A DNA stretch of 33,816 nucleotides, from the NCBI RefSeq assembly GCF_007678255.1, contig NZ_VEED01000031.1:1-33816 (forward strand), in the 5' to 3' direction. Every line of letters begins with the position of its first letter. Within the stretch, counting starts at the first letter, position 1. The notes beneath the pieces were generated by a model, which ran no database searches, had not been told where the DNA came from, and saw nothing but the letters and a program-made list of their open reading frames with translations. The position numbers were made by a program, and so were the translations under genes. This stretch comes from Bacillus sp. X1(2014) (GTDB lineage: Bacteria; Bacillota; Bacilli; Bacillales_B; DSM-18226). This document shows, piece after piece, positions 1 to 33,816 of the stretch.

Positions 1-42
1 CAAGTAGAAAAGTCATCACAAGCCCCATCGACAGAATTATAA
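1..42 (+). CDS. C-terminal end of an upstream gene (partial)
   Basis: An open frame enters from the left edge and gives 13 residues ending Ser-Thr-Glu-Leu before TAA at 40-42. A terminator-like hairpin follows 38 bases later, which fits the end of a transcribed gene. Too little is present to name it. Confidence 0.4.
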   Translation, partial: QVEKSSQAPSTEL

Positions 43-79
43 TATCGTTTTTGAATGAAATACTGAGAAAAGTAGTTCT

Positions 80-110
80 AAATCCCCGTGACAATGTCAG
101 GGGATTTTAT
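80..110 (+). terminator. Rho-independent terminator
   Basis: Perfect 8 bp stem AAATCCCC (80-87) with GGGGATTT (100-107), 12-base loop and a short T run. It is unrelated to the array repeats and probably ends the gene that stops at 42. Confidence 0.65.
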
Positions 111-161
111 TATAAGGATTAATTGCTGATTGTTCTTAAGCTACTTACATAGGCAAGGTAA

Positions 162-266
162 GATTGTGAAATATTGTACTTACACTAACGGGTGCTTATG
201 TTGAAGATGGGATGGCTGAGGCTATCCCGTTTTCTTATTGTGCTAACGGGCAGAATAGATAAGAAG
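162..266 (+). repeat. Array repeat R1, complete, long left arm
   Basis: Extended left flank (GATTGTGAA, then TGTACTTACA), left arm CTAACGGGTGC at 184, hairpin GGGAT/ATCCC at 209-228 with a TTTTCTTATTG tail, and right arm CTAACGGGCAG from 243. The preceding gap (111-161) shows no gene, so its cassette appears lost. Confidence 0.85.
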
Positions 267-315
267 ATTACGACTCAATTGAATTAGGGAAATGACTATA
301 TAGAGGTGAAATTTT

Positions 316-645
316 ATGAATTTTAAACAAATGACAGAAGAAGAAAAACGTAAATTGCTTATTGCAATGTACTTTCTACGAAAAGGTTCACATCAATTAA
401 ATCGTTTACACGATGAATTTAGCCGTAGAGATAATGATGATGAAATAAAGGAAGCAATGGAAAAGGAAAATAACCTTTTTCGAGCAATAGCACGTTTTGA
501 TGATATGTACCTTTATTCAGAAGATGAAACTGAAAATGAGGAAATAGGAAAATTAGAGGATGAAATTTTTGAATGGATTGAGGATTACGGATTTACCGAG
601 GACATTAAGAAATATTTTGATAAGAATAGTATTATGTTCAGCTAA
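316..645 (+). CDS. Small acidic protein of unknown function
   Basis: 109 residues, strongly charged (runs of Glu, Lys, Asp), predicted helical and cytoplasmic, with no signal peptide or membrane segment. ATG at 316 is preceded by a good ribosome site, GAGGTGA. The stop codon TAA is formed by the CTAACGGG of repeat R2, so the coding end and the repeat overlap. I do not recognise the family. A small, acidic soluble protein in a single-gene cassette would fit an immunity or antidote protein, but that is context only. Confidence 0.75.
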   Translation: MNFKQMTEEEKRKLLIAMYFLRKGSHQLNRLHDEFSRRDNDDEIKEAMEKENNLFRAIARFDDMYLYSEDETENEEIGKLEDEIFEWIEDYGFTEDIKKYFDKNSIMFS

Positions 646-724
646 CGGGTGCAAGAGATTAAGTTCGAAAGCTGCTTCGGCAGCTTTTTGCTTGCTCCAC
701 TAACGAAGCAGTTTAGTTGAAGAA
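642..724 (+). repeat. Array repeat R2, complete
   Basis: Left arm CTAACGGGTGC overlaps the stop of the preceding gene. Hairpin AGCTGCTTCGGCAGCT with a T tail lies at 670-687. Right arm CTAACGAAGCAG plus TTTAGTTGAAGAA ends at 724. Confidence 0.85.
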
Positions 725-773
725 CCATATTTGTTAAACTTAAGGAAAAGGAAGAAAAGTTGAGGTTAGAAAA

Positions 774-1067
774 ATGTATGAATTTAAAGATGAGTTCGAG
801 AGAAAAGAAAAAAAGTTTAAGATTTACATTTTTTTATTTGTTATCTCTGTTTTAATACATACATTCATTGACATTTTTGACTTGGGAGTTGAAAAAGTTT
901 CTGGAGTTGGCATAGTTATTAGCCTTTTATTTTTTTGTGTTATCCTTTATTTTGGTTTGCGTAGAAAGTTTTGGGCTGAGGTTATGATTAAATTTTTTGT
1001 CTGGCTAAATATTATTTTATTGTTCCTCATTATTACTGTTAAGATTTTAGGTTTTAGTTCAAATTAA
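774..1067 (+). CDS. Small multi-pass membrane protein
   Basis: 97 residues. A charged N-terminus (about 1-16, rich in Lys and Glu) is followed by three hydrophobic segments near residues 17-35, 44-62 and 70-93. GAGGT about nine bases upstream supports the ATG at 774. It sits alone between repeats R2 and R3 on the same strand. I cannot assign a family; small membrane proteins of this size recur through the array. Confidence 0.7.
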   Translation: MYEFKDEFERKEKKFKIYIFLFVISVLIHTFIDIFDLGVEKVSGVGIVISLLFFCVILYFGLRRKFWAEVMIKFFVWLNIILLFLIITVKILGFSSN

Positions 1068-1084
1068 TCTTTAATGTTCTTAAA

Positions 1085-1146
1085 GTAACGGGGCAAGAGT
1101 TGAAGAACGGTAGCTGCTTCGGCAGCTTTTTTGCTTGCTCCGCTAC
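1085..1146 (+). repeat. Array repeat R3, right arm lost
   Basis: Left arm GTAACGGGGCAAGAG plus TTGAAGAA, hairpin AGCTGCTTCGGCAGCT with a long T tail, then only CGCTA of the right arm before unrelated sequence. Confidence 0.75.
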
Positions 1147-1255
1147 ATTTGACTAATATTATGCAAATTAGAGTAATGCCTCTGACGGGATTCGAAACCA
1201 ACAATAATAAGTGGAATAAACAGTACAACAATTACTGCGAAATTTCCTTCCATGG

Positions 1256-1280
1256 AGGGCTAACGGGATAGTTTTGCCCC
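1256..1280 (+). repeat. Decayed repeat fragment
   Basis: GGGCTAACGGGATAG followed by TTTTGCCCC keeps the CTAACGGG core, with GGGC/GCCC able to pair around it. It may be a remnant right arm or an independent hairpin. The rest of 1147-1255 shows nothing recognisable. Confidence 0.35.
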
Positions 1281-1331
1281 GATAACAAAAACTAACAGAA
1301 TGAAAACGATAATCTATAAAGGAGATTAAAT

Positions 1332-2558
1332 ATGCTGAAAAAGATACGGAAAATCCTTCAAGTACTCCTATTTGTATTTTTCGGCGCATGCTTTGTTTTG
1401 CTTCCGTGGAGTAATATTGACAGAACAGCAGCCGAAAAAAGGATGGTATTTGACCAGCAGCCCATCCAATACCCGATTCGTCAAAGTAATATTACTATGT
1501 ATACGGACGGAAAACAGTTAGTCAATCAATTATTCTCAGATATAAGGAAAGCAAAACATTACGTGTATATCAACTTTTTCTCTATAGCTGATGATAAAGT
1601 AAGTCATCAGTTTCTAGATTTATTGAGGCAAAAAAGCCAGGAGGGTGTAGTGGTATATTATGCAGTGGACAGGTTAGGTGGAATTTTACTAAAGGAAGAG
1701 GAAAGAGAATTATTGGTTAAAGCAGGAGTTCATTTTACGTTTTACAATAAGCCTGCTTTTCCTTATCTTTTTTCTTCTATTGATCATCGGAATCATCGTC
1801 GAATTTCAATTATTGATGGAATGATTGGGTACATTGGCGGATTTAACATCGGCAAGAAGTATATAGGAGAAAAAGCAAAACTCGGTCACTGGAGAGATTA
1901 TCACCTTCAAATACGAGGAGAGGGAGTTCAAGATCTAGAACATCAATTTGTGTCTGACTGGAAGAAAAACACAGAGCAACAGATTCCTATACACAGCGCG
2001 ACAAAGGAAAAGGGAGCAACCTCGCATCGATTTACTGCATATTACAGCGGAGAAAAACTTGGGCAAGATTATGCAAAGCTGTTTCATGAAGCAAAGGAGT
2101 CCATCATTATTCTAACACCTTATTTTATACCAAAAGACAGAACGATTTGGAACGCATTAATGGATGCAAGAAAAAGAGGAGTTCGTGTTAAAATTCTATT
2201 CTCACCTCATTCGGATGCACTGTTAGTTAAAGAAGCAGCCTATCCCTATATCCGTAAAGCAATAAAACAGGGAATAGAAGTATATGGTTATAAAAAGGGA
2301 GTGTTACACGGTAAAGTATTCTTGATTGATGATAATGTAATGATGGTTGGGACCGTAAATTTTGATTCGCGCTCATTTCATTTAAATGAAGAAATGAACT
2401 CCTATATTAATGACCCTGTTTTTATTTCTAAAATAAAGCCAGTCATCAATGAAGACATCCAGGATTCAAAGCGAGTAACATCCTCTGACGTCAATCAATT
2501 ATCCATAAAAGAAAAACTGAAAGAAAAGTTTGCAAAAATGATTGAGTATTATTTGTAA
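1332..2558 (+). CDS. Phospholipase D / cardiolipin synthase family protein
   Basis: 408 residues with one N-terminal membrane segment (about 7-26) and two PLD domains. The first active-site motif is H155-x-R157-x4-D162 within NHRRISIIDG. The second is canonical, H326-x-K328-x4-D333 within LHGKVFLIDD, followed by GTVNFDSRSF. Family members join phosphatidylglycerol molecules to make cardiolipin or hydrolyse phosphodiesters at the membrane. The Lys-to-Arg change in the first motif is unusual and may lower or alter activity. GGAG about nine bases upstream supports ATG 1332. A terminator of its own follows. Only decayed repeat pieces lie upstream, so it may be an older chromosomal gene. Confidence 0.85.
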   Translation: MLKKIRKILQVLLFVFFGACFVLLPWSNIDRTAAEKRMVFDQQPIQYPIRQSNITMYTDGKQLVNQLFSDIRKAKHYVYINFFSIADDKVSHQFLDLLRQKSQEGVVVYYAVDRLGGILLKEEERELLVKAGVHFTFYNKPAFPYLFSSIDHRNHRRISIIDGMIGYIGGFNIGKKYIGEKAKLGHWRDYHLQIRGEGVQDLEHQFVSDWKKNTEQQIPIHSATKEKGATSHRFTAYYSGEKLGQDYAKLFHEAKESIIILTPYFIPKDRTIWNALMDARKRGVRVKILFSPHSDALLVKEAAYPYIRKAIKQGIEVYGYKKGVLHGKVFLIDDNVMMVGTVNFDSRSFHLNEEMNSYINDPVFISKIKPVINEDIQDSKRVTSSDVNQLSIKEKLKEKFAKMIEYYL

Positions 2559-2643
2559 GAACTAAGTATTTTTATTTTAAGGAGTAGTAGTCTGCATTTT
2601 ATTAGAATAAATTAAATTACTGATACTAAAATAGAATGCTATG

Positions 2644-2675
2644 GAGAGGGAACATTGTTCCCTTCTCTTTTTTAT
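2644..2675 (+). terminator. Rho-independent terminator of the PLD gene
   Basis: GAGAGGGAAC/GTTCCCTTCTC stem with an ATT loop and one bulge, followed by TTTTTTATTT. It differs from the array hairpins. Between it and R4 there is no gene, only a short repeat-like piece (GCGAACGGGTGCTTT) at 2766-2780. Confidence 0.8.
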
Positions 2676-2805
2676 TTAGGCTATGTAATGGGGTACTCAT
2701 TTTTACTACCATTTAAGAACGATATTTTCTTACATATTCTGTGTTGAAATTGATCTTCATGGATGGCGAACGGGTGCTTTCCTTCAATAGAAATCAGCAA
2801 TGATC

Positions 2806-2893
2806 TTCAACTAACGGGTGCAAGAGTTGAAGAAAGGATTGCTGCTGCGATCCTTTTTTGTTATTCAGCTAACGAGCAGTTTAGTTGAAGAAG
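2806..2893 (+). repeat. Array repeat R4, complete
   Basis: Left end TTCAACTAACGGGTGC and TTGAAGAA, stem AGGAT (2835-2839)/ATCCT (2850-2854) plus a T tail, and right arm CTAACGAGCAG plus TTTAGTTGAAGAAG. The ends form the 11 bp inverted repeat. Confidence 0.9.
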
Positions 2894-2896
2894 AAA

Positions 2897-2905
2897 TGCT
2901 ATAAT
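2897..2905 (+). promoter_or_regulatory. Extended -10 promoter directly after R4
   Basis: TGCTATAAT matches the extended -10 consensus TGnTATAAT. It begins four bases after the repeat and 46 bases before the lipoprotein start. No good -35 is seen, as is usual for this promoter class. Confidence 0.6.
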
Positions 2906-2942
2906 TTTATTAATAAAAATTAAAAAAAAGTAGGAAAGACAA

Positions 2943-3803
2943 ATGAAGAATATTATAAAATTGACTCAAATCATCTTATTAAGTACATCAATCCTATTTT
3001 TGGGTGGATGTGTTTCTAAAAATGATTTAAAAAAGCCAGTTCGAGATTATCTAAAAACTAATTACGGATTTAGAGAGGATTTTCAAATACTTGCAGCAGA
3101 AAACAATTTTCTGGTAGATGATATTTACGATACTTATCTAAGAATAGATAAGCCATACCCAGCGTATCCAAGACTTGCTTTTGAAGGGGAAACTCACCTA
3201 GTTAAAATTGATAGTGATGATTTTTATTTAGAGATGTTTAAAGGTGCATATATTGAGCAACATCCTGATGTTATTCGTGAAACCAAGCAAATAATAAAAA
3301 AGTACGGGTTAGTAAAGTATACTCAAAAATTTGTTATTAAAGATGGAGAACCTGCATACATGTTCCCTTTCGATAATATTGAATTAAATATGATCTATTC
3401 AAAAGACTTATTAAAAGATTTTAAAAAGAGCCAAAAGATTGATACCAATGCTCTTTTACCTACATTGAAACCAAGTGATCCTCGGCGTGAAAATTATAAT
3501 TCGAGGTATATAGGTGTGGTGAATTTTTTATTTGAATTTGACATGAATAAAAATAAACATCCAATTCCAAAAGCTAAGGATTTAATAGTGGACTTTCAAC
3601 AAAGTGGGGTATTAACTAAAGGGATATACAACATTGATATGTTGGTAGATGATTCGAATCCTAAACATTCCGTAGGATGGGAGCATAATAATGTAGCTTT
3701 ATTTGAAGTTGATGAAAATGGTAAATATACTATAATTGCTACACCTAAATATGATGATCTAGATAACTCATACTTTTACGGTGATTATGTAGCTGAAAAA
3801 TAA
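2943..3803 (+). CDS. Putative lipoprotein
   Basis: 286 residues. The N-terminus is a lipoprotein signal peptide: Lys near residue 2, hydrophobic stretch about 7-20, then lipobox LGGC with the predicted lipidated Cys at residue 23. The mature part is mixed helix/strand, rich in Asp, Lys and Tyr, with no enzyme motif I recognise. It should be anchored on the outer face of the membrane. AGGAAAG before ATG 2943 is a plausible ribosome site. It forms a single-gene cassette between R4 and the short repeat R5, with its own extended -10. Confidence 0.75.
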   Translation: MKNIIKLTQIILLSTSILFLGGCVSKNDLKKPVRDYLKTNYGFREDFQILAAENNFLVDDIYDTYLRIDKPYPAYPRLAFEGETHLVKIDSDDFYLEMFKGAYIEQHPDVIRETKQIIKKYGLVKYTQKFVIKDGEPAYMFPFDNIELNMIYSKDLLKDFKKSQKIDTNALLPTLKPSDPRRENYNSRYIGVVNFLFEFDMNKNKHPIPKAKDLIVDFQQSGVLTKGIYNIDMLVDDSNPKHSVGWEHNNVALFEVDENGKYTIIATPKYDDLDNSYFYGDYVAEK

Positions 3804-3821
3804 AATGATAGGTATATTAAC

Positions 3822-3853
3822 TTGTTCAACTAACGGGTGCGTTAGTTGAGAAG
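3822..3853 (+). repeat. Array repeat R5, hairpin-less short form
   Basis: CAACTAAC-GGGTGC-GTTAGTTG: the left arm start is joined directly to the right arm end, giving a perfect 8 bp palindrome around GGGTGC. The internal hairpin and T tail are absent. Confidence 0.8.
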
Positions 3854-3921
3854 TAATGAACATTTTAAAGTCAAAATAACAAAAAGAAAAAACAAAATAA
3901 AATAAAAAAAGGAATTAAAAA

Positions 3922-4233
3922 ATGAAAATAATAAAATTGGTATGGGTTGCTTCAATCCTATTAGGCATATTATCAGGATGTTCCGAAGGACCTCCAATTG
4001 ACCATACGGAAGATAAAATAGTAGATGCAACCGTGATTAAAAAAGAACATGGAGATACGCAAAAATGGGAAATAACTCTTCAATACAAAGATATTGTCGT
4101 TGTATATGGATATGACCATTCAGATTATTATGATCACGTAAAAGAAGGAGACAAAGTGCCTGTTACATATACCAAAGGCTATACAAAAGAAAACAAATTA
4201 GAAACACAAAGTATTGATCCAGTCCATCTTTAA
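3922..4233 (+). CDS. Small putative lipoprotein
   Basis: 103 residues with a signal peptide and lipobox LSGC (Cys at residue 20). The mature domain is ~80 residues, beta-rich, reading like a small OB- or barrel-type extracellular domain (IVDATVIKK, WEITLQYKD, GDKVPVTY). GGAATT is a weak ribosome site before ATG 3922. R6 terminates the cassette. Function is not recognisable. It could be a surface immunity or binding protein, but only size and location suggest this. Confidence 0.7.
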   Translation: MKIIKLVWVASILLGILSGCSEGPPIDHTEDKIVDATVIKKEHGDTQKWEITLQYKDIVVVYGYDHSDYYDHVKEGDKVPVTYTKGYTKENKLETQSIDPVHL

Positions 4234-4246
4234 AAAAATGAGTTGT

Positions 4247-4335
4247 TGCACTAACGGGTGCTTATGTTAAACAAGGGATGGCTGTGGCGATCCCTTTTTC
4301 TTATTGTACTAACGAAGCAGGTTAGTGGAAGAAGG
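4247..4335 (+). repeat. Array repeat R6, complete
   Basis: Left arm CTAACGGGTGC (4251), stem GGGAT (4275-4279)/ATCCC (4290-4294) around GGCTGTGGCG, TTTTTCTTATTG tail, and right arm CTAACGAAGCAG plus GTTAGTGGAAGAAGG to 4335. One of the clearest copies. Confidence 0.9.
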
Positions 4336-4337
4336 TA

Positions 4338-4346
4338 TGCTATAAT
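4338..4346 (+). promoter_or_regulatory. Extended -10 promoter directly after R6
   Basis: TGCTATAAT starts two bases after the right arm, the same word and nearly the same offset as after R4. It would drive the YrvL-like gene at 4405. Confidence 0.6.
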
Positions 4347-4404
4347 GATGGGCGATAAATGTTATAAATTTGAAAGTTTACGAATAAGGAATTGTGACTA
4401 AGTA

Positions 4405-4860
4405 ATGAATCATAAAAATAAAAAAAATCGATTTCGAGATATGGATTTATTTGAAAAAGTATTGGTTATTACAGCTTTAACCCTCCTAGTTGTCATATCC
4501 TTTACGTTTGTTATAGGGAGTATATTCTTTGGGATTGTAGGCTTTTTTAATTTATTTGGAGTACGATATACGTCGCCATACTCCCTTATAGGATTTGTGA
4601 TGATGTTGTTTCTTTTTGGTGGTGTTGTGGATTTATTCTCTATAACTTTAATCGCATGGTCATCACGATATGTATCAGGTAAATATAAATTATTTATTAT
4701 ACGGATGGTTATTGATTGCACATTTACTTGGCTAGCATTGCATACAGTAGATGAATATATGGATAGTATTACAATTCCATTGAAAACAGAAATCATTGCC
4801 GTTTTATTATTATTCTTTATAGAAATTGCCTTTGATAATAGAGAAAAAACTAAAAAGTAA
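4405..4860 (+). CDS. YrvL-like membrane protein
   Basis: 151 residues with four hydrophobic segments (about 20-45, 55-80, 95-115 and 125-145). The patterns FGIVGFFNLFGV, SLIGFVMMLFLFGGVVDLFS and TVDEYMDSITIPLKTEI are what I recall for the YrvL family. YrvL in B. subtilis is a small membrane protein reported to regulate an alternative sigma factor. The role here is unknown. The ribosome site is weak (AAGGAA about 16 bases upstream). It is a single-gene cassette between R6 and R7. The family call is from memory of the pattern and was not searched. Confidence 0.65.
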   Translation: MNHKNKKNRFRDMDLFEKVLVITALTLLVVISFTFVIGSIFFGIVGFFNLFGVRYTSPYSLIGFVMMLFLFGGVVDLFSITLIAWSSRYVSGKYKLFIIRMVIDCTFTWLALHTVDEYMDSITIPLKTEIIAVLLLFFIEIAFDNREKTKK

Positions 4861-4881
4861 TTTTTACTTAAATGGTTTCTT

Positions 4882-4954
4882 CTTCAACTAATGGGGGCAA
4901 GAGTTAAAGAATGGGATGGCTGCGGCGATCTCATTTTCTTATTGTGAAGAAGGA
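4882..4954 (+). repeat. Array repeat R7, right arm truncated
   Basis: CTTCAACTAATGGGGGC left arm and GGGATGGCTGCGGCGATCTC hairpin with a TTTTCTTATTG tail. It then jumps to TGAAGAAGG, so the middle of the right arm is deleted. Confidence 0.8.
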
Positions 4955-5038
4955 TTTATCGATATACTTGAAGAAATATCTGTAAATATTGATACATCTG
5001 AGGTGAATCCGATTGAAATACGAAGAAATCGAGAATAA
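4946..5038 (+). pseudogene. Possible C-terminal gene remnant
   Basis: From the truncated R7 an open frame runs 30 codons (EEGFIDILEEISVNIDTS and onward) to TAA at 5036-5038, overlapping the next start. The residue pattern looks like a real protein tail. No proper start or ribosome site exists except an ATG inside the repeat hairpin at 4916. I read it as the 3' end of a lost cassette gene. Confidence 0.35.
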
Positions 5039-5351
5039 CAATAATGATTATTACATTGAACAAATAAACTCCAAAAACAAAGAAAATGTAGTTAAAGGAT
5101 TGTTGGGATTAGCGTTATATGGTTCTGACTTTGAATTTATTCAAGAGACATTAGTGAATTTTAGCAAAAGTGAAGATGAGAATATTCGAGGTATAGCTAT
5201 ACTTGGTTTTGGTCACATAGCAAGATTATATGGAAAAATTGACAAAGATGTTGTGATGCCTATTGTTCAAAATGGGCTAAAAGACAAAAGCGAAATTGTT
5301 AAAGGACAATCAACCGCAGCCTTAGATGATATTAACTTTTTTACTGAATGA
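5013..5351 (+). CDS. HEAT-repeat-like small protein, probable immunity type
   Basis: 112 residues, all helical. Two HEAT-like units are visible: KGLLGLALYGSDFEFIQ, and NIRGIAILGFGHIARLYGK followed by IVQNGLKDKSEIVKGQS and ALDDI. HEAT proteins bind other proteins through stacked helices. Short HEAT proteins of this kind often occur among toxin-immunity genes. The start is TTG at 5013, with GAGGTGAA at 4999-5006. It is followed by R8. Family confidence is good; the immunity role is inferred from context. Confidence 0.75.
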   Translation: MKYEEIENNNNDYYIEQINSKNKENVVKGLLGLALYGSDFEFIQETLVNFSKSEDENIRGIAILGFGHIARLYGKIDKDVVMPIVQNGLKDKSEIVKGQSTAALDDINFFTE

Positions 5352-5363
5352 TGAGTTTTTCTT

Positions 5364-5454
5364 GTTAAGCTAACGGGGTGCTTTGGTGAAGATTGAGTTG
5401 CGGCACGCAGCTCTTTTTTTTCGTTGAACAACTAACGGGGCAGGTTAGTTGAAG
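5364..5454 (+). repeat. Array repeat R8, complete
   Basis: GCTAACGGGGTGC left arm; stem GAGTTGCG/CGCAGCTC (5395-5413), which differs in sequence from R6 but still pairs; T tail; right arm AACTAACGGGGCAG plus GTTAGTTGAAG. Confidence 0.9.
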
Positions 5455-5461
5455 TAAAATA

Positions 5462-5470
5462 TGCTAGAAT
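5462..5470 (+). promoter_or_regulatory. Extended -10 promoter after R8
   Basis: TGCTAGAAT, one mismatch from TGnTATAAT, lies seven bases after the right arm and 37 bases before the next start. Confidence 0.5.
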
Positions 5471-5506
5471 TAAAGTAAATTATTTAGTGAACGGTGGAGT
5501 TAAAAA

Positions 5507-5977
5507 ATGCTGAACTTGTCGGGGAAGGTGGCTGTATATCAACTTGGATTGAGTATAGGGTATTTTAAACTTCCTAAAGTAGTTGAATGGGTTGATTTAA
5601 CCATATTACAATTGGACTCTTCTGATATTCCTAATCAATTGTACGAAGTTTCGTTATCGAGTCATAAAAAAATAGATGACGTTATCAGCCTTTTAAGTGA
5701 AATTACCAGAGGAAATTACATAGAAACTGCATCAAAAGTTATATTAGGTCTTCTGTGCAAATCATTTGAGAAAAAAGAAATCGAAATTCAACAAGTGGTC
5801 ACTTTAATGTATAGATTAGCTTGGGAACGAAATATTGAAGATGAAATATTTTCAAAAATAAATGGATTAGACGCAGACTATGAAATGGCTGTTGATGGAT
5901 ATGGAGATATGAAAAGTGTGAAAAAAGAAATACAGGTATTCTTAGGTAGATATGAAATGTACAGTGAGTTAATATAA
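5507..5977 (+). CDS. Uncharacterised helical protein, immunity-like
   Basis: 156 residues, soluble and predicted mostly helical. The C-terminal part (INGLDADYEMAVDGYGD followed by a helix ending FLGRYEMY) resembles small immunity-type proteins whose family I cannot name. ATG 5507 has GGTGGAG upstream (5493-5499). It is a single-gene cassette between R8 and R9 with its own -10-like element. No catalytic motif or signal peptide is visible. Function is unknown. Confidence 0.7.
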   Translation: MLNLSGKVAVYQLGLSIGYFKLPKVVEWVDLTILQLDSSDIPNQLYEVSLSSHKKIDDVISLLSEITRGNYIETASKVILGLLCKSFEKKEIEIQQVVTLMYRLAWERNIEDEIFSKINGLDADYEMAVDGYGDMKSVKKEIQVFLGRYEMYSELI

Positions 5978-5983
5978 TGCCTG

Positions 5984-6066
5984 CTTAACTAACGGAGGCT
6001 TTGTTAAGGGCGATAATCGCTGCGACAGTCATTTTTTCTTGTTGAACTAACGAAGCAGGTTAGCTA
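5984..6066 (+). repeat. Array repeat R9, complete, weak hairpin
   Basis: TTAACTAACGGAGGC left arm, imperfect stem with core ATCGCTGCGACAGTC and TTTTTTCTTGTTG tail, and right arm CTAACGAAGCAG plus GTTAGCTAG. Confidence 0.8.
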
Positions 6067-6151
6067 GTTTTTCCATAATTTTCAGTTAAAAGTTGTATAT
6101 AAATATGTAAGCTTTTCTTATACGAAATTTTTATATCTGAGGTAACTAACG

Positions 6152-6430
6152 ATGTCAAAAGAGATTTTTGTACTTATTATAGCTGTTGGTTTAATCGTTT
6201 ATGGCGTTTCGCAGTGTATGAGGGGATACAAATATAATAAACACTTGCAAGAAGAAGACCGAAGAACTGGCAACTATGTCAATGGAAACGGTTCTATTTT
6301 AGATGAGTTTTTTCGCATTTTAGTCCCATATTTCCCCTTAAAGATTGCAAAATATTTTAAAATGCTTCTCGGATTAATTCTTATATTTCTTGGAGGTTCA
6401 CTAGTTTTAGGATTTATTAGCGACCTATAA
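6152..6430 (+). CDS. Small two-segment membrane protein
   Basis: 92 residues. Hydrophobic segments lie near residues 5-21 and 69-90. A polar loop contains EEDRRTGNYVNGNGS, then FFRILVPYFPLKIAKYF. GAGGT before ATG 6152 supports the start. It occupies one cassette between R9 and R10. The family is not recognised. Its size and topology fit the small membrane proteins that accompany bacteriocin immunity, but nothing specific shows that. Confidence 0.65.
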   Translation: MSKEIFVLIIAVGLIVYGVSQCMRGYKYNKHLQEEDRRTGNYVNGNGSILDEFFRILVPYFPLKIAKYFKMLLGLILIFLGGSLVLGFISDL

Positions 6431-6443
6431 CAGAACATGCGAA

Positions 6444-6537
6444 TTGTTGTACTAACTGGGTGCAATAGTTATGGATCACCAGCTGCTTCGGCGGCTATTT
6501 TTCTTGTTGTGATAACGGAGCAGTATAGTTTAACAAG
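6444..6537 (+). repeat. Array repeat R10, complete
   Basis: ACTAACTGGGTGC left arm, stem AGCTGC/GCGGCT (6481-6496), TTTTTCTTGTTG tail, and right arm ATAACGGAGCAG plus TATAGTTTAACAAG. The ends are slightly diverged. Confidence 0.8.
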
Positions 6538-6584
6538 ATAAGCTGATAAACTAAGGGTAACGAAATAAGAAAGGGTATTTTGTA

Positions 6585-7010
6585 ATGACCATTGTAAATT
6601 ACCTAGGATGCAATTTTAATTTTCCATATAGTGACGAAGATTCTAACGATGAAATTTCGGTTGTTGAAAGTCCTCCAGATGATGAGGCGAAAGAGAAGGT
6701 GAAAAAGCACTTTTCAACAAAGTATATCTTTGAACTTACTGAGGATACAGGTTCAGGGATTTGGTTTAATAAGCACTACCGAAGGGAGTTTCCTAAAAGT
6801 AATACTGAATCACAAGAAAGTTTCCTTTCATTATGTCGGCTTATAGATAATTATCTTCAAGAGGGAGATTATTGTGAACTATACATTTGTTGGTCTGGTG
6901 ATGAAAAAGAAGATAGAAATATGGAATTAGATCAAACCATAAATCTTAATGATTTTGACATCCATAACATCCAAATATACGAGAAAACGCTATTAGTAAT
7001 AAAAAAATAG
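6585..7010 (+). CDS. Uncharacterised soluble protein
   Basis: 141 residues, acidic N-terminal half (DEDSNDEIS, PPDDEAKEKVKKHF) and a beta-rich C-terminal half with aromatic clusters (GSGIWFNKHY, CELYICWSGDE). There is no membrane segment. AAAGGG is the likely ribosome site for ATG 6585. It is the first of two genes in the same cassette: its TAG is followed immediately by a decayed repeat piece that carries the start of the colicin-immunity-like gene. I do not recognise the family. Confidence 0.65.
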   Translation: MTIVNYLGCNFNFPYSDEDSNDEISVVESPPDDEAKEKVKKHFSTKYIFELTEDTGSGIWFNKHYRREFPKSNTESQESFLSLCRLIDNYLQEGDYCELYICWSGDEKEDRNMELDQTINLNDFDIHNIQIYEKTLLVIKK

Positions 7011-7038
7011 TTGTTCAACCAACGCATGCAAGAGCTAA
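7011..7038 (+). repeat. Array repeat R11, left-arm remnant overlapping a gene start
   Basis: TTGTTCAACCAACGCATGC followed by AAGAGCTAAA matches the left arm (TTGTTCAACTAACGGGTGC, AAGAGTTGAA) with a few substitutions. It begins the base after the previous stop. Hairpin and right arm are gone. Confidence 0.7.
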
Positions 7039-7310
7039 AAAAATATAAAGAATTAATGGAGAAATTCCTTGATGAAAAAATGTCAGCCGATGAATTTCAG
7101 ACACAATATCTAAGAAAGTTTAAAGAATGGAATGACCGAATGGATAAGACTCAATTTGAGATTCTAAATGGGGTATTTGAGGCAGCAGACTGTTACAGGC
7201 ACGAGTGTCTTCCAGGACAAGAAACTGCCTTTGAAATTTCTGAACAACAACTAAGAAAAGAAGTAAACGAAGAGTTAATTAAACTAAATAAAATGTTAGA
7301 TAATCACTAG
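7026..7310 (+). CDS. Colicin-D-immunity-like protein
   Basis: 94 residues from ATG 7026; an in-frame TTG at 7011 would add five. The pattern YKELMEKFLDEKMSADEFQ, then YLRKFKEW and a C-terminal acidic helical part, is typical of the bacterial self-protective colicin-like immunity family. Such proteins bind and block tRNA-cleaving toxins. No toxin gene is adjacent, so this looks like an orphan immunity gene. The start codon lies inside the decayed left arm R11 and lacks a clear ribosome site; translation may be coupled to the preceding gene. Confidence 0.75.
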   Translation: MQELKKYKELMEKFLDEKMSADEFQTQYLRKFKEWNDRMDKTQFEILNGVFEAADCYRHECLPGQETAFEISEQQLRKEVNEELIKLNKMLDNH

Positions 7311-7313
7311 TCT

Positions 7314-7348
7314 TTCTTCAGCTAACGGAGCAGGATAGTTGAAGAAGG
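7314..7348 (+). repeat. Array repeat R12, hairpin-less short form
   Basis: TTCTTCAGCTAACGGAGCAG plus GATAGTTGAAGAAGG: a single arm with no hairpin, comparable to R5. Confidence 0.8.
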
Positions 7349-7466
7349 AAACGTATTGAGTGGTGTTGAAATAAATACCTATGTATGCCTTTTTGTTGAG
7401 TATCGAAATATGTGCTTCATTATAACAGTTTACTTTAAGTTCTAATTTTATATGTGAGGTTTTTCA

Positions 7467-7847
7467 ATGAAAAATTATACCGATATTATCAATCAAAACT
7501 ATGTATTAGAAGAGGGTATATTTCTGCATTCTCTTGCAGAAGAATGGATTTTTAATGAAGGTTTGTTTTGGGAGTATTCCAATAGTGTAATAACATTAAC
7601 TAAAAACAATCTGGATAAGGAATACGATTTGAAAGCAGTTCGAAAAGTGGTATGGACACATAATAAGATTATTAAGTGTTTTCTATTTCACCACTCCAAA
7701 AACGACCATTACGAAATGGATAACTTCCCCAATGAGACGGAACACCTTTTTTTAGAGCGACTTGATTTTATTATAGATGGTTTCTTAGGAAAATACACTT
7801 TTTCTGAAAAAGCTTTCGGTGATGAGATAAGAAACCCAGATTTTTAA
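7467..7847 (+). CDS. Immunity-type protein, possibly Imm41-like
   Basis: 126 residues, soluble. The N-terminal motif EEGIFLHSLAEEWIFNEGLFW and later VVWTHNKIIKCFLFHH resemble polymorphic-toxin immunity proteins; Imm41 is my best guess. Immunity proteins of this class bind a cognate secreted toxin in the cytoplasm. GTGAGG upstream of ATG 7467 gives a modest ribosome site. It is a single-gene cassette between R12 and the double repeat R13/R14. The family assignment is tentative. Confidence 0.6.
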   Translation: MKNYTDIINQNYVLEEGIFLHSLAEEWIFNEGLFWEYSNSVITLTKNNLDKEYDLKAVRKVVWTHNKIIKCFLFHHSKNDHYEMDNFPNETEHLFLERLDFIIDGFLGKYTFSEKAFGDEIRNPDF

Positions 7848-7854
7848 GATTAGT

Positions 7855-7923
7855 TATTGAACTAACTAGGGCTTTAGCTTAAGTTGATGATCGCTACGGC
7901 GGTCATTTTTTCTTGTTGAACTA
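7855..7923 (+). repeat. Array repeat R13, first of a tandem pair
   Basis: TTGAACTAACTAGGGC left arm, stem TGATCGC/GCGGTCA (7888-7905), TTTTTTCTTGTTG tail, ending AACTA where it runs straight into R14. Confidence 0.85.
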
Positions 7924-8003
7924 CAGTTGCATGGGTTGAAGATTGGGACTGCAGCGGCAATCCCATGGCTTGTACAGCTAATGGGGCAGGTTAAATTAAT
8001 AAA
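7924..8003 (+). repeat. Array repeat R14, second of a tandem pair
   Basis: CAGTTGCATGGGTTGAAG left arm, stem GGGA/TCCC around CTGCAGCGGCAA (7945-7964), and right arm GCTAATGGGGCAG plus GTTAAATTAATAAAG. There is no gene between R13 and R14. Confidence 0.8.
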
Positions 8004-8065
8004 GCAGGAATTTCCAATAGGTATCGAGAATTAGTACATGAGAACTATTGGAAAAAGGAGGGAAT

Positions 8066-8410
8066 ATGAAATTTCCAAAAATGATTTTCACCATGGTTAG
8101 TTTATTAGTGTTGTTTAGTTTAATACTCGTGGTTAGCATACATATGATAAATACAAAGCCTTCTACAAAGGATTTCACGGTTTGGTTTAATGATGAATAT
8201 GGAATTAGTTGCGAAAAGAAAGATTGTATCCAGAAAACAGATGAACATACAATACCATTAAGTTTAATTAAGCGTGATATAAACGACAACAATCCGTTGT
8301 ACCTTTCAATAGAAAAAGTATATAAAAGTGGAGAAGCAGGTTATGTGACAGTAAAGAGTATTGGTTTAATGGGAAAATTCTTTACTACTAAATATTTAAA
8401 TAATTACTGA
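8066..8410 (+). CDS. Membrane-anchored small protein
   Basis: 114 residues: an N-terminal hydrophobic segment (about 5-27) acts as signal or anchor, then an ~85-residue outer domain with two close cysteines (GISCEKKDCIQ). GGAGGG at 8057-8062 fits ATG 8066 better than the upstream in-frame TTG at 8048. The family is not recognised. It is a single-gene cassette between R14 and R15. Confidence 0.7.
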   Translation: MKFPKMIFTMVSLLVLFSLILVVSIHMINTKPSTKDFTVWFNDEYGISCEKKDCIQKTDEHTIPLSLIKRDINDNNPLYLSIEKVYKSGEAGYVTVKSIGLMGKFFTTKYLNNY

Positions 8411-8489
8411 TTAAGTTATGTGATGGTGTATATACAAATACAAACGGAAGCTTACTTTAGAAACAAACAGACTATGTTGGCTTTTTATT

Positions 8490-8579
8490 TATTCAACTAA
8501 CAGGTGCAAGAGTTGAATAAATGATCGCTGAGGCGGTCTTTTTTCTCGTTGTGCTAACGGGCAGGTCTGTTTAATAAGG
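8490..8579 (+). repeat. Array repeat R15, complete
   Basis: ATTCAACTAACAGGTGC left arm, stem GATCGC/GCGGTC (8523-8538), TTTTTTCTCGTTG tail, and right arm CTAACGGGCAGGTC plus TGTTTAATAAGG. Confidence 0.85.
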
Positions 8580-8598
8580 ATTAAAATGGAGGGCATAT

Positions 8599-9033
8599 AT
8601 GAAAAGAAAATCTATTCATGAGTTAGAACTGGGTGATTTTGATGTTCATCCAGTTTGGAAAACCGTTGAATTTGATGCAGATGAACTGGATGAACTAGTA
8701 GAACCTTTCGAAATTGATAAAGAAGTTATTGACTTTCAAGAGGATTATTGGGTGAGGATAAAAGGTGTTTTGAATGATGGGTCAGAGATATATGGAATTG
8801 GTCAAATCAATATTGAAGAGGGGAATATTTTTTCGATGTCCTTTTTCGTAAAAGGAGACTGGGAAGTTCTACATCTCCCACCAGCACCTGACTTTGTATT
8901 AGAGGAAACAGGTCCTATTCCATTTGCTTCAAAATTATCAAAGGAAATAAATTGTGTATTTCCAATGAAAGTTTTACCTAATATGGCAAAAGAAGTTACC
9001 CATAAAGACATAGTTAATCTCATCGAGACATAA
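8599..9033 (+). CDS. Uncharacterised acidic protein
   Basis: 144 residues, soluble, acidic, beta-rich (HPVWKTVEFDADELDELVEP, YWVRIKGVLNDGSEIYGIG). No catalytic motif, signal or membrane segment is seen. GGAGGG precedes ATG 8599 at good spacing. It is a single-gene cassette between R15 and R16, among immunity-type neighbours. An immunity role is possible from size, charge and context only. Confidence 0.7.
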   Translation: MKRKSIHELELGDFDVHPVWKTVEFDADELDELVEPFEIDKEVIDFQEDYWVRIKGVLNDGSEIYGIGQINIEEGNIFSMSFFVKGDWEVLHLPPAPDFVLEETGPIPFASKLSKEINCVFPMKVLPNMAKEVTHKDIVNLIET

Positions 9034-9040
9034 ATTCCTT

Positions 9041-9133
9041 ATTTAAGTTACAGGTGCGAGAGTTAAAGATACCTGATCGCTGCGGCGGTCATTTTTTCTT
9101 GTTGTGCTAGCGGAGCAGGTTAGTTAAAGAAGG
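9041..9133 (+). repeat. Array repeat R16, complete
   Basis: TTTAAGTTACAGGTGC left arm, stem TGATCGC/GCGGTCA (9074-9091), TTTTTTCTTGTTG tail, and right arm GCTAGCGGAGCAG plus GTTAGTTAAAGAAGG. Confidence 0.85.
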
Positions 9134-9182
9134 GAAAGCCTTACCCTTTTGGAGAAATTTAGAATAAAAAGGTGGTTTAAAG

Positions 9183-9437
9183 ATGGAATTATATGAAAAA
9201 GTAGAAAACGTAAATAGTCGGGAAGATTTAATCAAATTCATAAAACACTTGAGAATGGATTTACAAACTAATAGGGCAGAGTGGGAGAATATTACACTTG
9301 AAAATTATTTAGAAGCTATGGAGGCTTGGGTTAAGGATATGGAAGGATATTATTCGAATACAAATCAACCTCTTCCAAAACAACCATCTTGGAAGACTAT
9401 TGCTGACATACTAGTAGCTTCAAGGATGTATGAATAA
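9183..9437 (+). CDS. DUF7660-like small protein
   Basis: 84 residues. The pattern NSREDLIKFIKHLRMDL, then WENITLENYLEAMEAWVKD, MEGYY and QPSWKTIADILVASRMYE, is what I recall for the DUF7660 family. These are short acidic proteins of unknown function often found near toxin-immunity loci. AAAAGGTGG upstream of ATG 9183 is a suitable ribosome site. It is full length for the family and ends two bases before R17. The function is not established; an immunity role is plausible. Confidence 0.7.
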   Translation: MELYEKVENVNSREDLIKFIKHLRMDLQTNRAEWENITLENYLEAMEAWVKDMEGYYSNTNQPLPKQPSWKTIADILVASRMYE

Positions 9438-9438
9438 T

Positions 9439-9528
9439 ATTCAACTAATTCATGCTTTTGTTAAGAATAATGATCACTGCGGTGGTCATTTTTTCTTGTT
9501 GTACTAACGAGCAGTTTAGTTCAACAAG
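9439..9528 (+). repeat. Array repeat R17, complete
   Basis: ATTCAACTAATTCATGC left arm, perfect stem TGATCAC/GTGGTCA (9471-9488), TTTTTTCTTGTTG tail, and right arm CTAACGAGCAG plus TTTAGTTCAACAAG. Its stem bases differ from R16 at paired positions. Confidence 0.85.
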
Positions 9529-9715
9529 AATACCTAGCCGATGTTTTTTGCTCTGTTTAAAAATAATGTTGATTTTTGATAACTCTTCGAAATCTTACTT
9601 TCAGTTACCTGTCAGATGGTAAGAGATATAGGAATAGTATATTACTGGATTAATAAAATTGAAACAGGAAGAAAAATGAGGTGATTTTATTTTAGAAAAA
9701 CTCAGGAAAATTAAA

Positions 9716-10090
9716 ATGAAAACTGCTGTATTTATGGGAATTATTTTTTACTCTTTGACTATCTTAATCCACTTTCTTATTATAAGCAAAAGTATTCCAT
9801 TCAAATGGGTTAATGGTGGAAGGTCTGAATCATTCGCTGAACAGCTACCAATATCTGTTATGAATATCGTTATTTCAATTATTGGAGTAGTTTTTACGTT
9901 GATTGTTGGTAGAATTAAACTATATAAATACAAAAGAGGAATAACCGTTATATGTTGGTTTTTTGTTGTACTTTGGTCTTTTGGATTTATACAACAATTG
10001 TATGGAACACCTTTTGAAAAAATGGTTTGTTCGTTAGTATTGCTTATTGGGGTTATCTCGAACTTGCGTATGGCGATTGAAAAAAAATAG
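9716..10090 (+). CDS. Small multi-pass membrane protein
   Basis: 124 residues from ATG 9716, with hydrophobic segments near 5-25, 45-62, 74-92 and 100-118. The ATG lacks a ribosome site. A strong GAGGTG at 9678-9683 is instead spaced for an in-frame ATT at 9689, which would add nine residues (starting Leu-Glu-Lys-Leu-Arg after the initiator). So the true start may be the rare codon ATT. No family is recognised. It is a single-gene cassette between R17 and R18. Confidence 0.65.
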   Translation: MKTAVFMGIIFYSLTILIHFLIISKSIPFKWVNGGRSESFAEQLPISVMNIVISIIGVVFTLIVGRIKLYKYKRGITVICWFFVVLWSFGFIQQLYGTPFEKMVCSLVLLIGVISNLRMAIEKK

Positions 10091-10112
10091 ATGTAACTAT
10101 TTAATTAATAAG

Positions 10113-10219
10113 TTTGTAAACAATTACACTTAAACTAAAGGGTGCAAGAGTTAAGGATTGGGATGGCTGCGGCGATCCCTTTTTCTTATTGCACTAACGG
10201 GGCAGTTTAGTGGAACAAG
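10113..10219 (+). repeat. Array repeat R18, complete, long left arm
   Basis: GTTTGTAAACAATTACACTT plus AAACTAAAGGGTGC left flank and arm, stem GGGATGGCTGCGGCGATCCC (10160-10179), TTTTTCTTATTG tail, and right arm CTAACGGGGCAG plus TTTAGTGGAACAAG. Confidence 0.9.
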
Positions 10220-10348
10220 AATGTATGTTGGTAAGATGGAAAAAGCACCTGAAATTTATAATTCGAATGTAAAAAATTAGTTCAGGTAGAATAAGAATAC
10301 AATGAAATTGGGCATTTAGATCCAGCTATAGGGCAGGAAGGTGTTAAT

Positions 10349-11125
10349 ATGGATGAGTTTGAAAATATGATGGCGGAATTTAATGATTGGTTAGGGGATG
10401 CAAAAAAGAAAATAAAAGCTTCGGTTCAAATCGATCCATCGAAGTTAGATGCTTGTGTAAAGATTATCGCCGAGTTGGTCAGCATCAAACAGAAGTATGC
10501 GGACAAACTGTCAGAATTACGCACTGCTGCGGAAGAGAAAATTGTAAGGCTAGAGTATTCTAAAGGAGGAGAAACAATCCATCGTGGAAACTACTGTCCG
10601 AGCCCAGTTTTAGATTTAATTATTGGTGGGATGAAAAGGGGTAGACTATTCAAAAAGAAGAAACCTGAATTTGGGAATTACTCTTACGAATATGGCTTTG
10701 ATAAGGACGGCAGGCTGCTTCGAGTAAAAGGTGTAAATGAATTTACAACTCCAGAACGCAATTATAATGAGGAATATTTGCTTTATAATGATGATACCAT
10801 TTCTGGAGTAGAGTTCGATAATACGGGTGACATCGTAGCTGTTTCCAGATGTACTTATGAAAATAATAATATTGTTAAATATGAACGTAGTGTATGCAGT
10901 TTACCGCAGTATGCGGACCTTTATATGGAAGAATACGCTTATGAAAATAATTTGCTTTCCAAGGTTAGAACATTTGATGTAACTCCACGAATTGAAATAT
11001 ACAATGAACAAAAATATAAGATAGAGCTTAATGAAAACGGAAAAATTGTTAAGTTAATAGGAGGTTTTATAAATAATGGGGTCTGGGAACAGGATTACAT
11101 TATAAATATAAACCCCAAAAACTAA
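10349..11125 (+). CDS. Two-domain protein of unknown function
   Basis: 258 residues. Residues 1-70 are helical and charged (NDWLGDAKKKIKAS, EEKIVRLEYSK). Residues ~95-258 are strand-rich, with YEYGFDKDGRLLRVKG and later YENNNIVKYERS and YAYENNLLSKVRT. These look like degenerate YD/Rhs-type repeats (aromatic, Asx, Gly, Lys/Arg spacing), though a true Rhs protein would be far longer. GGAAGGTG upstream of ATG 10349 is a good ribosome site. No toxin tail is visible. It may be a cognate partner of an Rhs-like toxin, but that is speculation. Confidence 0.65.
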   Translation: MDEFENMMAEFNDWLGDAKKKIKASVQIDPSKLDACVKIIAELVSIKQKYADKLSELRTAAEEKIVRLEYSKGGETIHRGNYCPSPVLDLIIGGMKRGRLFKKKKPEFGNYSYEYGFDKDGRLLRVKGVNEFTTPERNYNEEYLLYNDDTISGVEFDNTGDIVAVSRCTYENNNIVKYERSVCSLPQYADLYMEEYAYENNLLSKVRTFDVTPRIEIYNEQKYKIELNENGKIVKLIGGFINNGVWEQDYIININPKN

Positions 11126-11140
11126 ATTTGAACATTTTGT

Positions 11141-11231
11141 TCTTCAACAAACGGGGTGCTTTACTTAAAGATGGATTGCGGCAGCGACCATCTTTTTTGT
11201 TGTTCAACTAAAGGAGCAGGCTAGTTGAAGA
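11141..11231 (+). repeat. Array repeat R19, complete
   Basis: TCTTCAACAAACGGGGTGC left arm, stem GATGG/CCATC around ATTGCGGCAGCGA (11170-11192), T tail, and right arm AACTAAAGGAGCAG plus GCTAGTTGAAG. Confidence 0.85.
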
Positions 11232-11344
11232 ATAATGTACATTTGACAAAGAATATAAAAACAAAAATGTCCGTGAGTTATTGGAAAGTGGTATATTTTT
11301 CTTATGTGTAGTTTATTAATAAACATCCGATGGGTGGAATTGAA

Positions 11345-11590
11345 ATGGGCTGGAATGCACTGTTTGAAGTATCTATGTTTTGGTATGTGACAATAATTAT
11401 GTGGTTACTAGTAGGCTTCTCAATTTTATTTTTTTTCATGGCTTTAATGAAAAAGTCCCAGAAATTATTGGGAATAAGTGTTGCATTAATGTTACCCAAT
11501 ATTCTATTTCTGTTGATTGATGAACTTGAACCAATACTTATGTTTATATTTATTTTATGGTTTGCTATACAAATTTTTATGTTATTTTAG
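11345..11590 (+). CDS. Small hydrophobic membrane protein
   Basis: 81 residues from ATG 11345, almost entirely hydrophobic with segments near 10-36, 44-60 and 62-81. GGGTGGA at 11331-11337 is correctly spaced for this ATG. The in-frame ATG at 11330 contains that ribosome site and is less likely. No family is recognised. It is a single-gene cassette between R19 and R20. Confidence 0.65.
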   Translation: MGWNALFEVSMFWYVTIIMWLLVGFSILFFFMALMKKSQKLLGISVALMLPNILFLLIDELEPILMFIFILWFAIQIFMLF

Positions 11591-11642
11591 ACTTTGTAAA
11601 CACATGAATGTTAATACAGCCAAATAAAACATATGGTGTCTT

Positions 11643-11722
11643 TTTCAACTAACAGGTGCGATGGTTCAATAAATGAGCTGTCGTTTTCTTGTTCCACTAA
11701 CGGGCAGTTTAGTTGAAGAAGG
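11643..11722 (+). repeat. Array repeat R20, hairpin degenerate
   Basis: TTTCAACTAACAGGTGC left arm, shortened centre (AAATGAGCTGTCGTTTTC), and right arm CTAACGGGCAG plus TTTAGTTGAAGAAGG joined directly to a recombinase gene fragment. Confidence 0.8.
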
Positions 11723-11730
11723 AACAAAAG

Positions 11731-12054
11731 AAGGCGAATTTAAAGTCCTTGAAAGACACATGGTTAGACCTATCGGAAGATAATCCCAATAGCCAATTTT
11801 TAATGACGGTCATGGGTGGAGTAAATCATTTAGAGCGTGATCTAATTCGAATGCGTCAACGTGAAGGAATTGATTTAGCAAAAAAGGAAGGGAAATACCG
11901 TGAATAAGTCAAAAAGTACCACAATAAGCATGCCGGGATTAACTATGCAGTAAAGCTTTATCAAGAAGGCAAAATGACCGTAACGCAAATTTGTGAAATT
12001 ACCAATGTTTCAAGGTCGGCTTTATATCGAAAGCTTTCAGAAGGGAAAAAATAG
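11731..12054 (+). pseudogene. Serine recombinase (resolvase/invertase) remnant
   Basis: The frame reads LKSLKDTWLDLSEDNPNSQF, then LMTVMGGVNHLERDLIRMRQ and an HTH tail (MTVTQICEITNVSRSALYRK). This is the C-terminal half of a Tn3/Hin-type serine recombinase. The N-terminal domain with the catalytic serine is missing; the fragment begins at the end of R20. An in-frame TAA at 11905-11907 also splits what remains, just before the HTH domain. An intact relative would cut and rejoin DNA at a specific site. This copy cannot be active. Confidence 0.85.
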
Positions 12055-12338
12055 TTCGTTTTTATTCCTTTAAAGGGTCATTTTGTGGAATAACTGTTCA
12101 TAATTAAATTGGATATATATATTAAAATAATAGTAAAGATTATGAAGAAGTATACTTAAGGTTAATTCTCAACCAGTAATAATTATATTATTACCATGAA
12201 GACATCAAAGGGTATTTGCTGTTACAATTATTAATATAATTCTATTATTGAGAAACAGAGTAATATAGTTCAAAGATAAATTATCTTTCTTTTATGGAAA
12301 ACGAATTTAAAGTAACCAAATAGGAAGTTGGTGTTCTA
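12055..12338 (+). other. AT-rich intergenic region without repeats
   Basis: No open frame of note and no array repeat; very AT-rich. It presumably carries the promoter of the regulator at 12339, but no convincing -35/-10 pair can be picked. Confidence 0.4.
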
Positions 12339-13640
12339 ATGATGTATCGAATCGGAGTGGTTGGACCAAATTGGTCATTAGAACGAATTCTTGGAATAGC
12401 TAAAGAATTTGAGCAGGGAATGGAATTTGTACCTTTCCCTTATGAAGAACCTGAGGAAACAAAAAAAATTGTAAAGGATTATGATAAAAAGATTCATGCT
12501 TGGCTTTTTTCTGGCGAATTGCCATATGAGATCGCGAGAAATGTTTTAGGTTCTAAAGAAAATCTTTTGTATATCCCACATACGGAATCTAGTTTATACA
12601 AAAGTTTTTTAAATATGATCAATTCACAGGAAAAATTGATCAAAAGATTGAGTATCGATACATTCTCTTATTCCAACTTAGTTGAAGAAGCAGTAGAACA
12701 GTTGTCTATGACATTTAATGAGATTTACGTGAAAAAGTTTGAACCAGATGATATTAATATGGAGGAATTGTTACATTTTCACCTAGATTTATGGGAATCA
12801 AAAAAAATTGATGGAGCCATCACCTGTTTTCCAACAGTTTATAAGCACTTAAAAGAAGCTGGTTTACCAGTCGAATGGATGTCAACTAGCCGAAAGGAAA
12901 TTCGCCAAACTCTGAGGATACTAACTGAGAAAATAAAGGGCTATTACTTTAAGGACACTCAAATTGGTGTGGAAATTATTGAGATCGAGCATTTTGAAAG
13001 CATTATGCAGAATGCAAAGAGTTCATATGATTTACAGTTTTTGGAGCTGCGTTTAAAGGAGATACTCCTTAAATTCTGTGAACAATTAAATGGCTCTTTG
13101 ATAGAAAAAGGATATGGTAAATATGTGATATTTAGTTCCCGTGGCGCGATTGAACGAGAAATTCCTATGTTAGAACATACATTAGAGCAGTTGTCGCTAG
13201 AATCGGAATCGACGGTTGTTGTAGGAATCGGATTTGGAGAGACAGTCTTTTCTGCAGAAATAAACGCGCAGGTGTCAATTAGGCAATCAAAGGAAATGCC
13301 TGAACGGAAGATACTTATTGTCGACAACGGAATGATTATCGAGTCCATTGGGAAAAAAGAAGAGATAACCTACTCCTTTCGTACGGAGGATAAAGATTTT
13401 TTACAGAAACTGAAAAAGGGTAGTATCAGTGTTAAAACTTTTCACAAAATTGATGCTCTAATCAGGAAAATGAATTGGAACGTTTTTAGTACAAAGGATT
13501 TGGCAGCACACCTTCATATGACAGAACGAAATGCAAGACGTATTGTAACAGATTTGTGTGAAGTTGATCTAATTGAGTATATTGGAGAAGAATCTTCCTC
13601 TTTACGTGGAAGACCTAGTAAATTATATCGTTTAAAATAA
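12339..13640 (+). CDS. Transcriptional regulator with sensor, GGDEF-like and HTH domains
   Basis: 433 residues. The N-terminal ~190 residues look like a periplasmic-binding-like or PrpR-type sensor fold (YRIGVVGPNWSLERILGIAK, DGAITCFPTVYKHLKEAGLP). The middle (~225-330) resembles a GGDEF/GTP-cyclohydrolase-III-type fold (GYGKYVIFSSRGAIER, VVVGIGFGETVFSAEINA) without a catalytic GGDEF motif. The C-terminus (~370-433) is a winged HTH (FSTKDLAAHLHMTERNARR) ending RGRPSKLYRL. It probably senses a metabolite and controls the amidohydrolase/transporter genes downstream. The start has only a weak ribosome site. It has its own terminator. Confidence 0.75.
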   Translation: MMYRIGVVGPNWSLERILGIAKEFEQGMEFVPFPYEEPEETKKIVKDYDKKIHAWLFSGELPYEIARNVLGSKENLLYIPHTESSLYKSFLNMINSQEKLIKRLSIDTFSYSNLVEEAVEQLSMTFNEIYVKKFEPDDINMEELLHFHLDLWESKKIDGAITCFPTVYKHLKEAGLPVEWMSTSRKEIRQTLRILTEKIKGYYFKDTQIGVEIIEIEHFESIMQNAKSSYDLQFLELRLKEILLKFCEQLNGSLIEKGYGKYVIFSSRGAIEREIPMLEHTLEQLSLESESTVVVGIGFGETVFSAEINAQVSIRQSKEMPERKILIVDNGMIIESIGKKEEITYSFRTEDKDFLQKLKKGSISVKTFHKIDALIRKMNWNVFSTKDLAAHLHMTERNARRIVTDLCEVDLIEYIGEESSSLRGRPSKLYRLK

Positions 13641-13671
13641 ACATCCATATTTGGGTGTTTATTTTTTGTTT
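13637..13671 (+). terminator. Rho-independent terminator of the regulator gene
   Basis: AAACATCC (loop ATATTT) GGGTGTTT with a G-T pair, then ATTTTTTG, right at the stop codon of the regulator. Confidence 0.75.
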
Positions 13672-13717
13672 TTAGAAAATTCATATAAATAGTTGAAGAA
13701 AACGATTTCATCGTTTA

Positions 13718-13775
13718 AAATTCATTTAAAGAGTATTTAAGGAATATTTACCTTAAATATTCTTTAAATGAATTT
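13718..13775 (+). promoter_or_regulatory. Long AT-rich inverted repeat, candidate operator
   Basis: Two 25-base arms (13718-13742 and 13751-13775) are complementary at 24 of 25 positions and separated by AATATTTA. It lies between the regulator and the transporter/amidohydrolase genes. There is no T run after it, so an operator for the upstream regulator is more likely than a terminator. Confidence 0.55.
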
Positions 13776-13869
13776 TTGCATAGATGTATGAATGTTATGA
13801 AAATTTATCCTTTGATGACTAAAGGAGGGCAGGTAGATTGGATTAGATTTCTTTGTGATGTGATTTTTT

Positions 13870-14125
13870 ATGAATATCCCAAGATTGGATAGATTTTCTG
13901 GTTATTTATTACTATGTATTAGAAAGGGGTTACAATCTGTTCCATTTTATGTGGAAATATTTATCGTTTCAAACTTAGGAATTTCTATATTTTTCTCGCT
14001 GGTTGTACGGTTCACAAACATTTTGGTACACCTATTACGGATCAGTGATAGCAAGTATCTGGATGATGATATTAGGTGCATTCTTAACTGTCGTGATTCT
14101 GAAGTTTGAGGACAATGCAGCCTGA
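13870..14125 (+). pseudogene. Membrane transporter remnant (C-terminal end)
   Basis: The final frame reads SRWLYGSQTFWYTYYGSVIA, then SIWMMILGAFLTVVILKFED and TGA at 14123, clearly the last membrane segment of a transporter. Upstream residues (VPFYVEIFIVSNLGISIFF) lie in a different frame, so there is at least one frameshift near 14010. An orphan AAAGGAGG at 13821-13828 may mark the original start. It probably was a transporter of the same operon as the amidohydrolase. The transporter family is not identifiable. Confidence 0.6.
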
Positions 14126-14168
14126 AAGGTAAGTTAATATTTTAAGAAGATGAAAGTAGGTGTTGTTT

Positions 14169-15359
14169 ATGGATGCTTTTCTGTCAGATTTTCTCACAAC
14201 TTCAATCCAAAAACATTATAGTGAAATGGTTGCTTTAAGTGACGATATAGCTGCAAATCCAGAGGTGTCAGGGGAAGAGTTCGAAAGCAGCAAGAGAATC
14301 GTAAATATTTTAGAAAGAGCTGGCTTCGACGTTCAATATCCTTTCTCTGGTTACGAAACTGCCTTTTGTGCTGAGTTAAAAAATGGTGAAGGACCTTCTG
14401 TTGCTATATTAGTAGAGTACGATGCACTTCCGGGCATAGGACATGCCTGTGGTCATAACTTACATGGTTCTATGTCTGTTTTAGCGGGGCTTGCCCTTTA
14501 CGAGTTGAAAAGTTATTTTAAAGGAAATCTTTACGTAATCGGAACTCCAGCAGAGGAAACATTTGGGGCAAAAATCGGAATGGCTAGAAACGGTGTATTT
14601 GATAAAATGGATTTTGCCATCATGTTGCATAGTTACATGGGCGGAATAAATGAACCTAATGCAAAGTTCCTTGGGCTAAAAAACTTTCAATTCAAATTTT
14701 TCGGACAGACTGCTCATGCGGCTGCATGCCCATGGGATGGGAGAAATGCTCTAACTGCCGCAAGAAAATTTGTTGATTTGATTGATGCAAGAAGACAAAC
14801 CCTTACAAAAGACGTAAATATCAATCAAATTTTTACAGATGGTGGTAAAGCATCTAATGTAATTCCTGATACAGCTGAAGTGATAGTAGAATTTCGTGCT
14901 AACTCTTTTGCCTCCATAGAATCAGCGCAAAAAGCAATCTTAAATTGCGCAAAGGGAGCCGCTATCGCTTTCGATTGCGAATTCGAATGGAAACGGTCGT
15001 ACGAAGACTTTGCAGACATGGTGAGTAATGCGGCGGCTGAGAAAGAAATGAAGAATATTATGGAATCCCTTGGTTTACGTGTGAATGACATTTCGGGTCC
15101 ATTAGGTTCATCAGACATCGGTAATGTGAGCTATTGTTGCCCAACATTACATCCGATGATTTCGATTACGGATGAACAGTGTGCCATTCATACCACCGAT
15201 TTCGCAAAAGCAACGACAATGCCAAAAGCGCATGAAAGTCTAAAAAACGGCGCGGAAATGATTAGTCGCATGGTTTTAAAAGTTTTTCTGGATGATGAAT
15301 TTAGAGGAAATGTCCACAGGGACTTTGAGCAACAAATAGCAATTAAAAAGTGGAGTTAG
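14169..15359 (+). CDS. M20-family amidohydrolase/peptidase
   Basis: 396 residues. Metal-site signatures are visible: LVEYDALPGIGHACGHNLHG near the N-terminus, GTPAEETFGAK, and FFGQTAHAAACPWDGRNAL in the lid domain. Later IFTDGGKASNVIPDTAEVIV is typical of the M20D/aminoacylase-like branch. Such enzymes are cytoplasmic hydrolases that split an amide bond, for example in N-acyl amino acids or short peptides. ATG 14169 follows AGGTG; an in-frame GTG at 14160 is possible. An MFS gene follows 38 bases on, suggesting uptake and hydrolysis of one substrate under the upstream regulator. Confidence 0.9.
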   Translation: MDAFLSDFLTTSIQKHYSEMVALSDDIAANPEVSGEEFESSKRIVNILERAGFDVQYPFSGYETAFCAELKNGEGPSVAILVEYDALPGIGHACGHNLHGSMSVLAGLALYELKSYFKGNLYVIGTPAEETFGAKIGMARNGVFDKMDFAIMLHSYMGGINEPNAKFLGLKNFQFKFFGQTAHAAACPWDGRNALTAARKFVDLIDARRQTLTKDVNINQIFTDGGKASNVIPDTAEVIVEFRANSFASIESAQKAILNCAKGAAIAFDCEFEWKRSYEDFADMVSNAAAEKEMKNIMESLGLRVNDISGPLGSSDIGNVSYCCPTLHPMISITDEQCAIHTTDFAKATTMPKAHESLKNGAEMISRMVLKVFLDDEFRGNVHRDFEQQIAIKKWS

Positions 15360-15397
15360 GAGTGGATTTATAAATAATACTATTGAGGGGTGTTTTG

Positions 15398-16687
15398 ATG
15401 AAAAAGAAATTTTTTTATGGTTGGATCGTTGTTTTTGCATGTACTGTCTTAACAGCGCTTGGAACTGGAGTTGTCTCATCCCTAGCAGTTTTTTTGTCAC
15501 CAATGGTCAAAGCTAAAGGTTATTCTATAGCCGGTGTTTCTTCTTTAATATCACTCTATTTCATCGGTACCATTGTTGGTAATATTTTATTAGCCAAATT
15601 ACTTAGCAAAGCAAACTTAAAGATTGCTGTTCTGACCGCTGGTATAATACAAGGTACATTGATTATCGCAATGAGCAAAATTGATTCCTTGAGCATATTG
15701 ACGGTTATTACTTTCCTAATTGGTTTTATTATAGTTTCAGTTTCTGTATTACCTGTTCCAATAATTATCACAAACTGGTTTAAGGCAAAACGAGGAACAG
15801 CAATGGGTATCGCTATTGCTGGTGTTGGACTTGGAGCAGCCATTTTCGCACCAAGTTTGAACTTAGTCATTTCGAGCTCAGGTTACAAATCAGCTTTTGT
15901 TGTTTGGGGTGTAGCCGTTATTATCCTTGCCGTAATTTGCGGAACCCTTATTTATACTCGCCCTGAAGATAAGAATTTAAAAGCTTATGGGTTAAATGAA
16001 GGTGACCCTGAAGTACCAGCTGAAAAATCTTTAGAGGTTCAACCAAATTCAAGCGATGGAATTTCTTTGGGTCAATCATTCAAAACTTCTGCGTTTTGGC
16101 TTGTTGTTGTATTTGTAATTGGAACATCAATTCCGCAAATGATTGACGTCGTTCAAACTCCATCTTATTTGACTGATATCGGTGTTAGCGACGTTCGGCT
16201 CAGTCAGATCCTTTTTGCATTTGGTATCTGTTCAATGCTTGGGAAAATGACTATTGGTTATTTGTTTGATAAGTTTGGACTATCGAAAGGTTGTATGGCT
16301 GGTTTTACGTTAGGAGCCATCACACTCGTTTCGTTGGTACTTCTTGGCAAATCTTTAGGGCTTGTATATCTTTATATCCTATTTGGTGGTGCTGGTTTGA
16401 ACTTTAACTTTGTAGCATTGCCAATCTTTACTTCCAAATTTTTTGGGACAAAGCACTATGCTACTATCTATTCAGGTTTATATGCGTTTTTTATGTTTTT
16501 GGCATCTATTCTTGGAACGGTCTCTGGGGTTTTAGTTGAAAAATTTGGTTATTCATCTTCTTACTTAATCGGATTTATTTTCTTAGTCGTTGCTATTTTT
16601 GCATGTATTTCATTACTCAAAGTAAAAAAGCCATGGCTTGAAGCTAACAAGAATGAAATTATTCATACAGCAAGAAATATAAATTAA
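15398..16687 (+). CDS. MFS transporter, oxalate/formate-antiporter type
   Basis: 429 residues with about 12 membrane segments. The opening FFYGWIVVFACTVLTALGTG and the mid-protein GTAMGIAIAGVGLGAAIFAP fit the OFA-like branch of the major facilitator superfamily, which moves small organic acids. The ATG at 15398 has GAGGGGTG upstream. An in-frame TTG at 15383 lies inside that ribosome site and is rejected. It lies directly behind the M20 gene and before a double terminator, so the two probably form one operon. The substrate is unknown. Confidence 0.85.
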   Translation: MKKKFFYGWIVVFACTVLTALGTGVVSSLAVFLSPMVKAKGYSIAGVSSLISLYFIGTIVGNILLAKLLSKANLKIAVLTAGIIQGTLIIAMSKIDSLSILTVITFLIGFIIVSVSVLPVPIIITNWFKAKRGTAMGIAIAGVGLGAAIFAPSLNLVISSSGYKSAFVVWGVAVIILAVICGTLIYTRPEDKNLKAYGLNEGDPEVPAEKSLEVQPNSSDGISLGQSFKTSAFWLVVVFVIGTSIPQMIDVVQTPSYLTDIGVSDVRLSQILFAFGICSMLGKMTIGYLFDKFGLSKGCMAGFTLGAITLVSLVLLGKSLGLVYLYILFGGAGLNFNFVALPIFTSKFFGTKHYATIYSGLYAFFMFLASILGTVSGVLVEKFGYSSSYLIGFIFLVVAIFACISLLKVKKPWLEANKNEIIHTARNIN

Positions 16688-16752
16688 ATGTTTTAAAATC
16701 CACCCCTTCCATAATTGAGTAAAGTATAAACATACTTACACAACTAATTAAT

Positions 16753-16785
16753 CCGCTCTCAGAACTACGAGAGCGGTTTAATTTT
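16753..16785 (+). terminator. Rho-independent terminator of the M20/MFS operon
   Basis: Perfect 8 bp stem CCGCTCTC/GAGAGCGG with an 8-base loop and TTTAATTTT tail. Confidence 0.85.
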
Positions 16786-16798
16786 AAAACAGCTTAAT

Positions 16799-16830
16799 GA
16801 GGGCTTTTGTGCCCTCTTTACATTTTTTTA
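16799..16830 (+). terminator. Second terminator-like hairpin
   Basis: GAGGGC/GCCCTC stem, six-base loop, followed by TTTACATTTTTTTA. Backs up the first terminator. Confidence 0.6.
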
Positions 16831-16916
16831 CACCTGTATGGCGCTTTTTGGACTTATCTCGGACTTACCCCTATATGGGCAGTATTCTTGTAAAAAATGA
16901 AGTTTAAAAAAGACAA

Positions 16917-17024
16917 GTTTGTGAAGAAATGTACTTAAACTATAGGGTGCTTAAGTTAAAGATGGGATGGCTGCGACGATCCCGTTTTCTTATTGTGCTA
17001 AACGAAGCAGGATAGCTGAACAAG
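16917..17024 (+). repeat. Array repeat R21, complete, long left arm
   Basis: GTTTGTGAAGAAATGTACTT plus AAACTATAGGGTGC, stem GGGATGGCTGCGACGATCCC (16964-16983), TTTTCTTATTG tail, and right arm CTAAACGAAGCAG plus GATAGCTGAACAAG. The array resumes here after the repeat-free island. Confidence 0.9.
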
Positions 17025-17098
17025 ATAGCAAAAAAAGGTTAACATTACCAATTGGTCGTGATAATATGAATGTAATCTTTTAGAAGAGGTGAGTTTAG

Positions 17099-17803
17099 TT
17101 GAGTAGAGTTGAGCAAAGTACAAAGTTAGATTTAGAACGAATTGTTTTTATTGGGAGAACCTTTGAAGAGTATTTAAAAATGTTTTCACTTTCCGAGGAA
17201 GAACTACAAGGAATGAAAATACTCGATTGCCCAGCAGGAGCTTGTTCCTTTACTGCAGTTGGGAACAAATCAGGTTTAGATGTAACAGCGTGCGATATTG
17301 CCTATTACCATTCTGGTCAAGACCTAAAAAATAAAGGGCTCCAGGATATTGAACACGCTATGGAACATATGCGAAAAGCCCAAAACAATTATAAATGGGA
17401 TTATTTTAAAGATATAGAAGGTCTTAGAAGCCATCGTTTAAGCGCCTTACGAGATTGTACCAAAGATATGAGGGAATCCAGCGAAAGATATATTCCCGTT
17501 ACCTTACCTTCTTTACCGTTTAAGAATGAAGAATTTGATATTCTTCTCTCTGCACATTTTCTATTTATGTATGCGGATAGATTAGATTATCAACTTCACA
17601 TCGATACGATAAATGAGTTATTGAGGGTTACGAAACAGGAAATTCGTATTTTCCCTTTAGTTGATTTAGAGGGAAAAAGATATGAGTATTTAGATAAATT
17701 CATAAGTTATCTGAATAACAATGATTACACAGTTGAAGAAGTGAATGTACCATATGAATTTCAGACATATGCTAACTCCATGTTAAAAATAAGAAAAGGT
17801 TAG
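17099..17803 (+). CDS. Class I SAM-dependent methyltransferase-like protein
   Basis: 234 residues. The motif-I region reads MKILDCPAGACSFTAVGNKS, followed by VTACDIAYYH as the acidic end of strand 2. This is a Rossmann-type methyltransferase layout. A later segment, FDILLSAHFLFMYADRLDY, matches motif IV/post-I. It would bind S-adenosylmethionine and methylate a small molecule or nucleic acid; the substrate is unknown. The start is TTG 17099 after AGAGGTGAG. It is a single-gene cassette between R21 and R22. Confidence 0.8.
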   Translation: MSRVEQSTKLDLERIVFIGRTFEEYLKMFSLSEEELQGMKILDCPAGACSFTAVGNKSGLDVTACDIAYYHSGQDLKNKGLQDIEHAMEHMRKAQNNYKWDYFKDIEGLRSHRLSALRDCTKDMRESSERYIPVTLPSLPFKNEEFDILLSAHFLFMYADRLDYQLHIDTINELLRVTKQEIRIFPLVDLEGKRYEYLDKFISYLNNNDYTVEEVNVPYEFQTYANSMLKIRKG

Positions 17804-17850
17804 TAAAGCAGGGGCACGTGGAGGCGTTACACCTTTTTTAAATACTTCTA

Positions 17851-17939
17851 ATTGAACTAACGGGTGCAAGAGTTGAAGATCCAGCTGCCATTGGGCGGCT
17901 TTTTCTTATTGAAGTAACTGGCAGAATAGTTAAAGAAGG
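17851..17939 (+). repeat. Array repeat R22, complete
   Basis: ATTGAACTAACGGGTGC left arm, stem AGCTGCC/GGCGGCT (17883-17900), TTTTTCTTATTG tail, and right arm AGTAACTGGCAG plus AATAGTTAAAGAAGG, which abuts a headless gene. Confidence 0.85.
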
Positions 17940-17941
17940 TT

Positions 17942-18315
17942 GGAAATGGTTTACTACATTATTCTATTGCAGGTGATAAATTCGACATTTCAATATTCCT
18001 AATAAAAAATGGTATTGATGTAAATATGAATGATGCCGATGGTAATACTTCATTACATTTAATCTGCGAACGCCCTAATTTGGATGTTGCAAAAGAGATT
18101 CTTATACAGGGCGGAGATTTGAATATAAGAAACAAATTCGGTAACAACGCTGTATGGGCAGCTGTTTTTAATTGTAAAGGTAGTACTACGATATGGTAGA
18201 ACTATTTATGAAATACAATCCAGATACAACCACTAAAAACAAGGCAGGGAGGTCGCCCTTAGACTTTGCAAAACAGGTAGGAAATGATAAACTGGTTAAC
18301 CTTTTAGAAAAGTAA
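17942..18315 (+). pseudogene. Ankyrin-repeat protein, truncated and frameshifted
   Basis: The frame reads NGLLHYSIAGDKFDISIFLI, NGIDVNMNDADGNTSLHL and GGDLNIRNKFGNNAVWAAV, about three ankyrin repeats (ankyrins bind proteins). There is no start codon: coding begins at the right end of R22. Near 18178-18185 the frame shifts, and the rest continues as YYDMVELFMKYNPD and AGRSPLDFAKQVGNDKLV to TAA at 18313. The loss of the head at the repeat edge suggests recombination at R22, then decay. Inactive as it stands. Confidence 0.8.
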
Positions 18316-18320
18316 GCTGC

Positions 18321-18356
18321 TTATTGCGCTAACGGGTTTCGATGGTTCAAAAAAGA
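18321..18356 (+). repeat. Array repeat R23, partial
   Basis: TTGCGCTAACGGGTTTC followed by GATGGTTCAAAAAAG: one arm only, of the same variant as the left arm of R20 (GATGGTTCAA). No hairpin. Confidence 0.65.
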
Positions 18357-18369
18357 AATGAGGTAAACT

Positions 18370-18531
18370 ATGGGACAAATAAGGCTAATGATTTCAGCAA
18401 TATTAGCTTTGATTGTATCAATATTGAATTTCACAGACCACAGATATGTGTTCGGTATGTTTGGAGCAATTATATTTGTTTTTGTCGTAATTGAACTGAT
18501 AAAACAATTAAGAAGCAAAACTAAAGGATAA
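18370..18531 (+). CDS. Small two-segment membrane protein (53 aa)
   Basis: 53 residues with two hydrophobic segments (about 5-18 and 26-42) separated by NFTDHRYVFG and ending in basic LRSKTKG. GAGGT at 18359-18363 lies seven bases before ATG 18370. It is flanked by R23 and R24 like the other cassettes, which supports it as a real gene despite its length. The family is unknown. Confidence 0.6.
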   Translation: MGQIRLMISAILALIVSILNFTDHRYVFGMFGAIIFVFVVIELIKQLRSKTKG

Positions 18532-18533
18532 GT

Positions 18534-18627
18534 TCTTCAGCTAACGGGGTGCTTGAACGAAACAAGGAATTCTAGATGCGGTTCCTTTTTTTCTTGTTCC
18601 ACTAACTAAGCAGGTTACTTCAATAAA
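18534..18627 (+). repeat. Array repeat R24, complete
   Basis: TTCAGCTAACGGGGTGC left arm, stem AAGGAA/TTCCTT around TTCTAGATGCGG (18564-18587), TTTTTCTTGTTC tail, and right arm CTAACTAAGCAG plus GTTACTTCAATAAAC. Confidence 0.85.
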
Positions 18628-18673
18628 CACAATACTTTGAAATTTAACAATTTCTAATTTCGTTCAAACTATG

Positions 18674-18682
18674 TGTTAAAAT
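18674..18682 (+). promoter_or_regulatory. Extended -10 promoter
   Basis: TGTTAAAAT (TGnTAAAAT) lies 36 bases before the flavin-binding protein gene and 46 bases after R24. Confidence 0.5.
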
Positions 18683-18717
18683 AATAGTCAAATAATTATT
18701 AAAAAGGATGTTGAACG

Positions 18718-19317
18718 ATGTCAAGAGGAGAACATTTACTTCAAGAACAATATGGAACAACCAAGAGAGCATCCTCTTTTTATGAAAATCAAATGCTTAA
18801 TTACCTAAACAATAAGATGACAGATTTTATATCGAAACAAGGTATGATGTTCATAGCAACGGCTGATTCTAATGGAAATTGTGACTCCTCTTTTAGAGCT
18901 GGCTCAACAGGTTTTGTACGTGTTATTGATGATAAAACAATCATTTATCCCGAATATAAAGGGAATGGAGTTATGGCAAGTTTAGGTAACATCATAGAAA
19001 ATCCACATATTGGACTAATGTTTATAGATTTTTTTGAGAATAACATAGGGTTACATGTTAATGGTAAGGCTGCCATTATAGAAAATAGCCATTTATGCTC
19101 ATTTAATATTCCTGAAGAGATAATAAATGATATTGAAGAAAAAGAAGGAAACAAACCCAAACGTTGGGTGATGGTAAAAGTTGATGAAGCGTATATTCAC
19201 TGTTCAAAACATATCCCAAAACTACAACAAATGAACAAAGAAATATATTGGGGAACTGATGATGAAAAACAAAAGGGTGGGGATTTCTTCAAGACAAAAC
19301 TAAGTATGAAACAGTAA
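18718..19317 (+). CDS. Pyridoxamine 5'-phosphate oxidase-family flavin-binding protein
   Basis: 199 residues. The split-barrel signature is visible: QGMMFIATADSNGNCDSSFR, then VRVIDDKTIIYPEYKGNGVM and NPHIGLMFIDF, and later NGKAAIIEN. This family binds FMN or F420 and reduces or oxidises varied small substrates; the substrate here is unknown. AAGGATG precedes ATG 18718. It is a single-gene cassette between R24 and R25. A second, distinct family member is at 30607 and a third (general stress protein 26 type) at 24069. Confidence 0.8.
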   Translation: MSRGEHLLQEQYGTTKRASSFYENQMLNYLNNKMTDFISKQGMMFIATADSNGNCDSSFRAGSTGFVRVIDDKTIIYPEYKGNGVMASLGNIIENPHIGLMFIDFFENNIGLHVNGKAAIIENSHLCSFNIPEEIINDIEEKEGNKPKRWVMVKVDEAYIHCSKHIPKLQQMNKEIYWGTDDEKQKGGDFFKTKLSMKQ

Positions 19318-19320
19318 AAA

Positions 19321-19388
19321 TTGTGAAGAAACGCACTTAAACTAACGGGTGCTATTGTTAAAAATGTTCAGCTGAGTTTTCTGCTTTT
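19321..19388 (+). repeat. Array repeat R25, left half only
   Basis: TTGTGAAGAAACGCACTT plus AAACTAACGGGTGC, then TTGTTAAAAA and a possible remnant stem (CAGCTGAGTTTTCTG). No right arm is found before the next gene. Confidence 0.75.
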
Positions 19389-19570
19389 CTGGGGATCTAG
19401 GTAAAACCTGAATGTAACAGAATGGATGTTTTGTTACATTGGGCAATGCTGTATCAGACTGTCTATTTTATACATTTGTGAATTATTGCTTTTTGTGTCA
19501 CAAGAATACAAGCAGAAAGGACAACATGTCTATATACTATAGTATTTTAAAAGAAAGGTGATGCTTATGG

Positions 19571-20185
19571 TTGAGCGATAGTAAAAAAAAGTCTAATTCA
19601 AAAAATTGTCCATGTTGCGATAAGAATCCATGTTGTTGTCCAATAAAAAATATTAATAAGAATACTTTTAACCCGACAGTTAACGTCAATCCCGTAATTA
19701 ATATTTCATCTACACCAGTTAACGGTGAACAGGGATTGCTTACAGAATTTGATGGAAGTGTTTTACCGGGAACTGATTTCTTTAATATACCTATTAGATT
19801 GTCTCCAATTACAATAGGGACAGCCACTTTGCATATAGATGATCCGAGTGATCGAGTTTTGTTACATGCAACTATTCAATCCATAAATCGTAATAACTTT
19901 GCTTTATTGATACAATTTTCTATCTTCCGCAATGGAACTGAAATATATAGCACGACCGATAATATCCCTCCATTTGTAGAATTTATGTCAGCTACAACAA
20001 CTGGTTTTTCATTCTTAGATAAGACACCTTTAGCTGAGGCCTCTCCCTCTGGGTTAGTCCTATATGAACTCAAAACGAGTAGCTTACGAAGTGAAGCATC
20101 TTTCTCTGTCGGCGGTTCCAGGGATACAGATTTTATCGTTTTTACTGCTTCTAAAATCAAAGCCAACAATTCAACCAACATATAA
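19571..20185 (+). CDS. Exosporium/spore-coat-like protein
   Basis: 204 residues. A Lys/Asn/Cys-rich head (KNCPCCDKNPCCCPIKN, residues ~11-28) precedes a strand-rich body with SPITIGTATLHIDDPSDRVL and LLIQFSIFRNGTEIYST. That body resembles jelly-roll domains of Bacillus exosporium proteins. The cysteine cluster could cross-link it into a spore layer. The start is TTG 19571 after GAAAGGTGATG; the ATG at 19562 leads to a stop. No spore-stage promoter could be picked by eye. The role is inferred from composition. Confidence 0.6.
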   Translation: MSDSKKKSNSKNCPCCDKNPCCCPIKNINKNTFNPTVNVNPVINISSTPVNGEQGLLTEFDGSVLPGTDFFNIPIRLSPITIGTATLHIDDPSDRVLLHATIQSINRNNFALLIQFSIFRNGTEIYSTTDNIPPFVEFMSATTTGFSFLDKTPLAEASPSGLVLYELKTSSLRSEASFSVGGSRDTDFIVFTASKIKANNSTNI

Positions 20186-20190
20186 CTTGT

Positions 20191-20246
20191 TTGTTCCAAC
20201 GTTTAAGTTAAAAAAAGGCGATTGCTACGGTGCAATGGTTTTTTCG
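20191..20246 (+). repeat. Array repeat R26, decayed left half with hairpin
   Basis: TTGTTCCAACGTTTAAGTTA resembles a left arm. ATTGC/GCAAT around TACGGT (20221-20236) followed by GGTTTTTTCG keeps the terminator form. It is placed right after the exosporium-like gene, as expected. Confidence 0.55.
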
Positions 20247-20283
20247 ATTTCAATACTTTACCCGGTGGTTGTTATTCATTTAA

Positions 20284-20652
20284 AGGAAAACCACTTATTA
20301 TAAGGGGTCTGTTGGAGATATTTTTATTTTTGGTGAAGCAGTTATTCAGGTCTCCCAACCCCGAAATCCTTGTTATAAACTTGCTGCAAAATATGAATTA
20401 CCTAAAAAGGTCTTTCGAATGAGAGGTACTGGCTATACAGGGTTCCTTTTAAGAGTATTGAAGGAGGGAATGGTAACACCTAGCGATGACTTAGTCCTTC
20501 TTGAAGAACATCCTCAACAAGTTTCTGTATCATTAGTTAATGATGTAAAATTTTTTGACAGATTTAATAAAGAGAAACTTGAAAAAGTTCTATCGGTTGA
20601 TGCTTTATCAGAAAGTCTGCGTGCTATATTATTAAAGCAATTTCTATCCTAA
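20284..20652 (+). pseudogene. MOSC-domain protein remnant (YiiM type)
   Basis: The frame reads SVGDIFIFGEAVIQVSQPRN, PCYKLAAKYELPK, then RMRGTGYTGFLLRVLKEGMV and a C-terminal helical part to TAA at 20650. This is the C-terminal two thirds of a MOSC protein. These proteins bind molybdenum cofactor through a conserved Cys (NPC here) and detoxify N-hydroxylated bases or form sulfur carriers. The N-terminal part is missing and a stop lies just upstream (20281-20283), so the head was lost, probably when the region next to R26 rearranged. Confidence 0.75.
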
Positions 20653-20691
20653 ACAACAAATCGATGGGAATATATACATCCAGCCAATTAG

Positions 20692-20731
20692 GGTTTTTTC
20701 TTGCTCCATTAAGGAACAAAATTGAAGAAGG
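20692..20731 (+). repeat. Array repeat R27, right half
   Basis: GGTTTTTTCTTGCTCC then ATTAAGGAACAAAATTGAAG and AAGG: tail and right arm of a unit; the left part is not recognisable. Confidence 0.6.
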
Positions 20732-20740
20732 TGTTCTTAG

Positions 20741-20786
20741 GTTCCTTTGTCTTAATTTCTTAGTGCAACTAACAGAACAGTTTAAA
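20741..20786 (+). repeat. Array repeat R28, right half
   Basis: GTTCCTTTGTCTTAATTTC plus TTAGTGCAACTAACAGAACA and GTTTAAA: a second tail and right arm close behind R27, with no gene between. Confidence 0.6.
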
Positions 20787-20812
20787 GGGCATCCTTGAGG
20801 TTGCCCCGTTGT
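20787..20812 (+). terminator. Weak terminator-like hairpin
   Basis: GGGCA/TGCCC stem with a ten-base loop followed by CGTTGTTTT. It might end transcription from either side; support is weak. Confidence 0.3.
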
Positions 20813-20820
20813 TTTCCCCC

Positions 20821-21294
20821 TTATTTTTTTTTCGCCCTCAATAAGGCCGCGTAACTTGCCGCCTTTTCCGGTGGGGCAGTGAGGGATTTCTCATAACCTT
20901 TCTGGAAACTTTTTTCGTACGCCCTCACAAACCTCTGCCCGAGTATCCGCTGGGCCGCCTGTACTGCATTCATTTCCGGATGGGCATGAAGGTAGGCGTA
21001 GAAATTCTCCCCAGAGGAAAAAGAGAGGTACACCTGTCGAAGAAGACCTATTTTTATGAGAGGCTGAACTATTTCCATCTTGTTGTCCAAGCTCAGTTGG
21101 GACCGTGGCATCTGCTGCCAAGCACGGGAGATCCTGAAATTATGACGGTCTTCAAGCCCCGAACGGATTCCTTCATAATATCCTTCCTCCCTCCCCATCT
21201 GGACAGGGTCGGTTGGCGGTTCGCCGTCTGTTTGAAAAACGCCGGTGAAAAGAAGGCTGGCAAACAGAAAAAAGGCTATAAGTTTCCGTGTCAC
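20821..21294 (-). CDS. Secreted protein of unknown function, GC-richer
   Basis: 157 residues on the minus strand, GTG start at 21294 with GGGGG upstream. Residues 1-20 form a signal peptide (KLIAFFLFASLLFTG). The mature part is helical and charged, with MGREEGYYEGIRSGLEDRH and FVRAYEKSFQKGYEKSL, two similar Gly-Tyr-Glu helices. The gene is visibly richer in G and C than its neighbours and lies opposite to the array. It therefore looks like separately acquired DNA. The family is not recognised. Confidence 0.65.
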   Translation of the reverse strand: MTRKLIAFFLFASLLFTGVFQTDGEPPTDPVQMGREEGYYEGIRSGLEDRHNFRISRAWQQMPRSQLSLDNKMEIVQPLIKIGLLRQVYLSFSSGENFYAYLHAHPEMNAVQAAQRILGQRFVRAYEKSFQKGYEKSLTAPPEKAASYAALLRAKKK

Positions 21295-21381
21295 AGCTTT
21301 TTCCCCCTTTCTATTTATTTCGTCTTACTTTAGTTTAACCAGTCATTTCCATCATATGTAGTAGGGAAGGAGGATAATCTG

Positions 21382-21438
21382 ATGGATGAAAAGGATCATC
21401 AGGCAGCTAATTTTCTTTGTGCTGAAGTAGCAGTTTAG
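21382..21438 (+). pseudogene. Possible N-terminal gene stub fused to a repeat
   Basis: A strong ribosome site (GGAAGGAGGATA, 21364-21375) precedes ATG 21382 at good spacing, but the frame runs only MDEKDHQAANFLCAEVAV before stopping in the right arm of R29. The best reading is the beginning of a gene whose body was deleted up to the repeat. Confidence 0.4.
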
Positions 21439-21444
21439 TTGAAG
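21401..21444 (+). repeat. Array repeat R29, right half
   Basis: GGCAGCTAATTTTCTTTGTG (hairpin 3' side and tail), then CTGAAGTAGCAGTTTAGTT and GAAG. The left half was replaced by the gene stub. Confidence 0.7.
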
Positions 21445-21445
21445 A

Positions 21446-21454
21446 TGATATAAT
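21446..21454 (+). promoter_or_regulatory. Extended -10 promoter directly after R29
   Basis: TGATATAAT, a perfect TGnTATAAT, two bases after the repeat end and 38 bases before the reductase start. Confidence 0.6.
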
Positions 21455-21491
21455 TAAATAAATCTGATTTATATTAAGGAGACTTATAGTT

Positions 21492-22484
21492 TTGGATGCA
21501 AAATGTATAAAATTCTACGAATTCGGTATTCCTAAAGATGTTTTAAAAGTTGAATATAAAGGCATTGAACCACCAAATGATAATGAAATACTTGTTCGAA
21601 TGGTAGCACGACCTATAAATCCTTCTGACTTAATACCGATTAGAGGGGCATATTCTCATCGGATTTCTTTACCAAATATTCCTGGTTACGAAGGAGTTGG
21701 AATTGTAGAAGATGTTGGTTCTTTAGTTTCTCATAATCTTATTGGTAAACGTGTTTTACCTTTACGTGGGGAAGGCACTTGGCAAGAATTTGTTAAGACA
21801 TCAGCAGAATTCGCAGTTTTTATACCAGATTCTATTAATGACTTTACGGCTTCACAGATGTATATAAATCCAATAACGGCATTGGTAACTTGTACGGAAG
21901 TTTTAAAATTAAGACCAGATGATGTTTTATTGGTTAACGCGTGTGGTTCTTCTATTGGGCATATTTTTACTCAATTATCGAAGGTTTTAGGTTTTCGATT
22001 GATTGCAGTTACTAGAAATAATAAATATACAGAAGATCTACTTCATCTTGGTGCCTCTTATGTGATAGATACCTCTAAAGTCCCACTCTATAAAACAGTT
22101 ATGGAATTAACAAATGGAATTGGTGCAGATGCTGCTATTGATTCGGTTGGAGGTTCATCTGGAAACGAATTGGCTTTTTGTGTACACCCTAATGGTAATT
22201 TTTTAACTATCGGTCTTTTATCTGGGGTACAAGTAAGCTGGGCAGATATAATTAATAAAGCAAAAGTGAATGCTAATATGTTTCATTTACGAAATTGGAA
22301 TAAAAATGTCTCAGCAGATAAATGGCAAGAAATTTTTAACCAATTGATAACCCTAATAAATGATAAAAGATTAAGTTTGATGAAGGTAGATTCTCAATAC
22401 GACTTATTAAACGTAAAAAAGGCTGTTGATGTTGTTGAATCTTCTAAAACAACCACAGGGAAGGTGTTCTTAACAAGCTATTGA
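21492..22484 (+). CDS. Zinc-type alcohol dehydrogenase/quinone or enoyl reductase-like protein
   Basis: 330 residues of the medium-chain dehydrogenase fold. PINPSDLIPIRGAY and PNIPGYEGVGIVEDVGS mark the catalytic domain. VNACGSSIGHIFTQLSKVLG is the NAD(P)-binding glycine-rich turn, and GADAAIDSVGG follows. The structural-zinc cysteines are absent, as in quinone oxidoreductase or mitochondrial-type enoyl reductases. It likely reduces an activated double bond with NADPH. The start is TTG 21492 after AAGGAGA. It is a single-gene cassette between R29 and R30. Confidence 0.85.
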   Translation: MDAKCIKFYEFGIPKDVLKVEYKGIEPPNDNEILVRMVARPINPSDLIPIRGAYSHRISLPNIPGYEGVGIVEDVGSLVSHNLIGKRVLPLRGEGTWQEFVKTSAEFAVFIPDSINDFTASQMYINPITALVTCTEVLKLRPDDVLLVNACGSSIGHIFTQLSKVLGFRLIAVTRNNKYTEDLLHLGASYVIDTSKVPLYKTVMELTNGIGADAAIDSVGGSSGNELAFCVHPNGNFLTIGLLSGVQVSWADIINKAKVNANMFHLRNWNKNVSADKWQEIFNQLITLINDKRLSLMKVDSQYDLLNVKKAVDVVESSKTTTGKVFLTSY

Positions 22485-22495
22485 GGTTAATTCTT

Positions 22496-22568
22496 TTTCA
22501 ACTAAAGGGTGCTTGAGTTGAAGAGTTAAGCTTTATTTTAACTATCAGGGCAGTTAAGTTGAAGTAGG
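22496..22568 (+). repeat. Array repeat R30, complete, short AT hairpin
   Basis: TTTCAACTAAAGGGTGC and TTGAAGA, stem AGTTAA/TTAACT (22524-22542) replacing the usual GC stem, and right arm CTATCAGGGCAG plus TTAAGTTGAAGTAGG. Confidence 0.8.
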
Positions 22569-22611
22569 CATATGTTTATTTAGTAAAAAAATGGGGGTTA
22601 TGACCTTTTGT

Positions 22612-22620
22612 TGATATAAT
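22612..22620 (+). promoter_or_regulatory. Extended -10 promoter
   Basis: TGATATAAT lies 38 bases before the start of the small membrane protein gene. Confidence 0.55.
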
Positions 22621-22657
22621 TGAAATAGATAAATAAAAGGTAAATAGGAGATATTTT

Positions 22658-22873
22658 ATGAAGTTAACGACTTTTTTTGAGCCTGTTTCTAATCTTTCTA
22701 AAAAGCAAAAAATATTGTGGTCGATTTTCTTTCTTGTTTTATTTTCTGATATTATCACTCGTATTCTAAAAATTGAATCATTCTTGGTTCAAAATATAAT
22801 TGATACAGTGATGGTACTATGTCTTATTGCTTTCATCTTTGAATTCTTGTATCCAAAGAACAAAAGAAATTGA
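22658..22873 (+). CDS. Small two-segment membrane protein
   Basis: 71 residues with hydrophobic segments near 20-36 and 45-64 and a basic tail (PKNKRN). TAGGAGA upstream of ATG 22658 is a good ribosome site. It has its own extended -10 and lies between R30 and R31. The family is not recognised. Confidence 0.65.
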   Translation: MKLTTFFEPVSNLSKKQKILWSIFFLVLFSDIITRILKIESFLVQNIIDTVMVLCLIAFIFEFLYPKNKRN

Positions 22874-22880
22874 TTATAAG

Positions 22881-22960
22881 TATATGTACTTTAATTTAAG
22901 GGTCTTATTTTTAACAAAGGGTTGCTGCGGCGGCTCTTTTTCTTGTTCAATTATAGTTAA
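22881..22960 (+). repeat. Array repeat R31, diverged
   Basis: TATGTACTTTAATTTAAGGG left arm (long-arm type), core GGGTTGCTGCGGCGGCTC with a TTTTTCTTGTTC tail, then AATTATAGTTAA as a weak right arm. Confidence 0.65.
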
Positions 22961-23031
22961 TAATTCAAACCAAAATAAACACTGTAGAATATTTAAAAAA
23001 AATGTATATATCAAGGGAAACTCACCGTTGT

Positions 23032-23056
23032 AAGGCACAATTATTTGTGCCTTTTT
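23032..23056 (+). terminator. Rho-independent terminator
   Basis: Perfect stem AAGGCACA/TGTGCCTT with a six-base loop followed by TTT, not of array type. No gene is seen between R31 and this hairpin, so it may end a lost gene. The rest of 22961-23209 shows nothing else. Confidence 0.75.
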
Positions 23057-23209
23057 CATGGTACTTTTATTAATATTGCAGGTCTTGTACAGCATTATGG
23101 AATCGTGATTGTTTTTATATAAATTGTTCAACCCAATTTAAGCCAAAGTGAATACGATATGAATAAGACATTTAAAGGATGTTCTTTTAATATAGAAAGG
23201 AGAAGTTAT

Positions 23210-23890
23210 ATGTTTGAGAATGTTTCAATAATCATACCTTTTCAAAATGATTTTGGTCCCCGACTTGAAGCATTTCTATGGGTGAGAAAATTTTTTCAAA
23301 CGACCATGCCTAATGCCGAAATGATTGTTGGTAGAACAAAAGTTAGTCGATTTAATAAGGCCAAGGCTGTAAATCTTGCTGCGAAAGAAGCTACAAGAGA
23401 TATTCTTTTAATTGTTGATGCTGATACTGTGTTCGACCCTAACATTATTCTAGAATCGATAAAATTATTGCAATCTGCAGCATGGGTAATTCCATTTAAG
23501 GAAGTATATGATGTTCCAATGGATGTTACAGATACAGTGATGAAAACTAAACCGGGCTGGCCTTTAAATGTAAAATTAGAAGATTGCCATAAAGTTAATT
23601 GGATGTACGATGGATTTGCCGGTAAAGTAAACCTTATCCCAAAAAAGAATTTTGAAAAAGTCGGTGGTTTTGATGAACGTTTTATCGGCTGGGGAGGGGA
23701 AGATGACGCTTTTGCTTGGTCAGTAAATACACTGTGCGGGAATTTTGTGAACTACGACGCTAAAGTATTTCATCTTTGGCATCCACCAGCGAACAATCCA
23801 GACAGTAGAGGAAACGACGCTCTAGTTGCTAGGTACATGTTCGCAAATGGAAACCAAGAGGAAATGTTAAAAATCATTAGAGAACGTTAG
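23210..23890 (+). CDS. Family 2-like glycosyltransferase
   Basis: 226 residues. N-terminal VSIIIPFQNDFGPR is the nucleotide-sugar-binding strand. LLIVDADTVFDPNII holds the DxD metal site, and KVGGFDERFIGWGGEDDAFA is the classic acceptor/galactosyltransferase-type motif. It would transfer a sugar from a nucleotide donor to a glycan or protein. ATG 23210 has AAAGGAG at ideal spacing; an in-frame upstream ATG at 23159 has none. It is not followed by an array repeat. Confidence 0.85.
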   Translation: MFENVSIIIPFQNDFGPRLEAFLWVRKFFQTTMPNAEMIVGRTKVSRFNKAKAVNLAAKEATRDILLIVDADTVFDPNIILESIKLLQSAAWVIPFKEVYDVPMDVTDTVMKTKPGWPLNVKLEDCHKVNWMYDGFAGKVNLIPKKNFEKVGGFDERFIGWGGEDDAFAWSVNTLCGNFVNYDAKVFHLWHPPANNPDSRGNDALVARYMFANGNQEEMLKIIRER

Positions 23891-24025
23891 CTAAGTTTCT
23901 TTTTAATAAAATTTATTGAGAAAGATACACTTTAAATAACATATAATTTGAATACCATGAATTCCTCTTTCAGTATTAACCCAGAGATAATTAAGCTACA
24001 AATGTACAACATAACTTAACATAGC

Positions 24026-24062
24026 TAAATGGATTGTCCGATGGCCAGACAACCCATTTTTG
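24026..24062 (+). terminator. Terminator between convergent genes
   Basis: AATGGATTGTC pairs with GACAACCCATT (one mismatch) around a nine-base loop and is followed by TTTT. It can end the glycosyltransferase transcript and, from the other strand, may also end the stress-protein gene. Confidence 0.7.
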
Positions 24063-24068
24063 CTGTTA

Positions 24069-24554
24069 TTAATTCAATTCAACAGTTTCATTAATATCTG
24101 TCGATTTAGAATTTTGCCCTGTCATGCGTTCATAGAGAAAGGCGATTTTCTTCGTAAAATTACCGGTTTCCCAATATTCGGCTGCTTCCGCTTTTACCTT
24201 TATCAGTATAACGTTGGGATCATCATAAGAAGTTTGCATAATTTTCTCATTTGCATTGTTCCACAATTCCTTTTTCTTTTCTAAATCCTCTACGATTTCC
24301 GCTCTTCCACGGACGGAAACATAGGATTTACCTGCATAAGTCACATTAACATCTTGATCATGTAAAATTTCTTCATATTTATTAGTCTCTTTCTTAGTGA
24401 AAAACCATAAGTCGCCATCAAATTCTACTTCTTGTGTTTTCATAGGACGAGAAACAAGCCCTTCTTCAGTTACCGTAGTAAGCATGGCCGTGTCTACGTC
24501 TTTGATTAACTCTCTTAATGTTTCCATTTCTTCTTGTTTCATCAGATTAGACAT
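24069..24554 (-). CDS. ydaG: General stress protein 26-type flavin-binding protein
   Basis: 161 residues on the minus strand: a split-barrel (PNPOx-like) protein with DTAMLTTVTEEGLVSRPMKT, LWFFTKKETNKYEEI and VNVTYAGKSYVSVRGRAEI. This is the YdaG/general stress protein 26 pattern of Bacillus, a cytoplasmic FMN-binding protein induced by stress. Start ATG 24554 is chosen because GAGGTG lies six bases upstream; an in-frame ATG at 24560 and GTG at 24563 overlap the ribosome site. No clear sigma-B promoter was found. It carries no array repeat, so it is probably core-genome DNA. Confidence 0.8.
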   Translation of the reverse strand: MSNLMKQEEMETLRELIKDVDTAMLTTVTEEGLVSRPMKTQEVEFDGDLWFFTKKETNKYEEILHDQDVNVTYAGKSYVSVRGRAEIVEDLEKKKELWNNANEKIMQTSYDDPNVILIKVKAEAAEYWETGNFTKKIAFLYERMTGQNSKSTDINETVELN

Positions 24555-24796
24555 TTCCATCACCTCATTAATGTTTACAGAGGTATACTACCCTTGATAT
24601 CAACTTTTATTCAGGTATGGCGGATTACTAAACGTACTCAATCAAAATGAATTATTGAAAATAAAGTACTAAATGTAAAGCCATATAATAAGTATAGGAA
24701 GTGATAAGGAGTTTTCCTTGTTGCTTTTTTCTTCTTGTTTTCGTTTTATCTCCAACTTTCCTCCTTTAATCAAGTGAAAAGACAAGGTGAGTGAAT

Positions 24797-25231
24797 ATGT
24801 GGAAAAATGGATTAAAATTAATCGGTTTTCTTTTTCGTCAGGAAAAAAAAACAGGACTCCAAACAAAAATGATTAAAGTATCTAGTGGAGAAAGGATCAT
24901 CAAATTAACCGTACAAGTTGCAGATACACAAGAAAAAAGAGATAAGGGCTTAATGTTTGTTGGAAAATTACCTGAAAACGAGGGGATGCTATTTGTGTTT
25001 TCAGGAAAAACAAATATCGGCTTTTGGATGAAAAACACATTAATTCCTTTATCAATTGCATTTCTTGATTCAGATGGAAAAATTCTAAAAATTCTAGATA
25101 TGGCCCCTTGTATAGAGGATGAATGTCCTATTTATGATCCTGAACTTTCTTATCACTATGCAATCGAAGTAAATCTTGGATGGTTTGAAAAGAATCAAAT
25201 CAAAGCAGGGGATTTTGTAAGGCTTGATTAA
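24797..25231 (+). CDS. DUF192-family protein
   Basis: 144 residues. VQVADTQEKRDKGLMFVGKL, then GMLFVFSGKTNIGFWMKNTL and IPLSIAFLDSDGKILKI are diagnostic of DUF192, a small strand-rich domain with no established enzymatic role. ATG 24797 with AAGGTGA six bases upstream is preferred over the in-frame GTG at 24791. The N-terminus lacks a clear signal peptide. A strong terminator follows at once. There is no array repeat upstream. Confidence 0.85.
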   Translation: MWKNGLKLIGFLFRQEKKTGLQTKMIKVSSGERIIKLTVQVADTQEKRDKGLMFVGKLPENEGMLFVFSGKTNIGFWMKNTLIPLSIAFLDSDGKILKILDMAPCIEDECPIYDPELSYHYAIEVNLGWFEKNQIKAGDFVRLD

Positions 25232-25276
25232 AATCACCTCACCTCTATGAGTACTTAGAGGTGAGGTGATTTTTTA
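25229..25276 (+). terminator. Strong terminator of the DUF192 gene
   Basis: AAAATCACCTCACCTCT pairs perfectly with its complement AGAGGTGAGGTGATTTT around a ten-base loop, followed by TT. A 17 bp stem, much longer than the array hairpins. Confidence 0.9.
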
Positions 25277-25307
25277 ATAGATATATATGCTATTATTACT
25301 GAAAAGG

Positions 25308-25404
25308 CTGTGAAGTAATGGATTTAAACAATCGGGTGCAAGAGCTAAACAATGAGCAGCTTCGGCGGCTGTTTTACTTGTTCCGCTAACGGAACAAAAA
25401 TTGG
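25308..25404 (+). repeat. Array repeat R32, complete, long left arm
   Basis: GCTGTGAAGTAATGGATTT plus AAACAATCGGGTGC, stem CAGC/GCTG around TTCGGCG (25356-25370), TTTTACTTGTTC tail, and right arm GCTAACGGAACAAAAATTGG. Confidence 0.8.
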
Positions 25405-25443
25405 TTGGTATGGCGAGAATTTGCTAGAGTAAGTACCCCTTGA

Positions 25444-26112
25444 ATGGATGTGGTCATATTGATAAAAGATAAAAAATATTTCTTTATTGCTCTTATTCCT
25501 TTTTTTGCGTCAATGGCATTAAATTTCCCTTTTCCTGATGTAACCCCTTATGGAGACACAGTTGTTTCGGTTTTTAATATACCTGTTCAAAATGTAAATG
25601 GGTTAAATTATGTAGGAATTACATCCTTCTTTTTACTAATTGTAAGCCTATATTTTCTTTTGAAATCATTGAGGAAATACCATAAAAGATTAGTAATGAT
25701 TGCAATTATGATCGCAATTTTTACTCCTCCTTTTCTTGCCAGATCGTTTCAAAAAACATTTGCAACAGGAATTTACGCAGTTACATATGACCGTGAAAAA
25801 AGTAATTGTAGTTTTGAAATGATTAATAAGACAACATTGAATGGAGTATGTGAACTTCCTTTTGAAAATTACAGCAGAAATGAAATACAATTCACCATAG
25901 AATTTTATGATCAAAACCAAGATAATTTACAAATGGTATCGCTTATGAATAATAATCTCCCATACGAAGTAAAGTTAGAAGGAAAAGAGAGTAAAAAGGT
26001 AAAAATTGAGGCGAATATTGATGTATCAAAGATGGAAAACCACATTGAAAATGGTGAAGCAACAGGTGTTAATATTACTATAAAGTCGGGTCGAAGTAGT
26101 CGGGAATTTTGA
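25444..26112 (+). CDS. Membrane protein with extracytoplasmic domain
   Basis: 222 residues. Three hydrophobic segments (about 10-25, 57-75 and 80-95) precede an ~120-residue outer domain, strand-rich, with two cysteines (KSNCSFEM and NGVCELPF). The domain has the alternating pattern of an Ig-like or beta-sandwich fold (IQFTIEFYDQNQDNLQMVS). ATG 25444 has no strong ribosome site. It lies just after R32 in its cassette. The family is not recognised. Confidence 0.6.
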   Translation: MDVVILIKDKKYFFIALIPFFASMALNFPFPDVTPYGDTVVSVFNIPVQNVNGLNYVGITSFFLLIVSLYFLLKSLRKYHKRLVMIAIMIAIFTPPFLARSFQKTFATGIYAVTYDREKSNCSFEMINKTTLNGVCELPFENYSRNEIQFTIEFYDQNQDNLQMVSLMNNNLPYEVKLEGKESKKVKIEANIDVSKMENHIENGEATGVNITIKSGRSSREF

Positions 26113-26122
26113 GAAGATATTG

Positions 26123-26474
26123 AAATCTAATTAAGCAATCGGTGGCTTTTATAATTGGTTCGGTTGAGGATTCCCGTGGTGATTTCCTCTTAACATTGCC
26201 ATATGTTTATGAGATTGATTATGAAAAACTCTCACTTTTCTCTTTTTTAGAAGAATTTATGGAGTTTGGCGATGTAGTTGAGATTTATGAATACTGAGAT
26301 GGAAAAAAAGTATTGCCAGAATCAATAAATGTTCCTAGTGAAGCAAGGACAATAAACCTTTTACAGCTTACATATAAGGATAAATTCGGTGAATATCATT
26401 TTGACAAAAAGAATTGGATAAACGAACTAAAACACGTACAGTTGTTTCGAATTGAAGCGTTACAACATTTATAA
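26123..26474 (+). pseudogene. Unknown protein interrupted by one nonsense codon
   Basis: One frame reads SVAFIIGSVEDSRGDFLLTL, FGDVVEIYEY, TGA (26296-26298), then DGKKVLPESINVPSEARTIN and a tail to TAA at 26472. Both halves look coding and are in the same frame; TGG to TGA would explain the break. No ATG or ribosome site is present at the head, so the start may also be lost. It sits between the membrane protein and R33 without its own repeat. The family is not recognised. Confidence 0.6.
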
Positions 26475-26490
26475 AATATTAAATACATCT

Positions 26491-26582
26491 CTTCAAGTAC
26501 CATGACATTAGTTAAAGATTGGAGTGGCTGCGGCGATCCTATTTTTCTTATTGCACTATAGAAGCAGGTTTGTTGAAGAAGG
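26491..26582 (+). repeat. Array repeat R33, complete, diverged left arm
   Basis: CTTCAAGTACCATGACATTA plus GTTAAAGA, stem GGAGTGGCTGCGGCGATCCT (26521-26540), TTTTTCTTATTG tail, and right arm CTATAGAAGCAG plus GTTTGTTGAAGAAGG. Confidence 0.8.
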
Positions 26583-26671
26583 ATATTTTCTGTTTTGAGC
26601 GAAATGGAATACCAAACAACCTAACACGAATACAGGGATTGAAAATAACAGGAACAAAGGAGGTATGAGAT

Positions 26672-27109
26672 ATGAGAATCAATAGAATAGATCATGTGAG
26701 TATAAACGTAAATGATCTTTCCGAGGCTAAAGCGTTTTTTATTGATTTAGGACTTGAAGTGCAAGCGGAATGGGAATTGGATGGAGAACTGTTGGACAGA
26801 ATAGTTGGGCTTAAAGATGTTAGCACGGCATGTGTAGGATTGGGAATGCCAGATGGTCAGGTATGGATAGAGCTAGTTAAATTTTATAACCCGTCAGATG
26901 AAAAAGATATTCAGCAACCTTTTGCAAATACACTGGGTATCCGACATATTTGTTTTGAAGTTGAAGATATTGAAGCTATTGTTGCAAAATTGAAAAAGAA
27001 GGGCACGGAAATCTTTAGTGAGATACAGAAATATGAAGAAAGTTATAAGTTATGCTACGTTCGTGGTCCAGAGGGAATTATTTTAGAGTTGGCGGAGATA
27101 ATCAGATAA
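26672..27109 (+). CDS. VOC-family (glyoxalase/dioxygenase-like) protein
   Basis: 145 residues with one pair of VOC beta-alpha-beta modules. IDHVSINVNDLSEAKAFFID carries the first metal-ligand His. GIRHICFEVEDIEAIVAKL carries the second His, and CYVRGPEGIILELAE carries the Glu ligand. Such proteins bind a divalent metal and act on small molecules, including aldehyde detoxification or antibiotic resistance; the substrate is unknown. AAAGGAGG before ATG 26672 is an ideal ribosome site. It is a single-gene cassette after R33. Confidence 0.85.
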   Translation: MRINRIDHVSINVNDLSEAKAFFIDLGLEVQAEWELDGELLDRIVGLKDVSTACVGLGMPDGQVWIELVKFYNPSDEKDIQQPFANTLGIRHICFEVEDIEAIVAKLKKKGTEIFSEIQKYEESYKLCYVRGPEGIILELAEIIR

Positions 27110-27302
27110 ATCTTGAATGGGACTTCAGATTTCCAACTTTAAAGATTTCATCTTAAACTATCTAGGTTGGGGTTTTTGAGTTAAAAAAAATGAGACATAA
27201 ACATTTTTTCATTTTGTCTGTTTCTATGGCAATATCATAATTTATTTTTATCAATTATTAGTAGAGCGAGCTATTTCTAAAGAATCTAACCAAAATTAAT
27301 AA
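27110..27302 (+). other. Intergenic region with nothing recognised
   Basis: AT-rich, no convincing open frame or repeat. ATGAGACATAAACATTTTTT followed by CATTTTGTC could form only a weak hairpin. Confidence 0.3.
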
Positions 27303-27352
27303 GATTGTGAATCTTTGTACTTAAACTCTACGGGCAGCTATGTTTAGGAAGT
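27303..27352 (+). repeat. Array repeat R34, hairpin-less short form, long left arm
   Basis: GATTGTGAATCTTTGTACTT plus AAACTCTACGGGCAG, then CTATGTTTAGGAAG: left flank joined to a right-arm end with no hairpin. Confidence 0.7.
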
Positions 27353-27470
27353 AATTATAGATTGTTTTAGCTTACTGTAAAAAGCAGTAGGATTTTTTAT
27401 TTACATATTGTTAGAAAAATTAGGGAATATTGTACAAGAAAGGATTGTTTGGTTAGATGGAGGTTTATAT

Positions 27471-28478
27471 ATGGAGAAAGGCAATCAGGTACAGCTTACA
27501 TCAGCAGAGATAACCGCTCTTTGGACATCCTATATTAATGATACTGCCATTGCTTGTCAGTTTAAATACTTTTTAACCATAGTTGAGGATGAAGAGATTA
27601 AAGCATTAGTCAAACATGCTTTTGGTATTGCTCAAGGAAATCTTAAAACACTAACTGAGATTTTCAACAAAGAAAAGTATCCAATACCTTATGGATTTAA
27701 ACTTATTGAGGATGTAAATATAAATGCTCCTAGGTTGTATTCAGACACATATTTTTTGAATTACCTTCATCATGCATCACAAATTGCTTTGCAAGGATAC
27801 AGTATCCATCTGTCAGTATCAGTTAGGGCAGATGTTTACAGTCATTTTAGTGAGTGTATTTCACAATTAATAAATTTTCTTAGGGATGTAAAAGAGCTTT
27901 TATTATCTAAAGGTCTTTATATCAGGTCTCCTTATTTACCTATACCAGAGGATATTGATTTTATTAAAAAACAAAGTTTTCTTAAAGGCTTTTTTGGGGA
28001 AAAGAGACCATTAGTAGGTACAGAAATATCAAACCTCTTTGTTAATTTTCAAAGAAATGCTTTTGGAGTTGAAACCTTAATAGGATTTAGTCAAGTTGCA
28101 CAGTCAAAAGAGGTAGCTAAGTTTTTATTTAGAGGTGTAGAAATTGCAAAAAAGCATTGTGATGTTTTTGGAGCTATCCTTAAAGAGGATTACCTTCCAT
28201 TACCTATGTCAGGGGATTCAAATGTAACAGAGTCTACAGCTTTTACTTTTTCAGATAAACTTATGATGTACTATACTACATCCCTTATTGCCCTAAGTAT
28301 TGGATTTTATGGTACAAGTATGGCGATGAGTCCTAGAAGGGATATAGGTCTGCATTATGTAGGACTTACTGCTGAAATAGCTATGTATGCTGAAGATGGG
28401 GCTAATATAATGATTAAAAATGGATGGCTAGAACAGCCTCCTATGGCTCCTGATAGGGATGAATTAATAAATAATTAG
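27471..28478 (+). CDS. DUF3231-family protein
   Basis: 335 residues, nearly all helical, made of two similar ~165-residue halves: LTSAEITALWTSYINDTAIA with HAFGIAQGNLKTLTEIFNKE, and GTEISNLFVNFQRNAFGVE with RGVEIAKKHCDVFGAILKE. This is the DUF3231 layout, a ferritin-like helical protein common in spore-forming bacilli with unknown role. ATG 27471 has GGAGG at 27459-27463; the longer frame from 27408 lacks one. It lies after R34 and has its own terminator. Confidence 0.85.
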   Translation: MEKGNQVQLTSAEITALWTSYINDTAIACQFKYFLTIVEDEEIKALVKHAFGIAQGNLKTLTEIFNKEKYPIPYGFKLIEDVNINAPRLYSDTYFLNYLHHASQIALQGYSIHLSVSVRADVYSHFSECISQLINFLRDVKELLLSKGLYIRSPYLPIPEDIDFIKKQSFLKGFFGEKRPLVGTEISNLFVNFQRNAFGVETLIGFSQVAQSKEVAKFLFRGVEIAKKHCDVFGAILKEDYLPLPMSGDSNVTESTAFTFSDKLMMYYTTSLIALSIGFYGTSMAMSPRRDIGLHYVGLTAEIAMYAEDGANIMIKNGWLEQPPMAPDRDELINN

Positions 28479-28498
28479 AATCAATTTCAATCCATATT

Positions 28499-28535
28499 TA
28501 AGTCCTTCTGCATAAAAACAGAAAGGGCTTATTAT
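28499..28535 (+). terminator. Terminator of the DUF3231 gene
   Basis: AAGTCCTTCTG pairs with CAGAAAGGGCTT (one bulge, one G-T pair) around an eight-base loop, followed by ATTATTTTATT. Confidence 0.65.
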
Positions 28536-28574
28536 TTTATTACATTAGGACTAAAGCAACTTCCTTCCAGATAC

Positions 28575-28657
28575 TTTGTGAAGATTTTCGCTTAAACTAA
28601 TGGGGGCAAGAGTGAAATAAAGCAACGCTATCGTGAGATGCGTTGCTTATTTATTCT
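28575..28657 (+). repeat. Array repeat R35, left half with unusual hairpin
   Basis: CTTTGTGAAGATTTTCGCTT plus AAACTAATGGGGGC, stem AGCAACGC/GCGTTGCT (28621-28647) and TATTTATTC tail. The right arm is replaced by the recombinase remnant. Confidence 0.75.
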
Positions 28658-28696
28658 AAAAAAACTTCCTATATAATTCCTGCCTGATGCTTCCGC

Positions 28697-28944
28697 TTAA
28701 CTGGGCATATTTTCACTTTTTTCATGACCTAATAGGCTTTGAATAACATCTAGAGGTGCTCCATTATTCAATAAGTGGGTTGCATAGCTGTGCCTTAGTT
28801 GGTGCGGATGAATGCCTTTGTTAATGCTGGCACGGTTTGAAATTCGCTTAATAATGTATCGCATCTGGGCAATGCTCTCGAAAAGCCTTCAATGCGTTTA
28901 TCAGATTCATACGTTTCCCATGCTTGAGATAATAACAAGTTCAT
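28697..28944 (-). pseudogene. Tyrosine recombinase (integrase) with internal deletion
   Basis: Read on the minus strand, ATG 28944 after GGGGAGAG gives [20 protein letters not shown], the N-terminal core-binding start of a tyrosine recombinase. Near 28879 it jumps, out of frame, to the C-terminal catalytic part [17 protein letters not shown] and [12 protein letters not shown], which holds the H-x-L-R-H box and the second His. Most of the catalytic domain, including the first Arg, is deleted and the active-site Tyr region is altered, so it is inactive. It is the only integrase trace in the window and lies between half repeats R35 and R36. Confidence 0.85.
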
Positions 28945-28976
28945 CTCTCCCCAAAAAATTCTTTTTTCAGGAATTA

Positions 28977-29044
28977 TTGACCGTTTTTATAAAATTGAAA
29001 CGGCGGTTCTTATTAAGCTAAAGAAGCAGGTTAATTGAAGAAGG
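28977..29044 (+). repeat. Array repeat R36, right half with hairpin
   Basis: CCGTTT/AAACGG hairpin (28981-29003), tail GCGGTTCTTATTAAG, and right arm CTAAAGAAGCAG plus GTTAATTGAAGAAGG. Confidence 0.75.
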
Positions 29045-29057
29045 AATTAGAATTTTA

Positions 29058-29066
29058 TGGTAAAAT
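29058..29066 (+). promoter_or_regulatory. Extended -10 promoter after R36
   Basis: TGGTAAAAT (TGnTAAAAT) lies 14 bases after the right arm and 61 bases before the next gene. Confidence 0.45.
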
Positions 29067-29126
29067 ATTATCATTAATTTTCTTTGTTACAGGGGATGTT
29101 TAGATTGAAAAACAAGGAGGGATAAG

Positions 29127-29423
29127 ATGACTAAGAAGAAAAACGGTATATGGTTTTTAAGTGGTTACGGGATAGCACTTATTTTACTTTTATATTTTGG
29201 GTTGAATGGTTTGGCTGTAACTACATTGGGCGATACTTTCCCAAATCCAAGGTTTATTACTGTTTTAGCTGTATTTATTATAGTTGCTTGGTCCATTGGA
29301 TTGGGAACTCGTCGATACTTAAAATGTCTCACTAATGAAACACGAAATAAAATGAGAAATTCCTTTTTAGGTATTACAGTATTCAGTTGGGTAATTACTA
29401 TAATTCTTTTTTCGGTTTCTTGA
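29127..29423 (+). CDS. Small multi-pass membrane protein
   Basis: 98 residues with three hydrophobic segments (about 9-31, 43-61 and 79-97) separated by a basic loop (GTRRYLKCLTNETRNKMR). AAGGAGGG before ATG 29127 is a strong ribosome site. It is a single-gene cassette between R36 and R37. The family is not recognised. Confidence 0.7.
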   Translation: MTKKKNGIWFLSGYGIALILLLYFGLNGLAVTTLGDTFPNPRFITVLAVFIIVAWSIGLGTRRYLKCLTNETRNKMRNSFLGITVFSWVITIILFSVS

Positions 29424-29479
29424 ATATCTAGGAAGTATTACTCCTTACAAAATAGCATGGAAATCTTAGAAACTTACTT

Positions 29480-29570
29480 ATTTCACTAACGGGTGCATTA
29501 CTTAAAGAACGTTCGGCTGCTCAAAAAAAGCAGCCGATATTGTGTTGAATGGCTGAGGTTAACCAAAGAA
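29480..29570 (+). repeat. Array repeat R37, unusual hairpin
   Basis: TTTCACTAACGGGTGC left arm, perfect stem CGGCTGCT/AGCAGCCG around seven A (29514-29536), then a diverged right arm TGAGGTTAACCAAAGAAG. Confidence 0.75.
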
Positions 29571-29599
29571 GCGAAGGATGTGGACTTCATCCGAATAGA

Positions 29600-30013
29600 C
29601 TAGGCTTCTGTGGACTGATGCTCACAAAGGAGCATCCATGACGTTCCAAACCTGTCTCTCAGCTGAGCAAAACGCAAAGCGAAAAAGGTTTCTTCCATGG
29701 GCATAAAGATTTCTCCTCCTTCAGAAAGCAAGGTATAAATCCTCTCCGCCTCTTCTGCATTGTATACCCTGAGTGTCAGATAGACACTCCGCATAGGCTC
29801 AGCGTTGGGGATATCGGCTCCTCTTAGCACCGTGTCCCCAATCTCGATGGTAGCATGAAGAATGTCGTTTTCCCGACCTACCGGAACGTTCGTCGGATCT
29901 GGCAGTTGTTTGAAAGCCATCATCGACGTTATCCTGCCTCCGAGATGATGTTCATAGAACCGAAAAGCCTGTTCGCAAACTCCGCGATAGTTAATGTAAA
30001 TATCGAGCTTCAT
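29600..30013 (-). CDS. PhnB-like VOC-family protein
   Basis: 137 residues on the minus strand. YINYRGVCEQAFRFYEHHLG opens the domain; ILHATIEIGDTVLRGADIP and later FFALRFAQLRDRFGTSWML complete it. This is the PhnB/3-demethylubiquinone-methyltransferase-like branch of the VOC superfamily. The reaction is unknown. AAAGGAGAG precedes the ATG at 30013. The gene runs against the array and is visibly richer in G and C, so like 20821-21294 it looks separately acquired. Confidence 0.8.
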   Translation of the reverse strand: MKLDIYINYRGVCEQAFRFYEHHLGGRITSMMAFKQLPDPTNVPVGRENDILHATIEIGDTVLRGADIPNAEPMRSVYLTLRVYNAEEAERIYTLLSEGGEIFMPMEETFFALRFAQLRDRFGTSWMLLCEHQSTEA

Positions 30014-30230
30014 TGAATAATCTCTCCTTTATCATTTTGGTTGTAGGTCTTGAAAGATATCTTATTATTCAGTATAAACTGCATATGAATGCCAATACAA
30101 TTATGGGTTTTATGAAGTCGACAGGTTGGTGAACAGCGTCTCCAAAAATCGTCAGTGCTCCGCTATAGGGGCGATGCTTCAATAAAAAAAGAATGGCCAC
30201 CAGGATATTTATGTTGAAATATAGAACGAA
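30014..30230 (+). other. Intergenic region, no gene assigned
   Basis: Holds the upstream region of the minus-strand PhnB-like gene. On the minus strand around 30130-30215 short frames such as QHKYPGGHSFFIEASP look protein-like but end at once. It may be a remnant. Nothing firmer can be said. Confidence 0.3.
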
Positions 30231-30279
30231 GATTGTGAAGGTTTTTACTTAAACAAACGAAGCAGTTTAGTTGAACAAG
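30231..30279 (+). repeat. Array repeat R38, hairpin-less short form, long left arm
   Basis: GATTGTGAAGGTTTTTACTT plus AAACAAACGAAGCAG and TTTAGTTGAACAAG: left flank joined directly to a right arm. Confidence 0.8.
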
Positions 30280-30295
30280 AAATAGAAAAATATGG

Positions 30296-30324
30296 TTGAC
30301 CAATTTAATAATACATAATAAAAT
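30296..30324 (+). promoter_or_regulatory. Sigma-A promoter of the T-box gene
   Basis: TTGACC (30296-30301), 17-base spacer, TAAAAT (30319-30324): the best -35/-10 pair in the window, placed about 20 bases before the T-box leader. Confidence 0.75.
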
Positions 30325-30345
30325 TGAGAAAATTACAAAATTTAA

Positions 30346-30576
30346 AAACACAGTGACTGGGAGTATGAAGGAATGTTTATTGTTTAGAGAGCTGTCGGCT
30401 GGTGAAAGACAGTCAATAAAGTCATCAACTCGCCCGCGAGTGGTAAGGCTGATATGTAAGTCTTAACGGTTTACATCCGTAATCAGTTATAAAGTGGATT
30501 TATTGTAATAGCAAATTAACAAGAGTGGTACCACGATGGTCTATCGTCTCTTATGAGATGGTAGGCTTTTTATTTT
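30346..30576 (+). promoter_or_regulatory. T-box riboswitch leader
   Basis: T-box landmarks occur in order. AGTA lies at 30362. A stem I arm TTTATTG/CAATAAA (30376-30382, 30414-30420) and CTGTC/GACAG (30392-30412) enclose GGTGAAAG. ACTCG/CGAGT forms a following hairpin. The T-box core AAGAGTGGTACCACG lies at 30521-30535, and terminator stem GTCTATCGTCTC/GAGATGGTAGGC (30539-30566) is followed by TTTTTA. Uncharged tRNA binding would prevent termination. The specifier may be ATC (Ile, 30424-30426), consistent with UGGU pairing to a discriminator A, but this is uncertain. Confidence 0.85.
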
Positions 30577-30606
30577 AAACAATTGGTGAGGCGAGGAGGA
30601 TATATT

Positions 30607-31164
30607 ATGGGAACAGTTTATTCATCAATACTTTCAAAACATGAAGAATTTATAAGAAAACAACGGATTTTTTTCGTTGGTTCAGCACCACTATCAACAG
30701 ACGGACATGTTAACATTTCCCCTAAAGGTCATGATGTACTAAGGATATTTTCACCAATTGAGGTCGCTTATTTAGATTTAACTGGTAGTGGAAATGAAAC
30801 AAGTGCCCATTTAATAGATAACGGTAGAATTACTTTTATGTTCTTAGCTTTTGAAGGTCCCCCGATGATTTTACGTCTATACGGAAGAGGTAAGATAGTA
30901 TTACCAGACTCACCAGAATGGGATGACATGGCTAAGCACTTTGATATCCTACCTGGTTCTCGTCAAATAATTCATGCAAAGATTGAAACGGTAAAAACGT
31001 CATGTGGTTTTAGTGTTCCATTTTATTCATACAATGGTGAACGAGATACTCTTCAACAGTGGGCTACCAATAAAAGCGAACAAGACTTAGAAGAATATCG
31101 TAAAAAGAAAAATTCTATTAGTATGGATGGAATAGTTACACCAATTGGGGAAAAGTTTATCTAG
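30607..31164 (+). CDS. PNPOx-family flavin-type protein under T-box control
   Basis: 185 residues. RIFFVGSAPLSTDGHVNISP and KGHDVLRIFSPIEVAYLDLT, then NGRITFMFLAFEGPPMILRL and YGRGKIVLPDS, identify a pyridoxamine-5'-phosphate-oxidase-like split barrel of the PPOX subgroup. It would bind FMN or F420; the substrate is unknown. ATG 30607 has GAGGAGG upstream, while an in-frame TTG at 30583 lies ahead of that site. It is preceded by the T-box leader and followed by R39. Control of such a protein by tRNA charging is unusual and suggests a link to amino-acid supply. Confidence 0.85.
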   Translation: MGTVYSSILSKHEEFIRKQRIFFVGSAPLSTDGHVNISPKGHDVLRIFSPIEVAYLDLTGSGNETSAHLIDNGRITFMFLAFEGPPMILRLYGRGKIVLPDSPEWDDMAKHFDILPGSRQIIHAKIETVKTSCGFSVPFYSYNGERDTLQQWATNKSEQDLEEYRKKKNSISMDGIVTPIGEKFI

Positions 31165-31196
31165 CTTAATAACGTTAAATAGTAATAGTCCTTGAT

Positions 31197-31280
31197 GAGC
31201 TAACGGGTGCTTAAGTTAAAAATGGGATGGCTACGGCTATCCCGTTTTCTTATTTTGCTAACGGGGCAGGTTGGTTAAAG
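31197..31280 (+). repeat. Array repeat R39, complete
   Basis: TGAGCTAACGGGTGC left arm, stem GGGATGGCTACGGCTATCCC (31224-31243), TTTTCTTATTTTG tail, and right arm CTAACGGGGCAG plus GTTGGTTAAAG. Confidence 0.9.
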
Positions 31281-31336
31281 ATGAGTAACCCAGACCAAAA
31301 GATTAACGTTAAATATTACAGGGGGAGTGATGGAAT

Positions 31337-31689
31337 ATAAAAAATATAATTGGTATTATCTTATTGTTTTCCTTTATTTTAGTCGGATGCAGTTTAAAGA
31401 CACAGACATTGCCTGAATTTTATATAAAAGACCTTGGTGATGTAACTAAGATAGTTATAGTAAAAGGCAGTACGGGCAATAAAAAAACAATCGTAGAAAA
31501 GGCTGTTATTGAGGGATTTTTAACTAAGATAAAGGAAATAAAGTTTATTCCAGAAGAAAATCAAGAAGAAAGAAAAGGTTGGAGTTACTCTATTAGACTT
31601 TATGAAGATGCCGAGAAAACCTTTCAAAACCAGATATTTATCCAATTGTTGATGATTTTTATAAAAACCTCAATGTACCAGAAAACTAA
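31337..31689 (+). pseudogene. Lipoprotein gene, damaged at both ends
   Basis: A complete lipoprotein signal (IKNIIGIILLFSFILVGCS) reads from an ATA codon at 31337, six bases after GGGGGAGTGA, where an ATG would be expected. The next in-frame start-type codon, TTG 31364, lies inside the signal. The body continues to YEDAEKTFQ, after which the true tail DIYPIVDDFYKNLNVPEN lies in another frame, pointing to a small deletion near 31628. Both defects suggest a dead gene, though ATA initiation is possible. The family is unknown. Confidence 0.65.
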
Positions 31690-31696
31690 TTTTCCT

Positions 31697-31828
31697 TATT
31701 CAACTAACAGGTGCTTTAGTTAAACACTGGGGTACGATACAGGAACGTTAATTTAGGCAGGGGTATTTGAGATAAAGAATTATCGGACGAAGGCGATCTT
31801 ATTTTCTTATTTGACTAACGGAGCAGTG
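31697..31828 (+). repeat. Array repeat R40, expanded (130 bp)
   Basis: TATTCAACTAACAGGTGC left arm, ~45 extra bases, a second left-like piece (GGGTATTTGAGATAAAGA), core CGGACGAAGGCGATC with a TTTTCTTATTTG tail, and right arm CTAACGGAGCAG. It may be two units partly merged. Confidence 0.7.
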
Positions 31829-31869
31829 CTGGATTTTTGTAGAATAAAGATATGAGGGGGGATTGGTTT

Positions 31870-32409
31870 ATGGTAATTAAGAATAAAAAAATCCTTTATG
31901 TTGTTTTAGTAATCATAGTACTTATTTTAATAACATTCATATTAAACGCTACGAAGAGAGAGTATGGTAATGATGAAGAATCCATTTTAAAGGTGATTAG
32001 ATCAATTGACGGATATAACTCTCAATCTATAAAAATATTAGAAATTAAGGATATAAAAAATGAACGGGTTGTTCCATTTTTATTAAATAATAATCCTGGT
32101 TATATTCAGTTTACCAAGAATAAAAGAGGGAACTATGAATGGAATCATATTGAGAAGATGGAAAATCAGTCTTTCGCTTCGTTCCTGGTCAATCTCAATG
32201 GTGAGGAGTTACCTAATTTAAAGTTTTTGTTCGTGACTAATGAAGATAATGAGATTGCAAAAGTGGAATTAGACGTGAACGGACAAATCTTTAAAAAGGA
32301 ACTTAAAGTACACGAAAGTTCAGTAGCGTGGATTGATTTGCCTAAACATAAATCTGCGGAATATAAATATAAGTATTATGATGAAAATGGGAATTTAATC
32401 GAAGAATAG
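31870..32409 (+). CDS. Membrane-anchored protein with outer domain
   Basis: 179 residues: a basic N-terminus (VIKNKK) and one hydrophobic segment (about 8-27), then an ~150-residue strand-rich domain (NPGYIQFTKNKRGNYEWNH, FVTNEDNEIAKVELDVNG) and acidic tail. It should face outside. GGGGGGA at 31857-31863 fits ATG 31870; the upstream in-frame ATG at 31852 overlaps that site. It is a single-gene cassette between R40 and R41. The family is not recognised. Confidence 0.7.
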   Translation: MVIKNKKILYVVLVIIVLILITFILNATKREYGNDEESILKVIRSIDGYNSQSIKILEIKDIKNERVVPFLLNNNPGYIQFTKNKRGNYEWNHIEKMENQSFASFLVNLNGEELPNLKFLFVTNEDNEIAKVELDVNGQIFKKELKVHESSVAWIDLPKHKSAEYKYKYYDENGNLIEE

Positions 32410-32455
32410 AAAAAGGTTTATTGTCTTTATTTATACAAAGGACATCATTGGTGCT

Positions 32456-32487
32456 TGAAATAACGGGGCAGGTTACTTTAAGAAGGA
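32456..32487 (+). repeat. Array repeat R41, single arm
   Basis: TGAAATAACGGGGCAG plus GTTACTTTAAGAAGG: right arm only, no hairpin. Confidence 0.7.
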
Positions 32488-32552
32488 ATTAACCCCATTT
32501 ACCAAAATCCTGTAGTAAACATTGTTGTAAATAGGGTATGGGGGAGATGTAC

Positions 32553-33023
32553 TTGAAAGAGAAGATTTTAATAATGTTTTTTATGTTCTTTATACTTTTC
32601 GTAGTAGTTGTTCCAATTGTATTTGCCAGCTCACCTTTTGTTATTGGTGAAGAAAAAGCAGGAGGCTAGCAATACACTGTAATAAAAGAACAAAACACCT
32701 TTACTTGGAAAATTGGTCATCAAGACAACATTTCTACTGTCGTAGAGAATAAGGATAATAACGAAGATTTGGAGCGTTTTAGAATTGCGGTTGAGGATAT
32801 TAATATGGAAATATTTAAAATAATAATATCTGCATCATATTTTTTAATTGTTGTTATAACAACGTTATTTTTCTACAAGAATAACAAACAAATATCTAAA
32901 GGTATTGGAGCAATTTTTACTATATTCGCAGGGATTGCATTGAATTATACAATAGTAACTTCTATTAACCTAAATACTGCATCTCAGGATGCGAAGTTTT
33001 ATTATTCGATGCTAACCAATTAA
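32553..33023 (+). pseudogene. Membrane protein gene with one in-frame amber codon
   Basis: From TTG 32553 (GGGGGAGA upstream) the frame gives a signal or membrane segment (IMFFMFFILFVVVVPIVFA), then GEEKAGG, TAG at 32667-32669. It then continues in the same frame with QYTVIKEQNTFTWKIGH, two further hydrophobic segments and TAA at 33021. Without the TAG it would be one 156-codon protein: signal segment, short outer part, two membrane passes. A recent nonsense mutation is the simplest reading. The family is unknown; it resembles other small array membrane proteins in layout. Confidence 0.7.
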
Positions 33024-33031
33024 GAATTTAA

Positions 33032-33122
33032 ATTCCACTAACGGGTGCTTGAGTTTAAGATCTGAGCTGTCATCGTGGCAGCTCTTTCTTGTTGAACTAA
33101 CGAAGCAGTTTAGTGCAACAAG
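33032..33122 (+). repeat. Array repeat R42, complete
   Basis: TTCCACTAACGGGTGC left arm, perfect stem GAGCTG/CAGCTC (33064-33084), TTTCTTGTTG tail, and right arm CTAACGAAGCAG plus TTTAGTGCAACAAGG. Confidence 0.9.
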
Positions 33123-33181
33123 GAATTTCAATAAAGATACAATATTATATAGTAAAATAAGCTTAAAAGGCTGTGTTAGAT

Positions 33182-33673
33182 ATGAAGGTTTCTATAATTG
33201 TTGCGATGGATAGGAAGAGAGTAATTGGCAAAGATAATGACATTCCTTGGAGAATTCCAAAGGATTGGGAGTATGTTAAAAATATTACAAAGGGACATTC
33301 AATTATATTGGGTAGAAAGAACCTTGAGTCAATTGGAAGAGCTTTACCTGGTAGAAGAAATATAATTCTGACAAGGGATAAGGGCTTCAATTTTGACGGT
33401 TGTGAAATTGTCCACTCAATCGAAGCTGTTTTTGAGTTATGTAAAAATGAAGAAGAGATTTTTATTTTCGGAGGGGAGCAGATTTATAATATTTTCCTTC
33501 CTTTTGTTGGGAAGATGTACATCACAAAAATTCATTATGAATTTAAAGGAGATACATTTTTTCCTGATGTGAATTTTGATGAATGGAATGAAGTTTCTAT
33601 TGAAAAAGGGATTATGAATGACAAAAACCCTTATAACTACTTTTTTCACGTTTATGAAAGAAAACTTTCTTAA
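33182..33673 (+). CDS. Dihydrofolate reductase
   Basis: 163 residues, full length for the enzyme that reduces dihydrofolate to tetrahydrofolate with NADPH. Motifs in order: SIIVAMDRKRVIGKDNDIPW (substrate loop), the acidic active-site residue Asp28 in IPKDWEYV, HSIILGRKNLESIG, LPGRRNIILTRD and IFIFGGEQIYNIF (cofactor loop). It resembles Bacillus cereus-group DHFR, which is known to be poorly inhibited by trimethoprim. ATG 33182 has a weak ribosome site (AAAAGG); an in-frame GTG at 33173 is possible. It is a single-gene cassette between R42 and R43, probably additional to a chromosomal folA. Confidence 0.9.
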   Translation: MKVSIIVAMDRKRVIGKDNDIPWRIPKDWEYVKNITKGHSIILGRKNLESIGRALPGRRNIILTRDKGFNFDGCEIVHSIEAVFELCKNEEEIFIFGGEQIYNIFLPFVGKMYITKIHYEFKGDTFFPDVNFDEWNEVSIEKGIMNDKNPYNYFFHVYERKLS

Positions 33674-33752
33674 GCTAAAAGAGTGTAAGATTTTAACAGA
33701 GAGTTGCAACAGCAGCTCTTTTTTCTTTATGGAACTAACGGAGCAGGTTAGC
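33672..33752 (+). repeat. Array repeat R43, complete
   Basis: AAGCTAAAAGAGTG left arm, stem GAGTTGC/GCAGCTC around AACA (33701-33718), TTTTTTCTTTATG tail, and right arm AACTAACGGAGCAG plus GTTAGC. After it only 60 bases remain, with no gene that can be called. Confidence 0.85.
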
Positions 33753-33816
33753 ATTCCTGTAGATCGTTATTTTTCGACTTTGAAAAAAATAGGACTCCTA
33801 AGTAAGATATGAGTAT

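Follow-up and report, generated by a model that had tools for sequence, protein, structure and literature searches.

By what means could a Gram-positive genome have assembled a long series of small, unrelated genes with a recurring sequence between them? The stretch examined here (the window; 33,816 nucleotides of contig NZ_VEED01000031.1 from Bacillus sp. X1(2014)) was described in a sequence-only reading as the Bacillaceae counterpart of an integron, gaining and shuffling cassettes through its repeat. That proposal is supported with two amendments: the array is an analogue of integrons and not a member of the group, and the site is a pair of cores. As related bacteria carry some of the same genes beside different neighbours, we consider it likely (probability roughly 0.84) that a dedicated Xer-like tyrosine recombinase, working on paired cores, has assembled and rearranged the array in an integron-like manner.

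The repeat is a twin-core element in a single orientation

The repeat was confirmed, although its unit is not the ~85 bp first proposed; it is ~94 bp long and double, consisting of two ~20-bp palindromic cores, L (AACTAAC-GGGTGC-TTTAGTT) and R (AACTAAC-GRRGCAG-GTTAGTT), which share one orientation and flank a terminator-like hairpin. A refined nucleotide profile identified 36 copies in the window at E<=0.01, of which 28 reached E<=1e-4 and 22 were nearly full length (Table 1); all 36 lie on the + strand, in agreement with the nearly uniform orientation originally noted. The first profile gave 39 matches on the + strand and 0 on the - strand at the same threshold, so that the initial count of about 43 whole or partial copies was slightly high but fair. 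A fuzzy pattern scan returned 39 single cores, with paired cores mostly 45-64 bp apart, and a covariance model, which the sequence-only reading had called for, was built from 17 copies and picked up the repeat along the whole window. As a chance control, the reversed sequence of all loci and of the window produced 0 profile matches at E<=1e-4.

Terminator-like hairpins are enriched in positions 1-12000 of the window (16 observed versus 4.6 +/- 2.1 in shuffles); promoter-like sites in the same interval are not (48 observed, 53.2 in shuffles). A search of the element against Rfam reached no family at threshold, its sole find being a T-box; 50,697 phage records contained 0 element copies at E<=1e-3, and viral contigs contained 0 exact matches to one 26-base core pattern.

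One gene per repeat interval is typical, as had been described, although some genes lack a repeat on one side or both; a regulator-like protein, an M20 peptidase and an MFS transporter are encoded in the interval from 11.72 to 16.93 kb, in which 0 elements were called. The double hairpin module at 7854..8006 may be the scar of an excised gene.

Table 1. Positions of elements, cores, cassette genes and recombinase-linked features in the window.
Position	Strand	Feature	Basis or remark
162..33763	+	Cassette array	36 elements, one orientation, genes in between
179..262	+	Element, L core 183, R core 241	Profile E 3.1e-15
636..724	+	Element	Profile
1078..1145	+	Partial element, L core and hairpin	Profile
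2804..2894	+	Element	Profile E 1e-20
3824..3852	+	Single L core between two genes, without hairpin	Pattern scan and profile
4245..4335	+	Element	Profile
4405..4860	+	Cassette gene, YrvL family	Pfam scan
4881..4944	+	Partial element, L core and hairpin	Profile
5364..5455	+	Element	Profile
5985..6065	+	Element	Profile
6446..6537	+	Element	Profile
7011..7310	+	Cassette gene, colicin-immunity family PF09204	Pfam scan
7311..7349	+	Single R core between two genes	Profile
7854..8006	+	L - hairpin - hybrid core - hairpin - R, tandem hairpin modules	Sequence; two profile matches, 7856-7931 and 7924-8002
8491..8580	+	Element	Profile
9041..9133	+	Element	Profile
9183..9437	+	Cassette gene, DUF7660	Pfam scan
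9439..9529	+	Element	Profile
10129..10220	+	Element	Profile E 3e-21
11141..11232	+	Element	Profile
11643..11723	+	Element	Profile
16934..17024	+	Element	Profile
17852..17939	+	Element	Profile
18534..18626	+	Element	Profile
19336..19374	+	L core	Profile
21402..21447	+	Partial element, R core	First profile only, E 0.001; outside the set of 36
21492..22484	+	Cassette gene, zinc-type dehydrogenase	Pfam scan
22497..22568	+	Element, short middle	Profile
22900..22953	+	Partial element	Profile
25324..25396	+	Partial element	Profile
26492..26583	+	Element	Profile
26672..27109	+	Cassette gene, glyoxalase family	Pfam scan; 94% copy in OV166
28591..28653	+	L core and hairpin, 3' side of recombinase remnant	E 0.0012-0.0021; outside the set of 36
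28659..28935	-	Array recombinase remnant, reduced to residues 1-20 and 203-278, split over more than one frame	Against cassettes
28936..29000	+	Recombinase-linked conserved block (AGGAATTATTGACC..), precedes attI-like R core	Comparison of loci
29001..29045	+	attI-like R core, 5' side of recombinase remnant	Profile
29480..29521	+	L core and partial hairpin	Profile
30242..30280	+	Single hybrid core, left flank of L type, spacer and right arm of R type	Sequence; profile
30344..31164	+	Cassette with own T-box leader (30344-30554) and pyridoxamine-oxidase-like gene	Rfam, Pfam
31196..31282	+	Element	Profile
31698..31733	+	L core	Profile
31762..31827	+	Partial element	Profile
32448..32487	+	R core	Profile
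33033..33124	+	Element 5' of DHFR cassette	Profile
33173..33673	+	DHFR cassette	82% identical to DfrK, 83.5% to DfrG
33668..33751	+	Element 3' of DHFR cassette	Profile

Related arrays are strand-uniform and clustered

Such arrays are carried by Bacillaceae and their relatives, on plasmids as well as in long chromosomal stretches. In Bacillus sp. OV166, 149 of 149 sites in 160 kb lie on one strand; over all loci, 1,082 sites occupy the majority strand of their own locus and 5 the minority strand, and cores of both kinds share the orientation of their locus in 1,667 instances and oppose it in 9. The longest open reading frame between sites follows the site orientation in 679 of 762 intervals. 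With few exceptions the repeat is linked to arrays and is not scattered singly: 400 kb of the OV166 chromosome sampled outside the arrays contained 1 covariance-model match, whereas array DNA gave 149 profile matches over 160 kb and 131 over 220 kb. The few scattered copies outside arrays include those at 1.70, 2.22, 4.36 and 6.27 Mb.

A clade of Xer-like recombinases accompanies the sites

In relatives, a recombinase gene is found inside the arrays, antisense to the cassettes and adjoining an attI-like R core; the intact recombinase that the sequence-only reading proposed to look for at an array edge is present in these arrays, within them and not at the edge, and the window retains a remnant. 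In a tree from which IntI sequences were left out, the array recombinases form one clade of 19 Xer-like tyrosine recombinases (support 100/100), separate from the housekeeping Xer proteins that these genomes also encode. Residues R, K, H, R, H and Y of the catalytic motif are invariant in 26 of 26 recombinases, and, as supporting evidence, the best PDB match to a predicted structure of middling quality (pLDDT 72, pTM 0.50) was XerA. The first candidate recombinase, on an M. foraminis plasmid (L121:38881-39795), was rejected because it has the same orientation as the cassettes and, entered in the tree as L122, is placed outside the clade.

At each of ten recombinase loci, five of them with an intact gene, the recombinase runs against the sites and is followed at its 3' end by an L site; at eight of them an R-type site was called 5' of the gene at E<=0.03. 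A second set of 30 loci, which shares one locus with the first, contained 48 sites opposed to the recombinase strand and a single one along it; at 9 of these loci no sites were seen. A conserved block upstream of the recombinase was judged by eye to be present in 27 of 31 rows. Among 299 genomes, sites were found in 39 of 64 recombinase-bearing genomes versus 51 of 235 others (p=5.5e-9, kinship ignored); 25 recombinase-bearing genomes had no match to the site model, and the 51 site-bearing genomes had no recombinase. A related recombinase from another subclade adjoins cores with other arms.

Cassette neighbours change and many breakpoints fall in the two cores

Cassette order is not fixed, as the proposal had anticipated; among 797 near-full elements, 66 pairs have only the upstream neighbour in common and 61 only the downstream one, 127 one-neighbour pairs versus 1 that shares both. 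Window segments 4945-5449 and 10458-11232 are adjacent in the opposite order in OV166 (L156), and the cassette following the element at 636..724 has a 96-98% copy in Neobacillus niacini F8 (L114). In 103 of 352 cases the end of a shared segment falls inside an element, or no more than 12 bp from one, in both sequences; elements make up 4.6% of the DNA. Breakpoints were placed in the 168 shared segments clear of contig ends; 75 of these have an element at one end or at both, and 93 at neither. The 3' ends within elements fall in the L core (24), the R core (18) or the hairpin (8), and the 5' ends in the R core (24), the hairpin (16) or the L core (7). The hairpin often travels with neither neighbouring gene, which requires either R x L exchange despite the different spacers or two events.

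Two of the P. frigoritolerans plasmids compared are colinear over most of the stretch and were therefore uninformative; insertion of one cassette between colinear arrays was sought and 0 cases were found. Recombination is known here from its traces only, and homologous recombination between repeats may lie behind single events.

Proposed mechanism and alternative explanations

We propose that a recombinase of the array clade moves the cassettes by acting on duplex cores. Because one palindromic arm sequence fits one recombinase, the enzyme would bind both arms of each core, and strand exchange would take place in the 6-7 nt spacer of the double-stranded cores; the unit excised or inserted by such an exchange could be a gene (from R to L), a hairpin (from L to R) or the two joined. 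The preferred point of entry, like attI, would be the R core adjoining the recombinase. Since the recombinase of the window is reduced to fragments, the array there would move only with help in trans.

A true integron, in which an IntI-type integrase acts on attC sites folded as single strands, is improbable. The general anatomy resembles that of integrons, sedentary chromosomal ones especially: long arrays of small, diverse genes as one-gene cassettes in near-uniform orientation, changes in cassette order, arrays that have lost their recombinase (CALIN-like), and a tyrosine recombinase that reads away from the cassettes beside an attI-like site (antisense at 10/10 loci, with the R-type site in 8/10 at E<=0.03). 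RNAalifold also paired the outer arms in the 17-copy alignment, and the inner pair (23,67) covaries (z 6.0), so that the site may be partly folded. The four other inner pairs gave z values of -2.3 to 1.8, invariant pairs being uninformative, and the variable outer-arm positions, (5,86) with z -0.8 and (2,89) with z -0.7 in up to 707 elements, are complementary only at the level of chance; a fully folded attC-like site is therefore disfavoured. Against the IntI model TIGR02249 (cut-off 265), three array recombinases scored 95.9, 86.7 and 96.5 bits, below the 146-154 bits of housekeeping XerD from the same genomes, which places them outside the IntI family that defines integrons. Integron cassettes are known to cross over only at the right-hand simple site, whereas shared-segment ends lie in the L and R cores here. 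We read the array as integron-like and not as an integron: its recombinase is Xer-like and not IntI, its site comprises two cores that both take crossovers, and the variable positions of its outer arms show no covariation. Further differences are the terminator-like hairpin behind many of its genes and its occurrence in Bacillales; in the parts of the IntegronFinder 2.0 report drawn on here, integrons are extremely rare in Firmicutes, the sole complete one being that of Limnochorda pilosa, alongside a few attC clusters (PMC9024848).

It is less probable again that a terminator- or MITE-like intergenic repeat was spread by transposition and its neighbouring genes shuffled by homologous recombination between copies. 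The hairpin in the middle of the element, the inverted ends of the whole and the copies outside arrays would suit such an origin, but window copies are only ~60-89% alike and would be expected to make a poor substrate for homologous recombination, in-element breakpoints concentrate in the two cores, the recombinase clade is embedded in arrays, and the sites are one-stranded and clustered (1 in 400 kb versus 149 in 160 kb), not dispersed genome-wide like REP or MITE sequences. Most doubtful of all are dif modules moved by host XerC/XerD with the array recombinase as an unrelated passenger, for although the cores, with their arms 6-7 nt apart, are laid out like dif and the recombinase in the arrays is Xer-like, the palindromic core arms of one sequence fit a single recombinase, the array recombinase co-occurs with the sites, a related recombinase from another subclade adjoins cores with other arms, and the flanking cores, oppositely oriented in dif modules, lie in one orientation here (1,667 versus 9).

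Relation to other mobile gene arrays

Two further systems are akin to these arrays. Recombinase-associated arrays of Bacteroidales (rAID) likewise comprise small genes, some of them immunity-like, with repeats and a tyrosine recombinase. Their cargo consists mostly of interbacterial immunity genes; that of the window is broad, with 1 colicin-immunity match above cut-off in a Pfam scan of 40 window proteins or fragments. The plasmid dif (pdif) modules of Acinetobacter are, in the portions of the reports used here, likewise genes mobilised and shuffled between short Xer-type cores (PMC6449649, PMC13141974). The present arrays differ from these: a candidate dedicated recombinase lies within them, their cores have palindromic arms and all point one way, and they occupy long chromosomal stretches as well as plasmids. 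A search of the open-access PMC literature found no description of such arrays.

A possible source of staphylococcal resistance genes

We lean towards the wider view that Bacillales possess a second, independently evolved integron-like gene-capture system, based on an Xer-derived recombinase and pairs of double-stranded cores, with single genomes carrying up to hundreds of cassettes, and that environmental arrays are the source of the staphylococcal and enterococcal cat (pC194), dfrK and dfrG genes. If so, Bacillales harbour large gene-capture arrays that should escape tools designed around IntI and attC; the arrays would also be a large pool of uncharacterised small genes and a candidate site-specific recombination system for Gram-positive hosts. 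The known staphylococcal drug-resistance genes cat of pC194, dfrK and dfrG are each flanked by a pair of cores, either R and L or two R, and from their placement between the same kind of sites all three likely came from such arrays. Their origin is now directly testable through these core flanks and the DHFR of the window, which is 82% identical to DfrK.

Architecture and copies of the element

A covariance model of the element was built from 17 hand-picked copies, and the refined nucleotide profile (E<=0.01) placed 36 copies in the window, 36/36 of them on the + strand and 22/36 near full length. The consensus of 797 near-full elements reads TCTTCAACTAACGGGTGCTTTAGTTGAAGA - hairpin - TTTTTTCTTATTGAACTAACGGGGCAGGTTAGTTGAAGAAGG, in which two palindromic cores, L and R, point the same way and flank a hairpin with T's after it; core starts are mostly separated by 45-64 bp. 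Hairpin-stem columns, e.g. 36-49 and 38-47, covary, and the profile yielded zero matches at E<=1e-4 on reversed sequence. In 12 kb of the window, terminator-like structures were enriched (16 vs 4.6 expected) and promoter-like sites were not (48 vs 53.2 expected). Certain L cores are immediately preceded by a motif like GATTGTGAAGAAATGTACTTAAAC, which also recurs in other genomes.

Coordinates of features in the window and in other records
Sequence	Feature	Position or order	Source or remark
Window	GATTGTGAAGAAATGTACTTAAAC-like motif	151-192, 10101-10142, 16906-16947, 19308-19349, 25295-25336, 27292-27333	
Window	segments adjoining in reverse order in L156	4945-5377 (95%), 10724-11161 (94%)	
Window	tandem hairpins	7854-8006	also in locus L037
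Window	serine resolvase N-terminal domain fragment	11713-11904	
Window	block without called sites	12339-16687	
Window	recombinase remnant	28659-28935	residues 1-20 and 203-278 only
Window	single-core junction	30242-30280	example
Window	cassette with T-box leader	30344-31164	
pC194	R core; cat; L core + hairpin	1984-1951; 1260-1907; 1109-1079	cat antisense to sites; deposited record
pKKS825, pRIVM4293	dfrK region	R - dfrK - R - element - MazG gene - L	deposited records
pUSA04-2-SUR5	R core; dfrG; L core	2415-2446 (E 3.9e-5); dfrG; 2998-3026 (E 9.6e-4)	deposited record
Enterococcus plasmid pE508-2	dfrG region	only R core 5' of dfrG called; IS1216 after gene	
L283	L-like core	3917-4000 (with the adjoining plasmid stretch)	

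Arrays on one strand

Strand bias was scored on a pooled set of 154 loci (1.93 Mb) plus the window, which left out L122-L151 and 27 pattern-scan loci from the five genomes taken as longer stretches (some lying outside those). Sites fell on the majority strand of their locus 1,082 times and on the minority strand 5 times; the longest inter-site ORF ran in site orientation in 679/762 intervals, the median interval being 645 bp. In Bacillus sp. OV166, the refined profile called 149/149 sites on the - strand at 3.88-4.04 Mb and 131/131 on the + strand at 3.06-3.28 Mb; 20 windows of 20 kb spread along the same contig gave one covariance-model match, and scattered copies also occur, e.g. at 1.70, 2.22, 4.36 and 6.27 Mb. 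All 10 windows between 0.43 and 3.48 Mb had positive GC skew and all 9 between 3.56 and 6.3 Mb had negative skew, as did the one at 0.10 Mb, a pattern from which we infer that both arrays are probably co-directional with replication and close to the terminus; eight - strand sites at 2.88-2.90 Mb (L209) are an exception to this direction.

One window block lacks called sites and encodes a regulator-like protein, an M20 peptidase and an MFS transporter; it is perhaps a later insertion. Elsewhere in the array, a pyridoxamine-oxidase-like cassette gene is preceded by a T-box leader of its own, and a serine resolvase fragment is present.

Probable exchange at both cores

Neighbours of the 797 near-full elements were called similar at >=80% over >=120 bp, pairs with weak similarity on the other side being left out. 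Element pairs shared only the upstream neighbour in 66 cases and only the downstream neighbour in 61; the one pair sharing both came from two scaffolds of a single Cytobacillus citreus genome. In OV166 (L156), two separate window segments adjoin in reverse order, with one element between them. Among 168 shared high-identity segments clear of contig ends, 22 had both ends in elements, 53 one end and 93 neither; 103/352 segment ends lay in, or <=12 bp from, an element on both sequences, elements making up 4.6% of the DNA.

In-element 3' ends fell in the L core (24), hairpin (8) or R core (18), and 5' ends in the R core (24), hairpin (16) or L core (7). Change-point analysis gave a similar picture, with a summed weight of 31.7/41 in the L region where the upstream gene was shared (41 pairs) and of 27.6/37 in the R region where the downstream gene was shared (37 pairs). 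These positions indicate that the L and R cores both act as exchange points, and that the hairpin accompanies the upstream gene in some cases, the downstream gene in others and often neither of the two. Two kinds of footprint would fit R x L exchange: hairpins in tandem, and junctions at which one gene is joined to the next through just one core.

A single-strand folded element, like the attC site of integrons, would be expected to keep variable arm positions complementary. No covariation was found in the outer arms at (5,86) (z -0.8) or (2,89) (z -0.7), three more outer pairs giving z -0.8 to 1.8; among five inner pairs, (23,67) covaries (z 6.0) and the other four gave z -2.3 to 1.8. Pair (63,87), within the R core, reached z 8.1. 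RNAalifold drew an attC-like stem on 17 copies, with 1/12 pairs changed on both sides. We read this pattern as counting against a fully folded element, and not as a disproof.

The array recombinase

Array recombinases were found by a PF00589 scan of five genomes and one plasmid and by tblastn; full-length members are 74-99% identical to the query and lie inside arrays. At 10/10 loci the gene is antisense to the sites, with an L site and hairpin on its 3' side; an R-type site lies 5' of it at E<=0.03 in 8/10, is a weak call in one and is visible but uncalled in one. The gene is intact in 5/10 loci and broken in L162, L188, L003, L001 (also distant, at 38% identity) and the window. A second set of 30 loci, one also among the ten, had 48 sites against the recombinase strand and 1 with it, nine loci having none. 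By eye, a block AGGaATTATTgCC..TAT.gAAat accompanies the gene in 27/31 rows, one locus being represented by two rows. In Paenisporosarcina HGH0030, the L138 and L143 recombinases are identical in protein sequence and ~88 kb apart.

A recombinase subclade at 65-68% identity lies close to cores whose arms differ (CAATC-GGGCGC / CAATC-GGGCAG); these are clear only in genome G229 (L268, L269), where one strand has 8 L-like cores and the other 0. The spacers of this sister core family resemble those of the main cores; it is weaker in genome G178 (L266, L267).

The catalytic residues, scored against what we take to be the catalytic motif, were invariant in 26/26 array recombinases. Three array recombinases scored 208-224 bits with the XerA model (cut-off 220, passed by one), 200-208 with the XerD and XerC models (cut-offs 330 and 335) and 87-97 with the IntI model (cut-off 265); housekeeping XerD of these genomes scored 363-389 bits with the XerD model. 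The nearest solved structures by sequence were archaeal Xer (3e-34) and XerD (1e-33), IntI4 being weaker (3e-16). In a tree of 37 rows, built without any IntI, 19 array recombinases formed one clade on a long branch (support 100/100).

Distribution across Bacillales

Of 299 genomes sampled evenly across the order, 90 had an element match at E<=1e-6; the filters were strict, and the number of candidates scored per genome was 14. Sites were present in 39/64 genomes with the recombinase family and 51/235 without it (p=5.5e-9, kinship uncorrected), the family being counted at >=52% identity and 10 genomes whose matches were all more distant going uncounted. With each species represented by one genome, a pattern scan gave at least 120 element-like stretches, the genera among the matches listed including Peribacillus, Neobacillus, Viridibacillus, Psychrobacillus, Paenisporosarcina, Sporosarcina, Lysinibacillus, Cytobacillus and Metabacillus. 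Five genomes held 102, 119, at least 150, 65 and 55 copies, with up to 150 candidates scored in each. The same element is carried on plasmids, in 15 records from Peribacillus, Cytobacillus, Mesobacillus and Sporosarcina. Among the loci compared, window cassettes match Neobacillus and OV166 well.

The IntegronFinder 2.0 paper reports one complete Firmicutes integron and a few attC clusters (PMC9024848), and a review names Firmicutes among integron-bearing phyla (PMC8618304). Open-access papers in PMC, the scope of the literature search, yielded no prior description of such arrays.

Cores around resistance genes

Core strings occur in published primers, used for vectors or for cat genes; in PMC4403831, primer Cat1c matches the L core (reverse complement), Cat2c matches the R core, and cat was amplified from pC194 with that primer series. 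In 200 base shuffles of pC194 there were no core matches. A 31-base core query gave 87 matches at E<=10 among 72,556 plasmid records; 22 were in Staphylococcus and Mammaliicoccus, 12 of pC194 size (cat checked in pC194 only) and 10 annotated dfrK. The window DHFR is 82% identical to DfrK and 83.5% to DfrG, and the DNA match between its cassette and dfrG starts at the R core. We infer that cat, dfrK and dfrG probably derived from such arrays; among the arrays met here, no near-identical copy of these genes turned up. In L283, an L-like core adjoins a stretch of ~70-84 bp that hundreds of plasmids share, those of Enterococcus, Escherichia and Salmonella among them.
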